Shown: piece by piece, positions 1 to 64,000 of the stretch
Position numbering within the stretch: the stretch's first letter is position 1
How the letters are laid out: each line of letters begins with the position of its first letter
DNA from: Streptococcus pluranimalium
Lineage (GTDB): Bacteria; Bacillota; Bacilli; Lactobacillales; Streptococcaceae
Direction of reading: 5' to 3'
NCBI RefSeq assembly: GCF_002953735.1
Contig: NZ_CP025536.1
Location: 378,001-442,000, forward strand
DNA length: 64,000 nucleotides
Notes under the pieces: model-generated
The model's database searches: none
What the model was told of the DNA's origin: nothing
What the model saw: the letters and a program-made list of their open reading frames with translations, nothing else
Program-made: the position numbers and the translations under genes

Positions 1-89
1 GCAGGGAATGTTAAGTTTCCTGCCCCAAAAAAGAGCGCAAAAAGCATAAATCCAACAATAAGTGTTGGATTTTTAAATTTTTTTAACAT
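1..89 (-). CDS. brnQ: Branched-chain amino acid carrier BrnQ (5' end only, runs off window)
   Basis: Only the first 29 codons are present; the gene continues past the left edge. Read leftward from an ATG at 89 the product starts MLKKFKNPTLIVGFMLFALF and continues FGAGNLTFPA, the characteristic first membrane segment of the LIVCS-family sodium-coupled branched-chain amino acid symporters (BrnQ). The start is supported by this N-terminus and by a good promoter upstream, although the purine-rich AGAAAG that could be its ribosome binding site lies rather far (about 12 bases) from the ATG. The family imports leucine, isoleucine and valine across the cell membrane. The gene stands alone, reading away from the ktrA operon terminator. 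Confidence 0.8.
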   Translation of the reverse strand, partial: MLKKFKNPTLIVGFMLFALFFGAGNLTFP

Positions 90-145
90 GTAAAGGTGAT
101 ACTTTCTAAAAATGAGTAATATGTTGTGAAAAAACAACGTTTATT

Positions 146-174
146 ATTTTAGAATTATTCAGACAGTTTGTCAA
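146..174 (-). promoter_or_regulatory. Promoter of brnQ
   Basis: On the minus strand TTGACA (174-169) and TAAAAT (151-146) are separated by exactly 17 bases, close to a consensus vegetative promoter. It points at the brnQ start at 89, leaving a leader of about 50 bases. Confidence 0.75.
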
Positions 175-344
175 CTTTTCTTACTAAGGATGTCAGAAAA
201 TGAGAATTATCAAATATTGGTGTAAAATGAAAAAATAGCGCAATCAAATCAGTTATTGATAGAGAAAAGCAGTCTAGCGCTTCAGTAAGAGCCGATTGAA
301 GTCTACTGTAGCAGCGTAACAGTTGGAAAGCGGTGGCGTTAGGA

Positions 345-375
345 GACAAAAAGAAAGAAACTGGGAATTCTCCCA
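345..375 (-). terminator. Terminator of the rsmG-ktrB-ktrA operon
   Basis: A short hairpin, TGGGA/TCCCA with a four-base loop (362-375), lies just beyond the ktrA stop on the minus strand and is followed by a T-rich run (TTTCTTTCTTTTT). The stem is only 5 bp so the call is moderate. Bases 175-344 hold no gene I can support. Confidence 0.5.
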
Positions 376-396
376 ATCTCTTATGATACTTAAAAA

Positions 397-1068
397 TTAT
401 GTTAAGTAACCTAAATAGTCGAACTTTTCAAAAGTGCGGGAATTGGTGACAGCACTGATTTGAATATCGCCTGGTAAGGGATCTTGAGGATTAAAGTCTG
501 TTGTCAGACTTTCCATATTTCCTCTACGGATACCAACAACGTTTAATTCGTATTTATTGCGGACATCAAGCTCGATAAGATTTTTACCGACCCATTTTTG
601 AGGGATTTTAAATTCAATAATAGAAATATCGTCCTCAACATGTATGATATTGGAAATGTGACGTCTTAAAATATGAGAAGCCAATGATTTTCCTGAGGCT
701 CTTTCGGGCATGATGATACGACTGGCTCCAATATTGTAAAGAACATCTTCAAAAATACCACTTTTAGCCTTGGCGATAATATTTTGAACACCCAGTTTTT
801 TACAATGCATAACAGCAAGAACAGAAGCTTCCAAGCTATTACCTGTTGCAATAACAACGGTATCGCAATGTTCAATCCCAACACTTTCGAGAAATTCGTA
901 GTTGGTAATATCACCAACAGCAGCACGAGTGACGGTATTAGCAACAGCTTGAACATGGTCTTCACGATAGTCAAGAGCGATGACCTCTTGGTCAAAGGTA
1001 CATAGTTCTTCAGCAACTGTTTTTCCAAAAATCCCGAGTCCTAGAACACCAATGATTTTTTTAGACAT
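397..1068 (-). CDS. ktrA: Potassium uptake regulatory subunit KtrA (TrkA/RCK family)
   Basis: This 223-residue cytosolic protein is the gating ring subunit of a Ktr-type potassium uptake system. The N-terminus carries a Rossmann fold with the nucleotide motif GLGIFG at residues 10-15 and the acidic residue D33 at the end of the second strand, as expected of an RCK_N domain that binds NAD(H)/ATP. The C-terminal 85 residues match the RCK_C (TrkA_C) region, which in relatives binds c-di-AMP. It lies 18 bases downstream of the channel subunit ktrB on the same strand, so both are probably made from one mRNA that starts at rsmG. Nothing is truncated. Whether it is called KtrA or TrkA is a naming choice; the short single-RCK form fits KtrA. 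Confidence 0.92.
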   Translation of the reverse strand: MSKKIIGVLGLGIFGKTVAEELCTFDQEVIALDYREDHVQAVANTVTRAAVGDITNYEFLESVGIEHCDTVVIATGNSLEASVLAVMHCKKLGVQNIIAKAKSGIFEDVLYNIGASRIIMPERASGKSLASHILRRHISNIIHVEDDISIIEFKIPQKWVGKNLIELDVRNKYELNVVGIRRGNMESLTTDFNPQDPLPGDIQISAVTNSRTFEKFDYLGYLT

Positions 1069-1086
1069 AATCTTTTCCTTTCTTTA

Positions 1087-2460
1087 TTACCCAACGGAAA
1101 TGTTTGCTTTTGCGTAACGAATGGTTTTTTCTTTCTTTTGTAATAGGCTTAGAAGAACCGTGATTGGTCCGACACGTCCTATAAACATAAGGATCATAAT
1201 AATAACCCGTCCAGCTGATGATAAATCGGGTGTTAGATTCATAGAAACACCGACAGTTGCGATGGCTGATGACACTTCAAATAAGAGCCTAAAGGGATTT
1301 ACAGTTTTCTCAACTATCAGCAAGAGAAGAAAGCCAGTTATCATCAGGCTGAAGAAAAAGATAATAATGGTCAAGGTTTGTTTGATAATCCGATTATCAA
1401 TGGTTCGATGGAGGAAGGTGACCTCTGTTTGACCCGAAAGCTCCGCTTTAAATAATAAAGCAATAATGGCAATCACTGTGATTTTAATACCACCAGCTGT
1501 ACCTCCAGGCGCACCTCCCATAATCATTTGAATCATGTAGAGGAAATTAGTAGCAGGATTAGCGCTTTCGTAGTTAATCGTTGCAAAGCCAGCTGTTCTC
1601 ATTGTCACTGTCTGAAAGAGCGATGTCATAAACTGCTGAGCTGGTGATAAGTTGGCAATGGTTTTAGGGTTGTTGAGTTCCAGCAACCAACTTAGCACTG
1701 TTCCGATTATTAAAATAATAGCTGTTGTTTTGAGAACCAAGCGAGACTGAGTGGAGAGAGGTCGAAAGAGTGCGGAAATCCGTTTAGGACGTTCAGACAA
1801 ATAGTTTTTAAAACACTTAATGATATCCTGCCAAACACCAAATCCTAGACCACCTGCAATAATTAAGCTAATAATAGTAAAATTGACAATGGGATCTGTG
1901 GCATAGTTTTGCAAGCTAGATGAACCAAAGTTGTCAAAACCAGCATTACAGAAAGCAGAGATAGCTAGAAAGATAGCATTAAAAATGCCGTGTCCTAAAC
2001 CAAAACGTGGTATGAAATCAATCATTAAGATTAAGGCTGCGAGCGTCTCAACAACAAAAGTGAATCGATAAACTAGATAGAGAAACTTTTTCAAGTCTTG
2101 ACCACTATCTCTACTCAAAGCAGACTGCAATAAAGATTGATCAGAAAGATTTATTTTACGATGAAGAGCATAGCTACTGATAGCGATTAGGGTAACTAAC
2201 CCCAATCCTCCAATCTGCATGAGAAGCATGACAATCACTTGCCCAATACCATTATAGACATCGCCTACAGCAAAAACAGATAAGCCAGTCACACAAACCA
2301 TAGAAACAACATTGAAGAGGTGGTCAAAATAACTGGTCTGAGGGGCATTGCTATAGTGGGTGAAGGGCTGTGACAGGATAAGACTACCGACCAAAATAAC
2401 GATAATAAAGCTAAAACTAAGTCGCTGAGTCACAGACCATTTGGAGATAAAAGATGACAT
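1087..2460 (-). CDS. ktrB: Potassium channel subunit KtrB (TrkH family)
   Basis: A 457-residue multi-pass membrane protein of the TrkH/KtrB superfamily, the ion-conducting partner of the adjacent ktrA product. The four pore-loop repeats are visible; the first contains VTGLSVFAVGD with the selectivity-filter glycine, and another contains TAGFATINYES. The length is normal for KtrB. It starts at ATG 2460, 24 bases after the rsmG stop, and is translated from the same leftward transcript. Its role is sodium-dependent K+ uptake at the cytoplasmic membrane. Confidence 0.92.
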   Translation of the reverse strand: MSSFISKWSVTQRLSFSFIIVILVGSLILSQPFTHYSNAPQTSYFDHLFNVVSMVCVTGLSVFAVGDVYNGIGQVIVMLLMQIGGLGLVTLIAISSYALHRKINLSDQSLLQSALSRDSGQDLKKFLYLVYRFTFVVETLAALILMIDFIPRFGLGHGIFNAIFLAISAFCNAGFDNFGSSSLQNYATDPIVNFTIISLIIAGGLGFGVWQDIIKCFKNYLSERPKRISALFRPLSTQSRLVLKTTAIILIIGTVLSWLLELNNPKTIANLSPAQQFMTSLFQTVTMRTAGFATINYESANPATNFLYMIQMIMGGAPGGTAGGIKITVIAIIALLFKAELSGQTEVTFLHRTIDNRIIKQTLTIIIFFFSLMITGFLLLLIVEKTVNPFRLLFEVSSAIATVGVSMNLTPDLSSAGRVIIMILMFIGRVGPITVLLSLLQKKEKTIRYAKANISVG

Positions 2461-2484
2461 GAGAGTCCTTTCTGATAATCAGTC

Positions 2485-3198
2485 CTAAAGAGGTTTTTTG
2501 TTTGGAATCCCAGCTTTTCGTGGATACTTTTTGGGAGTTTCTTTTTTCTTTTCGACAATGGTAATGTTGCGAGGATCTCCGTTTGGTAATTCATAATCCT
2601 TGCTTTCAATAACTTGTGCAAAAAGGGTGGTTAAGGCATGCTTAGCTTGATCTAATTCTTGGTCTGCAGCGCTAGCTTTCAAGGCGATTAACCGACCGTT
2701 TAATGTTAAAAAAGGAATGGTTAATTCTGCTAAAACCTGCATTCTTGCCACAGCTCTAGCGGTTACAATATCAAATTGTTGGCGAAATGCCTTATCCTGA
2801 CCAAAATCTTCAGCACGGCCGTGGAAGAAATGGACATTTGTGAGTTCTAATGCTTCAGCTAAAAGATTCAAAAACTGGATGCGTTTGTTTAACGAATCAA
2901 TGATGGTAATCTCTAAATTAGGGAAAATAATTTTCATCGGAAGGCTAGGGAAACCTGCTCCCGCTCCAATATCAAGAATCCGAATAGGTTCATTTGTTAT
3001 CTTGCCTTGTAAGATCGGTGCAATGGAATCATAAAAATGTTTGAGATAGACCTCATGTTTTTCAGTAATAGCAGTGAGGTTAATCTTTTGATTCCATTCG
3101 ACTAAAAGATCAAAATAGCGCTCAAACTGTTTTTTTTGTTTATCTGTTAGAGCGATGCCGTAAGCTTCTAATTGCTCATAAAAAGTCTGCGGTGTCAT
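2485..3198 (-). CDS. rsmG: 16S rRNA (guanine-N7) methyltransferase RsmG (GidB)
   Basis: A 237-residue class I SAM-dependent methyltransferase. The glycine-rich SAM loop DIGAGAGFP is at residues 76-84, followed by the acidic TIIDSLNKR segment that contacts the ribose. RsmG methylates G527 (E. coli numbering) of 16S rRNA, next to the decoding centre; its loss gives low-level streptomycin resistance in other species. It is the first gene of the leftward rsmG-ktrB-ktrA operon and is divergent from htpX. In many streptococci lemA lies between rsmG and htpX; here the two start codons are only 115 bases apart and no lemA is present. Confidence 0.93.
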
Positions 3199-3228
3199 AT
3201 AAACTCCTTGTATCTTAAAACTTCTCTT

Positions 3229-3234
3229 ATTTTA
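3229..3234 (-). promoter_or_regulatory. Extended -10 promoter of rsmG
   Basis: TGATAAAAT on the minus strand (extended -10, TAAAAT at 3234-3229) lies 31 bases ahead of the rsmG ATG. The start codon itself is preceded by AAGGAG. No good -35 was seen. Confidence 0.5.
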
Positions 3235-3256
3235 TCACAATCACTTGTTATTTTCT

Positions 3257-3284
3257 TTGGAAATCATCTTAAACCTGTTATAAT
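3257..3284 (+). promoter_or_regulatory. Promoter of htpX
   Basis: TTGGAA (3257-3262), 16 bases, then TGTTATAAT with the -10 TATAAT at 3279-3284. It leaves a leader of about 22 bases to ATG 3313, containing AGAGGAAGG (3301-3309) as ribosome binding site. Confidence 0.7.
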
Positions 3285-3312
3285 GAAGAGAAAAGTTCTT
3301 AGAGGAAGGCTT

Positions 3313-4218
3313 ATGATAAAACATCAGATTGCAAGTAATAAAAGAAGGACTATTTTTCTTCTTGTTTTCTTTTTTATCCTATTAGCTGTTATTGGAGCTG
3401 CTATTGGTTACCTTATGCTAGATAATATGAGGCTAGGTCTTTCGATAGCCTTAATTATTGGGATAATTTATGCGGTTAGCATGATTTTTCAATCAACGCA
3501 AGTGGTCATGTCTATGAATGGGGCTAGGGAGATTGGTCCCGAACAAGCTCCAGAATACTATGACATTGTTGAGAAGATAGCCTTGGTAGCTCAAATTCCA
3601 ATGCCAAAAGTTTACATTATCGAAGATAATGCTTTGAACGCCTTTGCAACAGGCTCAAGTCCAGAAAATGCTGCTGTTGCGGCTACCAGTGGTTTATTAA
3701 AGGTCATGAATCGTACAGAACTAGAGGCTGTTATAGGGCATGAAGTTAGTCATATCAGGAATTATGATATCCGCATCTCGACGATCGCTGTGGCTCTTGC
3801 GTCTATCATAACATTGATTTCTAGTCTAGGAGGTCGAATGATGTGGTTTGGCGGTGGACGAAGACGTAACGATCGTGAAGAAGGTTCGAATATTGTCATT
3901 GTTTTGCTATCCTTAGTTACGATTATTCTGGCGCCATTGGTCGCTAGTCTGGTTCAATTGGCTATTTCTAGACAAAGAGAATTCTTAGCAGATGCGAGTT
4001 CTGTTGATTTAACTAAGAATCCACAAGCTATGATTAATGCTTTAAAGAAGCTACAGGCTTCACAACCAATGACTCACCCTGTTGATGATGCTAGTGCCGC
4101 CTTGTATATTAGTGATCCTAGAAATAGGGCTTCTGTTAGAGCCTTATTTCAGACGCATCCGCCACTTGAAGCTCGTATCAAGAGGCTTGAAGAATTGCCA
4201 GCCAGTCACCTGTTGTAA
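3313..4218 (+). CDS. htpX: Membrane zinc metalloprotease HtpX
   Basis: A 301-residue M48B-family protease that cleaves damaged or misfolded membrane proteins. Two N-terminal hydrophobic segments (about residues 14-36 and 42-60) are followed by the zinc motif HEVSH (143-147), a second hydrophobic hairpin (about 195-220) and the third ligand glutamate in QREFLAD (E223). The start was set at 3313 because AGAGGAAGG precedes it at proper spacing and the product then begins as HtpX normally does; a longer open frame from 3172 overlaps rsmG and the promoter and is rejected. The usual neighbour lemA is missing. Confidence 0.92.
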
Positions 4219-4252
4219 TAGTGACCACTATCATTAAGAAAAGGAAAATAGA

Positions 4253-4786
4253 ATGAAATTAATTGATATTAGAAAAAGCCTTGATGGTTTACAGTTTGAC
4301 AAAGTATTAGATGTGAAAGACCAGCTGTTAGCTAGAGATGAAACGATTATTGACTTGCAAAATGTCATGGCAAAAGGCTTAGTCACATTTGATGATAGTT
4401 TTTATTTGTTGAATTACCAGTTATCATATGAACTCACTCTACCTTCAAGCCGTTCAATGGAACCGGTAGTTTTATCTGAAAAGCAGGAGGTATCAGAAAT
4501 CTTTATAGCAGTCTCAGACGCACCTAGTAAGGCAGACTTGGTTGAAGAAAATCTTGTATTACTACTTGAAGAAGATTATATTGATCTTTCAGAGAGTGTT
4601 GTGGATAACATTCTATTAAACATCCCATTGAAGGTTCTTACTGATGAAGAACAAAAAGCAGAAGTGATGCCAGAAGGAAGTAACTGGACAGTTTTAACCG
4701 AAGAGCAATACCAAGCTATGAAAGAAGAAGAAAAACAGGATAATAGTCCTTTCGCCTCTCTATCTGGTTTGTTTGATGAGGATTAA
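4253..4786 (+). CDS. Conserved streptococcal protein of unknown function between htpX and covR
   Basis: A 177-residue acidic protein with no membrane segment or motif that I recognise. The first 65 residues look ordered; the rest is rich in Glu, Asp and Ser, and the C-terminus ends in a Pro/Leu/Asp-rich tail. AAAGGAAAATAG precedes ATG 4253. It is 34 bases downstream of htpX and probably shares its transcript. A gene of similar size occupies the htpX-covR interval in pyogenic streptococci as far as I recall, but I cannot assign a role. Confidence 0.75.
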   Translation: MKLIDIRKSLDGLQFDKVLDVKDQLLARDETIIDLQNVMAKGLVTFDDSFYLLNYQLSYELTLPSSRSMEPVVLSEKQEVSEIFIAVSDAPSKADLVEENLVLLLEEDYIDLSESVVDNILLNIPLKVLTDEEQKAEVMPEGSNWTVLTEEQYQAMKEEEKQDNSPFASLSGLFDED

Positions 4787-4821
4787 TTGAAATTGAAACC
4801 ATTTTGACACATAACTTTAAT

Positions 4822-4850
4822 TTGTAAAGTTTGTTGAAACATGATATTAT
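4822..4850 (+). promoter_or_regulatory. Probable covRS promoter with a CovR-like box
   Basis: TTGTAA (4822-4827), 17 bases, TATTAT (4845-4850) form a plausible promoter about 170 bases ahead of covR. TTTAAT (4816-4821), the reverse complement of the known CovR motif ATTARA, touches the -35, and a second ATTAAA (4004 bases further on would be too far; the one meant is at 5004-5009) overlaps the ribosome binding region. This would fit autoregulation, but the motif is short and common in AT-rich DNA. Confidence 0.45.
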
Positions 4851-5018
4851 AAAATATCAGGAGATTATTGAAACGACGCTTGCTCAAAGTAGAACAACTA
4901 AAAAGAATGATGACTAATGTAAACCTTATGATTGGAGTCCCTTTCTTTATTTAGTTTATTTGAGCAGGAAAACTCTCATTATATAAAAAATAATAAAAAT
5001 AATATTAAAGGTGGAAAA

Positions 5019-5708
5019 ATGACAAAAAGTATTCTGATCATAGAGGATGAGAAAAATCTTTCGCGCTTCGTTTCTTTAGAATTACAGCATGAAGGGTATT
5101 CGGTAACCATTGAAAGTAATGGTCGCGCTGGTTTAGAAACAGCATTAGATAAAGATTTTGATTTGATTTTATTAGACTTGATGTTGCCAGAGATGGATGG
5201 CTTTGAAGTGACACGTCGCTTACAACAAGAAAAGTCAACTTATATCATTATGATGACTGCTAGAGACTCTGTTATGGATATTGTTTCAGGATTGGATCGT
5301 GGCGCAGATGATTATATTATCAAGCCATTTGCGATTGAGGAACTCTTAGCGCGTGTTCGTGCTGCTTTTCGTCGTCAAGAAATTGAAGAAAGTAAACGAA
5401 ATGCTTCAGGTGGAGCTAGCTATCGTGACCTCAAATTGGATCCACAGAATCGCTCGGTTGTTCGCGGGGATGAAACAGTTCCTTTAACAAAACGTGAGTT
5501 TGATTTGTTATCTGCTTTGATGTCTAACATGAACCGTGTCATGACACGTGAAGAATTATTAAATCTTGTCTGGAAGTATGATGAAGCTGTAGAAACAAAT
5601 GTTGTTGATGTCTACATTCGTTATCTTCGTGGCAAAATTGATGTCTCTGGTAAAGAATCATACATTCAAACTGTCCGTGGTATGGGTTATGTCATTCGTG
5701 AAAAATAA
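5019..5708 (+). CDS. covR: Response regulator CovR (CsrR)
   Basis: A 229-residue OmpR/PhoB-type regulator. The receiver domain shows the acidic pocket ED (residues 9-10), the phospho-acceptor D53 in LLDLMLPEMD, T65 (the position modified by the Stk kinase in group A Streptococcus) and the conserved K in IIKPF; the winged-helix DNA-binding domain follows from about residue 130 (LTKREFDLL, then the recognition segment NVVDVYIRYLRGKI). In relatives CovR mainly represses capsule, toxin and stress genes. AAAGGTGG lies 5 bases before ATG 5019; the frame is open back to 4932, but that extension has no start signal and does not match the family. covS follows after 25 bases. Confidence 0.96.
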   Translation: MTKSILIIEDEKNLSRFVSLELQHEGYSVTIESNGRAGLETALDKDFDLILLDLMLPEMDGFEVTRRLQQEKSTYIIMMTARDSVMDIVSGLDRGADDYIIKPFAIEELLARVRAAFRRQEIEESKRNASGGASYRDLKLDPQNRSVVRGDETVPLTKREFDLLSALMSNMNRVMTREELLNLVWKYDEAVETNVVDVYIRYLRGKIDVSGKESYIQTVRGMGYVIREK

Positions 5709-5733
5709 TCATGCTTTTCAAGAATTATATCGA

Positions 5734-7209
5734 ATGTCGCTAAGAAGAAAAATGGTCCTAGTCACAATGGGGCTGTTTTTTCTCATTTTAACAACATTTA
5801 CGATAATGGTTCTGCTTTTTTCTAATGACTTATTAATTAAGCAAGAAGAAAAAACCATAAGATCAACCGCCGATTTGCTTCAAAGACACATTTCTGATAT
5901 TGATAATCCCTTAACAAAAGAAAATTTAGTGGGATATCTACAGACAGCGCAAACAATTGATGTGGCGAGCTCAGAAACGATATTAACTGAAGGTATGGCT
6001 ATAGCTGGAAATAACTCGGTTTCTCATCTCTTATATTCTAACCAAGTCGCTTATTTGTATAATGATGAGAAAAAGCTACTTTTTACCACTGGTTTAGAAG
6101 TAGATGATATTAAGTTAGGCCCTCTCAATGTTCTGCGGTCTGAAAAAATCGAAGATGATAGAGGGTTTACATTAAGTGTTCCTGTTTTTAATCAAACAGG
6201 GAAGAAAGTGATTGGATACGCTAAATTATTTCATAATCTAGAGTTCTACTATGCTTTAAAAAATCGTTTGATTATTTTATTGCTTTTCCTAGAAGTCGGC
6301 ACAATTATTATTGTTTTAGTAATCATGCGATATAGCATAGAGACCTTTTTAAGACCTATTTATAGTCTTCGTAGGGTTATGCGTCGCATTGAAGCTGACC
6401 CTACTGATTTGGACGTTAGGGCGGATATTAATAGTGGCGATGAGATTGAAGAGCTTTCGCATATCTTTAATGACATGATGTCTAGGATTGCAGAACAAAA
6501 TAAGTTACAGCAACAATTTATCAGCGATGTTAGCCATGAATTGAGGACACCTGTTGCCGTTATTAAGGGGCATTTGGACATGCTTAGTCGCTGGGGGAAA
6601 AATGATCCTGACATTTTAGAGGAAAGTTTAGAGGCTAGTCGCCATGAAGCCCATCGTATGAATTTGATGATCAGTGACATGCTTGATTTGATTCGTCTTC
6701 AAGGTAATTTAACAGGTAAAAATAAAGAAGTGACCAGTTTGGAGGAACCTATGCAAGCTGCACTTTATAATTTTGAAATTTTACGACCTGATTTTCAATT
6801 TAGCTTACATATCAAATCAGCTCATATTCGCGCTAAAATTGCTAAAAATCATTTTGAACAGTTACTAACGATTTTGATTGATAATGCCATCAAGTACTCA
6901 CCCAATAAGGGACAGATCGATTTGTTTTTAGACCAAGAGGATGGTTATGCTCTAGTGACCGTTGAGGATGAAGGAGAGGGTATCGCTAAAGAAGACTTGC
7001 AAAATATTTTTGAGCGCTTCTATAGAACAGATAAGTCACGTAACCGAGAAGGCACCCGAGCAGGATTAGGTATTGGTCTGTCTATCCTTAAGGAAATTTG
7101 TGATGCTTATGACTGTCGACTCAGTGTCGATAGTGAGGTTAATGTTGGAACAAGCTTTGTTGTGGCTATCCCCTTAGCAACTGATACCGAAACATCTTCA
7201 TATGATTAG
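5734..7209 (+). CDS. covS: Sensor histidine kinase CovS (CsrS)
   Basis: A 491-residue membrane sensor kinase paired with CovR. With the start chosen it has TM1 at about residues 8-30, an extracellular sensing domain of about 145 residues, TM2 at 178-198, a HAMP region, the H-box SHELRTP with the phospho-accepting H268, the N-box LIDNAIKYSP, and G-boxes DEGEGIA and GLGIGLSI. In group A Streptococcus the sensor responds to Mg2+ and LL-37. The start is uncertain: ATG 5734 gives a typical short basic N-terminus before TM1, while GTG 5698 or ATG 5689, both overlapping covR, would add 12 or 15 residues. None has a strong ribosome binding site, which suggests translation coupled to covR. Confidence 0.92.
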   Translation: MSLRRKMVLVTMGLFFLILTTFTIMVLLFSNDLLIKQEEKTIRSTADLLQRHISDIDNPLTKENLVGYLQTAQTIDVASSETILTEGMAIAGNNSVSHLLYSNQVAYLYNDEKKLLFTTGLEVDDIKLGPLNVLRSEKIEDDRGFTLSVPVFNQTGKKVIGYAKLFHNLEFYYALKNRLIILLLFLEVGTIIIVLVIMRYSIETFLRPIYSLRRVMRRIEADPTDLDVRADINSGDEIEELSHIFNDMMSRIAEQNKLQQQFISDVSHELRTPVAVIKGHLDMLSRWGKNDPDILEESLEASRHEAHRMNLMISDMLDLIRLQGNLTGKNKEVTSLEEPMQAALYNFEILRPDFQFSLHIKSAHIRAKIAKNHFEQLLTILIDNAIKYSPNKGQIDLFLDQEDGYALVTVEDEGEGIAKEDLQNIFERFYRTDKSRNREGTRAGLGIGLSILKEICDAYDCRLSVDSEVNVGTSFVVAIPLATDTETSSYD

Positions 7210-7465
7210 TATTTGTTATGATCAAGAGGTAGGGAGCTTTCGTTTGATATCAATGTTCACTTTTACAATTCCAATAAGACTAATTGATCTTCTGGTTGTT
7301 CTGGGGGTGCTTTAGATGACAAATGAATGAGGCAAATGGCATTTTAAGTAATCTTTCATTGCTTTAGGAGCTTGTTTGTTTTTATGACGTTAGTAAACCA
7401 GATGATAGAAGGCTAGGAATGGTAGAGACTTAGTCAAAGATTATTGCAAAAAGTTCTGAAAAGAT
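7210..7465. other. Intergenic stretch after covS, no gene seen
   Basis: About 250 bases between the covS stop and the terminator hairpin. All frames are broken by stops and I recognise no RNA motif. It may simply be a long 3' untranslated region of the covRS mRNA. Confidence 0.5.
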
Positions 7466-7500
7466 TCGACTTCATCTGTTTTTAATGAAGTCGATTTTTT
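7466..7500 (+). terminator. Rho-independent terminator of covRS
   Basis: A perfect 10-bp stem TCGACTTCAT/ATGAAGTCGA with a 9-base loop is followed by TTTTTT (7495-7500). It separates covRS from nrdR. Confidence 0.85.
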
Positions 7501-7551
7501 AAAGACCTATCATGAGGGTCTGTCTGATGGTTTTATTTCTATTTCAAGATA

Positions 7552-7560
7552 TGCTATAAT
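7552..7560 (+). promoter_or_regulatory. Extended -10 promoter of nrdR-dnaB-dnaI
   Basis: TGCTATAAT (7552-7560) is an extended -10 element about 90 bases before the nrdR start; the -35 position (TTTATT, 7532-7537) is weak. Confidence 0.6.
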
Positions 7561-7651
7561 TAAGTATTACAAGCTCACTATAATAATTGTTTTTGAAGCT
7601 TTTAAATAAAGCTTTAGTAGTCATTATATAAAGAAAGATGGGGTGTTTTTT

Positions 7652-8125
7652 GTGCGTTGTCCAAAATGTCATACTACAAAATCTAGTGTCGTTGATAGTC
7701 GTCAAGCCGAAGAGGGGACAACTATCAGAAGACGTCGCGAATGTGATCATTGTCAAAATAGATTCACGACTTTTGAGCGTGTAGAAGAGTTGCCACTCTT
7801 GGTGGTCAAAAAAGATGGGACTAGGGAAGCCTTTTCAAGAGATAAAATATTACATGGTATCATCATGAGTGCACAGAAACGCCCAGTTTCTAGTGAGGAC
7901 ATCGAAAATGTCATCAGTCGTATCGAGCAGGCTATCCGTAGTAACTATGAAAATGAAGTGCCAAGTACAGTTATTGGTAACATGGTGATGGACGAGTTAG
8001 CAGAACTAGATGAGATTACTTATGTTCGTTTTGCTTCTGTTTATCGTAGTTTTAAAGATGTTGATGAAATCGAAGAATTGTTGCAACAGATTACCAATCG
8101 TGTTCGTGGAAAAAAGGGTAGTTAA
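7652..8125 (+). CDS. nrdR: Transcriptional repressor NrdR
   Basis: A 157-residue repressor of ribonucleotide reductase genes. The N-terminal zinc ribbon uses C3, C6, C31 and C34 (MRCPKC ... CDHC) and is followed by the ATP-cone domain ([13 protein letters not shown]) that senses ATP/dATP. The start is GTG 7652, since NrdR begins MRCPxC and GATGGGGTG lies 6 bases upstream; an upstream GTG at 7643 would add three residues and sits on the ribosome binding site. The stop shares a base with the dnaB start (TAATG), a sign of coupled translation with the replication initiation genes, a common arrangement in Firmicutes. Confidence 0.95.
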
Positions 8126-9297
8126 TGAGACCTATTGATGAATTTTCCTTTGTAAAAGGTAATGTGGTCGATGTGGCTCCAGAAGCTCTCATGACTTGTT
8201 ATTATCCCATTATTGGTCAAGACGCCTTCAGTCTATATCATTATTTGGTTGCCTTTAAGGATGATGGTGCCAAAAAACATAAGTTTTCAGAGATTCTCAA
8301 TCACACGTTGATGGGAATGTCATCCTTTGAAACAGCGTTGGCAACCTTGACAGCAATGGACTTGGTTGCTTTCTATCAGCATCGGGACTCCTACCTGATC
8401 AATCTAAAAGCTCCCTTATCAACCGAAGCTTTTTTGAAAGTCTCTTTATATCGACAGTTGTTGATACAAAAAATTGGGGAAGTCGCTGTCGGTGAGATTG
8501 ATCTTGTGTTACCAGAAAATGCTCAGAATTTGTCTAAGAAATTTTCAGATGTCTTTGACGATCAGGGACACGTCGCTCTTTTAAAAGAAAATAACAATGC
8601 GAAAGAAAGTTTTGATTTGGAAGCTTTCAAAAATCTGATGAAGCGTGATGGCTTGTCTTTTGCTCAAGAAAAATCAGACATTATCGGTTTACATCGTATT
8701 GCTGAAAATTATCAAATGACCTGGTATGACACTTATCTGCTAGCTAAGGAAACAGCTATCAATTTGACGATTTCTCTGTCAAGAATGAAAACCAAAAAAG
8801 AGCAGTCTAAGGGACTTCTTGTTAAATCAGGAGAATTAACGGCTCAAGAAGCTATTCTTGTCAAAGAAGCAAAGCTTGATAGGGCAGATGTTTTCTTGGC
8901 GAAAATCAAGAAGACACGAAAAGCGTCAATCACTCATGATGAGAGGCAGTTGCTTCTAGACTTGGCTAAAATGGGTTTTTTGGATGAAGTGATTAATGTT
9001 ATTGTGCTTTATACCATCATGAAAACCAATTCAGCCAATGTGAATAAAAAATACGCTATGAAGATAGCTAATGATTTTGCTTATCAAGAGATTAATAAGG
9101 CTGAAGTAGCAGTTTTAAAGATGCGTGATTTTTCAAATAGAACCTCTAAATCAACTCAAGCATCCTCGAAACAATCAGTAAAACCTAATATTCCTGAGTG
9201 GAGTAATCAAGATTATCAGAATCAGACGTCTGATGAAGATCAAAAACGACTAGAGGAAGCAAGACGTAAGGCTTTGGAACGCCTTAGAAAGGACTGA
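8125..9297 (+). CDS. dnaB: Replication initiation/membrane attachment protein DnaB (Firmicute type)
   Basis: A 390-residue primosome protein of the low-GC Gram-positive DnaB/DnaD superfamily, not the helicase. It loads the replicative helicase with DnaD and DnaI at oriC and at PriA restart sites. The C-terminal part contains the DDBH2-type helical segment (YAMKIANDFAYQEINKAEVA) followed by a linker and a charged tail (RLEEARRKALERLRKD). It begins at the ATG overlapping the nrdR stop and ends 2 bases before dnaI, so the helicase loader genes form one translational unit. Confidence 0.93.
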   Translation: MRPIDEFSFVKGNVVDVAPEALMTCYYPIIGQDAFSLYHYLVAFKDDGAKKHKFSEILNHTLMGMSSFETALATLTAMDLVAFYQHRDSYLINLKAPLSTEAFLKVSLYRQLLIQKIGEVAVGEIDLVLPENAQNLSKKFSDVFDDQGHVALLKENNNAKESFDLEAFKNLMKRDGLSFAQEKSDIIGLHRIAENYQMTWYDTYLLAKETAINLTISLSRMKTKKEQSKGLLVKSGELTAQEAILVKEAKLDRADVFLAKIKKTRKASITHDERQLLLDLAKMGFLDEVINVIVLYTIMKTNSANVNKKYAMKIANDFAYQEINKAEVAVLKMRDFSNRTSKSTQASSKQSVKPNIPEWSNQDYQNQTSDEDQKRLEEARRKALERLRKD

Positions 9298-9299
9298 TC

Positions 9300-10202
9300 A
9301 TGGAAAAAGTAGGACAAACTTTACATAAATCGGGACATTCTAGGCACTTCGATGCCCACCAAGTGACCCAACTAATCTTATCAGATCCTGATGTGGTGAC
9401 TTTTATCAATCAACATGGCTTGACACAAGATGAAATCAAACGGAGTTTACCAAAGTTCAATCAATTCATTAATGAACGCCGTAAATTTCAAGATCAGGAA
9501 GACAGTTATATTGCCAAGGGTTACGAGCCTATTTTAACTATGAATGAGGGTTATGCGGATGTGACCTATTTGGAAACAAGGGAGCTAAAAGAAGCGCAGG
9601 AACAAAAAGCTATTGAAAATCGGATTAATCTGGTAAGTTTGCCAAAATCCTATAAATCCATTTCATTTGATGATGTTTTATTGGATGATGTTAAGCGTTT
9701 AGATGTTTATGAAAGTTTGGTTGATTTTATTAGCCAGTACCCTAGTCCTGACCAGAAAGGGCTATATCTCTATGGGGATATGGGGGTTGGAAAGTCCTTT
9801 TTCATGGCAGCTTTGGCGCACGAATTGTCAGAGAAGAAAAGTGCCCTTACAACGATCCTGCATTATCCAAGCTTTACCATTGATATCAAAAATGCGATAA
9901 AAACAGACTCGGTCAAAGATGAAATTGATGCTGTTAAAACCAGTGAAGTTTTAGTTCTTGATGATATTGGTGCAGAGCAAACCTCATCATGGGTACGTGA
10001 CGAGGTTTTGCAAGTGATTCTGCAATACCGTATGCAAGAAAACTTACCAACTTTCTTTACGTCAAATTACAGTTTTGCGGATTTAGAACGAAAATTGGCT
10101 AATGGTCGAAATGGCGACGAAACATGGCAAGCAAAACGAGTCATGGAGCGTGTACGCTTTTTAGCTAAAGAGACCCACTTGCAGGGTGAAAATAGAAGAT
10201 AA
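9300..10202 (+). CDS. dnaI: Primosomal helicase loader DnaI
   Basis: A 300-residue AAA+ ATPase that loads the replicative helicase. The N-terminal 110 residues form the helicase-interaction region and the ATPase core starts at the Walker A motif GDMGVGKS (159-166), with Walker B VLVLDDIGAE, sensor segment FFTSNY and arginine finger region near RVMERVRFLA. The zinc-binding cysteines of the Bacillus DnaI N-terminal domain are not visible here; the translated protein appears to have no cysteine. It directly follows dnaB. Confidence 0.93.
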   Translation: MEKVGQTLHKSGHSRHFDAHQVTQLILSDPDVVTFINQHGLTQDEIKRSLPKFNQFINERRKFQDQEDSYIAKGYEPILTMNEGYADVTYLETRELKEAQEQKAIENRINLVSLPKSYKSISFDDVLLDDVKRLDVYESLVDFISQYPSPDQKGLYLYGDMGVGKSFFMAALAHELSEKKSALTTILHYPSFTIDIKNAIKTDSVKDEIDAVKTSEVLVLDDIGAEQTSSWVRDEVLQVILQYRMQENLPTFFTSNYSFADLERKLANGRNGDETWQAKRVMERVRFLAKETHLQGENRR

Positions 10203-10260
10203 GGATCAATTACACCTTGGGACTTATCGAAATAATTATAGAAAAAGATAGGGAGACATT

Positions 10261-11571
10261 ATGTCCTTACCAACAGTTGCTATTGTCGGACGTCCCAATG
10301 TGGGGAAATCGACGCTATTTAACCGTGTTGCGGGTGAACGTATTTCCATCGTTGAAGATGTGGAAGGAGTGACACGTGACCGTATTTATACTAGTGCTGA
10401 ATGGCTTAATCGCCAGTTTTCATTGATCGATACAGGAGGTATCGATGATGTCGATGCACCATTTATGGAACAAATCAAGCACCAAGCTGATATCGCTATG
10501 ACAGAAGCCGATGTTATTGTTTTTGTTGTGTCTGCCAAAGAAGGTGTGACCGATGCTGATGAATATGTCGCACGCATCCTTTACAAAACGAATAAACCGG
10601 TTATCCTAGCAGTTAACAAAGTGGATAATCCGGAAATGCGTGCTGAAATTTATGATTTCTATACATTAGGTCTAGGGGATCCTTTCCCTGTATCATCTGT
10701 TCACGGTATTGGTACAGGTGATGTTTTGGATGCCATTGTGGAAAATCTTCCATCTGAACATGAGGAGGAGAATCCAGATATCATCAAATTTAGTTTGATT
10801 GGACGTCCGAATGTTGGCAAATCAAGTCTTATCAATGCCATTTTAGGTGAAGAACGTGTGATTGCTAGTCCAGTAGCTGGAACAACTCGTGATGCCATTG
10901 ATACAAACTTTACGGACAGCGAAGGTCAAGAATACACCATGATTGACACTGCAGGAATGCGTAAATCTGGTAAAATTTATGAAAGCACTGAAAAGTATTC
11001 TGTTATGCGCTCCATGCGTGCTATTGACCGCTCGGATGTCGTTCTTATGGTTATTAATGCTGAAGAAGGTATTCGAGACTATGACAAGCGTATTGCTGGC
11101 TTTGCTCATGAAGCAGGTAAAGGCATTATCATCGTTGTTAATAAATGGGATACGATCAAAAAAGACAACCATACTGTCAGTCAATGGGAAGCGGATATCC
11201 GCGACAATTTCCAGTTCTTGACTTATGCACCTATTATTTTTGTCTCAGCTGAAACTAAGCAACGTCTCAATAAATTGCCTGAGATGATTAAGCGTATCAG
11301 TGAAAGTCAAAATCGTCGTATTCCATCAGCCGTACTTAATGATGTTATTATGGATGCTATCGCCATTAATCCGACACCAACGGATAAAGGGAAACGTCTC
11401 AAGATTTTCTATGGAACACAAGTGGCGGTTAAACCACCAACATTTGTTATTTTTGTTAACGAAGAAGAACTCATGCACTTCTCATACCTTCGTTTCTTAG
11501 AAAATCAAATTCGTGCTGCTTTCGGTTTTGAGGGGACACCGATCCATCTCATCGCACGTAAACGTAGTTAG
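10261..11571 (+). CDS. der: Ribosome assembly GTPase Der (EngA)
   Basis: A 436-residue tandem GTPase needed for 50S subunit maturation. Two complete G domains are visible: the first with GRPNVGKS at residues 9-16, DTGG and NKVD; the second with another GRPNVGKS near residue 181, DTAGMRKSG and NKWD. A KH-like C-terminal domain follows. GGGAGACATT gives a ribosome binding site before ATG 10261. It is separated from dnaI by 58 bases and is followed by a strong terminator. Confidence 0.97.
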
Positions 11572-11579
11572 TGATACAG

Positions 11580-11769
11580 AAAAGAGGCAGGGACAAAAGT
11601 CCCTGCCTTTTTAGGTTATCGTCAAATGAATTCACTTTCAGACAAGAAAATGAGACACAGATAGCTTAAATAGCGCCCACCTACCTGTTTGAGCTGTCCA
11701 AACCTAGGAATGAACGAGTGAGGGGAAAGTGAACACTTCGAGTTATCGATTTTTGTCCCACACTCTTTT
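11580..11769. repeat. 190-bp inverted-repeat element (MITE-like) downstream of der
   Basis: The ends are inverted copies: AAAAGAGGCAGGGACAAAA (11580-11598) against TTTTGTCCCACACTCTTTT (11751-11769), 16 of 19 positions matching. A second nested pair, TTCACTTTC (11631-11639) and GAAAGTGAA (11725-11733), pairs perfectly with partly matching flanks, so the whole element could fold as one long imperfect hairpin. No coding frame is inside. The pattern resembles small non-coding repeats of streptococcal genomes; the family name is not known to me. Confidence 0.55.
11586..11612 (+). terminator. Rho-independent terminator of der
   Basis: A perfect 9-bp GC-rich stem GGCAGGGAC/GTCCCTGCC with loop AAAA is followed by TTTTT. 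It forms the left arm of the inverted-repeat element. Confidence 0.92.
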
Positions 11770-12172
11770 GAATTATCTAAGCACTATCACTTTATCTGTT
11801 ATGTTCAGGCTAAAATCTAGATTGGTAAGGATAATGATGTTAGTGAAATGATTTACTGAAACTGATTGGGTGTTGTTAACGGTTTTCTTTTTGTAGTACA
11901 ATTATTTTGAATCTCAGAGTTCCTTTTATGTGTTTGTGGTGAACGACATGATATTTCTCTGAGCTATTTTTGTGCTCTCAACTGGCTAACTTCATTTTAG
12001 AACTTTCGTTTTTTTGATTCTTCTGGTAAATCATTCTATTGTTCAATTATCATAAGCGAAATACTAGGCTTTTTGTTATAATAAAGGGATAGATAATGCG
12101 AGGTTTAGCTAAGTTAGTTATTGCAATAAAGTCCTTTAATCAGCTTTATCTGGCATGAGAGGTAAAACAATT
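11770..12172 (+). promoter_or_regulatory. Intergenic region upstream of the SNF2 gene with an extended -10
   Basis: Beyond the repeat element there are 400 bases with no credible gene. Near its end TGTTATAAT (12074-12082) is an extended -10 that would start transcription about 80 bases ahead of the helicase gene. No riboswitch-like motif was recognised. Confidence 0.45.
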
Positions 12173-15100
12173 ATGGCAAAATTAATTCCAGGTCGTATCC
12201 GTAATCAAGGAATTGCTTTTTATGAAGCAGGTGCGATTTCGATTATTTCTCAAGAAGAAACCGCACTACAAGCTAGTGTTGATGAGGTCGTCATTCAGTA
12301 TTCTTTGGATGATGAAGCTGTTACTTGTCAGTGTGCTTTTTTCCATGAAAAGTCTTACTGCGAACATCTAGCTGCGATTGAATATTTTTTAAAAAACGAT
12401 ATTCAAGGGCAGGAATTAGCAGAAGAGCTGGAGGAACAGTCTGAGGTCGTTGAAAAGGTTTCAGAACGTCAGTCATTTGGAAGTTTATTTTTAGATACCC
12501 TACAAATGAATGAAAGTAGTGATGATGTCTTCAGCCTCAGCGCTGAGGGTCAGCAAAGTCTGTATTCGAATGAAATCTGGTGGACGCTTCGTATCCGTCG
12601 TTTGCCTGACCAGAGAAGTTATGTTATTCGTGATATTAAGAGTTTTCTCAATCTTATCAAGAAGGAATCCTTTTATCAAATTGGAAAACATTATTATGAA
12701 CCCTTATCATTTGGACAATTTGATGATGCTAGTCAACAACTGATTGAGTTTTTATGGCGTATAACACCTGAGACTTCTCAACAAGAATTAGCATTTTTAT
12801 ATCCCAATCACCATCGCCATCTTCTCTTACCATCAGGTTTCTTTGAGGAAGGTCTGAGTTTGCTTAATCAGCTAGAAGCATTCAGTTTGGAAGTTGGTTT
12901 GAAAACCTACCATCATATAGATATCACTTATCTTCAACCAGATCACCATCTCTTTGAGTTTGAAGTGGAAGTGCATCAGAAGGCTATTGAATTACGAGTC
13001 AGAGAAAGCAGTTATCAAGCTTATTTTGACAATCAATATCTTTTTACGAATGGCCATTTTTATTACTTGGATCGTAAACAACAGAAGTTGGTGAGTGCTT
13101 TGAAAACACTACCGATTGCTGAGGATTTAGCGAAGCACTTGTATTTTGATTTAGATGATCAGGATAAGTTGGCAGCTAGCCTTTTGGATTTTGCGCTTCT
13201 TGGATCAGTGGCTGCTCCTAAAACATTTGAACAAAGAGAGTTTAAACCGCTTTTTAACTTTGACTTACAAGATGAGAATCGCCTTGTCTTACAAGCCAGC
13301 TTACAGTTTAATGACCTCGAGATTACCAGTAAAGCGCAACTGAAAGAGTTACCTTTTGCGGTGCATTACAAGAAAGAAGCTAGACTTTTTCAATTGCTTG
13401 ATAAAGAGGGATTTGGTCTTGATTTACATAGCGAGAAAGTTCTCTCATCTAGTGATGATTTGGTTCAATTCTTTCAAACAAGTCTTCCTAAGTTTCGCCA
13501 GTTAGGAGCTGTTAAGCTTTCGGAACGTTTGGAAACGATGAGAGTGGTAGAACGTCCTAAAGTTAGAGTAGAGCGTCAAGGCGGACTCTTGGATGTATCC
13601 TTTGATTTTACAGAGCTAGGCGAAGAAGATGTTGACCAAGCCCTCCAAGCTCTCTTCGATAATCAAGTTTACTTTATTGCCCAATCAGGAAAAATGGTTG
13701 TCTTTGACCAAGAAACTCAAAAGATAAGTAAGTCGTTGGAAGAACTTCGAGCCAAGCCTATTCAAAATGGTCATGTCCAGTTGGATAGTATCGCAGCCTT
13801 TCATTTATCAGAAACGTTTACGAGTTCAGAACAGGTCATCTTTTCTCAAGAATTTCAAGATTTAGCTAGAGATTTACGTCATCCTGAAGCATTTGATATC
13901 CCTGAGCTATCTATACAAGCTGAGTTACGTGATTATCAGCTCAGAGGCGTTCAATGGTTATCAATGCTAGATCATTATGGCTTTGGCGGTATTTTAGCAG
14001 ATGATATGGGTCTTGGAAAAACATTGCAAACCATTGCTTTTTTAACAAGTAAATTATCAAAAGAGGGGCGCGTGTTGATTTTGGCTCCTTCTAGCTTGAT
14101 TTACAATTGGCAAGAAGAATTCCATAAGTTTGCACCCCAGATTGATGTGGCTGTTTCCTATGGCTTGAAACCAGTACGTGACCAGATTATTGCTGAAAAT
14201 CATCAAGTGACTATTACGAGTTATAGTTCATTTCGCCAAGACTTTGAAGCATATCAAGCCTTTGCCTATGATTACCTCATTTTGGATGAAGCTCAGGTCA
14301 TGAAAAATGCCCAGACCAAAATTGCCCATTATTTACGACAATTTGATGTCAAGAATGTTTTTGCGCTCTCAGGAACACCTATTGAGAATAAACTGTTAGA
14401 AATTTGGTCCATTTTTCAAATTGTCTTACCTGGTCTTTTGCCTAGCCAAAAAGCCTTTTTGAAACTAGACGCTAACCAGGTTTCTCGCTACATCAAACCC
14501 TTTGTCCTTCGCCGTAAGAAAGAAGATGTCTTACCGGAGTTGCCTGATTTGATTGAAATTACTTATCCTAATGAGTTGGCAGAAAGTCAAAAGGCGATAT
14601 ATCTTGCTCAGTTACGCCAAATGCAAGAACGTATTAGTCACTCCAGTGATTCAGAAATTAATCGTCAAAAAATTGAGATTTTATCTGGTATTACTAGATT
14701 GCGTCAAATTTGTGATACTCCAAGCCTCTTTATGGATTATTCTGGAAATAGTGGGAAGTTGGACAGTTTGCGTGAGTTGCTACTTCAAATTAGAGAAAAT
14801 GGGCATCGTGCTTTGATTTTCTCACAATTTAGAGGAATGCTTGATATTGCAGAAAAAGAACTTGAAACATTAGGGTTGAGTACTTATAAAATAACAGGGT
14901 CAACTCCAGCTAATCAACGTCAAGAGATGACACGAGCTTTTAACGCTGGTTCCAAAGATGCTTTCTTGATTTCTTTAAAAGCTGGGGGAGTAGGGCTAAA
15001 TCTAACAGGTGCTGACACGGTTGTTTTGATTGATTTATGGTGGAATCCTGCTGTTGAGATGCAAGCAATCAGTCGTGCCCATAGGATTGGTCAGAAAGAA

Positions 15101-15271
15101 AATGTCGAAGTTTACCGCTTGATTACACGCGGAACGATTGAAGAGAAGATTTTAGAAATGCAAGAGAGCAAGAAAAATCTTGTCACCACTGTCTTAGATG
15201 GTAATGAAACGAGAGCGAATATGAGTATTGAAGATATTAAAGAAATTCTTGGTATAGGTGTCGGCAGATAA
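12173..15271 (+). CDS. SNF2-family DEAD/DEAH-box helicase with SWIM zinc finger
   Basis: A 1032-residue Swi2/Snf2 ATPase of the bacterial RapA-like/SWIM class. Near the N-terminus (about residues 43-60) a CxC...CxH SWIM zinc motif is seen (TCQCAFF ... YCEHLAA). The helicase core starts with the Walker A loop DDMGLGKT at about 610, followed by DEAQ near 703, and ends with the helicase C motif SRAHRIGQ near 966. Such proteins translocate on double-stranded DNA, probably in transcription or repair; the exact role in streptococci is not known. The start ATG 12173 follows GAGAGGT at 9 bases; the frame opens earlier at 12155 but over the ribosome binding site. Followed after 59 bases by a streptococcal orphan and murC. 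Confidence 0.92.
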   Translation: MAKLIPGRIRNQGIAFYEAGAISIISQEETALQASVDEVVIQYSLDDEAVTCQCAFFHEKSYCEHLAAIEYFLKNDIQGQELAEELEEQSEVVEKVSERQSFGSLFLDTLQMNESSDDVFSLSAEGQQSLYSNEIWWTLRIRRLPDQRSYVIRDIKSFLNLIKKESFYQIGKHYYEPLSFGQFDDASQQLIEFLWRITPETSQQELAFLYPNHHRHLLLPSGFFEEGLSLLNQLEAFSLEVGLKTYHHIDITYLQPDHHLFEFEVEVHQKAIELRVRESSYQAYFDNQYLFTNGHFYYLDRKQQKLVSALKTLPIAEDLAKHLYFDLDDQDKLAASLLDFALLGSVAAPKTFEQREFKPLFNFDLQDENRLVLQASLQFNDLEITSKAQLKELPFAVHYKKEARLFQLLDKEGFGLDLHSEKVLSSSDDLVQFFQTSLPKFRQLGAVKLSERLETMRVVERPKVRVERQGGLLDVSFDFTELGEEDVDQALQALFDNQVYFIAQSGKMVVFDQETQKISKSLEELRAKPIQNGHVQLDSIAAFHLSETFTSSEQVIFSQEFQDLARDLRHPEAFDIPELSIQAELRDYQLRGVQWLSMLDHYGFGGILADDMGLGKTLQTIAFLTSKLSKEGRVLILAPSSLIYNWQEEFHKFAPQIDVAVSYGLKPVRDQIIAENHQVTITSYSSFRQDFEAYQAFAYDYLILDEAQVMKNAQTKIAHYLRQFDVKNVFALSGTPIENKLLEIWSIFQIVLPGLLPSQKAFLKLDANQVSRYIKPFVLRRKKEDVLPELPDLIEITYPNELAESQKAIYLAQLRQMQERISHSSDSEINRQKIEILSGITRLRQICDTPSLFMDYSGNSGKLDSLRELLLQIRENGHRALIFSQFRGMLDIAEKELETLGLSTYKITGSTPANQRQEMTRAFNAGSKDAFLISLKAGGVGLNLTGADTVVLIDLWWNPAVEMQAISRAHRIGQKENVEVYRLITRGTIEEKILEMQESKKNLVTTVLDGNETRANMSIEDIKEILGIGVGR

Positions 15272-15330
15272 CTTTGAAAAAGTAGAGGCTTTAGTTTATA
15301 ATAGGACTGTTACAGAAAGGAAGTGAGCTA

Positions 15331-16032
15331 ATGAGTTCCAGAAGACGTGCGTTTCCCCTAATTCCCGATGACGAACCAGTTATCGGACAATCAACAGCGA
15401 TGCGCTTATACGATAATGACGATCTTATTACTAATATTAATGGGACTTATTATGATAAGGATTATTCTGATGTAACACCCAGTATTCAATTTGTTCCTAA
15501 GACCAGTAACGATAGTGAAGATAGTCGATCGAATATCCCTACTGAGCTAGATCAGGGGCGGACTTATGCAGAGCAGGCGCGTGAAGATGCTAAAAATGAT
15601 TTGCGACAAAAGCGACAGTTTTACGTCAATCATGAGTTACAACGCGCTAAACAGCCTAGCCACTCTGCTAAGACCGGTACAGCTTTATCACAATCGTCTT
15701 CTAAAAGAGAAGTACCTAGCTTTCAAAAGAAAGGGTCTGTAGTAAAGAAACCGGCGCAGACTATTACTAAAACTAAGGTATTTCAGAAAGGCAAAGCATC
15801 AGAACACACTTCTGAAATAGCTGCATTTTCTAAAAACTTGCACCAAGAGACATATATTTTGGTGGATTTGCCAAAAGTCTATAACAAACCTGAGAATCAA
15901 AAAGATTCAAAACCAAAGAAAAATACCTTTGACTTTTTAAAACGCAGTCAAATTTATAATCACCAAGAAAGACAAGAAAAACGAGAACGTCAGATTGCTC
16001 AAGAGCTTAATTTGACACGTTTTGAAGATTAA
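15331..16032 (+). CDS. Conserved streptococcal protein of unknown function upstream of murC
   Basis: A 233-residue hydrophilic protein without membrane segments. The N-terminal 60 residues (basic SSRRRAFPLIPDDEP, then acidic) may be a conserved binding region; the middle is low-complexity, rich in Lys, Ser and Gln and probably disordered; the C-terminus (FDFLKRSQIYNHQERQEKRE) looks like a charged helix. AGAAAGGAAGTGAGCT provides the ribosome binding site. It ends 9 bases before murC and is likely co-translated with it, so a link to peptidoglycan synthesis or division is possible by position only. Confidence 0.8.
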   Translation: MSSRRRAFPLIPDDEPVIGQSTAMRLYDNDDLITNINGTYYDKDYSDVTPSIQFVPKTSNDSEDSRSNIPTELDQGRTYAEQAREDAKNDLRQKRQFYVNHELQRAKQPSHSAKTGTALSQSSSKREVPSFQKKGSVVKKPAQTITKTKVFQKGKASEHTSEIAAFSKNLHQETYILVDLPKVYNKPENQKDSKPKKNTFDFLKRSQIYNHQERQEKRERQIAQELNLTRFED

Positions 16033-16041
16033 GGAGTTACC

Positions 16042-17373
16042 ATGTCAAAAACCTATCATTTTATCGGAATTAAAGGCTCTGGGATGAGTGCCTTGGCACT
16101 GATGTTGCATCAAATGGGTCACAAGGTTCAAGGATCCGATGTTGAAAAATATTACTTCACACAGCGTGGATTAGAACAAGCTGGTATCCCAATCCTTGCT
16201 TTTTCTGAAGAAAATATTACAGCAGATGTTGAATTAATCGCTGGTAATGCCTTTCGTCAAGACAACAATGTCGAAGTGGCTAAGGCTATTGAGTTGGGCT
16301 ATTCCTTTAAACGTTACCATGAGTTTCTGGGCGAATTCATGGGACAATTTACCAGCCTTGGTGTAGCCGGTGCTCATGGAAAAACATCTACAACGGGTCT
16401 CTTGGCTCATGTCATGAAAAACATCACAGATACATCATTCTTGATCGGTGATGGTACAGGCCGTGGTTCTGCGTCCAGTCAATACTTTGTCTTTGAATCT
16501 GATGAATATGAGCGTCACTTTATGCCGTATCATCCAGCCTACTCTATCATTACCAATATCGATTTTGATCATCCAGATTATTTTACAGGTATTGATGATG
16601 TTTTTGATGCCTTTGATGCTTATGCAAAGCAAGTCAAAAAAGCTCTATTTATCTTTGGTGAAGATGAGTATCTCCGTCGTATTACTTCACCAGCAAAAAT
16701 TTACTATTATGGTTTCGAAGAATCAAACGACTTTTATGCGACAGATATCACTCGTACAGTAAATGGTTCTGACTTTACTGTTATGCATAAAGGAGAAGCA
16801 ATTGGTCGCTTCCATGTACCAGCATTTGGGCGTCATAATATCCTAAATGCCACAGCTGTTATTGCTAATCTTTTTGTTGAAGGTTTTGATATGGTACTTG
16901 TTGCAGAACACCTAAAAACCTTTTCTGGAGTAAAACGTCGTTTTACAGAGAAAAAAATCAGTGATACGATTGTGATTGATGATTTTGCTCACCATCCAAC
17001 AGAGATTATCGCTACTCTGGATGCAGCGCGTCAAAAATACCCTTCAAAAGAAATTGTGGCTATCTTCCAACCTCATACTTTTACACGTACCATCGCCTTG
17101 TTAGATGAATTTGCAGCTGCTTTGAATGAAGCTGATGCTGTTTATTTAGCACAAATTTATGGTTCAGCTCGCGAAGTTGATAATGGAGATGTTAAAGTAG
17201 AAGACTTAGCAGATCGCATTAAAAAACCAGCTAAAGTAGTCACCGTTGAAAATGTATCACCACTTCTTGACCATAACAATGCTGTCTATGTTTTCATGGG
17301 AGCAGGTGACATCCAACTGTATGAGCGTTCTTTTGAAGAGCTTTTAGCAAATTTGACCAAAAATAATCAGTAG
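16042..17373 (+). CDS. murC: UDP-N-acetylmuramate--L-alanine ligase MurC
   Basis: A 443-residue cytosolic ATP-dependent ligase that adds L-alanine to UDP-MurNAc, the first peptide step of peptidoglycan precursor synthesis. The N-terminal UDP-binding fold begins [12 protein letters not shown]; the ATP loop GAHGKTSTT is at about 111-119; the carbamylated-lysine/Mg region ESDEYERHF and the C-terminal HHPTEI motif are present. The length is normal. AAGGAGTTACC precedes the ATG. Confidence 0.97.
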
Positions 17374-18006
17374 TCTTGTAACTATCAGAAAGTTTTCTAG
17401 TCGGCAAGAATCACATATACTTCAACGTAGTATTTTCTTAGAATTATCCTAGTACCTCTATTTTGATAGGATTGCAAAGGATTAATCAAGTGCAATTGTC
17501 TTTTGTTGATTTAATGATTAATGTGATTTTTTTGGCTTATGTTTTTAAAACTAGCTGTAGAGGACTACGCAACACCGTCCAACCTCACTATATGGAGTTC
17601 GTTATAACATTCTAACGCAGTGTCGAGAGAAACGCTTAAGGATTTATTTCTTTTAGCGTTTTCTTTGCATACTTGCTCAGGAGCTTAAGTTCCAAGCGGC
17701 CATTACTGAATGGTTTTTTGGTTACGATTTAGGTTCTGAAACAAGCCTATTTAATATTGCGGGGATGGAAGGCGGACTTTTTTTAGGACAAAAAATCTTA
17801 CTTTTTCGGAAATGTTCTATCAGATGGAGAACGGTCAGTATAAAAGTATTTTTTGTACAAAGAAGATAGTGCTTAGATGAGGTGATGACTTACCGATAGG
17901 CCTGACAGGTGGTATGCTAAGATATCGTCAGAAAAGTATTGTATGGCAGTCATCGTTTGTTACATAAGTAGTCTAGGAATGATTTTAGCATTTATATGGA
18001 GGACAT
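17374..18006. other. Intergenic stretch between murC and a GNAT gene, possible gene remnant
   Basis: 630 bases without an intact gene. On the plus strand between about 17666 and 17868 one frame stays open for roughly 65 codons with protein-like composition (for example QAAITEWFFGYDLGSET then AGMEGGLFLGQK) but has no start signal and is broken on both sides. It could be the remains of a lost gene; I cannot name the family. No strong terminator was seen after murC. Confidence 0.35.
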
Positions 18007-18498
18007 ATGGAAATTAGACATGTGGCATTAGCAGACTGGGCTATCATCTCAGATATTGAGTCTCAAAATTTTTCAATAGAAGAAGCTGCAACACCAGAAG
18101 CTATGAAAGAAAGAATTGAGCGAATTTCAGATACTTTTCTAGTCGCTGTGATAGATGGGAACATAGCTGGCTATATTGAAGGGCCAGTGGTATCACAACG
18201 CTATTTAACGGATGACTTATTCCATAAAGTAGAGCAAAATCCTAAAGAGGGTGGTTTTATTGCTGTTACCAGTTTATCTATTTCAAAAAACTATCAAGGG
18301 CAGGGGGTTGGGACAGCTTTAATTGCGGCGCTTAAGGACCTAGCTGTAGCTCAAAAACGACAAGGCATTAATCTGACCTGTCATGATTACCTGATTTCTT
18401 ACTATGAGATGAATGGCTTTATTGATGAAGGTCAATCCGAGTCAGCACATGGTGGGAGTATCTGGTATAATATGGTCTGGGAAAATCCAATCAACTAA
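18007..18498 (+). CDS. GNAT-family N-acetyltransferase
   Basis: A 163-residue Gcn5-related acetyltransferase. The acetyl-CoA motif A is clear: LSISKNYQGQGVGTALIAALKD (Q/RxxGxG/A type, QGQGVG). The protein resembles the arylalkylamine-acetyltransferase-like branch (AVIDGNIAGYIEGPV at the N-side), which acts on small amines, but the substrate cannot be read from sequence. GGAGGACAT gives an excellent ribosome binding site. It lies alone between the murC spacer and mltG. Confidence 0.85.
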   Translation: MEIRHVALADWAIISDIESQNFSIEEAATPEAMKERIERISDTFLVAVIDGNIAGYIEGPVVSQRYLTDDLFHKVEQNPKEGGFIAVTSLSISKNYQGQGVGTALIAALKDLAVAQKRQGINLTCHDYLISYYEMNGFIDEGQSESAHGGSIWYNMVWENPIN

Positions 18499-18530
18499 TG
18501 TTAAGAATAGGTGACAACCTGATGTAATCG

Positions 18531-18559
18531 TTGCTTTTCCAAGGTTTTTGAGATATAAT
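18531..18559 (+). promoter_or_regulatory. Promoter of mltG
   Basis: TTGCTT (18531-18536), 17 bases, TATAAT (18554-18559). An ATG that would extend the mltG frame (18558) lies inside this -10, which argues for the downstream TTG start. Confidence 0.8.
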
Positions 18560-18590
18560 GGCGATTGATTATTATGTAGGAGGATCAGCT

Positions 18591-20456
18591 TTGACGGATT
18601 TTAAAGACGATGATAAATCTTCTTCTGTGGGTGCGGAAAATTTTAAAGAGCGTATTTTACGAGAATTAGAAGAAGCCAATCGCAAACGTCAACTTCAAGA
18701 AGAGGAACAGAGACGAGCTGAGGAAGCACGTCAAGCTGAACAAGCAAGACTTCAGCAGGAAAAAGAAGCTGCACGTTTAGCTAAAGAGCGAGAAGATGAG
18801 TTAGCTCGCATTCAACGTGAGCAAGAATTGGCACGTCAAACTGAACAAGTAAGACTTCAGCAGGAAAAAGAAGCCGCACGTTTAGCTAAAGAGCGAGAAG
18901 ATGAGTTGGCTCGCATTCAACGTGAAAGAGATTTAAAGCATCACCAAGAATCAGCAGTGTCTCTTAGTCTTTCCACTGAAGTTTCAGAGAGCAGCCACTC
19001 CGTGTCAATGAGTGAAAGTACTAGTGAAGCGTTTCAGCTTACTGATGATAAAGTATTATCGGCTGATTTAAAAGCACCCCTTCTTAGACCTAGTCAGGAA
19101 AAACAATCAACTTCAGCTTCATTGACTGCTGGTGAAGTTGATTTTTCAGACACAGACATTGAACAGAGCCATAAGCAAGAAGCTGGACAAACTCATATTG
19201 CTGAGAATAATGAATTATCTAGTGATAGTATAGCAGCTAAAAATGAGGCTGTAGTGGCTCAAGTAGAAGCAAAAGAATCTATTACTGAGGTAAAACGTCC
19301 AATGATGAATAGACGACGAAAAAATAATAGGATTGCCGCAAAAATAACAGGTATTTTAGTAACCATTATCGTATTGATTGGTTTATTAACAGCGTTTTTA
19401 GGCTATCGTTATGTTTCAAGTTCACTTGGAGCTGTTGATACAGACTCCAAAGAATTTGTTACTGTCCAAATTCCTGAAGGATCGGGTAATAAATTAATTG
19501 GGCAGATTTTAGAAGAAAATGGCTTGGTGAAAAATGCTGCTATTTTCAACTATTATACCCGTTTTAAAAATGTTTCAAATCTTCAAAGTGGTTATTATAA
19601 TCTTCAAAAAAGTATGACTGTGAAGGATATTATCGACACTCTTAAACAAGGTGGAACTTTAGAGCCACAAGAGCCTGTTTCTGGAAAGATTTTGGTTACC
19701 GAAGGTTCTACGATAGATCAGATTGCTAAAGCGGTGACAGTCAATGTTAATACGAAAAAAGCAAGTAAGACCTCATATTCTGAACAAGACTTTTTAGAGT
19801 TGATGAAGAATAAAGACTTCATTGACAAAATGGTTAAGAAATACCCTGAGTTACTCAAGGATATTCCTTCAGCCGATCAAGCAAGGTACCAGTTGGAAGG
19901 TTATTTATTCCCAGCAACTTATAATTATTATGAGGAGTCAAGCCTTGAAGATATCGTTGACCAGATGTTGGCGACAATGAATACTAATTTAGCACCATAC
20001 TTTGATCAGATTGCTGCTAAAGGACATACGATTAACGAAGTCCTTACCCTAGCTTCATTGGTCGAAAAAGAAGGCTCCACAGATGAAGATCGTCGTCATA
20101 TTGCAAGTGTTTTTTACAACCGTTTAAATATCCAAATGCCTCTTCAAAGTAATATTGCTATTTTGTATGCTATGGGCAAGTTAGGTCAAGAAACGACACT
20201 TCGTGAAGATGCTACTATTGACACTAAGATCAATTCACCCTATAATATCTATGAAAATCCTGGCTTGATGCCTGGTCCTGTTGATAGCCCAGGAATGTCA
20301 GCTATTGAAGCAACCATTAATCCTGCAAATACAGATAATTTGTACTTTGTTGCTGATGTCACAACAGGTGAAGTTTACTATGCGGAAGATTATGCTACTC
20401 ATGACGCTAATGTTTCTAAGTATGTTAATGCTCATTTGGAAAATAGTGCAGAGTAA
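18591..20456 (+). CDS. mltG: Endolytic murein transglycosylase MltG (YceG-like)
   Basis: A 621-residue membrane-anchored lytic transglycosylase that cuts nascent glycan strands and sets their length. Residues 1-250 are cytosolic, charged and contain a tandem 35-residue repeat; a single TM lies at about 253-276; the extracellular YceG domain follows, with a LysM-like part (KLIGQILEENGLVK) and the catalytic glutamate in SLVEKEGS (about E492). The start is TTG 18591: AGGAGG ends 7 bases ahead, and the only upstream ATG in frame (18558) falls in the -10 box. A long cytosolic N-terminus is usual in streptococcal MltG, where it is linked to division proteins. Confidence 0.9.
   Translation: MTDFKDDDKSSSVGAENFKERILRELEEANRKRQLQEEEQRRAEEARQAEQARLQQEKEAARLAKEREDELARIQREQELARQTEQVRLQQEKEAARLAKEREDELARIQRERDLKHHQESAVSLSLSTEVSESSHSVSMSESTSEAFQLTDDKVLSADLKAPLLRPSQEKQSTSASLTAGEVDFSDTDIEQSHKQEAGQTHIAENNELSSDSIAAKNEAVVAQVEAKESITEVKRPMMNRRRKNNRIAAKITGILVTIIVLIGLLTAFLGYRYVSSSLGAVDTDSKEFVTVQIPEGSGNKLIGQILEENGLVKNAAIFNYYTRFKNVSNLQSGYYNLQKSMTVKDIIDTLKQGGTLEPQEPVSGKILVTEGSTIDQIAKAVTVNVNTKKASKTSYSEQDFLELMKNKDFIDKMVKKYPELLKDIPSADQARYQLEGYLFPATYNYYEESSLEDIVDQMLATMNTNLAPYFDQIAAKGHTINEVLTLASLVEKEGSTDEDRRHIASVFYNRLNIQMPLQSNIAILYAMGKLGQETTLREDATIDTKINSPYNIYENPGLMPGPVDSPGMSAIEATINPANTDNLYFVADVTTGEVYYAEDYATHDANVSKYVNAHLENSAE
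18726..18935 (+). repeat. Two tandem 105-bp repeats within mltG
   Basis: Units 18726-18830 and 18831-18935 each encode 35 residues (AR-Q-x-EQxRLQQEKEAARLAK followed by EREDELARIQRE). They are nearly identical at the DNA level, with only a handful of changes up to the last few codons. The charged heptad-like composition predicts a long single helix or coiled coil; copy number could vary by slippage. Confidence 0.88.
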
Positions 20457-20695
20457 AAGGAGTAGACTGATCAGTCTGAGATAAAAGAGTCTCAGATTTG
20501 TGATAATCGTATCCTTGGTTAACTAAGTTTGCAAAAAATCAAGAGAGCTGTTAGTAGCTGCTATAATCAATTCTTAAAGTTTTAGCAGTTGCAAGTACTT
20601 TTTAGGAGTGAATGCACAGTGTATCTTCTATCGATTATTGATTTTTAGGATTATTCCCATTCTTTCATAAAAAAAGATTTAGAAAAGAGAAAAAC
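20457..20695 (+). other. mltG-greA spacer with palindrome and hairpin
   Basis: Directly after the mltG stop is a perfect 14-bp palindrome AGACTGATCAGTCT (20464-20477) followed by a second hairpin CTGAGA/TCTCAG (20476-20495). Neither has a clear T run, so termination is uncertain. The rest of the spacer holds no gene. Confidence 0.4.
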
Positions 20696-21187
20696 ATGTC
20701 AGAAAAAACATTTCCAATGACTCAAACTGAAAAAGAGCAACTCGAAAAAGAGTTGGAGGAATTAAAGTTAGTTCGTCGCCCAGAAGTTGTTGAGCGTATT
20801 AAAATTGCTCGTTCTTATGGAGACCTTTCAGAGAATTCAGAATACGATGCAGCAAAGGATGAGCAGGCATTTGTTGAAGGTGAAATTTCAACACTTGAAA
20901 ATCAAATTCGTTACGCTGAAATTATTGATAGTGATGCCGTTGCTAAAGATGAAGTTGCTATCGGTAAGACAGTTGTTGTTCAAGAAGTTGGTACAACTGA
21001 TAAAGATACCTACCATATTGTAGGTGCTGCTGGAGCAGATATTTTCTCAGGAAAAATTTCAAATGATAGCCCAATTGGTCAGGCTCTGATTGGAAAAAAT
21101 AAAGGTGATAAGGTTTCGATTGTTTCACCTGCCGGTAGTTATGAAGTTGAAATTATCAGTGTTGAGAAAACAGAAGATAATAAATAA
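20696..21187 (+). CDS. greA: Transcript cleavage factor GreA
   Basis: A 163-residue factor that enters the RNA polymerase secondary channel and triggers cleavage of backtracked transcripts. The N-terminal coiled coil carries the tip acidic residues in [20 protein letters not shown] and the C-terminal FKBP-like domain ends [17 protein letters not shown]. The length is normal. AAAAGAGAAAAAC precedes ATG 20696. A strong terminator follows. Confidence 0.96.
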
Positions 21188-21188
21188 T

Positions 21189-21229
21189 AAAAAAGTTGAC
21201 AGTCGTTTCAAAAAACTGTCAACTTTTTT
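21189..21229 (+). terminator. Rho-independent terminator of greA
   Basis: A 15-bp stem begins two bases after the stop (AAAAAAGTTGACAGT/ACTGTCAACTTTTTT) with an 11-base loop. Confidence 0.9.
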
Positions 21230-21356
21230 ATTGATTTGACTTATTTTGGCATCAGTAAAGAACTTTTGAAAAAGCTAGGAACTTGTCTAGATGAGCTATC
21301 CTAACTTATCGCTACATGTTGATCATCTACCTACCATAAAGGTATTTCCAAACACT

Positions 21357-21387
21357 AAAAAAGGTTGAGAAGTTCCTCAACCTTTTT
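21357..21387 (-). terminator. Terminator of yidC
   Basis: On the minus strand AAAAAGGTTGAG/CTCAACCTTTTTT forms a 12-bp stem with loop GAACTT directly after the yidC stop. The span 21230-21356 between the two convergent terminators holds nothing recognisable. Confidence 0.88.
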
Positions 21388-21391
21388 ATAA

Positions 21392-22309
21392 TTAACGTTT
21401 ACGCTGTTTTCCAGCATTACGATTTGATTTAGTTTGAATGGCGCCTTGAGTTGGATTAGCTGTTGGTGTTACGTCTTTACGAGCTGTTGCATTTGATTTA
21501 AAAGGTTTTGGAGGATTTTTAGCAAATTCCGCCTCCACTTTTTGACGCAAACGAGGTTTGATAACGTAAGTTGTGAGTAATTGTTGGGCAATAGCGAAGA
21601 AACCACCGACAAGCCAGTATAATGTTACACCTGCTGGTGAAGAAAAACCAAAGAAGGCCATCATGAGGGGCATTGAATACATAGCTGTTTTCATTTGCGC
21701 CCTTTGTTCTTCTGGAACTGCAGCGACTGACAACCAAGATTGGAAGAAGTAGAGTGCTACAATGATTGCTGTCAAAAGCAAATCGGGTTTATCTAAGGAG
21801 AACCATAAGAACTGGGAACCTTGAATACCATTAGTATAGCGAGCTGCAAAGTAAAGAGCAGAGAAAAATGGCATTTGAATCAGGAGCGGTAAACACCCAA
21901 TACCACCAAACATGCTAACACCGTATTGACGCTGTGCTGCCATAAAATCAGCTTGAGCAGCTAATTTTTCTTCTTGGGTTGTTGCAGACTTCATACGTTC
22001 TTGAATGGGACCTAAGAAAGGTTTCAAGTAAGCCATCTTTTCAGATTGATAGGCAGCTTTTTGAGATTGGTAAAGCCCAAGAGGTAAAATAATCAAACGA
22101 ACAATGATTGTCACTGCGATGATCCCGAGACCAAAGCCGAGACCTAAGTCATTGGCAAAGTACTGGATGACCTTTTCCATTGGTTTACCGATGGTATTCC
22201 AGACAAAGCCAACGGGTTTACCATGTTCAGTTCTGACACATCCAGACAGGAATAGGAGCAGTGATAATGCAAATCCTGAGAAGAATAATTTTTTAGTTAA
22301 TTTTTTCAC
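21392..22309 (-). CDS. yidC: Membrane protein insertase YidC (lipoprotein type)
   Basis: A 305-residue Oxa1/YidC-family insertase that helps membrane proteins into the bilayer, alone or with Sec. A lipoprotein signal peptide ends at LSGC (C24). Five TM segments follow; the conserved hydrophilic-groove arginine is R71 in [12 protein letters not shown]. The basic C-terminal tail ([12 protein letters not shown] ... NAGKQRKR) contacts the ribosome. The start is GTG 22309 preceded by AAAGGATATAAACT. Streptococci carry two paralogues; the tail is of moderate length so I do not assign YidC1 or YidC2. Confidence 0.94.
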
Positions 22310-22342
22310 AGTTTATATCCTTTAATTTTGTAATACCTATCT

Positions 22343-22371
22343 ATTTTACAGCTTTTTAAGGATTTTCTCAA
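22343..22371 (-). promoter_or_regulatory. Promoter of yidC
   Basis: TTGAGA (22371-22366), 17 bases, TAAAAT (22348-22343) on the minus strand, between the acylphosphatase stop and the yidC start. Confidence 0.65.
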
Positions 22372-22390
22372 TACTTCTGAAGTCCTAATT

Positions 22391-22669
22391 TTAATTGCCT
22401 ACACGAAAGTCTGTATAGTCTTCAAAGTTATCTATTTGCACATCAACATAAGTGACGCGACTCATGCGCGAAGGGCCTTTTCTTACTTCTTGGATAAAAC
22501 TTGCCATCTTGTTGGCATCATCAGATTGGGCAAGAATTTCAACGGTTCCATCGTCATTATTCCAAACACGACCATGAATACCTCCTATTTCTTTAGCAAG
22601 GGCATAAGTTGAATAACGAAAACCAACCCCTTGAACACGACCAGAAACAATCATCCGAATTTTTTTCAT
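22391..22669 (-). CDS. Acylphosphatase
   Basis: A complete 92-residue acylphosphatase that hydrolyses carboxyl-phosphate bonds such as acetyl- and carbamoyl-phosphate. The signature loop GRVQGVGFRYSTY holds the phosphate-binding arginine R18, and the catalytic asparagine is N37 in GRVWNNDDGTVEI. AGGAGG (AGGAGGATAAGAAA) lies ahead of ATG 22669. It stands upstream of yidC on the same strand. Confidence 0.95.
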   Translation of the reverse strand: MKKIRMIVSGRVQGVGFRYSTYALAKEIGGIHGRVWNNDDGTVEILAQSDDANKMASFIQEVRKGPSRMSRVTYVDVQIDNFEDYTDFRVGN

Positions 22670-22700
22670 TTTCTTATCCTCCTGATGTTATAGTAAGTTT

Positions 22701-22706
22701 ATTATA
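22701..22706 (-). promoter_or_regulatory. -10 box of the acylphosphatase gene
   Basis: TATAAT on the minus strand (22706-22701) about 32 bases ahead of ATG 22669; the -35 is poor. Confidence 0.45.
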
Positions 22707-22809
22707 ACCCAAAAAGTTAGCAAAAGTCTTGTTTCAGCAGAGAAGATAACTGTTTGACTTCAATTAAAAAAATATTACCGCTGTCATCTAGTAATGTTTA
22801 ATTCACTTT

Positions 22810-22818
22810 TGTTATAAT
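22810..22818 (+). promoter_or_regulatory. Extended -10 promoter of the DUF4298/SpoU genes
   Basis: TGTTATAAT (22810-22818) lies about 38 bases before ATG 22857; no convincing -35. Confidence 0.6.
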
Positions 22819-22856
22819 GAAATAGACGAACAGATGATCGCAAGAAAGGAATGGCT

Positions 22857-23153
22857 ATGAATCTTAAAGATAAACAAATAATCGAAGAAATGGAAGCCAA
22901 GTATGATAGTTTGGCTCCTAAATTGAAAGCACTTAGTACAGCGGTCGAAGATTTCGAACAGCATTACGCAGATTATATAGCTCTAAGAGATTTTTATGGA
23001 AGTACGGAATGGTTTAGACTCTTTGAACAGCCCCATGCTGATATAAAATCTGGTGTGCTTAGTGAAGATCAATTGTATAACTTTATTAGTGACCATAATG
23101 CACTCTTAGCAACGTGTTTGGAATTAGCCGCTAAAATGTCTAAAAATATGTAA
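22857..23153 (+). CDS. DUF4298 domain protein
   Basis: A 98-residue, mostly helical cytosolic protein with acidic pI by composition. The pattern YGSTEWFRLFEQ followed by GVLSEDQLYNFISDHN is typical of the DUF4298 family of lactic acid bacteria, whose function is unknown. GAAAGGA lies immediately before an ATG at 22851, so that ATG cannot be used; the one at 22857 has correct spacing. It is followed after 42 bases by the SpoU methyltransferase gene and probably shares its mRNA. Confidence 0.85.
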   Translation: MNLKDKQIIEEMEAKYDSLAPKLKALSTAVEDFEQHYADYIALRDFYGSTEWFRLFEQPHADIKSGVLSEDQLYNFISDHNALLATCLELAAKMSKNM

Positions 23154-23195
23154 ACATTAATACCCTGATAATAATCATTTGACAATAGGAAAAAT

Positions 23196-23936
23196 ATGAC
23201 AGTAATCACTTCAAAATCCAATCCTCTCATCAAGAGAACAAAAAAATTATTGCAAAAAAAGCATCGTAAAGATTCCTACCTGATAGAAGGCTGGCATCTT
23301 TTTGATGAAGCGCAGAAATCTAACGCTACATTCCGCCATATTTTTGTATTAGAAGAGATGGCAGATCAGCTTACAGCAAGTTCTGAAATCGTTCTGGTTT
23401 CAAGTGATGTCTTGAAAGAAATATCAGATGCACCAACTCCACAAGGGATTGTGGCAGAAGTTATCTTAAATAAAGTGGACTTACCAGACTTCAAGACAGG
23501 TCGTTATCTTGTTTTAGAGGATGTCCAAGATCCGGGAAATTTAGGGACTATGGTTCGTACGGCGGATGCAGCAGGTTTAGATGGTGTGATTTTATCAGAT
23601 AAATCCGCGGATTTGTATAATCCAAAAACTCTGCGTTCTATGCAGGGAAGTCATTTCCACTTGCCTGTTTATCGTCAGTCTTTGACTTCTGTTTTTGAAC
23701 AAATGAAGACAGCTAATTTACCCGTTTTAGCGACTACCTTGTCTGATAAGTCAGTGGATTACCAAAGTTTAGCACATTTTGATAAGTTTGCTTTGGTGAT
23801 GGGTAATGAGGGTCAAGGGATTCGTCCTGAAACGAGCCAACTAGCAGATCATCTGATTCATATTAGCATGCCTGGTCGGGCAGAGAGTCTGAATGTATCC
23901 GTTGCTGCAGGGATAGTGATTTTTAGCTTGCTTTAA
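23196..23936 (+). CDS. TrmH/SpoU-family RNA 2'-O-methyltransferase
   Basis: A 246-residue SPOUT-class RNA ribose methyltransferase. An N-terminal substrate-binding region (KHRKDSYLIEGWHLFDEA) is followed by the knot motifs: LVLEDVQDPGNLGTMVRTADA, LVMGNEGQGI and the C-terminal SMPGRAESLNVSVAAGI. The class modifies rRNA or tRNA (RlmB, TrmH, AviRb relatives); the target cannot be read from sequence. It lies in a rightward run with DUF4298, HD and BI-1 genes. Confidence 0.9.
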   Translation: MTVITSKSNPLIKRTKKLLQKKHRKDSYLIEGWHLFDEAQKSNATFRHIFVLEEMADQLTASSEIVLVSSDVLKEISDAPTPQGIVAEVILNKVDLPDFKTGRYLVLEDVQDPGNLGTMVRTADAAGLDGVILSDKSADLYNPKTLRSMQGSHFHLPVYRQSLTSVFEQMKTANLPVLATTLSDKSVDYQSLAHFDKFALVMGNEGQGIRPETSQLADHLIHISMPGRAESLNVSVAAGIVIFSLL

Positions 23937-23975
23937 GCCAATATGGTATAATAGTGGTCTAGAAAGGTGAGTATT

Positions 23976-24479
23976 ATGAAAAAATATGAACAAGATGCTG
24001 AATTTATGGAATTAGTTGGGCATTTGATTGATCACCCACGCTTTCAAAAACTTGACGGTATTGTTCAACATCACCATTCCACACGGATGGAGCACTCCAT
24101 TAATGTGGCTTATACTAGCTATAAGATTGCTAAAAAGTTTGGGTGGGACAAGGACAGTACTGCTAGAGGTGGTTTGTTACATGACTTCTTTTACTATGAT
24201 TGGCGTGTGACGAAGTTTAATAAAAGCCATGCTTGGGTGCATCCACGCATTGCGGTACGTAATGCTAAAAAATTAACACCACTAAACAAAAAAGAAGAAG
24301 ATATTATCCTCAAACATATGTGGGGGGCAACAGTGGCTTTTCCACGTTATAAAGAGTCTTATATTGTGACCATGGTTGATAAGTATTGGGCGATTAAGGA
24401 AGCTACTATTCCAATGCGTCGTAAGCTTGGGAAGCCTATTCGCTTTAGCCGTAAGTTTTTAGGTAGTCACAATCGTTAG
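23976..24479 (+). CDS. HD-domain phosphohydrolase
   Basis: A 167-residue metal-dependent phosphohydrolase. The HD signature is present as HHSTRMEHSINVAYTSY ... GGLLHDFFYYDW, with later histidines HAWVHPRIA as further metal ligands. Such small stand-alone HD proteins usually act on nucleotides; the substrate is unknown. ATG 23976 follows AAAGGTGAG; the GTG at 23967 lies inside that ribosome binding site. A TATAAT box at 23948 suggests its own promoter. Confidence 0.85.
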   Translation: MKKYEQDAEFMELVGHLIDHPRFQKLDGIVQHHHSTRMEHSINVAYTSYKIAKKFGWDKDSTARGGLLHDFFYYDWRVTKFNKSHAWVHPRIAVRNAKKLTPLNKKEEDIILKHMWGATVAFPRYKESYIVTMVDKYWAIKEATIPMRRKLGKPIRFSRKFLGSHNR

Positions 24480-24500
24480 TTAGAAAAGGGAAATACAGTT

Positions 24501-25190
24501 ATGAATGACAATCTTATTTACACAGAATCACAGGACGGCTTGTCAGCCTTCTTTACTAAAATATACAGTCTTGTAGGTATTGGTATCGGGCTTTCAGCTT
24601 TTGTGTCTTGGTTGATGCTTTACCCATTCCAAGCTAATCTTATCACTATTATGAATCAGTATTCATGGGTTTATCTGGGTGCATTTTTTGTAGAATTAGC
24701 CTTGGTTTTCTTGGCGTCTAATGCAGCACGTAAAAACACACCAGCTGCCTTGCCACTATTTTTGACCTATTCGGCTTTGAACGGTTTTACCCTAAGTTTT
24801 ATCATTTCTCAATACGTTCAAACAACAGTTTTTCAAGCTTTTGTTAGTTCTGCTCTTGTTTTCTTTATTATGGCAGCCATTGGTGCAACGATTAAGAAAG
24901 ACTTGTCAGGTATGGCGAAAGCTCTACTAGCAGCCCTAATTGGTATTATCATTGCTAGTGTTGTTAATATCTTTATTAGAAATGACTCAATGAGTTTCAT
25001 CATCAGTATTGCTTCTGTATTGATTTTCTCAGGTTTGATTGCTTATGACAACCAAATGATTAAACGTGTTTACCAACACACAGGTGGTAATGTACAGGAT
25101 GGTTGGGCTATTTCAATGGCACTTAGTCTTTACTTAGATTTTATTAACTTGTTTTTAAGCCTTCTACGTATTTTGGGACGTAATGATTAA
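24501..25190 (+). CDS. Bax inhibitor-1 (BI-1/YccA, UPF0005) family membrane protein
   Basis: A 229-residue protein with seven predicted membrane segments. The conserved ends are recognisable: a short hydrophilic N-terminus before TM1, and the C-terminal region [17 protein letters not shown] ... [20 protein letters not shown], where the aspartates form the pH-sensing diaspartyl site in BsYetJ, a calcium leak channel. It is the last gene of the rightward run; its terminator is split by an insertion sequence. Confidence 0.93.
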
Positions 25191-25199
25191 TTAGTAAGA

Positions 25200-25217
25200 A
25201 AAGACTTGCCGCTTGGG
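25200..25217 (+). terminator. BI-1 gene terminator, left half (interrupted by IS)
   Basis: AAAAGACTTGCCGCTTGGG before the IS and GGGCAAGTCTTTTT after it (26648-26661) rejoin, on removal of the IS and one GGG, into a perfect hairpin with stem GACTTGCC/GGCAAGTC and a T run. The IS therefore lies in the loop/stem border of the former terminator. Confidence 0.85.
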
Positions 25218-25247
25218 TGTACTGACCCCAAAAAGTTGGACAACTCA

Positions 25248-26081
25248 TTATTGAAAGGATTTAGTTCTGTATTGGACAGGACTAAGTCCTTTTAGTTTTA
25301 CTTTAATGCGTTTGTTGTTGTAGTAATAAATATAGTCTATAATAGCTTCTTCAAGCTCGTCAAGGGATTGATAAGATGTCTCGAGTCCATAAAACATTTC
25401 AGATTTGAGAATGCCAAAGAAAGATTCCATCATGCCATTATCTGGACTATTTCCCTTGCGGGACATAGATGGCAGAATGCCTTTAGACTCTAAAAAATCA
25501 TGGTAGGACTGGTGTTGGTATTGCCAACCCTGGTCACTATGAAGAATAGTTCCACTGTATGAATCTGCTGGAAATGCCTTATCCAGCATGGTCTGAACCT
25601 GTTTCAAGTTAGGAGATCGAGACAGAGTGAAATCAATAATCTCGCTGTTATAGCCGTCAAGAACAGGTGATAAGTAGAGTTTTCCTTCAGGTAAGGCAAA
25701 CTCCGTCACATCGGTATAACACTTCTCGCAAGGCTTAGAGCCCTCGAATTGACGTTTAATTAGATTATCAGCCTTCTTACCAACTCCACCTTTGTAAGAA
25801 GAATACTTGCGCTTACGACGAATGCGGGCTGCTAGGCCTATGACTGTCATGAGACGTTGAACTTTCTTATGATTGACCACAAATCCACGATTTCTGAGTT
25901 CTAAATAAATTCGACGATAGCCGTAATTACCTTTATGTTCATCATAAATGGCTTGAATTTCAGTCTTAATTGCTTTGTTCTTGTCGAGTTTATCCAGTTG
26001 CTTGACTTGATAATAATAGGTGGAGCGAGGCATTTTAGCTGTCGCAAGTAGGAGGTCTAGTCGGAATCCTTCTTGGACCAT
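25248..26081 (-). CDS. IS3-family transposase OrfB (DDE integrase)
   Basis: 277 residues from the internal ATG; normally made as an OrfAB fusion. The N-terminal HTH_21 region ([17 protein letters not shown]) is followed by the rve integrase core with the catalytic triad: first D in CYTDVTEF, second D in [11 protein letters not shown] and E in [14 protein letters not shown]. The tail [19 protein letters not shown] is the family signature. The frame continues open upstream of ATG 26081 to the slippery site in orfA. Confidence 0.94.
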
Positions 26082-26593
26082 GTCTCTAATTGTTTCTGCC
26101 GTTCGCGCGCTAGAGCTTCGTCCCTTAAACGAAGTTCTCTCAACTTTTTTAGAAAGGCCACCTCAGTTCGGAGACGTTCATTTTCCTCTTGAAGGCGTTC
26201 TAATTCCGTCATTTCATCCCAGGTTTTATTGCGTTTACGTCCCATCTTGCTCGGTCTCCCTCTTGGTTTTTCAAGAATAGTATAACCGTTTTTCTTGTAT
26301 TGCGCTATCCAATTTGGAAGTATTCCTCGATTTGGCAAGGCATAATCAAGAGAAACTGAGAGTTGAGAACAACCATGAATCAAGACTTTATCTATTATTT
26401 CCTCCTTTAATTCGGGAGAATAATACCGATTGTTACCTTTTTCAACGACTTCTACGCCATACCGATCCATGAGGTTCATCATGTATGTGAGATTAGAAAT
26501 ATTAACATCATATTGTTGGCTAATCCAAGGCCACGACATTCCGTTCTTTCTCAGCTCATAGATTTCTAGTTTATCTTTATAACTTAACTTCAT
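26057..26593 (-). CDS. IS3-family transposase OrfA (helix-turn-helix)
   Basis: A 178-residue DNA-binding protein with two HTH units (residues 1-50, [20 protein letters not shown], and about 60-100, [15 protein letters not shown]) that recognise the IS ends, and a C-terminal leucine-zipper-like helix ([22 protein letters not shown]). It overlaps orfB by 25 bases in a frame one base away, as needed for -1 frameshifting. Confidence 0.92.
26112..26150 (-). promoter_or_regulatory. Programmed -1 frameshift site of the IS
   Basis: On the minus strand the heptamer A AAA AAG (26150-26144) sits in the orfA frame as CTA AAA AAG. A slip of -1 enters the orfB frame, which is open from there to ATG 26081 and beyond. 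A few bases downstream CTTCGT and ACGAAG, with flanking AGAG/CTCT, can form a stimulatory stem-loop. Confidence 0.85.
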
Positions 26594-26673
26594 AGGAAAA
26601 GCACCCCAATCGTTAGATTTTGTGTCTAACTTTTGGGGTGCAGTTCAGGGCAAGTCTTTTTGATGTAATCTTT

Positions 26674-26991
26674 CTATAAATGGTTTAACTCATGGGCAAG
26701 AAGAATAGTCTGTCGGCCCCTGTTATCAACGATATAGAGTTTTTGGGGGAAGAAGGGGTCAAAAGGATACTTGTAATCAAAAGCAATCATGAGCTTTCGT
26801 TTGACATCATGATACTCATAGGTCATGCCTTTGTTAGACTTTTTCAGGTTAAAGGTTAAAATACTGTCTAAAGGGACAACTGACTTTAAATAATTGTCCA
26901 AAATATCCCAAAACGTATCGATGAGTTCGCTGGGTAAGCTAGTCGCTACACCAAAACTAGCATAACGAGCGCTTGTTTTTTCAAAAGCCAT
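26674..26991 (-). CDS. DUF960 family protein
   Basis: A 105-residue cytosolic protein of the staygreen-like/DUF960 family of Firmicutes, recognised from FGVATSLPSELIDTFWDILDNYL and the C-terminal KLYIVDNRGRQTILLAHELNHL. Its function is unknown. AAAGGAGC precedes ATG 26991. It is the last gene of the leftward operon that starts at 29253 and now ends about 26 bases from the IS right end; its terminator would have been the same hairpin shared with the convergent BI-1 gene. Confidence 0.85.
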   Translation of the reverse strand: MAFEKTSARYASFGVATSLPSELIDTFWDILDNYLKSVVPLDSILTFNLKKSNKGMTYEYHDVKRKLMIAFDYKYPFDPFFPQKLYIVDNRGRQTILLAHELNHL

Positions 26992-27039
26992 ATAAGCTCC
27001 TTTCTAGTATGTTGATGATTTTGGTGTTGCCGGCAAAAG

Positions 27040-27075
27040 CGAAGGAGCTGAAGACCTTTCTCCAGCTCCTATGGA
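27040..27075 (-). terminator. Hairpin between ntdp and DUF960 genes
   Basis: AGGAGCTG/CAGCTCCT forms an 8-bp stem with a 12-base loop on the minus strand, followed by TCGCTTTTG. The T run is weak, so it may be a partial terminator or processing site. Confidence 0.4.
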
Positions 27076-27080
27076 CAACT

Positions 27081-27614
27081 TTAACGCTTCTTCAGCTCAA
27101 GATAGCGTTTGTACCAGATATTAACGTAAGACTGTGAAAATGGTCCTTTATGGTTGTTAATCCAATCCACTAAAATTTTGACATTCTCTTTGAGAATAAA
27201 ATCAATATCAGCTGAATAGTGCATTTCTCGCTTGTGAATCTCATATTCATCAACATCAAGCAGTTTTTTCTCCCCATCGGCAAAGACTTTGACATCTAAA
27301 TCGTAGTCGATGTATTTGAGGGCTTCTTGATCAAGAATATAAGGACTAGCCAGGTTGCAATAATAAGAAACGCCGTTATCTCGAATCATTGCGATGATAT
27401 TGAACCAATATTTTTTGTGGAAGTAGACAATTGCGGGTTCACGGGTCACCCAGCGACGACCGTCATGCTCGGTTACGAGCGTATGGTCATTCACACCAAT
27501 AATTGCATTTTCCGTTGTTTTGAGTACCATAGTATCACGCCAAGTGCGGTGCAAACTACCATCATGTTTATAACTTTGAATTGTAATAAAGTCGCCTTCT
27601 TTTGGTAATTTCAT
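27081..27614 (-). CDS. ntdp: DUF402 nucleoside tri-/diphosphate phosphatase
   Basis: A 177-residue DUF402-family phosphatase (Ntdp) that hydrolyses nucleoside tri- and diphosphates with Mg2+ or Mn2+. Family features are the opening [20 protein letters not shown], the acidic metal-binding run [27 protein letters not shown] and the C-terminal [12 protein letters not shown]. The start at 27614 was preferred over 27623 because AGAAAG directly abuts the earlier ATG. It lies between recX and the DUF960 gene in a leftward operon. Confidence 0.9.
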
Positions 27615-27694
27615 GGCAATCATCTTTCTACAATTTCTTTGTCCTTACTAGTCTATCATAATTTTCAGAAAAAATCACATTGAGATAAGATGGA

Positions 27695-28471
27695 TTACAA
27701 ATAGTCTCTTAATGCCGAACGAATGGCATCGAAATCATAGCCCTTTCTGGCTAAAGCCTGCGTTAACCGTTGTTTTAAATCATAGCCCTCGTATTTTCGG
27801 CTATACTTCCGATATTGCTTGTCTAATTCTTGGTAGATGAGTTCTTCCTCGGTTTCATCATCTTTCTCCAAATCTAGACCTTCAACAGCGATTTTAGCTT
27901 CTTGGTAGGAAAATCCTTTGTTCGTTAGACTTTGGCTGAGCTTGTCTTTTAGGGCTTTAAAAGCTAGCTTACCCTCATACTTGCGCAAGAGTTTCTGTGC
28001 GACGCGTTCAGCGACTTCTATGAAGTCATAGTCACCTAAAACGCCATCGATCGTAGCACTAGAAATACCTTTTTGTATGAGTTTTTGTTTGATGACAAAA
28101 GCTCCCTTATCACCACTGGATAGATTTTGTTCAGCAATAGAGATGACAAACTGCTTATCATTTATCCAACGGTCTGCTTTTAGATTTTCTATCACTTGTG
28201 GAATGATAGATGCCTCAATCTCATGTTTATAAAGGTAATCTTTTACTTCTTTTTCCGTGCGTTGTTTGAAAGAAAGAAAATAAAGAGCTAGGTTTTTCCC
28301 GTAAGAAAATTGGGCAAACTGACGAATTTGATTCAATTCTTCTTTAGAAACAGACATGCCCTTGGTCAGCATAAAACGAACGATAGTATCCTCAGTAATA
28401 TACAATTTATCCGACTCATCCAGCTCTAAAAGATAGAGACGCTTTTTCTTCTCGATTTTAGTGATTTTCAT
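27695..28471 (-). CDS. recX: Recombination regulator RecX
   Basis: A 258-residue all-helical protein that caps RecA filaments and limits recombination. It has the tandem three-helix RecX repeats, with conserved signatures [34 protein letters not shown] and a closing [19 protein letters not shown]. The length is normal for the long Firmicute form. GGAGACTAAGC precedes ATG 28471; the upstream gene ends 2 bases earlier. Confidence 0.93.
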
Positions 28472-28473
28472 GC

Positions 28474-29253
28474 TTAGTCTCCAAAGGCTTCGTGTGCTGC
28501 AACAATTTTTAATTTATCCCAGTCAATTTCTTCTCGTGAATAGCTGTCTAGAAAAATATCGATGTATTTGTTATCAGCTAAATTATAATGGATGGACCAA
28601 ATAGCCCAAAAGATATCAATATGCTTTTCACTATAGCCAGAAAGGCCCCAATCTATGAAGGTTGAGAAAGTTTGGCTGTCTTTTAAAATAATATTAGGTA
28701 GACAGGCATCACCATGTATGAAGGCATTTGTTTCTAACAGATATCCTTGGTCTTGTACTAAGTAAATGGCTTCATCTTTACCTGAGATATTAAAGTATGG
28801 AAGGAGTGCTTTTTGATAGAAAACACCTTTTTGATAGTTGATTTTGCTTGTTTGACGATAAGTATCAAGAAGATTGTCTTGCGGAAAATCCTTTGGTCTT
28901 AATTGATGCAGATCACGCAATGCTTTTCCTAAAATCTTACAGACTGATTCTGGCTGATCCAAAAAAGATGTTGCAGCAGAACCCATTGCTGCCCTTGTCA
29001 GGAGATAGTCTTTGTCGGTACTGATATAATCAATCACCTCAACTCCCATATCATGTGTGAAAAAATAGTGAGTTAATGTTGCTTCTTTGGCAAGTTTTCC
29101 ATGTGCATCAATTTTCAGAAAGAAATCATTACCAACTTTTAGAACCAGTGCTCCAGAATGAGATGATAAATCATAACACTTTTGTTTATTGAGATAAGGC
29201 TGTAATTTGTCGGGGAATTCTTCAATCTTCAGTTTGAATTCAAGATTTTTCAT
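28474..29253 (-). CDS. Aminoglycoside phosphotransferase-like (APH) kinase family protein
   Basis: A 259-residue protein with the APH/ChoK kinase fold. The Brenner-type catalytic loop is HGDACLPN and the metal-binding DFG-equivalent is IDWGLSG. The conserved place ahead of recX suggests a housekeeping small-molecule kinase rather than an acquired resistance gene, but the substrate is unknown. Start ATG 29253 was chosen on homology-like length; the -10 box TGTTATAAT ends only 6 bases upstream, so the mRNA would begin at or near the A of the ATG (leaderless). An alternative TTG start at 29289 with AAGGA would place that -10 inside the coding region. Confidence 0.78.
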
Positions 29254-29259
29254 GCCTTT

Positions 29260-29268
29260 ATTATAACA
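29260..29268 (-). promoter_or_regulatory. Extended -10, apparently leaderless promoter
   Basis: TGTTATAAT on the minus strand (29268-29260). Six bases (AAAGGC) separate the -10 from ATG 29253, so transcription would start at about the start codon. Confidence 0.6.
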
Positions 29269-29313
29269 AAAATGGTAAAATGGTAGCAAAGATTCCTTGA
29301 AAGAAGAGTTGAT

Positions 29314-30279
29314 ATGACTAAAAAAAATAATGATAAGATTGTCGATTTTAGCGACTATTTAGCTGAAAAGGATTTTGAAGAACTCCTCCAAAGTGAATTA
29401 GCTGGTTTTTCTGATGAGGAGTTGGATGAACTTTATGATGATTTGGCATTTGGAGAAGAGTTTGAAGACTTAGAAGGAGAAGCAGCCTTAGGCAAAATGA
29501 GCTATCAAACGCTCAGAGACTTAGAAAGAACGGAAGCTCAGGGGCATGATAGCTGGCTAGCTTCTGAGCCAGTTGGTTGGATAAACTTGGACGAGCGCCC
29601 TTATCTATCCACGAAGATGGAGCTTGCTGTCGTTTATAAGCAGAGTGGTCTTTATCAAAAAGCTTTGACTCATTTTTTAGAGATTTACAATCATGATGAG
29701 GGGGATCGATTAGGTACCCGTTATGAACTGATGGCTATCTATGTTTTGACGTCAAATCACCAAGCAGCCAAAGCTTTATTTGCTAGTCAACCGTATCATC
29801 GAGACGATTTAATGATGGTCATTCCGATGATTATTGCTAATATTTTAGCTGGTAATGATCAAGAAGCTAAGACCCTACTTGATGGCTGGTTATACCGAAT
29901 TGATGGGCTCAAAGAATTTTGTAAAAATCCTGTTATGCCTATGGATGAGATTATGGAAGCAGGAAGTTTAGATGCCTATCAACCTAATAGCATGACAGCT
30001 GTTTATGTTTCTCTCAGTACTTTTTTAGCCATTCTTATCCCATCAAGTCATTACATTATGTCTGTTATCCATGAATTTCTGGAGTTTGAAACTGGGGGGC
30101 CTTTTGTAGAAGACTTGGCCGTTTTAAACAGTGCACAGATAGAGACTTTGTATAATCTTGGTATTGTGACCTTGCAAGATCTTAAAGAATGGACCGAGAA
30201 AGAATTTCTAGCTATCCCTAAAATGGGTCCTGCAACACTTAGGGCGCTAAAAGAGAAGGGAGTGGTATTTCAGTCGTGA
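29314..30279 (+). CDS. TPR-like protein with C-terminal helix-hairpin-helix domain
   Basis: A 321-residue cytosolic protein. After a very acidic N-terminus ([19 protein letters not shown] ... [17 protein letters not shown]) come helical repeats of tetratricopeptide type (about residues 105-190: [20 protein letters not shown]). The last 50 residues ([20 protein letters not shown] then [17 protein letters not shown]) look like a helix-hairpin-helix or RNA-polymerase alpha-CTD-like module. The combination suggests a protein-protein scaffold with a nucleic-acid contact, but no function is known to me. Its stop overlaps the GTG start of rlmD, so it is co-translated with a rRNA methyltransferase. 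Confidence 0.8.
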
Positions 30280-31631
30280 GCACATTACAAGTTAAACAAC
30301 GGATTCCTTTGAAAATCAAGCGTATGGGTATCAATGGCGAAGGGATTGGTTTTTACAAGAAAACCCTTGTCTTTGTTCGAGGTGCCCTTAAAGGTGAGGA
30401 AGTCTTTTGTCAGGTGACGTCTGTTAAGCGTAATTTCGTTGAAGCCAAGCTTCTTGATATCAATAAGAAGTCTAAGTTCCGTGTCGTGCCAGAGTGTCCC
30501 ATCTATGAAGCTTGTGGTGGTTGCCAAATCATGCACCTACGCTACGACAAACAGCTTGATTTTAAGGTGGATTTGCTCAAGCAAGCCCTTAAGAAATTTA
30601 AACCAGCAGGTTTTGAGAACTATGAGATTCGTCCAACATTAGGGATGGATAAGCCGCAACATTACCGGGCTAAATTGCAGTTTCAAACCCGCTCTTTTGG
30701 TGGTTCTGTTAAAGCAGGTCTCTATGCTGAAGGAAGTCATCGACTTGTTTCTTTGGAAGATTGTTTGGTACAGGACCAGTTGACGCAGGAAATCATTAAC
30801 AAGATTACCAATCTTTTGGATAAGCACAAGGTTCCTATCTACAATGAGCGTAAAATTCAGGGAATTCGGACAGTCATGGTTCGTAAAGCAGAAGCCACTG
30901 ACCAAGTTCAAATCATCTTTATTTCGAGCAAGTGGATTAATCTAACGGCTGTTATTAAGGATTTGATTGCAGCCTTTCCACAAATCAAAACAGTTGCCTT
31001 TAACCTTAATACGTCCAAATCCAGTGAGATTTATGGGGCAGAAACGGAGATTCTCTGGGGGCAGGATGCTATTGAAGAGGAAGTTTTGGACTATGGTTTC
31101 CAATTGTCTCCAAGAGCATTCTACCAGCTCAACCCTGAACAAACAGAAGTGCTCTACGGTGAAGCTGTTAAGGCACTCGATGTTAGTCCAGAAGACCACT
31201 TAATTGATGCTTATTGTGGCGTTGGTACGATTGGATTTGCTTTTGCTAAGCAGGTCAAGAGCGTGCGCGGGATGGATATTATCCCAGAAGCCATTCAAGA
31301 CGCCAAAGAAAATGCACGTCGTATGGGCTTTGACAATACCCACTACGAAGCAGGTAAAGCAGAAGAAATCATTCCTAAGTGGTATCAAGAAGGTTATCGA
31401 GCAGATGCCCTTGTTGTGGACCCACCAAGAACAGGTTTAGACGATGCCCTTCTCAAAACCATTGTCAAATACCAACCGAAAAAAATGGTTTACGTCTCTT
31501 GTAACGTCTCAACCTTGGCGCGTGATCTGGTCCAGCTAGCGAAGATTTATCAGGTAGAGTATATACAAAGCGTGGATATGTTCCCGCATACTGCACGTAC
31601 AGAGGCGGTTGTGAAGCTAACGCTAAAATAA
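30276..31631 (+). CDS. rlmD: 23S rRNA (uracil-C5)-methyltransferase RlmD/RlmCD type
   Basis: A 451-residue RumA/TrmA-family enzyme. It has an N-terminal TRAM domain ([21 protein letters not shown]), the iron-sulfur cysteine motif [10 protein letters not shown], the SAM motif [15 protein letters not shown], and the catalytic segment [14 protein letters not shown] with the nucleophilic cysteine, plus the general base glutamate in [11 protein letters not shown]. In streptococci the homologue (RlmCD) methylates U747 and U1939 of 23S rRNA, which influences macrolide sensitivity. The start is GTG 30276, overlapping the preceding stop by four bases (GTGA). Confidence 0.92.
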
Positions 31632-31808
31632 AAGTTCTCCAATCCTTTCCAATTTCAAGGGATTGGCTAAAACGATCTTTCTCCAGATTATTTCACTTCC
31701 GAAATCCCTCAACTCTTGTTTTTTAGTTAGGAGTTTACAACAGTCTTCTACGAGATTTTTGCAAATATATCGCTGTTAATTAAGAGATTTCTTTACTTCA
31801 ATCAAAGT

Positions 31809-31817
31809 TGTTACAAT
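31809..31817 (+). promoter_or_regulatory. Extended -10 promoter
   Basis: TGTTACAAT (31809-31817) lies 21 bases before ATG 31839, leaving room for the ribosome binding site AAGGAG. Bases 31632-31808 hold no gene; an imperfect hairpin around 31637-31665 may terminate rlmD weakly. Confidence 0.5.
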
Positions 31818-31838
31818 AACCCATGTTAAGGAGCCCTT

Positions 31839-32465
31839 ATGTTTTCTCAAATCAATCACTATTTACTCTATCAAGGTCTTAAGTACGTTAAACCAGAAAA
31901 ATCTGGTACAGAAGCAGATGCGATGAGGGCATTTAAGGCACAGGGACAAGCTGCGCGTGCTGAGATGAGGAACTTATCTAAAGCTTTGTCTCAAGACTTG
32001 CCTGGTTTTAAAATGGATCGTGTCAGCAACTGGGCCAATCAGGCTCAAATAGGACGACCACATTTTTGGACTTATTTCCATGCTATTGATGATAACTATG
32101 ATGAGGTTGGGTTTGCCATTCGCCTCTATGGTCAACAGGATGATTTTGGTATCTCGGTTGAAGTTAGTTTCATTGAACGTAAGAAATCAGATGAAACACT
32201 GGCTAAACAGGCGAAGGTTTTAGACGTTCCGATAACTGAGCCACTCTATTATTGGGTTCAAGAAAATGGTGAAAGTCATCGGGAAGAAGGAACGGAAAGC
32301 AATAGACAAAAATTGCTAGAGGAGCTGGCTGACGGGAATATTAGAAAAGTTTTAGTTAAAAAGGATATCCCAATGACAGAAACGATGACTATCCAAGAGT
32401 TGGTTCCAAAACTGCTAGAAGCTTTTAGAGATCTATTTCCTTATTATGAAGCTACAAAAAAGTGA
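31839..32465 (+). CDS. Conserved hypothetical protein (HI_0552-like)
   Basis: A 208-residue soluble protein with mixed alpha/beta composition. The pattern RVSNWANQAQIGRPHFWTYF and the following YGQQDDFGISVEVSFIERK recall the HI_0552/G6PD_bact family, whose databank name (glucose-6-phosphate dehydrogenase) is not supported by any dehydrogenase motif that I can see. AAGGAGCCCTT is a clear ribosome binding site. It stands alone, ending in a terminator that shares the stop codon. Confidence 0.75.
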   Translation: MFSQINHYLLYQGLKYVKPEKSGTEADAMRAFKAQGQAARAEMRNLSKALSQDLPGFKMDRVSNWANQAQIGRPHFWTYFHAIDDNYDEVGFAIRLYGQQDDFGISVEVSFIERKKSDETLAKQAKVLDVPITEPLYYWVQENGESHREEGTESNRQKLLEELADGNIRKVLVKKDIPMTETMTIQELVPKLLEAFRDLFPYYEATKK

Positions 32466-32488
32466 GTTCCGTTTGGAGCTCACTTTTT
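32456..32488 (+). terminator. Rho-independent terminator (convergent with serS)
   Basis: A 14-bp stem AAAAAGTGAGTTCC/GGAGCTCACTTTTT (one G-T pair) with loop GTTT. The stop codon TGA at 32463-32465 lies inside the stem. Read from the other strand it can also end serS. Confidence 0.9.
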
Positions 32489-32503
32489 GAACGTCATAAG
32501 GTT

Positions 32504-33787
32504 TTATTTCGGTGCAATCACTTCGGCACCACCCATGTATGGACGAAGCACATCTGGAATGGTGACAGAACCATCTTCATTTTGATAATTTTCAAGAATG
32601 GCAGCGACTGTACGACCAACTGCAAGACCAGAGCCGTTTAGCGTGTGGAGCAATTTAACCTTACCATCAGCTTCGTCACGATAACGGATTTGCGCACGAC
32701 GAGCTTGGAAATCCTCTGTATTTGAACAGCTTGAAATTTCACGGTAAGCATTTTGAGCTGGAATCCAAACTTCCAAATCGTAAGTTTTAGCAGCTGAGAA
32801 GCCCATATCTCCAGTACAGAGAGCTAAAACACGGTATGGCAGCCCAAGTTTTTGTAGGATATTTTCAGCGTTAGCTGTCATTTCTTCTAATTCATTGTAA
32901 GACTCTTCAGGTTTAGCAAATTTCACCATTTCAACCTTGTGGAACTGGTGGAGACGGATGAGTCCACGAGTGTCACGACCAGCTGAACCAGCTTCAGAGC
33001 GGAATGAAGGGCTCATGGCTGTAAACTTGATTGGCAATTCTTTACCATCGATAATTTCGTTACGGTAGTAGTTGGTAAGAGGAACTTCAGCTGTTGGGAT
33101 AAGAACGAATGGACGTTCTTCATCATTGATTTCAAAGGTATCTTCCTTGAATTTTGGATAATTACCAGTTCCAAACATAGAATCACGATTGACCATGTAA
33201 GGCGTGATCATTTCTTGATAGCCTTCTTTAGCATGCTCATCCAACATAAAGTTATAGAGGGCACGTTCTAAGCGAGCACCTAAGTTACGGTAGAAGAGGA
33301 AGCGAGTTCCAGTAACTTTTGCCCCACGTTCCCAATCAAGGATACCCAAATCTTCACCAAGATCCCAGTGCGCTTTTGGTTCAAAATCAAATTCACGAGG
33401 CGTTCTCCAACGACGAACTTCGAGGTTTTCTTCTTCGTCAGCACCCACAGGAACAGAGTCGTGTGGTGTGTTTGGCAAAATAGTGATAATAGCTGTTAGC
33501 TTATCATCAATTTCAGCCAATTCAGCGTCAACAGCCTTGATATCAGCAGAGACTTTTTGCATAGCTGCAATCTGTTCAGACGCATCTTCTTTATTACGTT
33601 TGGCCTGGGCGATTTTATCTGAAGCAAGGTTACGCTCTGCTTTTAATTCTTCAGATTTTGTTAAGAGCTGACGGCGTTTAGCATCTAAATCTTTTAACTC
33701 CGTTAACGTTTCGGCAGCAACACCACGTGTCGCTAATTTTTCCGCAACGTTATCAAAGTCGTTACGAATACGTTTAATATCTAACAT
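32504..33787 (-). CDS. serS: Seryl-tRNA synthetase SerRS
   Basis: A 427-residue class II synthetase. The N-terminal antiparallel coiled-coil arm (about residues 30-105), which grips the long variable arm of tRNA-Ser, precedes the catalytic domain with motif 2 ([21 protein letters not shown]) and motif 3 ([17 protein letters not shown]). ATG 33787 follows AGGAGG; an in-frame ATG 30 bases earlier has no ribosome binding site. A T-box leader controls it. Confidence 0.97.
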
Positions 33788-33985
33788 AGAAACCTCCTGT
33801 ATGGTAGAAAAAAACACAACCTGCTTGTCGTTGGAGCGCTAGCTCGCGCGGTTCCATCCAACTTCACAGATTGTGCACTTCATTAATATCAGTAATAATA
33901 ACACGGTAGAATTTCATAAGGCAAAGAGATCTGCTCACAGCAACCGCAGACTTTCTGAACAATCAGCATTACTACTTATCCGTTG
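33788..33985 (-). promoter_or_regulatory. T-box leader of serS
   Basis: The conserved T-box sequence appears on the minus strand as AAGTTGGATGGAACCGCG (33864-33847), followed by an arm and a terminator hairpin with CCAAC/GTTGT and a run of seven T. Upstream, the stem I region has the typical AGAAAGTCTGCGGTTGCTG block, followed by ATCTCTTTGCC, where UCU (33929-33927 or 33927-33925) is the likely serine specifier. Uncharged tRNA-Ser would stabilise the antiterminator. Confidence 0.85.
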
Positions 33986-33990
33986 GAGTT

Positions 33991-34019
33991 ATTATACACA
34001 AAAGAGAAGCAGGTGTAAA
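33991..34019 (-). promoter_or_regulatory. Promoter of serS
   Basis: TTTACA (34019-34014), 17 bases, TATAAT (33996-33991) on the minus strand, immediately ahead of the T-box leader. Confidence 0.85.
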
Positions 34020-34055
34020 CCATAAACCAAGGATTTTTCTTACTTTCTTGAATTA

Positions 34056-34064
34056 TGATAAAAT
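34056..34064 (+). promoter_or_regulatory. Extended -10, apparently leaderless promoter
   Basis: TGATAAAAT (34056-34064) ends 6 bases before ATG 34071, with no purine-rich ribosome binding site between. Confidence 0.55.
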
Positions 34065-34070
34065 AAGTGC

Positions 34071-35138
34071 ATGGAAAAAAGAATATATAATGCAGGAATT
34101 GATTTTTTAAGAATTTTTGCCATGTTTATGATTGTTGTCACCCATGTGTTAGGTAAAGGTGGAGTCCGTGATTCAGTTGCCGGCACAGTTGACGTTCACT
34201 TTTTACAGACTTGGATCATTCAAGCCAGTGTTTATGTTGCAGTTAACTGTTATGCTCTAATCAGTGGTTATGTTGGTTTTCGTTCCAACTTTAAATATTC
34301 TAAAGTAGTAAATTTATGGCTCCAAGTAGCCTTTTATTCGATTGGGATAACCTTATTTTTCTTGATTTTGGGTAAGGATATTGGTTCCAATGATTGGTTG
34401 GCTGCCTTTTTCCCAGTCATTACGGGTCAATATTGGTACGTGACCGCTTATTTTGGCTTGATGTTGACCATGCCCTTCTTCAATATTGCCCTACCGAGAA
34501 TGGAGTTGTCTGATCTTGCCAAGATGATTTTTACAGGTTTTATCGTCTTCTCATTACTACCAGTATTACTGGATACCAGCGTTTCGGAGTTTTCATTATC
34601 CAAAGGCTTTAGCATGACTTGGTTAATTCTCTTGTATATTGCTGGTGCATTCTTGGCTCGTATCGATTTGAAAAAGTATAATAAGCCTTTCATTTTAATT
34701 GGTATTTATGTTTTATCCATTGCAGCAACCCTTATTTTGAAGTACACCGTCAGTGAGAAGTGGTATTGGTACACCTCACCAACCATAAGCTTAGGAGCTC
34801 TGGCTTTATTTATTTTATTCGTCAATCTGAAAATTTTACCATCTGGAAAATTAGTAAGCTTCATTAAGTTCTTTGCACCTGCCACTTTTGGTGTTTACCT
34901 TGTTCACTTACATCCTTTGGTGGTCAAATTCGCTATGCGAGACTTTGCGGAAAATTTTGTGAATCAATCCCCACTTGTTTTCCCGTTTGCTATTCTAGGT
35001 GTTAGTCTCTTAATTTTCTTTGGATCAATTTTAATTGAAAAAGTGAGAATCTGGCTCTTTAAGACACTTCAAGTTTCACAAATGACAACAAAAATTGATG
35101 ATTGGTTGATCTTTAAAAATAAGGTCAAAAAAATATAA
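34071..35138 (+). CDS. Membrane acyltransferase (acyltransferase 3 family)
   Basis: A 355-residue protein with about ten membrane segments. The N-terminus (GIDFLRIFAMFMIVVTHVL) carries the R and H residues conserved in acyltransferase-3 proteins such as OafA and the streptococcal O-acetyltransferases; the histidine in TM1 is thought to be catalytic. It may acetylate a surface polysaccharide or teichoic acid, the acceptor being unknown. It stands alone between serS and manO and ends in a very strong hairpin. Transcription probably starts at the ATG itself. Confidence 0.85.
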   Translation: MEKRIYNAGIDFLRIFAMFMIVVTHVLGKGGVRDSVAGTVDVHFLQTWIIQASVYVAVNCYALISGYVGFRSNFKYSKVVNLWLQVAFYSIGITLFFLILGKDIGSNDWLAAFFPVITGQYWYVTAYFGLMLTMPFFNIALPRMELSDLAKMIFTGFIVFSLLPVLLDTSVSEFSLSKGFSMTWLILLYIAGAFLARIDLKKYNKPFILIGIYVLSIAATLILKYTVSEKWYWYTSPTISLGALALFILFVNLKILPSGKLVSFIKFFAPATFGVYLVHLHPLVVKFAMRDFAENFVNQSPLVFPFAILGVSLLIFFGSILIEKVRIWLFKTLQVSQMTTKIDDWLIFKNKVKKI

Positions 35139-35189
35139 GACTAATAAAACCCAAGTTTCACAAAGGAGACTTGGGTTTTATTAGTCTTA
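35136..35189. terminator. Bidirectional terminator between acyltransferase gene and manO
   Basis: A perfect 20-bp inverted repeat (35137-35188 region; arms AAGACTAATAAAACCCAAGT and its complement) with a 12-base centre. Both stop codons touch or overlap it. T-rich stretches on both strands make it work both ways. Confidence 0.88.
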
Positions 35190-35546
35190 ACGACCTTTTA
35201 ATTTTTGACCGATAATTTGCAGCAAGGTTGGGAGCTTAACGACATTCTCATTGCCGACTTTTTCTCTAGCGATTTTTAGAATTTTTCCAGAATCTTTTGA
35301 TGAAAATAGAAATTTTCCAGAATCTGTAAACACTTCAAAATGGCGACTAACTTTTTTTCCACTGACATTAGCTCCGATTTGTTTGATACTTTTCCAAGGA
35401 ATTTGAATATAGTCTTCAACATTACGATCGCTATAGTATTCCAAAGAAACATCGCCAATCAAAAATTTCCCAACCTTTCCTCCCATACCGAGGTAGGATA
35501 CACCTGTCGTTTGTAGTAACACTTCTTTATTTAAGGATTGTGCCAT
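35187..35546 (-). CDS. manO: ManO, DUF956 family regulator of the mannose PTS
   Basis: A 119-residue soluble protein of the DUF956 family that accompanies Man-type PTS operons in Firmicutes and is proposed to modulate their expression. Recognisable parts are NKEVLLQTTGVSYLGMGGKVG, IQIPWKSI and the C-terminal RHFEVFTDSGKFLFSSKD, a GRAM/PH-like beta layout. AGAAAGG precedes ATG 35546; the earlier ATG at 35573 has no signal. It is 252 bases from manN and separated from it by a hairpin and a repeat, so partial read-through or a separate promoter is likely. Confidence 0.88.
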   Translation of the reverse strand: MAQSLNKEVLLQTTGVSYLGMGGKVGKFLIGDVSLEYYSDRNVEDYIQIPWKSIKQIGANVSGKKVSRHFEVFTDSGKFLFSSKDSGKILKIAREKVGNENVVKLPTLLQIIGQKLKGR

Positions 35547-35621
35547 ATTAACCTTTCTATTTAGAGGATTCACTGATTATAGAACAACTACTATATTGCC
35601 CTTTTGAGCGAATCAGTTTAG

Positions 35622-35730
35622 TGATACTCATTGAAAATCAAAATGTGATCTTGTCAAGTTTACCATCATGAACTTCAGTTCTATCTGAGTCTCCTTTCCC
35701 AGTCAGAATTTGATTTTCGTCTAGTATTAA
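35622..35730. repeat. Small inverted-repeat element (RUP-like) between manO and manN
   Basis: Perfect 10-bp inverted arms GAAAATCAAA (35633-35642) and TTTGATTTTC (35710-35719) extend outward with partial matches (TGATACT versus TAATACT read inward), giving ends of about 21 bp and a total near 109 bp. Size and the end pattern GATACTCnnnGAAAATC resemble the RUP elements described in Streptococcus pneumoniae. No coding capacity. Confidence 0.5.
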
Positions 35731-35763
35731 ATGCTGTTATGCTATGCTTTATATCTTATCATA

Positions 35764-35795
35764 AATAAAAGAGTTTCCAAGAGGAAACCCTTTTT
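35764..35795 (-). terminator. Terminator of manLMN
   Basis: GGGTTTCC/GGAAACTC (one G-T pair) with loop TCTT on the minus strand, just after the manN stop, followed by TTTTATTT. Confidence 0.8.
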
Positions 35796-35798
35796 AGT

Positions 35799-36713
35799 TT
35801 ACATGATACCTGCAAGACGAGCAAGGACACCTAATACGAAGAGACCAACAATCATTGTAATTGGAGAAACTTTTTTCTTAAGTAACCACATACAGATAAA
35901 TGTTAAGATAAGTCCCATCAAACCAGGAATCAATGAGTCTAATTGTGCTTGTAGTGTGTTTGCTTTCTCAGCTGTTAAGCTTAAACCACTGAGAGCATCT
36001 CCAAGAATTCCTTGGAGTTGAGGTCCAGATACCATTCCTTTAGGGAATTCAATATAGGCACCTTCAGCTAATTTTGTAGCAGGTAGGTCAACTGTAAAGT
36101 TGATAGAAACCCAGCGTTGTACAAGGACAGCAAGGATAAACATACCAAGGATTGAAGCTCCTTTAGTGATATCTTGGAGGATACCACCAGACATGTCTTT
36201 TGTGATTTCTTTACCTGATTTGTAACCAAATTCTTGAGTGTACCATAGGAAGCTCATACGAATAGCATTCCATGCAACGAAGAAGATGATTGGACCCATG
36301 ATGTTTCCTGCTTGTGCCAGTGAAGCACCGAGCGCACCAAGGATAGGACGTACTGTAAACCAGAAGACTGGGTCACCGATACCAGCAAGAGGTCCCATCA
36401 TACCGATTTTAACACCTTGGATAGCTGTGTCATCGATATCAGTACCATTTGCTTTCTCTTCTTCAAGAGCAAGTGTTACACCAAGAATCGGAGCAGCTAC
36501 ATATGGGTGAGTATTGAAGAATTCCATGTGGCGTTCAAGAGCAGCAGCACGGTCTTCTTTAGTAGTATATAGTTTTTTGATTGCCGGAACGAGTGAGTAA
36601 GCCCAACCTAGGTTTTGCATACGCTCGTAGTTCCAAGATCCTTGAAGGAATTGTGAACGGAACCATACTTTTTGGCGATCTGATTTTGATAATTTGATTT
36701 GAGTTTCAGTCAT
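35799..36713 (-). CDS. manN: Mannose/glucose PTS system component IID
   Basis: A 304-residue integral membrane subunit of the Man-family PTS permease. The N-terminal amphipathic segment (WFRSQFLQGSWNYERMQNLGW) and the glycine-rich region GVKIGMMGPLAGIGDPVFWFT are typical of IID, and one strong TM segment ends the protein. With IIC it forms the sugar-conducting complex (also the docking site for class IIa bacteriocins in relatives). ATG 36713 follows GGGAG at 8 bases; an ATG three codons earlier is possible. Confidence 0.95.
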   Translation of the reverse strand: MTETQIKLSKSDRQKVWFRSQFLQGSWNYERMQNLGWAYSLVPAIKKLYTTKEDRAAALERHMEFFNTHPYVAAPILGVTLALEEEKANGTDIDDTAIQGVKIGMMGPLAGIGDPVFWFTVRPILGALGASLAQAGNIMGPIIFFVAWNAIRMSFLWYTQEFGYKSGKEITKDMSGGILQDITKGASILGMFILAVLVQRWVSINFTVDLPATKLAEGAYIEFPKGMVSGPQLQGILGDALSGLSLTAEKANTLQAQLDSLIPGLMGLILTFICMWLLKKKVSPITMIVGLFVLGVLARLAGIM

Positions 36714-36729
36714 TGTAGGCACTCCCTTC

Positions 36730-37542
36730 TTAGTAATCTTCTAGGATATCGCCGATTGGGTCCATTGAACTTGACCCGCCACCGTTACCTGAACCACCTT
36801 GTTTTGAGAGGTTAAGATAGATGAAGGCAATAGCTACACCGATAACACCCATGGCAATAAGTGTAAGGTTAGAGATAGCAGCAAAAGCAAAACCAAGGGC
36901 AAAGAATGGCCATACTTCACGAGTTGCCATCATGTTGATAACCATAGCGTAACCAACGGCAACAACCATAGCACCACCAACTTGCATACCACCACTTAGC
37001 CATTCAGGCATTAATTCCAAGACGCCACGAACAGATGATGCAGGAACAGCAAGCAAGAGTGCAGCAGGAACCGCAATTCGGAGACCTTGAAGAAGAAGTG
37101 CGATAAAGTGAGTACGTTCAAGAGCAGAGATATTTCCCTCAGAAGCAGCTTTATCAGCAGCATGAACCAAACCAACTGAGATGGTCCGAACAATCATCGT
37201 AAGGAAAAGTCCAGCAACGGCAAGAGGGATAGCAGTAGAATAGGCAAAAGTGATTCCTTTTGGAGTGAAGTCGCCACCTTTAACCATAATAATAGCAGCT
37301 GCTACAGATGCAAGCGCAGCATCTGGGGCAACAGCGGCCCCGATATTAGCCCAACCAAGAGCGAGCATTTGAAGGGTACCACCAAGGGCAATACCAGCTG
37401 TCAAGTTTCCTGTAACAAGACCAATCAAGGTACATGCGACAAGTGGTTGGTGGAATTGGAATTGGTCGAGGATACCTTCAAGACCTGCAAAGAAGGCTAC
37501 AACAACGACCAAAATAGCAGAAATAATAGAAATATCTGACAT
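36730..37542 (-). CDS. manM: Mannose/glucose PTS system component IIC
   Basis: A 270-residue membrane permease subunit with about eight hydrophobic segments. The family signature near the N-terminus (FFAGLEGILDQFQFHQPLVAC) and GIALGGTLQMLALGWANIGAA are clear. The C-terminus ends in a Gly/Ser-rich linker and an acidic tail. It lies 62 bases after manL and 16 before manN in the operon. Confidence 0.96.
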   Translation of the reverse strand: MSDISIISAILVVVVAFFAGLEGILDQFQFHQPLVACTLIGLVTGNLTAGIALGGTLQMLALGWANIGAAVAPDAALASVAAAIIMVKGGDFTPKGITFAYSTAIPLAVAGLFLTMIVRTISVGLVHAADKAASEGNISALERTHFIALLLQGLRIAVPAALLLAVPASSVRGVLELMPEWLSGGMQVGGAMVVAVGYAMVINMMATREVWPFFALGFAFAAISNLTLIAMGVIGVAIAFIYLNLSKQGGSGNGGGSSSMDPIGDILEDY

Positions 37543-37604
37543 TTTGAAATCCTTTCGAAAAATAAGAATACCGAAGTAAAGTTTACCTTGTTTCGGTTAG
37601 GTTA

Positions 37605-38597
37605 TTATTGAACATTTGCCTTCTTGATCAAGTCAAAGAGGTTTTTACGTGAATCGTTTGGTACTTTACGAACGTCAAATTCAACGCCCAAGTCACGTAG
37701 TTTTTCAAATGTTTCAACGTCATCTTTATCCATAGACAAAACGTTATTAACCATTGTTTTACCAGTAGAGTGTGCCATAGAACCGACATTGAGTTCCTTG
37801 ATTGGCACGCCACCTTCAATAGCACGTAAAGCTTCTTGAGGTGTTTCAAAAAGAATAAGTGCGTGTGTGTTACCAAAGCGTGGATCTTTAGAAGCTTCGA
37901 TAAGTTTATCAATTGGCACAACGTTTGCTTTAACACCACCTGGTGCAGCTTGTTTAATCAGTTGTTTGCGCAATTCGTCCTTGGCAACTGTATCTGATGC
38001 AACAATGATACGGTTGGCCTTAGAAGCAGGTGTCCAGTTTGTCGCAACTTGTCCGTGTAGAAGACGAGTATCCACACGCGCAAGATTAATTTTAAGTTGT
38101 CCGTCACCGATGACAGTTCCTGGAGGGATGGCTCCCTGAAGGGCAGTAACAACTTTTTCAGTTGGAGAAGCTTCCTCAAGTGGATTGAGCTCTTCAGGAA
38201 GAGCTTTAATACCGTCTTTAGCTTCTTTGATAATATTTGCAGCAACTTGATCAACCCCTGCAGTCGCATCCATCATGCGTTCTGTGTAGGCTTGGATCAA
38301 CATTGGCAAATTAAGACCAGTGATGATGGCGAACTTGCGATCTGGGTTTTCACCCATGATACGACTTGCTTGGTTAAATGGAGATCCACTCCATAAGTCA
38401 GCAAGGACAAGAATTTCATCATCAGCATCAAATTGAGCGATAGCATTGTTGAAGTGTGCATATAAATCATCAGGTCCTTCGCTTGGCATGAAAGTCACTA
38501 CTTGAACTTTCTCTTGATCGCCAAAAATCATTGAACCAGATTGATGAATGCCTTCAGCAAATTTACCATGGCTGGCAATAATAATACCGATACCCAT
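37605..38597 (-). CDS. manL: Mannose/glucose PTS system component IIAB
   Basis: A 330-residue cytosolic fusion that passes phosphate from HPr to the incoming sugar. The IIA domain (1-135) has the phospho-accepting H10 in IIIASHGK; an Ala/Pro/Glu linker follows; the IIB domain (about 168-330) has the second phospho-histidine H181 in RLLHGQVA. It is the first gene of manLMN, the main glucose/mannose permease of streptococci and a sensor for catabolite control. AGGAGGAAGAACACGA precedes ATG 38597. Confidence 0.96.
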
Positions 38598-38629
38598 TCG
38601 TGTTCTTCCTCCTATAAGTTATTTTTCTT

Positions 38630-38682
38630 AGGATAAAAAAGAATCTCTCCAGATATGGCCAACAGGCACTCTTTTTTATCCC
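38630..38682 (-). promoter_or_regulatory. Leader hairpin upstream of manL
   Basis: In the manL 5' leader GGATAAAAAAGA and TCTTTTTTATCC (minus strand, 38682-38671 and 38642-38631) can pair over 12 bp around a 29-base loop that can itself fold (GCC/GGC). The stem ends some 33 bases before the start codon. It could be an attenuator or an mRNA-stabilising structure. Confidence 0.5.
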
Positions 38683-38700
38683 AAAAATTAAGAACAACTC

Positions 38701-38738
38701 ATTTTAAAACGTTTTCAGTTAAAATGCAAGCGTTTTTG
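38701..38738 (-). promoter_or_regulatory. man operon promoter with overlapping cre sites
   Basis: TTGCAT (38729-38724), 17 bases, TAAAAT (38706-38701) on the minus strand. A near-consensus catabolite-responsive element TGAAAACGTTTTAA (38717-38704) covers the spacer and -10, and a second cre-like TGCAAGCGTTTTTG on the plus strand (38725-38738) covers the -35. CcpA would be expected to act here. Confidence 0.75.
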
Positions 38739-38806
38739 AGAAAAAAATGCAAAATACTTCGATATTTTCCAATAACTGTCAATTGATATGCTTGAAAATG
38801 CAAATA

Positions 38807-38841
38807 AAAAAGAACAGACACATAAAATCTGCTCTTTTTTG
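38807..38841 (-). terminator. Terminator of the Cof-type hydrolase gene
   Basis: Minus strand AAAAAAGAGCAGA/TCTGTTCTTTTTT (13 bp with one G-T pair) with a 9-base loop, about 47 bases after the stop. Confidence 0.8.
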
Positions 38842-38887
38842 AAAGTTTTAATGAAATTGTCGCACAAAAATAATGAATTATTGAAAG

Positions 38888-39700
38888 TTACAGAAAAAGT
38901 TTTTCTAGTTGTCTAGCAACTCCGTCTTCTTCATTAGTATAGTTGAGTTTTTCGTCGGCAAATGGCAGGAGAACCTGACTAGCATTTTTCATAGCATAAC
39001 CTGATTTAGCCAAATGGAGCATCTCAGTATCATTATGTTCGTCTCCAAAAGCAATTAAGTCATCGGGGGTTTTATGATATATCGTTAACAGATACGATAG
39101 GGCAAAAGCCTTATTAATACCTTTAGGTGATACTTCAAGGATATTTAAGGGGCCACCCCAAGAATCAATTTCGATTTCGTTTTTAAAGTGTTCCCTCATC
39201 CTGTTAGCAAGGCTTATTTTATCAGCAGCACGAGATTGCATGAGTAGTGCATTGGGATTTCGTGTGATTTTAGTTGGTTCCAAACGCATTCTTTCGGTAA
39301 TTCTGTCAACACCAAACAAGGCAGGTGTTATGCGTTCGGGATAATCTAAGGTAACATAGAAATTTTTGCGATATTCACTGGCAATAAAATCCATTTCAAA
39401 AAAGTCACTGAACTTAAGAATATCGAAAAGATAAGTTTTATCTAATGTTACCGACTGCTCGTATTCCCATTTTTTACCGGGTAAGTGTGTCAAAGAACCA
39501 TTAAAGGTAATCATTGGCGTATCAAGTTCTAGGCGTTTATAGTGCTCAACAGCCATGCGGTAAGGTCTTCCTGTAGCAATAACAACGTGATGCCCTTGCT
39601 CACGGACTTTTTTTATCGTATTGACAGTATAATCTGAGATGGTATTGTCACTATGAAGTAAGGTTCCATCTAAATCTATAGCAATTATTTTTGTAGTCAT
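38888..39700 (-). CDS. Cof-type HAD-IIB family sugar-phosphate phosphatase
   Basis: A 270-residue haloacid dehalogenase hydrolase. Motif I IDLDGTLL has the nucleophile D9 and the acid/base D11; motif II is VVIATGR; motif III/IV near the C-terminus is NKAFALSYLL ... IAFGDEHNDTEML. Cof enzymes dephosphorylate sugar or cofactor phosphates. It lies directly upstream of manL on the same strand, a pairing common in streptococci, and could act on PTS sugar phosphates. ATG 39700 has no ribosome binding site; TGTTATAAT ends 6 bases upstream, so the mRNA is probably leaderless. Confidence 0.9.
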   Translation of the reverse strand: MTTKIIAIDLDGTLLHSDNTISDYTVNTIKKVREQGHHVVIATGRPYRMAVEHYKRLELDTPMITFNGSLTHLPGKKWEYEQSVTLDKTYLFDILKFSDFFEMDFIASEYRKNFYVTLDYPERITPALFGVDRITERMRLEPTKITRNPNALLMQSRAADKISLANRMREHFKNEIEIDSWGGPLNILEVSPKGINKAFALSYLLTIYHKTPDDLIAFGDEHNDTEMLHLAKSGYAMKNASQVLLPFADEKLNYTNEEDGVARQLEKLFL

Positions 39701-39706
39701 AGAGCT

Positions 39707-39715
39707 ATTATAACA
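39707..39715 (-). promoter_or_regulatory. Extended -10, apparently leaderless promoter
   Basis: TGTTATAAT on the minus strand (39715-39707); six bases (AGCTCT) then ATG 39700. Confidence 0.62.
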
Positions 39716-39787
39716 AAAAATAATCGCAAGGGATATTTTAACTAGTCTTGTGTTACAATTGAGAAAATATGAAAAAAGGAGACTGCG

Positions 39788-40396
39788 ATGAAACGCCAAT
39801 TTATAGTAATACATGCCTTCTTTGCGATAATTTCCCTCGCTTTTTGGTATTACAACCCTACTGGACCTGGGCTGATTTGGAATATCTTTTTGGCTACACT
39901 AGCCTTTGATTTTAGTTACCTGGCTTGCTCGATAAAGAATAGATGGTTAAAGCCTTTCTTCATGCTAGGATGGTTTATCTTCTACCCCAATACTTTCTAT
40001 ATGCTAACAGATCTCGTTCATATGTCTTTTGTAACGGACATTTTAAATGATCGTTTGAGCTTTATGCATTACATCATTTACATGTCTAGCATTTTATTAG
40101 CTTTAATTTTGGGGGTATTAAGTGTTCGCTACACACTCTTGATACTTAGGGTGAGGCACTGGTTTTGGTTTTATCTCTACATAATAGGTCTCTCATTTAT
40201 ATCTAGTCTAGCCATTCATCTTGGTCGCTTTGCACGATTAAATTCTTGGGATGTTTTCGCCAATCCGTCTCTTGTTTATAGGGAACTGTTAGAAATCTTT
40301 TCATATTCAGAAATCCATTTTATTTTAGGCTTTACATTTATACAAACCATGTGCCTATTGCTTTTGGCTGAAAGGACGAATGATTTTTTCAAATAA
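39788..40396 (+). CDS. DUF1361 membrane protein
   Basis: A 202-residue protein with about six membrane segments. The family pattern is the aromatic-rich loop WFIFYPNTFYMLTDLVHM and GLSFISSLAIHLGRFARLNSWD, both typical of DUF1361, a family of unknown function. AAAGGAGACTGCG before the ATG is a good ribosome binding site; a TACAAT-type -10 lies about 30 bases before the start. It ends 16 bases before the promoter of the purine permease gene. Confidence 0.87.
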   Translation: MKRQFIVIHAFFAIISLAFWYYNPTGPGLIWNIFLATLAFDFSYLACSIKNRWLKPFFMLGWFIFYPNTFYMLTDLVHMSFVTDILNDRLSFMHYIIYMSSILLALILGVLSVRYTLLILRVRHWFWFYLYIIGLSFISSLAIHLGRFARLNSWDVFANPSLVYRELLEIFSYSEIHFILGFTFIQTMCLLLLAERTNDFFK

Positions 40397-40411
40397 AAGC
40401 GCAAAATTCTA

Positions 40412-40440
40412 TTGAAATACGAATGTTATTTTGTTAAAAT
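40412..40440 (+). promoter_or_regulatory. Promoter of the purine permease gene
   Basis: TTGAAA (40412-40417), 17 bases, TAAAAT (40435-40440) with an upstream TG. No purine riboswitch or PurR box could be recognised in the 37-base leader. Confidence 0.75.
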
Positions 40441-40477
40441 CTACTTATTGTTCAATAAAAGGAGTTCTATTTTAGAA

Positions 40478-41899
40478 ATGGAAAAGTTATTTAAGTTAAA
40501 AGAACATGGAACGGACATTCGAACAGAAGTTGTTGCCGGATTGACGACTTTCTTCGCAATGAGCTATATCCTGTTTGTTAATCCAGCCATGTTAAGTCAG
40601 ACAGGGATGCCAGCACAAGGTGTTTTCCTAGCGACTATCATCGGAGCAGTCGCAGGGACCTTGATGATGGCTTTTTACGCCAATCTACCTTACGCTCAAG
40701 CATCTGGTATGGGCTTGAATGCCTTCTTTACCTATACGGTAGTCTTTGGTCTAGGCTTTACTTGGCAAGAAGCATTGGCTATGGTCTTTCTTTGTGGTGT
40801 GATTTCAGCAGTGATTACATTGACAAAGGTTCGTAAGATGATTATCGAGTCAATTCCAGCATCGCTAAAGTCTGCTATCTCAGCAGGGATTGGGATTTTC
40901 CTAGCGTATGTAGGGATAAAAAATGCTGGATTATTACAATTTACTGTTGATCCTGGTACCTATACTGTTGTTGGGGAAGGGGCTCAAAAAGCTGAAGCGA
41001 CAATCGTTTCAAATTCTTCTGCAGTTCCAGCCTTGGTTGAATTCACTAGTCCATCGGTTTTAGTTGCTATTATTGGTTTAGTGATCACGACTTTCTTTGT
41101 GATTAAAAATATTAAGGGTGGGGTCATTATATCAATTGCCCTAACAACTATTATTGCGATGCTATTTGGGGTTGTTAGTTTAGGAAGTATAGATTTTTCA
41201 GCCAATAATATCATGACTGCAGTGAAAGATTTAGGCGATGTTTTCGGAGTAGCTTTAGGGCGCCAGGGCTTGGGTTCTTTATTTAGTGATGTAGCTCGTA
41301 TTCCTGAAGTATTGATGGCTATCTTAGCTTTCTCATTGACAGATATTTTTGATACCATTGGAACTCTTATTGGAACTGGTCAGAAGGTAGGCATCGTAGC
41401 CAAAACAGGAGAGAATAACGAATCACAAAAGTTAGATAAAGCACTCTTTTCTGATTTAGTCGGAACGACAATGGGTGCTATCGCTGGAACATCGAATGTG
41501 ACAACCTATGTTGAATCAGCTGCAGGTATTGGAGCTGGAGGCCGTACAGGTTTAACAGCACTTGTTGTTGCAGGGATGTTTGCCATTTCAAGTTTCTTTA
41601 GCCCGCTTTTAGTTATCGTGCCAAACGCTGCTACGGCACCGGTGCTTATCATTGTCGGGATTATGATGTTAAGTAGTCTTAAAAACATCAAGTGGGATGA
41701 TTTAAGTGAGGCTGTGCCAGCTTTCTTTACTTCTATTTTTATGGGATTTGCCTATAGTATTACGCATGGTATTGCTGTTGGTTTTATTTTCTATACTATT
41801 TCAAAAGTGATCAAAGGTCAGATTAAAGAGATTCATCCCCTCGTTTGGATTTTGGATGTGCTATTTATTTTAAATTTTATTAGTCTAGCTATTTTGTAA
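40478..41899 (+). CDS. AzgA-family guanine/hypoxanthine permease (PbuG/PbuO type)
   Basis: A 473-residue NCS2-like transporter with about 13-14 membrane segments. The opening MEKLFKLKEHGTDIRTEVVA, the motif TTFFAMSYILFVNP, GMGLNAFFTYTVV and GTSNVTTYVESAAGIGAGGRTG are hallmarks of AzgA permeases that import guanine, hypoxanthine or adenine by proton symport. The start ATG 40478 fits the family; the AAAGGAG upstream is rather distant (about 13 bases). Confidence 0.93.
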   Translation: MEKLFKLKEHGTDIRTEVVAGLTTFFAMSYILFVNPAMLSQTGMPAQGVFLATIIGAVAGTLMMAFYANLPYAQASGMGLNAFFTYTVVFGLGFTWQEALAMVFLCGVISAVITLTKVRKMIIESIPASLKSAISAGIGIFLAYVGIKNAGLLQFTVDPGTYTVVGEGAQKAEATIVSNSSAVPALVEFTSPSVLVAIIGLVITTFFVIKNIKGGVIISIALTTIIAMLFGVVSLGSIDFSANNIMTAVKDLGDVFGVALGRQGLGSLFSDVARIPEVLMAILAFSLTDIFDTIGTLIGTGQKVGIVAKTGENNESQKLDKALFSDLVGTTMGAIAGTSNVTTYVESAAGIGAGGRTGLTALVVAGMFAISSFFSPLLVIVPNAATAPVLIIVGIMMLSSLKNIKWDDLSEAVPAFFTSIFMGFAYSITHGIAVGFIFYTISKVIKGQIKEIHPLVWILDVLFILNFISLAIL

Positions 41900-42268
41900 T
41901 GCCTATACTAGCTGTTAATCTCAAGTCATCGTTTTTGATGTAAAAGCGTGTTTGTAAGGCGTTCTATAGAGTGAAATATGACCTTTTATCTCTCTTGGTT
42001 AGAAATGGTAGGATAAGTCGTTTACTTGCCTTTTTGATAATTTGAAAAAAAGTTGGAAAGGTTAGATAAGCTCTATTAGTGAGTTTAACTAGCACATCGT
42101 CAGACTAATGTTGCCTGTTGTGATAAAGAATCAAAACGGATGAAAGCAAGATAAGATGTTAACATCTACCGTGCTTTATTCGTTTTTTTGTACTCCTAAA
42201 GGAGACATTTGCCCTATGATTTTTCTTATTTTGAATGACGATTGCTTCATGACAAAGGTTAAGTGCTG
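41900..42268. other. Intergenic stretch before tsaE, nothing recognised
   Basis: About 370 bases with short broken frames only. No terminator with a clear T run after the permease gene and no known RNA motif were seen. Confidence 0.4.
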
Positions 42269-42277
42269 TGATATAAT
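42269..42277 (+). promoter_or_regulatory. Extended -10, near-leaderless promoter of tsaE
   Basis: TGATATAAT (42269-42277) with seven bases (TAATTTT) before ATG 42285 and no ribosome binding site. Confidence 0.58.
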
Positions 42278-42284
42278 TAATTTT

Positions 42285-42722
42285 ATGTATAAGGTAACTA
42301 ATGAAGCAGAGCTCATTGCCCTGGGAGAAAAAGTAGGAAGGCTTCTTGAAGCGAGTGATATTCTGATTTTGACGGGTGATCTGGGTACTGGAAAAACGAC
42401 TTTTACAAAAGGACTTGCCAAGGGACTTGATGTTGAACAAATGATAAAAAGTCCTACCTACACTATTGTTCGTGAGTACGAAGGTAGACTTCCTTTATAT
42501 CACCTAGATGTCTATCGCATTGGTGATGATCCTGATTCTATAGACCTAGATACTTTTTTATTTGGTGATGGTGTTACTGTCATTGAATGGGGAGAAATGG
42601 TTGAGGATCACCTTCCAGACGGTTATCTCAAAGTTGAATTATCTCTTGATGGACAAGGTCGTCAATTGAAGATGACTGGAAATGGTACTAGGTACGAAAA
42701 ATTATTAAATGAGTTAAAGTAA
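42285..42722 (+). CDS. tsaE: tRNA threonylcarbamoyladenosine ATPase TsaE
   Basis: A 145-residue P-loop ATPase needed with TsaB, TsaC and TsaD for t6A37 formation on ANN-decoding tRNAs. Walker A is GDLGTGKTTF (31-40), followed by SPTYTIVREYEG and the Walker B-like YHLDVYRIG, and VIEWGEM near the C-terminus. The start is ATG 42285, matching family length; a longer frame back to 42156 has no start signal and contains the promoter. It is followed after 2 bases by a GNAT gene and then an LCP gene, a conserved streptococcal trio. Confidence 0.93.
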   Translation: MYKVTNEAELIALGEKVGRLLEASDILILTGDLGTGKTTFTKGLAKGLDVEQMIKSPTYTIVREYEGRLPLYHLDVYRIGDDPDSIDLDTFLFGDGVTVIEWGEMVEDHLPDGYLKVELSLDGQGRQLKMTGNGTRYEKLLNELK

Positions 42723-42724
42723 TT

Positions 42725-43249
42725 ATGGCTGAGAAGGAATTAATCATCGAAGAAGCGCAAGTTTCAGATGCTCTAGCGATCAAGGTATTTTTAGAAGAAG
42801 TTAGTCAAGAAACTTCCTTTATCGTCAATGATAGTCTAGATATTACGATAGAGGATTTACAAGAGGCCTTATATGTTAGCTTGAACAGTTTAAACCGCAT
42901 CTGTTTGTTGGCTAAGATAGAGGATACTATTATAGGAATGGTTAATGTCACTAGCAGTGATGGAGTAAATGTCAATCATGTTGGTGATCTTTTTATTGCT
43001 GTGAAGCAAGCTTATACTGGTCATGGTATTGGGCACTATCTGATGGACCTGATTTGTGACTGGGCAGAGCAAAGTCCTATGATTAGACGCTTAGAGTTAA
43101 CGGTTCAAAGCCGTAATAAAAAAGCTATAAAACTATATCAAGACTTTGATTTTGTTATTGATGGCAAAAAGAAACAGGCGTTTAAGCTAAACGAAGGGAC
43201 ATATTTAGATCTTTTTATGATGAGTAAATTGATAGGTAAAGGGAATTAA
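42725..43249 (+). CDS. GNAT-family N-acetyltransferase downstream of tsaE
   Basis: A 174-residue acetyltransferase. Motif A is LFIAVKQAYTGHGIGHYLMDLICDWAEQ (GHGIGH loop for CoA), followed by LELTVQSRNKKAIKLYQDFDF, the usual motif B. The substrate is unknown; its fixed position between tsaE and the LCP gene, with a 1-base overlap to the latter (TAATG), indicates a common transcript. Confidence 0.87.
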   Translation: MAEKELIIEEAQVSDALAIKVFLEEVSQETSFIVNDSLDITIEDLQEALYVSLNSLNRICLLAKIEDTIIGMVNVTSSDGVNVNHVGDLFIAVKQAYTGHGIGHYLMDLICDWAEQSPMIRRLELTVQSRNKKAIKLYQDFDFVIDGKKKQAFKLNEGTYLDLFMMSKLIGKGN

Positions 43250-44472
43250 TGAAACTAGGCAAAAAAATCTTATTGATGATTTTGTTGATCATCACAACAA
43301 CTTTTGTAGCGGCTGGAGTTTATCTTGGATCGGCCTATATTTTTTCGACGGATGCTTTATCAAAAACCTTTAAGGGCTTTGAAGGAGAGAAAGTTAGCAA
43401 GGCCATTGATAAAACAGAGCCATTTTCAATCCTACTAATGGGAGTTGATACGGGAACAACTGAGCGTTCTTCTACTTGGGAGGGTAATAGTGACTCGATG
43501 ATATTAGTGACAGTTAATCCGGAAACCCAGAAAACAACGATGACGAGCTTAGAACGTGATATTTTAGTCAAATTAAAAGGGCCAGCGTCTAATGATCAAA
43601 ACGGCGAAGAAGCTAAGCTTAATGCTGCTTATGCAGCAGGTGGTGCTAGAATGGCTAAGATGACTGTTGAGGAGATGCTTGATATTGATATTGATTATTA
43701 CATGCAAATCAATATGCAAGGCTTGATGGATTTGGTTGATGCTGTTGATGGTATTACTGTTACGAATAACTTTGATTTTCCAATCTCCATTTCTCAAACA
43801 GAGCCGGATTATAAAGCGACTGTAGCACCTGGTACGCACCGTATCAATGGTGAACAAGCCTTGGTATACTCACGCATGCGTTATGATGATCCGGAAGGTG
43901 ACTATGGTCGTCAAAAGCGCCAACGTGAGGTTATTCAAAAAGTGATGCAGAAAGTTTTAAAGCTAGGTAACAGTGTTGCTTCTTATAAGAAAATTTTAAA
44001 CGCTGTTGCAGGCAATATGCAAACAGATATTAAAATCAATTCTTCAACTATTCCTAGTTTATTCCAGTATGCAGATACGGTGCAGCATATCAAGGAATAT
44101 CAATTAAAAGGTGAAGATGCAGACATTAATGGCGGGTCTTATCAGATTCCTACAGCCAAAGCACTCTTAAAGATTCAAAATACAATTAAAAAGCAACTAG
44201 GTAAAGCAGTTAATAGTTTACAGCAGTTGAAGACGAACGTGATTACCTACGAAGAACTCTATGGACTTGATGTTCCCTTAGATGACTCTTCTGAAGAGGA
44301 GTCTGTTGCTACGGAAGACAGTACTGGAACGGTGAATCATCAATATGGAGATGAGACAATTCAAGGTTCTCAAGAAACGTATCCAGTGAACGATGGTACA
44401 CAAGTATTTTATAACGACCAAGTACCGGCAGACCAAGGATATTACGGCGAGACGGGTCAACCAGCTTATTAA
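43249..44472 (+). CDS. brpA: LytR-CpsA-Psr family protein (BrpA-like)
   Basis: A 407-residue LCP protein that attaches wall teichoic acid, capsule or similar glycopolymers to peptidoglycan from undecaprenyl phosphate. A signal anchor lies at residues 5-27; the LCP domain starts near FSILLMGVDTGTTER, contains SMILVTVNPETQKTTMTSLERD and the phosphate-binding arginines (SRMRYDDPEGDYGRQKRQREV). The C-terminal tail of about 70 residues is acidic, Ser/Gln/Tyr-rich and disordered. In S. mutans the equivalent gene (brpA) follows tsaE and affects biofilm and stress tolerance. Confidence 0.9.
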   Translation: MKLGKKILLMILLIITTTFVAAGVYLGSAYIFSTDALSKTFKGFEGEKVSKAIDKTEPFSILLMGVDTGTTERSSTWEGNSDSMILVTVNPETQKTTMTSLERDILVKLKGPASNDQNGEEAKLNAAYAAGGARMAKMTVEEMLDIDIDYYMQINMQGLMDLVDAVDGITVTNNFDFPISISQTEPDYKATVAPGTHRINGEQALVYSRMRYDDPEGDYGRQKRQREVIQKVMQKVLKLGNSVASYKKILNAVAGNMQTDIKINSSTIPSLFQYADTVQHIKEYQLKGEDADINGGSYQIPTAKALLKIQNTIKKQLGKAVNSLQQLKTNVITYEELYGLDVPLDDSSEEESVATEDSTGTVNHQYGDETIQGSQETYPVNDGTQVFYNDQVPADQGYYGETGQPAY

Positions 44473-44504
44473 GAAGAAAAGTGATAAGCTTATGATCCGC
44501 CTAG

Positions 44505-44531
44505 AAAAGTCATCTTTTGATGGCTTTTTTG
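44505..44531 (+). terminator. Terminator of the tsaE-GNAT-LCP operon
   Basis: AAAGTCATC/GATGGCTTT (one G-T pair) with loop TTTT and a following T run, 35 bases after the stop. Confidence 0.8.
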
Positions 44532-44957
44532 TTTTTTGTTGCACAGGGTCACGATTAGTAAGTACTCAATGTTGACTATATATTTAGTGACTTAAATGAT
44601 AATTCCTGTCTTACTATCTGAGAAAAGGAATGACTTTTATGATGTTAGTTAATGTTTACTTAATAGGTTATTTGTTACTATTTCTTTAGGAATAAACAAA
44701 TAGTTGATATTCTTTGAAGGCCACTTCAAGGTAGTTAATGGTGTTTTATAGTCTTTTGCATGACCTTTGCTATTTTTTGCTTTTTGATTTCTAGGATTAG
44801 TCTTCAAAATCTCCTCATGAGGTTTTGAGTTTTCTGCGCCTCAGCTTCCTATCTGAAAGTTACTTGATTTAACTGTATAGCCTTATGGCTAGTAACGAGA
44901 TGACATGGCATTCACATTGATTTTGAGAAGCTAGCGAATTAACATTTTAAGGAAAAA
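44532..44957. other. Intergenic stretch, no gene seen
   Basis: About 425 bases without a credible frame. There are two small inverted repeats, TTGAAG/CTTCAA near 44716-44735 and the palindromic CCTCATGAGG within CAAAA/TTTTG arms near 44806-44828. Their role is unclear. Confidence 0.4.
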
Positions 44958-44960
44958 GGA

Positions 44961-44989
44961 TTGCGCATTGACTTGTCGCATGCTATAAT
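44961..44989 (+). promoter_or_regulatory. Promoter of ribU
   Basis: TTGCGC (44961-44966), 17 bases, TATAAT (44984-44989) within TGCTATAAT; transcription would start just before the riboswitch. Confidence 0.75.
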
Positions 44990-44992
44990 GTA

Positions 44993-45117
44993 AGGGTCTT
45001 CAGGGCAGGGTGAAATTCCCGACCGGCGGTGTCTAGGCAACTAGAAGTCCGCGAGCGAAAGCTGATGTGGTGTGATTCCACAACCGACAGTAGAGTCTGG
45101 ATGGGAGAAGACGAAGA
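44993..45117 (+). promoter_or_regulatory. FMN riboswitch (RFN element)
   Basis: All conserved RFN blocks are present in order: TCTTCAGGGCAGGGTGAAATTCCCGACCGGCGGT (start at 44997), GAAGTCCGCGAGCG, then GATGTGGTGTGATTCCACAACCGACAGT and GTCTGGATGGGAGAAGA. It controls the riboflavin transporter gene ribU that follows. Downstream GAAGATTG (45113-45120) and CAATCTTC (45148-45155) can pair, giving the expression platform. Confidence 0.97.
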
Positions 45118-45192
45118 TTGACTAGATAAGACTGGCTTTTTGACAGCCAATCTTCAGATTCTCTGATTTTTAAGAAATTGGAGGAACCTTTG

Positions 45193-45753
45193 ATGACAAA
45201 CACACGTAAGATGGCTTATATTGCTATCCTTTCAGCTATTTCATTTTTATTGCTCTTTTTCAATTTTCCTATTTTGCCAGCAGCAAGTTTTTTGAAAATT
45301 GATTTTAGTGTGATTCCGATTTTATTAGCCTTATTGTTGTTTGATTTAAAATCGGCTTATGTTGTCTTGCTCTTACGTACGCTTTTAAAATTTATATTGA
45401 ATTTTGAAGGGGTTAATACCTGGGTCGGTATGCCAATGAATGTACTTGCTCTAGGTTTGTTTGTAACGGTATTTGCTCTTGTCTGGAAAAATCATCAGAC
45501 GCTTAAGACCTATGTCTCAGCAGCTGTTATTGCGACAATCGCTTTAACATTAGCTATGTTAGTATTGAATCTCTTTTTCGCAATACCGCTTTACATCAAG
45601 TTTGCAGGATGGCCACCAGAAGCTCTAACAATGACTTCATATATTGTGCCAGCTGTGATACCATTTAACCTCTTGCAGGGAGCTATCCTATCGCTAGTCT
45701 TTTACCCTGCATACTTGGGCACTCAAAATGTTCTTTTAAAATATCAAAACTAA
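45193..45753 (+). CDS. ribU: Riboflavin ECF transporter S component RibU
   Basis: A 186-residue substrate-binding membrane protein of the energy-coupling factor type, with six hydrophobic segments. The start TRKMAYIAILSAISFLLLF with LPAASFLKIDFSVIPILLA is the RibU signature for riboflavin binding. It needs the shared EcfA/A'/T module encoded elsewhere. ATG 45193 follows GGAGG (45180-45184) at good spacing. The FMN riboswitch directly upstream confirms the substrate. Confidence 0.96.
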   Translation: MTNTRKMAYIAILSAISFLLLFFNFPILPAASFLKIDFSVIPILLALLLFDLKSAYVVLLLRTLLKFILNFEGVNTWVGMPMNVLALGLFVTVFALVWKNHQTLKTYVSAAVIATIALTLAMLVLNLFFAIPLYIKFAGWPPEALTMTSYIVPAVIPFNLLQGAILSLVFYPAYLGTQNVLLKYQN

Positions 45754-46063
45754 CTAATGGAGGCTGAGCGTAAAGTCCAGCTTTTCTATTGTTTGTAAGA
45801 TCCGAACACAGCGGTTGGGAGAAATGATAAGCGATTTATCTGACAGTTGCTTAGGTTTTTTTATATTTCAAGTGTCACCTGCCGACTAGCTCTTATTAGG
45901 TCTGGTTTCCAATCTCTTCTCATCATTCCTCTGATTGTGGGAGTTAAGTGGAGGGGGAAAAGGTTTGGATAATCTGTTCAATCGGAGATAAAAGAGAGAA
46001 GAAGGGCTCTTTTTTCGGTAGAGATCTTTCCAACTCCTTTTACCATTAATATTTGAGAGAAAA
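45754..46063. other. Intergenic stretch after ribU with a weak terminator
   Basis: TAAGC/GCTTA near 45828-45853 followed by TTTTTTT may end the ribU transcript; otherwise about 310 bases hold nothing recognisable. Confidence 0.4.
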
Positions 46064-46072
46064 TGCTATAAT
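46064..46072 (+). promoter_or_regulatory. Extended -10, apparently leaderless promoter
   Basis: TGCTATAAT (46064-46072), six bases (ACTATT), then ATG 46079, without a ribosome binding site. Confidence 0.62.
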
Positions 46073-46078
46073 ACTATT

Positions 46079-46732
46079 ATGAAAAACAAACAGACTTATC
46101 TTTTGAGAGCATCTATTGCTCTTGTTTTATTCATGATACTTGGTTATACAGTCAAGTTTTATCCTGAAACATTGGTTACCTTTGATGAAGCCATCCAAAC
46201 AGCAGTGCGTGGTTCTCTACCAGCATCAGCCACTTCTTTCTTTAGTGGCGTCACGGTTTTGGGCAATACCTTAACCTTTGTTTTGATGCTACTTGTTCTA
46301 GTTGCCTTCATTTACTTTGTGAAAAAATGGAAAATGGAAGCTATTTTCCTGGGGATTACAGGAGCTCTGTCTGGTCTCTTGATTGTCGGTTCTAAGTATC
46401 TTTATGGGAGAGCCAGACCAAGCCTAGAACATTTAGTATCGGCTCATGGTTTTTCATTTCCTAGTGGTCATGCGACGGGGTCGATGATGATCTATGGTTT
46501 TATGCTTATCATTGCTCATCAGCGAATCAAATCAAAAGGTTTGAGAATACTAGTAGAAGCTTTAATAGCACTCTTGATTGCCTTGATTGGTTTATCACGT
46601 ATCTACGTAGGTGTTCATTACCCAACAGATGTTCTAGGAGGTTTTATCTTAGGATTTGCTTGTCTAAATATCATTTACCCTTTTTATGATCAGAAACGCT
46701 TTGAATCTCGTTTTCAAGGAAAACAAAAATAA
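46079..46732 (+). CDS. PAP2-family membrane phosphatase
   Basis: A 217-residue phosphatidic-acid-phosphatase-type protein with about six membrane segments. The three catalytic motifs are complete: KYLYGRARPS (about residue 107), PSGH (about 125-128) and SRIYVGVHYPTDV (about 173-185). Likely substrates are undecaprenyl pyrophosphate or phosphatidylglycerol phosphate; sequence alone does not decide. The mRNA appears to start at the ATG. Confidence 0.92.
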   Translation: MKNKQTYLLRASIALVLFMILGYTVKFYPETLVTFDEAIQTAVRGSLPASATSFFSGVTVLGNTLTFVLMLLVLVAFIYFVKKWKMEAIFLGITGALSGLLIVGSKYLYGRARPSLEHLVSAHGFSFPSGHATGSMMIYGFMLIIAHQRIKSKGLRILVEALIALLIALIGLSRIYVGVHYPTDVLGGFILGFACLNIIYPFYDQKRFESRFQGKQK

Positions 46733-46779
46733 TGAAAAAGGGTCTTTGTTACCCATTGCAGAAATGATAGAGCCTAAAA

Positions 46780-46813
46780 CAAAAACGAATTTGGTCTTCC
46801 AAATTCGTTTTTA
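46780..46813. terminator. Bidirectional terminator between PAP2 and yeiH genes
   Basis: A perfect 14-bp stem AAAAACGAATTTGG/CCAAATTCGTTTTT with loop TCTT, placed between two convergent stops. Confidence 0.92.
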
Positions 46814-46814
46814 C

Positions 46815-47825
46815 TTACCAAAGTCCCATTAGTTTTTGCATGAGTAGACTGACAAAGGAAATGAAAAACCAAGAAAGTCCGCCCATAATGATGGCTTTGC
46901 CACCGCGTTTGAAAAGGTTGGCTATATTGGTATTAAGACCAATAGCGCTCATGGCCATGACGATGAAAAATTTTGAGGTGTTTTTTAAAAAGTCGACCAA
47001 AGGAGTTGGTAGATGTAGGACGGTAGTAACTAATGATGCTAAGATAAAATAGAGAATAAAGGTTGGGAATACTTTTTTTAACTTAAAAGCATTGTTTCTA
47101 TCTCCTGTCTGATGGCGTTTCATTTCATAAAACGAAAGTCCCAGTGTAATAGGAATGATCGCTAATGTCCTCGTTAGTTTAACAATGGTAGCGCCGTCAA
47201 GTGTATTAGCGTTATAGAGGTTATCCCAAGCTGTTGCCGTTGCGGTTACAGAGGACGTATCGTTAACAGCTGTTCCTGCAAAGAGAGCAAAGCCATCATT
47301 GGATAAGCCAAGCGCATGCCCCAAGGTTGGAAACAATAGGGCAGCCAGGATATTAAACAAAAAGATAACAGAGATCGCCTGGGCAACATCTTCTTCCTTA
47401 GCCTTGATAACAGGTGCGGTAGCAGCGATGGCAGAGCCGCCGCAAATAGATGATCCAACGGCAACTAGTGTAGCGATGTGACGATCAAGGTTTAGGATTT
47501 TTTTCAAAGGAAAAGCGAGTAATAAAGCCGTCAAAATAGTCGCAAGGATGATGGGGAGAGACTGGCTACCGACAGCTAGTACCTGTTTGAGGTTGAGACC
47601 AAACCCAAGGAGAACAACAGCTGTTTGAAGGATAGTTTTCGAGGAATAGTTGATACCTGCCTGGGTTTGCCTGCGATTAGTGTGCCAAATGGCGATGATC
47701 ATGCCGATGAAAATGGCAAATACAGGAGCTCCGATAAGTGGTAACCATTGGCCTAGGAACCAGGCGCTCGTAGCGATGACTAGGCAAAGTGCTAGTCCTG
47801 GTAGGCGTAATTTTAAAGTAGACAC
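46815..47825 (-). CDS. YeiH/YadS-type UPF0324 membrane protein
   Basis: A 336-residue protein with about ten membrane segments of the UPF0324 family (YeiH, PSE family putative sulfate exporters). The signatures [36 protein letters not shown] and [16 protein letters not shown] are plain. The transported substrate is not established. It reads leftward; the divergent MnmM gene starts about 115 bases away. Confidence 0.9.
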
Positions 47826-47940
47826 GGTTGCCTCCTCTTCATGTTTTTGTTTTAATTATAGTGTTTACGATGATAAATGTACAGAAGAGCAAATGGATCT
47901 TCTGAATTTCTTTTATAGGACAGTTGAAAGAGAGGTTATG

Positions 47941-48492
47941 ATGAAGAGACCACTTGAGTTTTCTCATGATTTTTTAGCAGAGGTATTAGATAGTGAGAGT
48001 GTTGCTGTGGATGCGACTATGGGAAAGGGTAATGATACCTTGTTTTTAGCCAAACGTAGTCGTAAAGTTTACGCTTTTGATGTGCAAGAAGAGGCTTTAA
48101 CAAAAACAAGACAACGACTAGAAGCCGAAGACATTAACAATGTAGACTTGATTTTAGATGGACATGAGAATCTTGACCACTATGTGAGAGAACCACTTAG
48201 AGCAGCAATCTTTAACTTGGGCTATCTTCCTAGTGCTGATAAGAGTATCATCACCCAACCCCATACAACCATACAAGCCATTGAAAAAGTACTCGACCGA
48301 TTAGAAGTGGGTGGTCGTCTGGCTATTATGATCTATTACGGTCATGAAGGGGGAGAAATGGAAAAGGACTCCGTCTTAAACTTTGTTAGCCAGCTAGATC
48401 AAAAAGCCTACACAGTCATGCTTTATCAGGCACTTAATCAAATCAATACGCCGCCGTTTTTAGTTATGGTGGAAAAACTCACTTCTTTCTAG
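47941..48492 (+). CDS. mnmM: tRNA methyltransferase MnmM (YtqB-like, class I SAM)
   Basis: A 183-residue SAM-dependent methyltransferase of the rRNA_methylase/YtqB group, now known in Gram-positives as MnmM, which makes the last methyl transfer to mnm5(s2)U34 in tRNA. The SAM motif is AVDATMGKGNDTLFLA, followed by VYAFDVQEEAL and the catalytic-site motif IFNLGYLPSADKSI. GAGAGG lies 5 bases from ATG 47941; the ATG one codon earlier is too close. A long frame back to 47650 is antisense to yeiH and rejected. Confidence 0.9.
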   Translation: MKRPLEFSHDFLAEVLDSESVAVDATMGKGNDTLFLAKRSRKVYAFDVQEEALTKTRQRLEAEDINNVDLILDGHENLDHYVREPLRAAIFNLGYLPSADKSIITQPHTTIQAIEKVLDRLEVGGRLAIMIYYGHEGGEMEKDSVLNFVSQLDQKAYTVMLYQALNQINTPPFLVMVEKLTSF

Positions 48493-48540
48493 TCTTCTGA
48501 TGAGAATTTTGTTACAATGGCAAAATGAAAAGGAGTAGTT

Positions 48541-48780
48541 ATGTCTCATCAATCCGTTATTGAACGTTTATCAGAATTGCGCCAAAAATATATTGAACAA
48601 CCGTCACAAAATGATAGTCATTTTGTTGATTCGCCCAAAATGACTAAAATGAAGAAGAAATTGATGGCGCTTGAAAAAGAACGCTGTCAGTTAAAGTTGA
48701 CGCAAAAAGATTATCAGGCTATTGATCAGAAAATTGCTGACTTAAAAGAAGCTTTTGCAGAAGACAATAAGGGAGGTTGA
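48541..48780 (+). CDS. Small coiled-coil protein of unknown function
   Basis: A 79-residue highly charged protein, predicted to be one or two long helices (LSELRQKYIEQ ... KMKKKLMALEKERCQLKLTQ). No known motif. AAAAGGAGTAGTT gives a strong ribosome binding site, and a TGTTACAAT promoter lies about 30 bases upstream. The stop lies 5 bases before the antiporter start, so the two are probably co-expressed. Confidence 0.7.
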   Translation: MSHQSVIERLSELRQKYIEQPSQNDSHFVDSPKMTKMKKKLMALEKERCQLKLTQKDYQAIDQKIADLKEAFAEDNKGG

Positions 48781-48785
48781 TCAAT

Positions 48786-50849
48786 ATGGATATGTCCATC
48801 CTGGTGATTATCTTCCTTTTTTCATTAATCATATCTAATGTCATTAATAGGGTTTTCCCGAAAATCCCCCTGCCCTTGGTCCAGCTCTTGCTGGGGATTA
48901 CTTACGGGATTTTCCAAGGTGGAAAAGGGATAGATCTCAATCCGGAACTATTTATAGCCTTCGTCATTGCCCCGCTCAACTTTCGTGAAGGTGAAGAAGC
49001 AGATGTTGGGAGTTTTTTGAGGTATCGGTCATTGATTCTCTTTCTTATCTTACCTGTGGTTTTTGTGACCGCTCTAGGGATTGGTGCAGTTGCTAGTTAT
49101 TTGTTGCCGATTGAGTTACCTATGGCGGCTTACTTTGCACTCGGAGCAGCATTAGGGCCAACCGATGCCGTCGCCTTCATTTCGATTGCCAAGCGATTTG
49201 CCTTTCCTAAGCGCGTGGAAAATGTCCTCAAACTAGAAGGACTTCTCAATGATGCTAGCGGTTTGGTTGCCTTCCAATTTGCCGTAACAGCACTTCTGAC
49301 AGGTTACTTCTCTATCGGACAGGCTAGCGTGAAGCTGCTCTTATCCATTATAGGTGGCTTTGGGGTTGGCTTCTTATTTGCCTTTTTGAACCGTGTCTTT
49401 CTATCGGTTTTGGAGAAATTCGACGCAGCTGATGTCACAGGTGCTTTGTTGTTGGAGCTAGCGCTCCCGATGGTCTCCTACTTTGTTGCGGATACCTTAG
49501 GGGTATCAGCCATTATTGCTGTTGTGATAGCAGGTGTCATGCAGGCAGGGAGACTCAGAAAAGTGACTCTCTTTGATGCTCAGGTTTACCGGGTGACCAA
49601 TGTTATTTGGAAGACCATTAACTTTATGCTAAATGGTGTGGTCTTTCTAATTTTTGGTTCGGAATTGACCAGTATTCTCGTCCCAGTTTTAACAAGTCCT
49701 GATTATGGTAACGGCTATTTGTTGTCATTACTATTGGTTTTGACAGGACTTCTATTCCTACTGCGTTTTAGCATGATCGGACTTTATTATGCTTGGCTAA
49801 AATGGTCTAAGAGGAAGACACTGCGCAAGTCTTGGAAAGAAATCTGTCTGTTGACCTTTTCAGGCGTTAAAGGAACGGTTTCTATAGCGACTATTCTCTT
49901 GTTACCTCGAATGGAGAATTTGCAATATAGCCTTCTCTTATTTATGGTTGCTGGAGTGACCTTGTTGAGTTTCTTAACAGGACTATTGATTTTACCTTTT
50001 CTTGCACCAGCTATTGACAAGCCAGTTGATAACTTTATGAGGATTTCTATCTTGACCAAGGTTTTGACCATCCTAGAGCAAGATAGTAAGGATAACCCCG
50101 ATAATGCCTCACTTTATGCAGTTATCGATAATTATAACGCTCGAATTCAAGGTTTAATTTTAGAGCAAGAACCAGCAAGTGTCAAGAGAGATTTGGCTAG
50201 TCTCCAACTCTTTATGATTGATATTGAAAGCCAAGGTTTAGAGTATGCCTATAATCAAGAGGACATTGATCTTAAGGAATATCGGATTTATCAAGGTTAT
50301 TTGAAGATTTTAGAAAAACAAGTCAATCGTAGCTTTGTGTCTAGTTTTACTTATGGTATCAGGATTTTTATGCGCGTGGTTCGTGCTAGTCTTCATGAAA
50401 TCGTCACTTTTGGTGCTCGATTCAGAGCTTTGAAGAAGGTGCCGAAGCAACATCGTCGTTTAACAGAGCAAAATCGAGATCGTATCACAAACCTCTACTT
50501 GAAAAATACCGAGCTCATTCTTGAAGCGTTGGAGGATTTAGAGGGGTATTACAATCATCCTTTAGTTGATTATCTCCAGAATGCCCGCTTGCGTGATGCG
50601 GAGTTGATCAAATCTGGCTTGTTTGTGGAACGGGTTATCATGCACTGGATTCCAAACAGTAATGACGACATTTTACGAGGATACTATTTGGAGCGAAAGA
50701 CCATCGCTGAATTTGAAGCCGACGGACTTATTTCCAACCAGTATGCCCAAGAACTCCGTAGCAATGTCAATGAATTAGAAAATTATTCACTTAATGACAC
50801 AACGACGAGTTTATCATATGAATTCCTTAACTTTGCCAGTCAAAAATAA
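48786..50849 (+). CDS. Na+/H+ antiporter of the CPA1 (NhaP/NhaK) family
   Basis: A 687-residue protein: an N-terminal antiporter domain of about 400 residues with 12-13 membrane segments and a C-terminal cytosolic domain of about 270 residues. The ion-binding region shows ALGPTDAVAF and LNDASGLVAFQFA, the ND motif of CPA1 exchangers. The cytosolic part is helical (IDNYNARIQGLILEQE) and probably regulatory. ATG 48786 follows AGGGAGG at 9 bases; an in-frame TTG at 48777 overlaps the preceding gene. Confidence 0.93.
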   Translation: MDMSILVIIFLFSLIISNVINRVFPKIPLPLVQLLLGITYGIFQGGKGIDLNPELFIAFVIAPLNFREGEEADVGSFLRYRSLILFLILPVVFVTALGIGAVASYLLPIELPMAAYFALGAALGPTDAVAFISIAKRFAFPKRVENVLKLEGLLNDASGLVAFQFAVTALLTGYFSIGQASVKLLLSIIGGFGVGFLFAFLNRVFLSVLEKFDAADVTGALLLELALPMVSYFVADTLGVSAIIAVVIAGVMQAGRLRKVTLFDAQVYRVTNVIWKTINFMLNGVVFLIFGSELTSILVPVLTSPDYGNGYLLSLLLVLTGLLFLLRFSMIGLYYAWLKWSKRKTLRKSWKEICLLTFSGVKGTVSIATILLLPRMENLQYSLLLFMVAGVTLLSFLTGLLILPFLAPAIDKPVDNFMRISILTKVLTILEQDSKDNPDNASLYAVIDNYNARIQGLILEQEPASVKRDLASLQLFMIDIESQGLEYAYNQEDIDLKEYRIYQGYLKILEKQVNRSFVSSFTYGIRIFMRVVRASLHEIVTFGARFRALKKVPKQHRRLTEQNRDRITNLYLKNTELILEALEDLEGYYNHPLVDYLQNARLRDAELIKSGLFVERVIMHWIPNSNDDILRGYYLERKTIAEFEADGLISNQYAQELRSNVNELENYSLNDTTTSLSYEFLNFASQK

Positions 50850-50876
50850 AGAGTCGTTGAGCTTTTAATGTTTTCG

Positions 50877-50905
50877 TTGTATTTGACCTAGAGGTTTGCT
50901 ATAAT
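50877..50905 (+). promoter_or_regulatory. Promoter of the valine T-box transcript
   Basis: TTGTAT (50877-50882), 17 bases, TATAAT (50900-50905) within TGCTATAAT. Confidence 0.8.
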
Positions 50906-50911
50906 AATCCT

Positions 50912-51104
50912 ATCAGAGGTGTTTTGAAGCCCATTTGTCACAGGAAGCGGCGTTACTGAGAAATCCGCACAAATGTCAAAACTAGTTGCTGAGTTATCAA
51001 ATTGTATAAAAAGAGCAGCGGGCACAAGCCCGAATGTGGGTGGTACCGCGGAATTCAAAAAAGAAATTCGTCCCTGTCTAGCGTGAGCTGGGCAGGGATT
51101 TTGA
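50912..51104 (+). promoter_or_regulatory. T-box leader, valine specifier
   Basis: The T-box motif AATGTGGGTGGTACCGCGG lies at 51033-51051, followed by the antiterminator arm and the terminator hairpin CCCTG-CTAGC/GCTgGGCAGGG with TTTT (51071-51104). Stem I pairs GTTTT with AAAAC and ATTTGT with ACAAAT, leaving the internal loop with GTC (50975-50977), a valine codon, as specifier. This would suit valS, but the next genes are a glyoxalase and an orphan; valS starts only at 53099. Confidence 0.9.
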
Positions 51105-51404
51105 CGTTTTGGAAAAAATTCGATAATAATTTTTTCAAAACTAATGCATGGAGTAGGAAAAGTCCACTGGGACTTTCCGTCACGACAGGCGAGAGCATAT
51201 ATTTTGTTCACTATTATTTCTATCAATGCGATAGCCTTCCAAGAAGCAAGAGCGTGCTCAAAGCTGATTGGTAAAGGACAACTGGTGACTCAGATGGAGT
51301 AAAAATAGTTAATAGAAATTTCTATTTTGATAGGTTATGAGCTTAAGGATAACAGAAACAGTTTTAGTCATGTGAAAACTGTAAATAAAAAACAGGAGGG
51401 TAAC
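51105..51404. other. Degenerate stretch between T-box and glyoxalase gene
   Basis: 300 bases without a supported gene. A 52-codon frame (51144-51302, with QEARACSKLIGKGQLVTQME at its end) has no ribosome binding site and may be a remnant. A small inverted repeat GGAAAAGTCC/GGGACTTTCC lies at 51154-51177. Confidence 0.35.
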
Positions 51405-51803
51405 ATGCTTCACCACGTTGAGATTTATGTCAGTGATCTGGCTCGCAGCCGTGTCTTTTATGAATATTTGCTCCCGCAATTTGGATACGAACTCTACCAA
51501 GACTGGGCTCAGGGCTTTTCTATGAAAAAAGCAGAGCAGTATATCGTCTTTGTCCAAACACCAACAGCCTTCCTTGAAGCTGGTTACCACCGTTGCCGCA
51601 CAGGGCTCAACCATCTAGCCTTCCACGGAGGCAGTCGAGAAGAGATTGACCAACTTCGCAAGGGCTTGCTGGCCAGAGGTGTTACACTCCTCTACGATGA
51701 CCGTTATCCTTTTGCAGGAGGAGAGAACCACTATGTCCTCTATTTTGAAGATCCGGATGGGGTGAAGATAGAGGTAGTGGGGGAAGGAGAAGAAGAAAAA
51801 TGA
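51405..51803 (+). CDS. Glyoxalase/bleomycin-resistance fold (VOC) protein
   Basis: A 132-residue vicinal-oxygen-chelate protein with the two beta-alpha-beta-beta-beta modules expected. Conserved positions include the metal-ligand-type H in MLHHVEIYVSDL, H in LNHLAFH and the E in YFEDPDGVKIEVV. The reaction is unknown. AGGAGGGTAAC precedes ATG 51405. The stop overlaps the next start by four bases (ATGA), so the two are translationally coupled, and both lie between a valine T-box and valS. Confidence 0.87.
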   Translation: MLHHVEIYVSDLARSRVFYEYLLPQFGYELYQDWAQGFSMKKAEQYIVFVQTPTAFLEAGYHRCRTGLNHLAFHGGSREEIDQLRKGLLARGVTLLYDDRYPFAGGENHYVLYFEDPDGVKIEVVGEGEEEK

Positions 51804-53083
51804 AAAGAACCAAACTAACAATTGTTTTAATTCTTGTATTTATAGTATTTCTTATTCTACTACCATTCTTAGCAGAAATGAATGTGCTGGGAACTCCATT
51901 AAAATGCCTGAAGTCATATTTCTCATCAGATAGCAACAAAGAGTATTTTGAAGTTGTACTGTCAGCAATCGTAATTTTGACAACTTTTATTCTGTTTTAT
52001 TGGCAAAATACAATAGAATCACATAATAAAAAGAGGGAATTAAAGGAAGAAAAAGAAAAACAAGAGAAGCTATATTTAGAGCAACGTGAACGCGAACGTG
52101 CACTTGTGCGACCGCTATTTTTAACGGAATTACAAGAACAGAATTCAGCAATTAGATTGTTCATCAGAGAAAGTACTCCTCTTACTAACATTACAGTCTA
52201 CTATCAAAATGTAGAAGATGAAAGTTTTAAAGAGGAATTTGTCGGAAATGCTGTTTCTGGCGATTATATTTTTAGATTTAATTCTGATAAACTTGAGTCA
52301 GCTATCATCGAGTGTAGAACTTATTTAGATGAAAATATTTATTTTCAATATCACGTTGGAAACAATTTGCTTCACTACAGAATAGTTGATGGAGAAGATT
52401 TAAATTATATCAGAGAGATACTAAAAAGACGTATTTTAAATGATAGTATTGAAAATAACTTGAGTCATATTATAGAAATATATAATATTCAATTACAGCA
52501 TTCAGTTTATGAATCAATTTTTTTCAATAAGTTTATAGAATTTTTCTCAAGTCACAAGCAATATTGGAGAATATCAAAAGAAGATAAGCTACTTAGATTA
52601 TCTGTAATACTGGGAGAAGATGATATTGAGATTTCCTTGAGCCGTTCCATTGGATTAGATAGTAAGCACGACTATGCCCAAACTCCAGAGATATTTGTTG
52701 AATTATTGGAGGTAATAAATAAGTATTTAAAAGATTGTTGGTATACGACTTGTGAGGAAGCTGAACAAGAGCGATACTATTTCATAGGCAATATAAGAAA
52801 CTACCAGGGAACAGAAATAGGAAGCTATGTTGAGCGATTTGAAAATGAAATGATTAACCGCAAACTGATAACTCAATACATAGATGATTTGATAACATAT
52901 TTGCAAAAAACTAAACAAATGGTTGATTTTCCTCTTAGAATTGTTGAAGTTTATTTAAACAAGTATGTGACTATTTCTAAAGAAAGAGTGGAATATCCAA
53001 ATGAAGTTAAACATGTTAAAGAGCAAATTAGGAATGACTTAAGAAAAGTGTTTAGTAAATATATTTTAAAAGGTAATGAATAA
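51800..53083 (+). CDS. AT-rich two-TM, coiled-coil protein of unknown function
   Basis: A 427-residue orphan. Two membrane segments (about 7-27 and 52-71) are followed by a charged coiled coil (about 75-103, HNKKRELKEEKEKQEKLYLE) and a cytosolic domain of about 320 residues, rich in Ile, Asn and Tyr, with no catalytic motif I recognise. The layout of a short membrane anchor plus soluble domain is common in phage-defence and signalling proteins. Base composition is markedly AT-richer than the flanking glyoxalase and valS genes, a sign of acquisition. It overlaps the glyoxalase gene and ends 15 bases before valS. Confidence 0.75.
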   Translation: MKRTKLTIVLILVFIVFLILLPFLAEMNVLGTPLKCLKSYFSSDSNKEYFEVVLSAIVILTTFILFYWQNTIESHNKKRELKEEKEKQEKLYLEQRERERALVRPLFLTELQEQNSAIRLFIRESTPLTNITVYYQNVEDESFKEEFVGNAVSGDYIFRFNSDKLESAIIECRTYLDENIYFQYHVGNNLLHYRIVDGEDLNYIREILKRRILNDSIENNLSHIIEIYNIQLQHSVYESIFFNKFIEFFSSHKQYWRISKEDKLLRLSVILGEDDIEISLSRSIGLDSKHDYAQTPEIFVELLEVINKYLKDCWYTTCEEAEQERYYFIGNIRNYQGTEIGSYVERFENEMINRKLITQYIDDLITYLQKTKQMVDFPLRIVEVYLNKYVTISKERVEYPNEVKHVKEQIRNDLRKVFSKYILKGNE

Positions 53084-53098
53084 AAGAAAGGACCCCCC

Positions 53099-55753
53099 AT
53101 GTCAACAAAAGAACTATCACCAAAATACAACCCAGCTGAAGTAGAGGCTGGACGTTATCAATCTTGGTTGGACCAAGATGTTTTCAAACCATCAGGTAAT
53201 CCTGATGCCAAACCTTATTCTATCGTTATTCCACCGCCTAATGTCACTGGTAAGTTGCACTTGGGACATGCTTGGGATACGACTTTGCAAGATATTATCA
53301 TTCGTCAAAAACGCATGCAGGGCTTTGATACGCTCTGGTTGCCAGGGATGGACCATGCTGGTATTGCCACTCAAGCTAAGGTTGAGGAGCGTTTGCGTGG
53401 AGAAGGTATCACACGTTATGATTTAGGACGTGAAAAATTCCTTGACAAAGTTTGGGAATGGAAGGACGAGTACGCAGCAACCATCAAGGACCAATGGGGT
53501 AAGATGGGAATTTCTGTCGATTATTCTCGTGAACGCTTCACCCTCGATGAAGGTTTGTCAAAAGCTGTTCGTAAGGTCTTTGTAGACCTCTACAAAAAAG
53601 GCTGGATTTACCGTGGTGAGTTTATCATTAACTGGGACCCAGCAGCTCGCACAGCTCTTTCTGATATCGAAGTTATCCACAAAGATGTGGAGGGTGCCTT
53701 CTACCACATGAATTACATGCTTGAAGATGGTTCACGCGCCCTTCAAGTGGCAACAACTCGTCCAGAAACCATGTTTGGTGACGTTGCGGTTGCGGTTAAT
53801 CCAGAAGATGACCGTTATAAAGACTTGATTGGTCAAAACGTTATCTTGCCAATCGTCAACAAAGCTATCCCAATCGTTGCAGATGAGCATGCGGACCCAG
53901 AATTTGGTACTGGTGTCGTGAAAATCACACCGGCTCATGACCCCAATGACTTCTTGGTTGGTCAGCGCCATGATTTGCCACAAGTTAACGTCATGAACGA
54001 TGATGGTACCATGAATGAACTAGCTGCTGAATTCGTCGGTATGGACCGCTTTGAAGCTCGTAAGGCAGTAGTGGCTAAGCTGGAAGAACTTGGTGCCCTT
54101 GTCGAGATTGAAAAACGTGTGCACTCAGTTGGTCACTCTGAGCGTTCAGGCGCAGTAGTTGAGCCACGCTTATCAACGCAATGGTTCGTTAAAATGGATC
54201 AATTGGCTAAAAATGCCATTGCCAACCAAGATACTGATGACAAGGTAGCATTCTACCCACCACGCTTCAATGATACCTTCATGAGCTGGATGGAAAATGT
54301 CCATGACTGGGTTATTTCTCGCCAGCTTTGGTGGGGGCATCAAATCCCAGCTTGGTACAACGAGAATGGTGACATGTATGTTGGCGAAGAAGCCCCAGAA
54401 GGTGACGGATGGGTGCAAGACGAAGACGTTCTTGACACTTGGTTCTCATCAGCCCTCTGGCCTTTCTCAACCATGGGCTGGCCTGATACAGACTCAGCTG
54501 ACTTCCAGCGTTATTTCCCAACCTCAACCTTGGTAACGGGATATGACATCATCTTCTTCTGGGTGTCTCGCATGATTTTCCAATCTCTTGAATTCACCGG
54601 ACGTCAACCATTCCAAAACGTTCTCATTCATGGTCTTATCCGTGACGAAGAAGGTCGCAAGATGTCGAAATCTCTTGGTAACGGTATCGACCCAATGGAT
54701 GTTATCGAGAAATATGGTGCGGATGCCCTGCGTTGGTTCCTTTCAAACGGTTCTGCACCGGGTCAAGACGTGCGTTTCTCTTACGAAAAAATGGACGCCT
54801 CTTGGAACTTCATTAACAAGATTTGGAACATTTCACGCTACATCCTTATGAACAACGAAGGACTGGACTTGGACACTGCTGCTGACAAAGTTGCGCAAGT
54901 GGCTAGCGGTCAGGCTGGTAATGTCACCGATCGTTGGATTCTCCATAACCTCAATGAAACCATCGCTAAAGTCACTGAAAACTTTGATAAGTTCGAGTTT
55001 GGTGTGGCGGGGCACATCCTTTATAACTTTATTTGGGAAGAGTTTGCCAACTGGTATGTTGAGTTGACTAAGGAAGTGCTTTATAGTGACAATGAAGAGG
55101 AGAAAGTGGTAACGCGTGCCGTTCTGCTCTATACACTTGATAAGATCCTCCGCTTGCTTCACCCAATCATGCCGTTTGTAACGGAAGAAATCTTTGCCCA
55201 GTACGCTGAAGGGTCAATCGTAACAGCTGACTACCCTGTGGTTAATGAAGCTTTTGACAATGCTGACGCCCATAAGGGTGTTGAGAGCTTGAAAGACTTG
55301 ATTCGTGCCGTTCGTAATGCGCGTGCGGAAGTCAACGTAGCCCCATCAAAACCAATCACTATCTTGGTCAAAACAAGTGACGCTGAATTGGAAAGCTTCT
55401 TCACGTCAAACGTCAACTACATCAAACGCTTCACTAATCCAGAAACTTTGGAAATCTCAGCTGATTTGACAGCGCCAGAACTAGCCATGTCAGCGGTTAT
55501 CACAGGAGCTGAAATCTTCCTCCCGCTGGCCGACCTCCTCAACGTTTCCGAAGAATTGGAACGCTTGAACAAGGAGCTAGCCAAATGGCAGAAAGAACTC
55601 GACATGGTCGGCAAAAAACTCAGCAACGAACGCTTCGTTGCCAACGCCAAACCAGAAGTCGTCCAAAAAGAACGCGACAAACAAGCCGACTACCAAGCTA
55701 AATACGACGCGACAGTGGAGCGTATCAGAGAGATGGAGAAGTTGGTAAAATAA
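53099..55753 (+). CDS. valS: Valyl-tRNA synthetase ValRS
   Basis: An 884-residue class Ia synthetase. The HIGH motif appears as [14 protein letters not shown] (about residues 43-56), the KMSKS motif as [11 protein letters not shown] (about 519), the editing domain lies between, and the C-terminal coiled-coil tRNA arm is complete ([20 protein letters not shown]). AAAGAAAGGA precedes ATG 53099. Codon choice is of the biased, highly expressed type. The T-box expected directly upstream is instead about 2 kb away, in front of two accessory genes. Confidence 0.97.
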
Positions 55754-55766
55754 GCTAATACATACA

Positions 55767-55794
55767 AATACCCAGCCTAGAAAGGTTGGGTATT
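55767..55794 (+). terminator. Hairpin after valS
   Basis: AATACCCAGCC/GGTTGGGTATT with loop TAGAAA, stable (one G-T pair) but with hardly any T run, so termination may be partial. Confidence 0.5.
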
Positions 55795-55795
55795 G

Positions 55796-55804
55796 TGGTA
55801 TAAT
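55796..55804 (+). promoter_or_regulatory. Extended -10 promoter of the ApeA-like gene
   Basis: TGGTATAAT (55796-55804) just after the valS hairpin; the leader contains CGGAGG before ATG 55839. Confidence 0.6.
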
Positions 55805-55838
55805 GAATGAGAAAAAATCAAGTTTACGGAGGTATATT

Positions 55839-57200
55839 ATGAGTAATTTAGGTATTTATAGTGGAAAATTTAATTATGGAAATACTAAAGATGAATATCA
55901 CGGAAACTTACAAGTGGATAAAATAAATAATATTATCACACTAACTCTTACAATATCTACTTCAGATTTAAATACTGTACCACTCTTTCCTCTGGAAAGC
56001 AAAATAAATATTATTTATGGAAAACTTTTAACTGGTGAAACAGTTATGCTTTATGATTGTTATGTTGTAAGTGAATCCAATCATAAAAATTTTACCCAAA
56101 AGAGTTTGAACTATACGACACAAGTAATTAGGGCTAGTTATTTATTTGAAACAGATATAATGTTAGGGAAAGAAGGTTTACTAGTGGTCTCAGCACAAGT
56201 TGATTTTGGTAATATTCTTGAGTGGGCAGATTTATGTCATTACACATGGGAAGGAGATAGCACCACTTGGAATCCAGTGTGGATTGAGAAAGAGCCGATA
56301 AGTGTTAATATACTCGATAACTTAGGAATTACGTTTATTCCAAGTAGAGTTAGTGGAATGTTAGATAATTACCAGGAAAAATTTGAGTTGAATCAAAAAG
56401 TTTACACAAAGTTCCAGTATGCAGAACCAGTAGAGTGGGAAGTGTTTTTAGAGGATATAAAGAAAGTAGAGCATTTAATAGGTTTTGGAATACAGAGAAA
56501 AGTTCGATTTGAAGGTATAAGATGTCAATTATTTAACAATGATTCTAGGTATGAGTGTTATAATGATGAAGTAACATTAGGAATTGGGAAAATAGAAAAT
56601 ACTGACAATCAACATCCATATTTTTTCTTATACAATTTGGAAACAATTATTGAAGAGGACCATTTTTCAAAGTGGATTTACTATTATGGGAAGTTACAGC
56701 CAATTCTAGATTTATATTTTCTGATGTTAGATAATCAATATTATCTGACATCAGAAACAGTATTTTTAAATATGGTTCAAGCGTTAGAAACTTTTCATGC
56801 TCGATTTATTACAGATGATGTTAAGGAGTATATTGCTCGGTCTAAATCTCTCGTTGAGAGCTTACATGATTATGAAGGTTGGTTAAGCTTTCTTTGTGAT
56901 GATAGACAACAAAGAGAGCGCTCAATTTATTTGAAAAGTAGATTGGCAGATTTAATGTTTGCGGATGGACAATATTTAGAATTAGATCCTAAATATATAC
57001 AGAAAATAGTAGATACAAGAAATTATTATACGCATTATAATCTTAAAAAATTGGGGAAAAGTTTTACAAAGTCGGAATTACCAATTGTAAATTATAGATT
57101 AAAAATATTGTTAGAATTTCATATCCTAAAATTAGTAGGATTTGATGAAATTAATCTTAAAAAGAAATATTTTGAAAGTATTCGTAAATTGAGAAAATAA
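55839..57200 (+). CDS. apeA: ApeA-like HEPN-domain protein (probable abortive-infection defence)
   Basis: A 453-residue protein with a beta-rich N-terminal region (IYSGKFNYGNTKDEYHGNLQ, then SKINIIYGKLLTGETVMLYD), the layout of the ApeA N-terminal domain, and an all-helical C-terminal region of ApeA-like HEPN type. The HEPN ribonuclease motif R-x4-H is RNYYTH (R394, H399). In other bacteria ApeA alone protects against phages by abortive infection. ACGGAGG precedes ATG 55839; the frame opens at 55803 inside the promoter. The gene is AT-rich with codon use unlike valS, suggesting transfer. Assignment is from recognition of domain pattern only. Confidence 0.78.
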   Translation: MSNLGIYSGKFNYGNTKDEYHGNLQVDKINNIITLTLTISTSDLNTVPLFPLESKINIIYGKLLTGETVMLYDCYVVSESNHKNFTQKSLNYTTQVIRASYLFETDIMLGKEGLLVVSAQVDFGNILEWADLCHYTWEGDSTTWNPVWIEKEPISVNILDNLGITFIPSRVSGMLDNYQEKFELNQKVYTKFQYAEPVEWEVFLEDIKKVEHLIGFGIQRKVRFEGIRCQLFNNDSRYECYNDEVTLGIGKIENTDNQHPYFFLYNLETIIEEDHFSKWIYYYGKLQPILDLYFLMLDNQYYLTSETVFLNMVQALETFHARFITDDVKEYIARSKSLVESLHDYEGWLSFLCDDRQQRERSIYLKSRLADLMFADGQYLELDPKYIQKIVDTRNYYTHYNLKKLGKSFTKSELPIVNYRLKILLEFHILKLVGFDEINLKKKYFESIRKLRK

Positions 57201-57715
57201 TTCGATAAGGAGAATTTATTGCTGATCGAGAGATTTTCTATTCTTTTTTACGCATTTATCGACTGTAATGGTTTACTATGGCTAACATCTAGTGAGTCTC
57301 GTTTTGGTTTTCTCTGACAATCTCTTTCTTATTTTTGAGAGACAGCCTAAAAGAGTCACCTCCAAGCAACTTTTAACATTCAAAGCGATGAGAATTTTAG
57401 TTTTAAAAATTTTGAATTTATTTAACCAAATAGCTAGTAATTTGATAACTTTGAAGAATTTATTTCTGTCTTCTAGCTTAGCGATAGACTTGGTAAGTTA
57501 GGTGGCAGAGATAACATAACTTTGTATCTCAAGAACATTTTAAGACGATGTCAAACTATTTATTGACTGACTTTTTCCTCTGTCTAGTTTTGTGTAATTT
57601 ATTCACTTCTAAGTTAAAAGTAATCAATCTAAAATTAATTCTACAATTTTTATAAACAATCTTAATAGTTAAGGGAATAAATGTTTTTTAATTTATATAA
57701 ATAGTCAGATTTTTT
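57201..57715. other. AT-rich intergenic stretch in the accessory region
   Basis: About 515 bases. A 69-codon frame at 57292-57501 starts with GTG, has no ribosome binding site and a low-complexity product, so I do not call it. No RNA motif or terminator with a clear T run was recognised. Confidence 0.4.
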
Positions 57716-57724
57716 TGTTATAAT
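57716..57724 (+). promoter_or_regulatory. Extended -10, apparently leaderless promoter
   Basis: TGTTATAAT (57716-57724), six bases (ATAAGT), then ATG 57731. Confidence 0.6.
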
Positions 57725-57730
57725 ATAAGT

Positions 57731-58861
57731 ATGAAAAAAAGAGAACAATTAAAAATATATTCTAGAAAAAATAATCACATCCATAGAGATAAGAAAAAGA
57801 AATTAAAAGGAATTTTAAAAAGAATATTTTCTGTATTAGTTTTACCAGTTATAATCTCGTCAATGATTCCAATAGTTACGAATTTAATCCATACTTTGCA
57901 TGATGATATTAAAATAAATTCAATTACTGTTAGAGATGCCCCTAGAATTATTGGTGATTATATAGTTAATGAAGCTGATCAAAATAACCAATTTTCGAAT
58001 CATATAATTAATGATGTTCATTTTTCTGGAGAAAAGGCCGTTACAGTTGATTCTATAATGATAAAAAATGTTAAATTTTCTAATTTTGAATTTAGTGACC
58101 TAGTGGCGCATTATGGTTTTAACGATAAAAGTCAAACTTTTGATGCATTTATAATGCAAAATGGTAATAAAAATGTAGATGAGACTTATCACTTGAAAAT
58201 TAGTAATGTAAATATTAATTCGAAGGATAAGGAAATTTCAAAATACTCCTCTAATGTCCGATTAAATAGTGGTGATATTAGAAAAATTTTTAGTATAAAT
58301 TTGAACAAAGACTCAATTTTCAAAGAAATGAAAAAACAGTTAAATCAAGACGATTTGATTTCTTTAGACATTCAAAATTCTAAGGGGAACTCCAAAGGAA
58401 AAAAAATATTACAATATGATGCTAAAAATAATAAATTCATTTTTCCACCAACAGGTGCTGCATCTGGAGGAGGTAATATTGACGAGATATTATTATTTAA
58501 AATAAATTCGTCTAAAAAGAATTATACTAAAATTGTTTCCGAAACTATCGATAAAGATTCGAGAAAATTGTCTTTCAATCTATTGTTTAATAAAACTGCA
58601 CATGTTGATTATGATATTTATCTATCCTATCAGATGACTTCAATTAAATCAAAATCTGAAGAAAATCACAAATCTATAGATATTCGCGTACCTCATTATA
58701 TAATATACGGTAGTCCAATTTCACAAGATAATTCTGTCTACTATCAATTTATGATAAAAAAAAAATTATTGACAGCAACTTATAAACAGATGAAAATTTT
58801 TAACCCTGATTTATTATATACTGTTGAAGATACGGAAAAATTATTTAGAGTCAGAAAATAA
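57731..58861 (+). CDS. Very AT-rich membrane-anchored protein of unknown function
   Basis: A 376-residue orphan. A lysine-rich start (residues 1-30) precedes a single membrane segment (about 32-52, IFSVLVLPVIISSMIPIVTN); the rest is hydrophilic, beta-rich and rich in Asn, Lys, Ile and Ser, and by the positive-inside rule should face outward. No motif recognised. The gene is the most AT-rich in the window and sits between the ApeA-like gene and the GC-rich ogt gene. It begins six bases after a -10 box. It could be a defence or surface protein; I do not assign one. Confidence 0.7.
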   Translation: MKKREQLKIYSRKNNHIHRDKKKKLKGILKRIFSVLVLPVIISSMIPIVTNLIHTLHDDIKINSITVRDAPRIIGDYIVNEADQNNQFSNHIINDVHFSGEKAVTVDSIMIKNVKFSNFEFSDLVAHYGFNDKSQTFDAFIMQNGNKNVDETYHLKISNVNINSKDKEISKYSSNVRLNSGDIRKIFSINLNKDSIFKEMKKQLNQDDLISLDIQNSKGNSKGKKILQYDAKNNKFIFPPTGAASGGGNIDEILLFKINSSKKNYTKIVSETIDKDSRKLSFNLLFNKTAHVDYDIYLSYQMTSIKSKSEENHKSIDIRVPHYIIYGSPISQDNSVYYQFMIKKKLLTATYKQMKIFNPDLLYTVEDTEKLFRVRK

Positions 58862-59084
58862 AAATTAATGATTTTTATCATCTTATAAAAGTAAGAGTAT
58901 ATTCAGTAAAATGTTTTTAATGTTTGATTGGTTAATGTATCTTAGTGTTCGATTTTTCTGACTTCAAAATCATTTTAAAAAAGCCTAAAAATCTAAATTT
59001 TTATGGTAATTTTCCTAAAATAATTACCGTTATCTCACAACTGAAATATTTTTTACTACCACCAACAATAATGATTAAACCCCT

Positions 59085-59564
59085 ATGACTATCTACAAAT
59101 CCCTTTACCAATCCCCACTCGGTCCGATCAGTCTTTTGGCTGATGAGGTGTCGCTTTTGGGGCTTTACTTTGTTGGGCAGGCTTATTTTGAGCGTGGTTT
59201 TGAGACAGCTCAGATTGTGGAGCAGGAGGTGGCTCCTCATCTGGCGGCTAAGGCTTGGCTGGACGACTATTTTGCGGGGCGCAAGCCTGACTCTGGTCGA
59301 TTGAGACTGGCTCCACATGGGACTGCCTTTCAGCATCGGGTCTGGTCAGCGCTAGCGGCCATTCCCTACGGTCAAACGACGACCTATGGTCAACTGGCCA
59401 CAGCCCTCAACTGCAAGTCTGCGCAAGCTATTGGCTCTGCCGTTGGTAAAAATCCCCTGTCCATCATCGTGCCCTGCCACCGTGTGCTAGGGGCTGATGG
59501 GTCTTTGACGGGCTATGCTGGTGGCATCGAGCGCAAGGTGGCGCTCTTAGAATTGGAGAAATGA
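59085..59564 (+). CDS. ogt: Methylated-DNA--[protein]-cysteine S-methyltransferase (Ogt)
   Basis: A 159-residue DNA repair protein that takes alkyl groups from O6-alkylguanine onto its own cysteine. The active-site motif is IVPCHRV with acceptor C131, preceded by the helix-turn-helix (YGQLATALNCKSAQAIGSAV) and the arginine-finger region. It is clearly more GC-rich than its neighbours. ATG 59085 has no good ribosome binding site. The stop overlaps the next gene. Confidence 0.93.
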   Translation: MTIYKSLYQSPLGPISLLADEVSLLGLYFVGQAYFERGFETAQIVEQEVAPHLAAKAWLDDYFAGRKPDSGRLRLAPHGTAFQHRVWSALAAIPYGQTTTYGQLATALNCKSAQAIGSAVGKNPLSIIVPCHRVLGADGSLTGYAGGIERKVALLELEK

Positions 59565-59920
59565 TGTATACTTTTTACGAATACCCTAAATGCACGACCT
59601 GCAAGAAGGCTAAGAAGGAGCTAGAGATGCTTGGTCTGGACTATCGTTCTGTTGATATCAAGACGAATCCGCCCAAGGTGAGTCTTCTCAAGGAACTTTT
59701 GGAGAATTCCGACCTTGATTTGAAGAAGTTTTTCAATATCTCGGGAAATTCCTATAGGGAGTTGGGTCTCAAAGACAAGTTCGATACGTTGACAGTTGAT
59801 GAGGCACTGGAACTCTTGTCACAAGACGGCATGCTCATCAAACGGCCTATCCTTATCAAGGATGACAAGGTCCTACAAATCGGCTACCGTACGCCTTATG
59901 AGGATTTAAATCTTTCATAA
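59561..59920 (+). CDS. Spx/MgsR/ArsC-family thioredoxin-fold protein
   Basis: A 119-residue (118 from the second ATG, 59564) ArsC-superfamily protein. The redox CxxC is C11-x-x-C14 in YPKCTTCKKAKKEL; the typical ArsC strand VDIKTNPP and KRPIL (cis-proline region RPIL) follow. The protein is of the yffB/Spx-like group; it lacks clear Spx RNA-polymerase contact residues that I could verify, so arsenate reductase-like or regulator roles both remain open. It overlaps ogt by four bases and is translated with it. Confidence 0.85.
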   Translation: MMYTFYEYPKCTTCKKAKKELEMLGLDYRSVDIKTNPPKVSLLKELLENSDLDLKKFFNISGNSYRELGLKDKFDTLTVDEALELLSQDGMLIKRPILIKDDKVLQIGYRTPYEDLNLS

Positions 59921-60003
59921 TATAGCAAAACATCAGTGAAGATAAGCTGGTGTTTTTCTCTTGTGCAACATGCTATAATAGTAAAAAACAAAAAGGAATG
60001 GTT

Positions 60004-60633
60004 ATGGTTTTATCAAAAAAACGCGCACGTAAGGTTATCGAAGAGATTATCGCTCTTTTTCCAGATGCTAAGCCTAGTTTGGATTTTCGCAACAGTTTTG
60101 AATTATTGGTAGCTGTGACCTTGTCTGCTCAAACGACAGACGCAGCGGTCAATAAGGTGACACCAGCTCTCTTTGAGGCTTTTCCAACACCGGCTGATAT
60201 GGCTTTGGCAGAAGAAGGCGAGATTGCCAAGTATATTTCTCGACTAGGTCTTTATCGCAATAAGGCTAAGTTTTTAAAGAAATGCTCCCAGCAGCTCTTG
60301 GAAGATTTTGGTGGAGAAGTTCCCAGAACGCGACCTGAGTTGGAGAGTTTGGCTGGTGTGGGGCGTAAGACAGCTAATGTTGTGATGAGTGTTGGTTTTG
60401 GTATCCCAGCTTTCGCAGTGGATACTCATGTGACTAGGATTTGTAAACACCATGATATCGTCAAGAAATCAGCAACCCCACTTGAAATCGAAAAGCGTGT
60501 CATGGAGGTCTTGCCTGAAGAAAAGTGGCTCCCAGCTCATCAAGCCATGATTTATTTTGGGCGTGCGATTTGTCACCCTAAAAATCCAGAGTGCCATGAG
60601 TACCCTCAACTCTATGATTTTTCAGACATTTAA
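60004..60633 (+). CDS. nth: Endonuclease III (Nth)
   Basis: A 209-residue base-excision DNA glycosylase/AP lyase for oxidised pyrimidines. The helix-hairpin-helix LAGVGRKTANVV carries the catalytic lysine, and the aspartate lies in VDTHVTRICK. At the C-terminus, where the [4Fe-4S] cluster is bound by four cysteines (Cx6Cx2Cx5C), only the first two are present (CHPKNPECHEYPQLY). ATG 60004 follows AAAGGA at 6 bases; an extended frame to 59950 covers the promoter TGCTATAAT near 59970. Confidence 0.92.
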   Translation: MVLSKKRARKVIEEIIALFPDAKPSLDFRNSFELLVAVTLSAQTTDAAVNKVTPALFEAFPTPADMALAEEGEIAKYISRLGLYRNKAKFLKKCSQQLLEDFGGEVPRTRPELESLAGVGRKTANVVMSVGFGIPAFAVDTHVTRICKHHDIVKKSATPLEIEKRVMEVLPEEKWLPAHQAMIYFGRAICHPKNPECHEYPQLYDFSDI

Positions 60634-60707
60634 GTCAATGTCACCTATTTTTAGTGACAGGATTTCAGAAAAAAACGCTTTAAGACTGTTGTTTAGGGCA
60701 GAAATGC

Positions 60708-60737
60708 TTACACTCGCCCTTGATTTTATGCTATAAT
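60708..60737 (+). promoter_or_regulatory. Promoter of the CorC/HlyC gene
   Basis: TTACAC (60708-60713), 18 bases, TATAAT (60732-60737) within TGCTATAAT. Confidence 0.65.
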
Positions 60738-60771
60738 ATAAGCACTATACTTATTTTTTAGGAGAACATTG

Positions 60772-62103
60772 ATGGAAGACCCCGGTCAGTCCTTGATTTT
60801 ACAGTTTATTTTATTACTTGTTTTAACCTTGCTAAATGCCTTTTTCTCAGCTAGTGAGATGGCTCTCGTTTCTTTGAACCGTTCTCGAGTTGAGCAAAAA
60901 GCTGAAGAGGGCGAAAAGAAATTCGTCCGCTTGTTGAAGGTTTTAGAAAATCCTAATAACTTTTTATCAACCATTCAGGTTGGCATCACGCTTATTAATC
61001 TCTTAGCCGGAGCCCAATTTGCGGATTCACTAGGAGATGTTATTGCGGGTTGGTTTGGAGACTCTAGATTTGCAGGTTCTGCTGGTAATGCAGTGTCGCT
61101 TATTTTCCTGACATATATTTCGATTGTTCTTGGTGAATTGTATCCCAAGCGAATTGCCATGAACCTTAAGGAAAATCTTGCGGTTATTTCTGCACCAGTG
61201 ATTCTGGTTTTGAGTAAGATCGTTAGTCCCTTCGTATGGTTGCTCTCAGCTTCAACCAACCTTCTCAGTCGTATCACACCGATGAGTTTTGATGATGCGG
61301 ATGAGCAGATGACACGTGATGAGATTGAGTATATCTTAACCAATAGTGAAGCATCGCTGGATGCGGAAGAAATTGGCATGCTTCAAGGGATTTTTTCACT
61401 TGACGAGATGATGGCTCGAGAGGTTATGGTGCCTCGAACAGATGCATTCATGGTGGATATTAACGATGACATCAAAGAAATTGTTCAAGCGATTTTAAAA
61501 GAAAACTATTCTCGTATCCCTGTTTATGATGGGGATAAGGACAGGGTGATAGGTCTTATCCATACCAAGAAAATCCTTAATGATGCTTTTGCTAATGGCT
61601 TTGATAAGATCAACATTCGTCGTATTATGCAGGAGCCTTTATTCGTTCCTGAGACTATCTTTGTGGATGATTTGCTAACGCAATTACGAGCAACGCAAAA
61701 TCAAATGGCTATTCTTTTGGATGAATACGGGGGATTAGCTGGTATTGCGACTTTGGAAGACCTGCTTGAAGAGATTGTTGGTGAAATCGATGATGAAACG
61801 GATCTTGCAGCTGAATCCGTTCGTGAAATCGATGATAATACCTATATTGTCAAAGGGACAATGACCCTTAATGAATTCAACGACTATTTTGATACTAACT
61901 TGGAAAGTGATGATGTTGATACCATTGCCGGTTTCTATTTAACTGGGGTTGGTTCCATTCCAAGTCAAGAAGTCAAAGAGTCCTATACTGTTGATAGTAG
62001 CGACAAGCGTTTAACGCTTATTAATGATAAGGTCAAAGATGGCCGTATTAATAAATTAAAATTATTGGTTTCAGGCATTCCTGAAGAGGAAGAAGAAGCC
62101 TAA
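60772..62103 (+). CDS. HlyC/CorC (CNNM) family transporter with CBS domains
   Basis: A 443-residue membrane protein. The DUF21/CNNM domain with four membrane segments (about 1-190, starting LNAFFSASEMALVSLNRSRV) is followed by two CBS domains (around REVMVPRTDAFMVDINDD and AILLDEYGGLAGIATLEDLL) and a CorC_HlyC domain (DNTYIVKGTMTLNEFNDYF). Relatives export Mg2+ or Co2+, and older annotation calls them hemolysins. AGGAGAACATT precedes ATG 60772. Confidence 0.93.
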   Translation: MEDPGQSLILQFILLLVLTLLNAFFSASEMALVSLNRSRVEQKAEEGEKKFVRLLKVLENPNNFLSTIQVGITLINLLAGAQFADSLGDVIAGWFGDSRFAGSAGNAVSLIFLTYISIVLGELYPKRIAMNLKENLAVISAPVILVLSKIVSPFVWLLSASTNLLSRITPMSFDDADEQMTRDEIEYILTNSEASLDAEEIGMLQGIFSLDEMMAREVMVPRTDAFMVDINDDIKEIVQAILKENYSRIPVYDGDKDRVIGLIHTKKILNDAFANGFDKINIRRIMQEPLFVPETIFVDDLLTQLRATQNQMAILLDEYGGLAGIATLEDLLEEIVGEIDDETDLAAESVREIDDNTYIVKGTMTLNEFNDYFDTNLESDDVDTIAGFYLTGVGSIPSQEVKESYTVDSSDKRLTLINDKVKDGRINKLKLLVSGIPEEEEEA

Positions 62104-62109
62104 GTTGAC

Positions 62110-62141
62110 AATTCAGAGTTCAAATGAGCTCTGAATTTTTT
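62110..62141 (+). terminator. Terminator of the CorC/HlyC gene
   Basis: AATTCAGAGTTC/GAGCTCTGAATT with loop AAAT (one mismatch-type G-T pair) and a T run. Confidence 0.9.
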
Positions 62142-62303
62142 GTGCTATAAAACTAGAGAGAAATCGATGACGGTCTGTACTATAAAAGAACTTGTGCTAT
62201 TTCTGAGGACATTTCCTTGTGATACTTTTGTTTTACTTGTGAAAAGTGTATAATAGAAATTATAAAAACGGTTACATAAATTTTTCATGTATGGGAGGTT
62301 GCA

Positions 62304-63095
62304 ATGACTGAGATTGATTATTCGCAAGTAACGGGAATGGTCCACTCGACAGAAAGTTTCGGTTCGGTTGATGGCCCAGGAATTCGTTTTATTGTTTTCA
62401 TGCAAGGTTGTAAAATGCGTTGTCAATATTGTCACAATCCTGATACTTGGCAAATGGAAACCAACAATTCTCAGGAAAGAACCGTCGAAGACGTTTTAAA
62501 TGAGGCGATGAAGTACCGTCATTTCTGGGGAAAAAATGGGGGTATTACCGTTTCAGGTGGGGAAGCACTCCTACAAATCGAGTTTGTAACAGCTCTCTTT
62601 CATGAAGCCAAAAAATACGGTATTCACTGTACTTTGGATACTTGTGCCCTACCTTTTCGTGATAAACCAGCCTATCATGAGATTTTTGACAGGCTCCTAG
62701 AAGTCACGGACTTGGTCTTGCTAGACATCAAGGCTATCCGTCCTGAGAAACACAAGATTGTTACAGGACAATCCAACCGTAATATCCTAGCTTGTGCGCG
62801 TTATCTCTCAGACAAGGGCAAACCTGTCTGGATTCGCCATGTTTTGGTACCAGGCTTGACTGATGTTGATGAGGAATTGGAAGAGTTAGGAGAATTCGTA
62901 AAAACGCTCAAAAATGTCGATAAGTTTGAAATTCTTCCCTACCATACTATGGGCGAATTCAAATGGCGTGAATTGGGCATTCCTTACAAGCTTGAGGGCG
63001 TTAAACCACCCACAGCAGCCCGAGTTCAAAATGCTAAGGATATCATGCAAACAGAAAGCTATACAGAATATTTAAAACGCATGCAAGGTGCTTAA
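62304..63095 (+). CDS. pflA: Pyruvate formate-lyase activating enzyme PflA
   Basis: A 263-residue radical SAM enzyme that places the glycyl radical on pyruvate formate-lyase under anaerobic conditions. The cluster motif CKMRCQYC gives C36, C40 and C43; the glycine-rich SAM motif TVSGGEALLQ follows. GGGAGGTTGCA precedes ATG 62304. A -10 TATAAT (62249-62254) lies 49 bases upstream. It is monocistronic, its substrate enzyme being encoded elsewhere. Confidence 0.96.
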   Translation: MTEIDYSQVTGMVHSTESFGSVDGPGIRFIVFMQGCKMRCQYCHNPDTWQMETNNSQERTVEDVLNEAMKYRHFWGKNGGITVSGGEALLQIEFVTALFHEAKKYGIHCTLDTCALPFRDKPAYHEIFDRLLEVTDLVLLDIKAIRPEKHKIVTGQSNRNILACARYLSDKGKPVWIRHVLVPGLTDVDEELEELGEFVKTLKNVDKFEILPYHTMGEFKWRELGIPYKLEGVKPPTAARVQNAKDIMQTESYTEYLKRMQGA

Positions 63096-63100
63096 GATAT

Positions 63101-63128
63101 GAAACTAGGGGATTTTCTCTAGTTTTTT
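63101..63128 (+). terminator. Terminator of pflA
   Basis: AACTAG/CTAGTT arms around a 10-base loop, followed by seven T. Confidence 0.7.
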
Positions 63129-63169
63129 TATGTGATATCTGCTGTCCTCGTGATTTACCAGCAAGCCTT

Positions 63170-63198
63170 TTGGTAGATAGCTTGACTTGTGGTATAAT
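63170..63198 (+). promoter_or_regulatory. Promoter of ppaC
   Basis: TTGGTA (63170-63175), 17 bases, TATAAT (63193-63198) within TGGTATAAT. Confidence 0.7.
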
Positions 63199-63232
63199 GT
63201 AACAGAATTTAAAATAATGAAGAGGTATAAAC

Positions 63233-64000
63233 ATGTCTAAATTTTTAGTTTTTGGTCACCAAAATCCTGACACAGATGCTATTGCATCATCATACGGTTG
63301 GGCTTACTTGGAGCGTACAGCCTTTGGTCGTGATGCTGAAGCTGTAGCCCTTGGCACACCAAATGAGGAAACAGCTTTTGCCCTTAACTACTTTGGTGTT
63401 GAAGCACCTCGTGTAGTTGAGTCTGCTAAAGCAGAAGGTGTTAGCCAAGTTATCTTGACAGACCACAATGAATTCCAACAGTCTATCTCAGATATTCGTG
63501 ATGTTGAAGTTGCGGCTGTGATTGACCACCACCGTGTGGCTAATTTTGAGACAGCAAACCCTCTTTACATGCGTTTAGAGCCAGTTGGGTCAGCATCATC
63601 TATCGTTTACCGCGCTGCTAAAGAAAACAGCGTTGAACTTCCAAAAGAAGTGGCTGGTCTCTTGCTTTCAGGCTTGATTTCAGATACCCTTCTCTTGAAA
63701 TCACCAACAACTCATGAGTCAGACCCACAAGTGGCTAAAGAATTGGCAGAAATTGCTGGTGTTAACTTGGAAGAGTATGGGCTTGAATTGCTCAAAGCGG
63801 GTACTAATCTTGCTAGCAAGTCAGCAGCAGAATTGATTGATATCGATGCTAAAACCTTTGAACTTAATGGTAACAATGTTCGTGTCGCTCAAGTTAACAC
63901 TGTTGATATCAACGATGTATTGAACCGTCAAGAAGAGATTGAAGCAGCTATTTCTGAAGCGATCGTTTCAGAAGGTTACTCAGACTTTGTTTTGATGATT
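63233..64000 (+). CDS. ppaC: Manganese-dependent inorganic pyrophosphatase (3' end outside window)
   Basis: The first 256 residues of a family II (DHH-DHHA1) pyrophosphatase. The metal ligands appear in order: H9 in [10 protein letters not shown] with D13 and D15, D in LTDHNE, and the DHH motif in [19 protein letters not shown] and GLISDTLLL follow. It hydrolyses PPi to drive biosynthesis in the cytosol. GAAGAGGTATAAAC precedes ATG 63233. The DHHA1 domain is cut by the window edge (full length is about 310). Confidence 0.96.

Follow-up and report, generated by a model that had tools for sequence, protein, structure and literature searches.

The window analyzed here, a 64,000-nucleotide stretch of the Streptococcus pluranimalium genome (contig NZ_CP025536.1, positions 378,001 to 442,000), contains six genes whose start codon directly follows a -10 box. 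All six arrangements that an earlier note had listed were located as described: the start codon is ATG at 6/6 sites, the distance from box to ATG is 6-7 nt, and the proposed lack of a ribosome binding site in between was borne out throughout. The genes and their promoter elements are the following.

27695-28471: RecX gene, beginning 2 nt after the 28474..29253 CDS
28474..29253, minus strand: predicted leaderless CDS, APH-family phosphotransferase-like (kinase-like) protein, 259 aa
29260..29268, minus strand: extended -10 box TGTTATAAT, gap 6 (29254-29259) to ATG 29253
34056..34064, plus strand: -10 box TGATAAAAT, gap 6 to ATG 34071
34071..35138, plus strand: predicted leaderless CDS, acyltransferase-3 family protein (PF01757), 355 aa
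38888..39700, minus strand: predicted leaderless CDS, Cof-type HAD-IIB hydrolase (TIGR00099), 270 aa
39707..39715, minus strand: extended -10 box TGTTATAAT, gap 6 to ATG 39700
17 nt upstream of the 42269..42277 box, plus strand: -35-like ATGACA
42269..42277, plus strand: extended -10 box TGATATAAT, gap 7 to ATG 42285
42285..42722, plus strand: predicted leaderless CDS, TsaE (t6A tRNA modification ATPase), 145 aa, named via a relative (L140) that matches TIGR00150 TsaE
46064..46072, plus strand: extended -10 box TGCTATAAT, gap 6 to ATG 46079
46079..46732, plus strand: predicted leaderless CDS, PAP2-superfamily protein (PF01569), 217 aa
57716..57724, plus strand: extended -10 box TGTTATAAT, gap 6 to ATG 57731
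57731..58861, plus strand: predicted leaderless CDS, orphan protein, 376 aa

The description of these genes as mostly single holds for four of them according to the ORF map; the kinase-like gene is followed by RecX, and tsaE is the first of three closely spaced genes, the others being a GNAT and a LytR-type gene.

Frequency and spacing of the arrangement

The consensus TGnTATAAT-N6-ATG is matched exactly at four sites in the window, namely 29253(-), 39700(-) and 57731(+), which share TGTTATAAT-N6-ATG, and 46079(+) with TGCTATAAT-N6-ATG. The remaining two deviate slightly, 34071(+) by one mismatch in the box (TGATAAAAT-N6-ATG) and 42285(+) by a gap of 7 (TGATATAAT-N7-ATG). In shuffled sequence 0.01 exact matches are expected, and 0/100 shuffles reached four. 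The looser TGnTAnAAT-N6-ATG yielded six matches versus 0.36 expected, one of which, at 48525, opens 12 codons only. A candidate scan of the window (up to two mismatches, gap 6 or 7, ORF of at least 60 codons) returned 12 sites, i.e., the six known ones and six others. Of the latter, 20172, 29935, 43660, 57863, and 36398(-) are in-frame ATGs within longer ORFs; at 59561 the gap contains GGAG, and the ORF overlaps the preceding one.

Extension of the search to the complete genome gave 24 exact gap-6 matches compared with none for the reversed pattern, and 23 of these open a frame of at least 65 codons; the single match without an ORF was traced to a tRNA gene. Among related streptococci the excess recurs in 59/59 genomes of the genus, with a mean of 23.4 exact matches versus 0.78 for the control. 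The genome-wide count, the survey of relatives, and the comparison with a shuffled background, all proposed in the earlier note, speak for a leaderless class. An explanation by chance would hold that AT-rich DNA places -10-like strings before ATGs, and at a G+C content of 38% TATAAT-like strings are indeed common. Given the counts in the window, the genome, and the genus, and the conservation across species described below, we regard it as extremely improbable; for the class as a whole, a composition effect is ruled out by the shuffles and the reversed control; single sites such as 57731 may still be due to chance.

Two further properties characterize the matches. The base preceding the ATG is a pyrimidine in 23/24 gap-6 matches, the exception being the tRNA match, as compared with 137/225 at places outside the family. 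Replacement of ATG by GTG abolished the excess among the 59 genus genomes (97 matches vs. 102 in the control). The own genome additionally holds 13 gap-7 matches, three of which (L130, L133, and L136), with frames of only 8-15 codons, were excluded. Two others, L125 and L132, carry an A before the ATG and are doubtful members that were still counted; in L132, an RNA-binding domain begins at residue 8.

The spacing itself was evaluated for exact boxes preceding ORFs of at least 80 codons in 464 kb of the own genome and in 1.53 Mb of relatives, the latter including tsaE and HAD sites. The own genome showed 13 sites at gap 6, four at gap 7, and none at gaps 0-5 and 8. The relatives contributed 49 at gap 6, 29 at gap 7, seven at gaps 0-1, none at gaps 2-5 and 8, nine in total at gaps 9-17, and a renewed rise at 27-30. 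Exact boxes before ORF-opening ATGs peak at gaps 6-7, the spacing emphasized in the earlier note. Allowing one mismatch in the box made the spectrum noisier (gap 6, 18; gap 7, ten; gap 1, five; gap 28, eight), and in raw plus-strand counts without the ORF condition only 8 + 7 of 95 sites fall at gaps 6 + 7.

This spectrum also bears on the possibility that selection acted on compactness or transcription only, giving a short leader and usual translation. Close divergent promoters, which would suit this reading, do exist in the genome, e.g., at 209933(-)/210028(+). However, gaps of 8-17, corresponding to leaders of ~1-11 nt, account for only nine distinct sites in relatives versus 78 at gaps 6-7, GTG starts show no excess, and leaders of 4-14 nt are missing from the length distribution reported for L. 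cremoris (PMC10986495), making this explanation highly improbable.

Start codons and conservation among relatives

At 29253, 34071, 39700, 42285, and 46079, the proposed first residue can be aligned with at least two relatives each. The promoter arrangement was found in 78/80 orthologous loci of tsaE, 12/13 of the kinase-like gene, 26/52 of the HAD hydrolase, 6/10 of the acyltransferase, and 5/30 of the PAP2 gene, with the counts for the kinase-like and PAP2 genes including the own locus. Relatives thereby lend at least some backing to the predicted assignment at five sites, whereas the orphan at 57731 is a prediction from its own sequence.

For tsaE, whose closest relatives are those of S. 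thoraltensis and S. hyovaginalis, the box lies at gap 6-7; the sequence of the gap differs between loci, whereas box, gap length, and ATG stay constant. For the kinase-like gene, the box (0-1 mismatch) at gap 6 was counted over full-length loci; two weak partial matches were set aside, L182 and L181, the latter failing to align, and L179, which was kept, has an internal stop. In the acyltransferase, the conserved element is a one-mismatch box at gap 6, counted over the loci with a match. The HAD hydrolase family is split: an SD of 5 or more occurs in 0/26 loci with the leaderless box and in 13/26 loci lacking it, and in 11 orthologs both a gap-6/7 box and an SD of at least 4 are missing. The 30 PAP2 loci were taken from a longer list of matches, and the closest PAP2 relative within the 80-locus set (L025) does not have the arrangement. 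For the orphan, nothing matched in an NCBIfam/Pfam scan at the cut-offs used, and the search of 197 genus genomes provided six distant relatives and no usable ortholog.

Since in-frame starts are present upstream of 29253, 39700, and 42285, automatic annotation may begin upstream of the ATGs favored here. The same starts would suit an alternative in which the promoter is real and the start codon lies elsewhere, either at an upstream SD-led ATG or at a downstream start behind an SD. At tsaE, the in-frame ATG 42216 is preceded by the SD-like AAAGGAG, and an extended form may exist in this strain. Alignment to relatives nevertheless favors the ATGs chosen in the earlier note at all three loci, with similarity commencing at the proposed first residue. 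In 56/78 loci the upstream frame of tsaE closes within 23 codons, and the nearest relative closes it already one codon upstream, so that relatives give no support to 42216 as the start. A downstream start, in turn, would leave unexplained why ATG accumulates at gap 6-7 while GTG stays at control level. Altogether, we consider a start codon elsewhere very unlikely.

Leaderless transcripts as the favored interpretation

Fixed spacing, ATG preference, a preceding pyrimidine, a missing SD, and interspecies conservation at most sites are observed, and from these we infer where transcription starts and how the ribosome enters. The reading with a very high likelihood is that these promoters depend on the housekeeping sigma factor, have an extended -10 element, and are positioned so that RNA polymerase would start at the A of the ATG. 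The resulting mRNA would carry a 5'-terminal AUG, no leader, and no Shine-Dalgarno site. Leaderless messages of this kind are in general bound directly by the 70S ribosome through their 5'-terminal AUG, and a pre-formed 70S ribosome would likewise bind the six messages, whose 5' end most likely coincides with the start codon. A leaderless start at the A of the ATG predicts the spacing, the pyrimidine, the lack of a GTG excess, and the tsaE conservation; as a proxy, gap 6-7 combined with a pyrimidine before the ATG was found at 6/6 sites. In S. agalactiae, measured starts lie on average six nt past the -10 box and are A in 63% (PMC4448216), so gaps 6-7 fit to about one base. Judged from genome count, genus count, and background, the leaderless class suggested in the earlier note thus appears well supported.

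The assumption that leaderless translation is rare finds no support here. Transcript maps of three streptococci report 8-9% of mRNAs or operons as leaderless (PMC6212727, PMC4448216, PMC6431027), the values for mRNAs being 8% in S. agalactiae and 8.6% in S. pyogenes (PMC4448216, PMC6431027); ~13% is quoted from earlier work for L. cremoris (PMC10986495), and under 1% is reported for two enterococci. The S. agalactiae leaderless mRNAs all use AUG, and in 90% the A of this codon is the first base (PMC4448216); 54 genes are leaderless in both S. agalactiae and S. pyogenes, 39 of them also in S. pneumoniae (PMC4448216, PMC6431027). These maps were made in other species. In S. pneumoniae D39, 5' ends of leaderless operons were determined by Cappable-seq, whereas they are predicted here, and translation of leaderless PBP2A was demonstrated with a pbp2A reporter (PMC6212727). 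A gene matching streptococcal PBP2A (L003) shows the same arrangement in our genome, the match covering the first 501 aa only and hence falling below the full-length cut-off.

A 2011 survey assigned leaderless genes with a TA-like signal to the Lactococcus-Streptococcus clade and, among the Lactobacillales it covered, also to Oenococcus-Leuconostoc, not to Enterococcus or Lactobacillus; it measured changes between TA and SD signals within Streptococcaceae and found translation genes (COG J) less often leaderless (PMC3160421). Its in silico signal, which combines TATAAT with a TG peak ahead of the start codon, equals ours. In L. cremoris, another genus studied by Rend-seq, the bimodal leader lengths resemble our spacing spectrum (PMC10986495). 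The leaderless class of streptococci and lactococci is therefore already well known, and the six genes are new predicted members of it, belonging to what would be a genome-wide class characteristic of Streptococcus and of Lactococcus-type genera. The gain consists of predicted leaderless genes, along with corrected start codons, in a species close to S. thoraltensis and S. hyovaginalis; spacing, the pyrimidine before the ATG, and the absence of GTG make the class recognizable from sequence.

Functional composition of the class

The passages of these reports considered here describe the class and do not give a physiological reason for it. As a lead only, and with a rather low probability, the Streptococcaceae class may be biased toward rRNA/tRNA-modifying enzymes, and perhaps DNA-repair proteins. 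If so, enzymes of ribosome and tRNA maturation would be made via an SD-independent initiation route, possibly linking the state of the ribosome to the production of the enzymes that modify it, and a bias that holds in species with mapped starts would offer a testable physiological reason for the class.

For this comparison, 33 leaderless genes (23 gap-6 and 10 gap-7) were set against 40 random SD-led genes with at least 60 nt upstream, one of which, a tsaE with an alternative start, was removed before the scan, leaving 39. Of the leaderless genes, 30 were compared with NCBIfam at E <= 1e-3 (6/30 unmatched), L125 and L132 with Pfam, and tsaE was identified by its relative. The controls were scanned at E <= 1e-30 (13/39 unmatched), a stricter cut by which control genes can be missed. 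With functional categories picked after the list was seen, RNA-modification genes made up 10/33 versus 1/39 in a loose count (p = 0.002) and 8/33 versus 1/39 when only matches at 1e-30 were accepted (p = 0.009); addition of repair genes gave 15/33 versus 2/39 (p = 6e-5). PNPase, RNase III, DnaA, and XerS among the controls were not counted as modification or repair. One of the ten loosely counted genes, L017, is a weak case: among its NCBIfam matches, PrmC ranks first and TrmN third.

A Lactococcus-type genome (G251) was sampled in parallel, taking 30 of 43 matches, 29 of which open at least 60 codons. Twenty of these were scanned with NCBIfam and the other nine judged, if at all, by similarity search, so that the counts are lower bounds: at least 3/29 were RNA-modification genes (p = 0.31), and at least 6/29 when repair genes were included (p = 0.065).

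Arrangement and spacing of the -10 box and ATG

The earlier note had described six starts at which an extended -10 box (TGnTATAAT) is separated from ATG by a gap of 6 or 7 bases, and all six arrangements were found in their places in the window:

29253 (-), APH-family kinase-like gene
34071 (+), acyltransferase
39700 (-), HAD hydrolase
42285 (+), tsaE
46079 (+), PAP2
57731-58861 (+), orphan, 376 aa

A pattern scan showed TGnTATAAT-N6-ATG to be exact at four of the six sites; in 100 dinucleotide shuffles of the window, the mean was 0.01 and four were never reached. At 34071 the box reads TGATAAAAT with gap 6, and at 42285 an exact box stands at gap 7. The base preceding ATG is C or T at every site.

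The suspicion that this spacing recurs beyond chance held for the entire genome (2.07 Mb, single contig, window included), with 24 exact gap-6 patterns compared with 0 in the reversed control. Frames of at least 65 codons are opened by 23 of them, the remaining one lying within an rRNA-tRNA cluster, inside one of its tRNA genes. The exact gap-7 pattern occurs 13 times (reversed control, 1), opening frames of at least 145 codons in 10 cases. In a spacing spectrum over 464 kb (window plus 20 stretches; exact boxes, counting ATGs that open ORFs of 80 codons or more), gap 6 yielded 13 and gap 7 four, gaps 9-30 yielded 0-2 each, and gaps 0-5 and 8 none. Allowing one mismatch preserved the peaks (18 and 10) and raised the noise (gap 1, 5; gap 10, 4; gap 28, 8). 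Plus-strand raw counts regardless of ORF rise only slightly (gap 6, 8; gap 7, 7; total 95); thus, the ORF condition matters. A sharper spectrum was obtained from the tsaE surroundings of 80 relatives (1.53 Mb in total) after collapsing identical N-termini, with 49 at gap 6 and 29 at gap 7, the tsaE and HAD sites themselves making up much of both peaks. Here, gaps 0-1 gave 7, gaps 9-17 gave 9 in total, and gaps 2-5 and 8 zero; a second rise at gaps 27-30 falls where leaders with a Shine-Dalgarno (SD) site fit. Measured leader lengths in L. cremoris are described as bimodal, with none of 4-14 nt among those reported (PMC10986495).

Predicted transcription start at the A of ATG

Across 59 genomes of the genus, the ATG pattern averaged 23.4 per genome vs 0.78 in the control, while GTG in its place showed no excess (97 vs 102 in the reversed control). 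A promoter that simply lay near its gene would have no need of ATG; this explanation is very improbable. In S. agalactiae, about 70% of promoters are reported to initiate at one nucleotide only; this lies a mean of six nucleotides beyond the -10 box, and 63% of starts are A (PMC4448216). Gaps of 6-7 fit this distance to about a base, depending on how distance is counted. A pyrimidine precedes ATG in 23 of 24 own-genome gap-6 matches (the exception being the tRNA match), 11/13 gap-7 matches, 81/107 matches examined from five other streptococci, 35/43 of one Lactococcus-type genome, and 137/225 examined outside the family.

We regard the class, and most of the six sites, as leaderless mRNAs with high confidence. 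The finding is real, but belongs to a class already described in streptococci and L. cremoris. Reported numbers are 70 of 768 operons in S. pneumoniae (PMC6212727), 78 mRNAs (8%), all AUG, in S. agalactiae (PMC4448216), 67 (8.6%) in S. pyogenes, of which 54 are leaderless in S. agalactiae too and 39 in all three species (PMC6431027), about 13% in L. cremoris, cited from earlier work (PMC10986495), and under 1% in two enterococci. An S. pneumoniae pbp2A reporter was described as efficiently translated without a leader, an added ribosome-binding site causing no change (PMC6212727). A PBP2A-matching gene is among our 24 gap-6 matches. This gene (C1:210028(+)) and an RluA-family pseudouridine synthase gene (C1:209933(-)), both on the own-genome contig, diverge from leaderless-type starts whose boxes are about 80 bases apart. 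By analogy with the discussion for S. pyogenes (PMC6431027), 70S ribosomes would enter at the 5'-AUG.

Conservation and taxonomic range

Among 80 tsaE loci, in which S. suis and S. sanguinis are represented by several strains or closely related species, 78 carry a box with no more than one mismatch at gap 6 or 7 from an in-frame ATG; the exceptions are one Lactococcus with an SD and one Bacillota metagenome bin. None of the 78 has an SD of five or more bases, and they comprise 63 distinct 40-base upstream sequences, with variable gap bases and a box that is nearly invariant, partly through the choice of loci. Judging from column profiles, a -35-like element seems to move by one base together with the box between gap-6 and gap-7 groups. 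An in-frame ATG upstream of tsaE (42216-42284 (+)), preceded by SD-like AAAGGAG, may cause gene callers to extend the protein wrongly by 23 residues. Some HAD orthologs have a leaderless-type start and others an SD-led one, as 26/52 loci carry the box, none of these with an SD of five or more, and the other 26 divide into 13 with such an SD, two with a four-base SD and 11 with neither.

The kinase-like gene retains the arrangement in 12 of 13 full-length loci (own counted), eight of the 12 having TGTTACAAT at gap 6. A RecX gene (27695-28471 (-)) begins 2 nt after it and is probably co-transcribed; in a Lactococcus-type genome, RecX itself stands in the leaderless arrangement. The arrangement occurs in 6/10 acyltransferase loci and in 5/30 PAP2 loci examined (own counted; match in 59 genomes), the latter pointing to a young or clade-limited trait. 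The orphan gave zero family matches at the cut-offs used and six weak, distant relatives in 197 streptococcal genomes; four of the six could be aligned and lack the arrangement, offering no usable comparison.

Within the family, exact gap-6 means per genome were 64.2, 49.0 and 45.8 in three genera, which we infer to be Lactococcus- or Floricoccus-like, 21.8 in a fourth and 0.6-6.0 in five further genera (12 genomes, several incomplete). Other families of the order averaged 2.9 vs 1.4 in the control and the wider phylum 3.5 vs 1.2 (128 genomes each). These counts broadly agree with a 2011 survey in which the Lactococcus-Streptococcus clade and Oenococcus-Leuconostoc had leaderless genes, and Enterococcus and Lactobacillus did not (PMC3160421). 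In one streptococcal genome, TGTTATAATTTTCATGTG is probably part of a repeat, because it occurs at nine places plus one close variant.

Functions of the predicted leaderless genes

Of the 33 genes predicted to be leaderless, ten act or possibly act in RNA modification (RluA-family synthase, RsmF-type methyltransferase, RlmB, RlmH, RsmH, TsaE, TruB, TruA, RlmK/RlmI-like methyltransferase and, weakly, PrmC/TrmN-like methyltransferase), and five encode repair-type proteins (PolA, UvrC, RecG, MutS2, TatD). The 39 SD-led controls, compared at unequal cut-offs and in categories picked afterwards, include one RNA-modification gene (MnmM) and one Ogt-type repair gene. The difference was not significantly repeated in the Lactococcus-type genome (RNA modification, 3/29), and we take a tilt of the class towards RNA modification as a lead. 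Most bacterial rRNA-modification enzymes are filed under COG J. The 2011 survey describes leaderless genes as fewer in COG J and more frequent in COG A, RNA processing and modification (PMC3160421).
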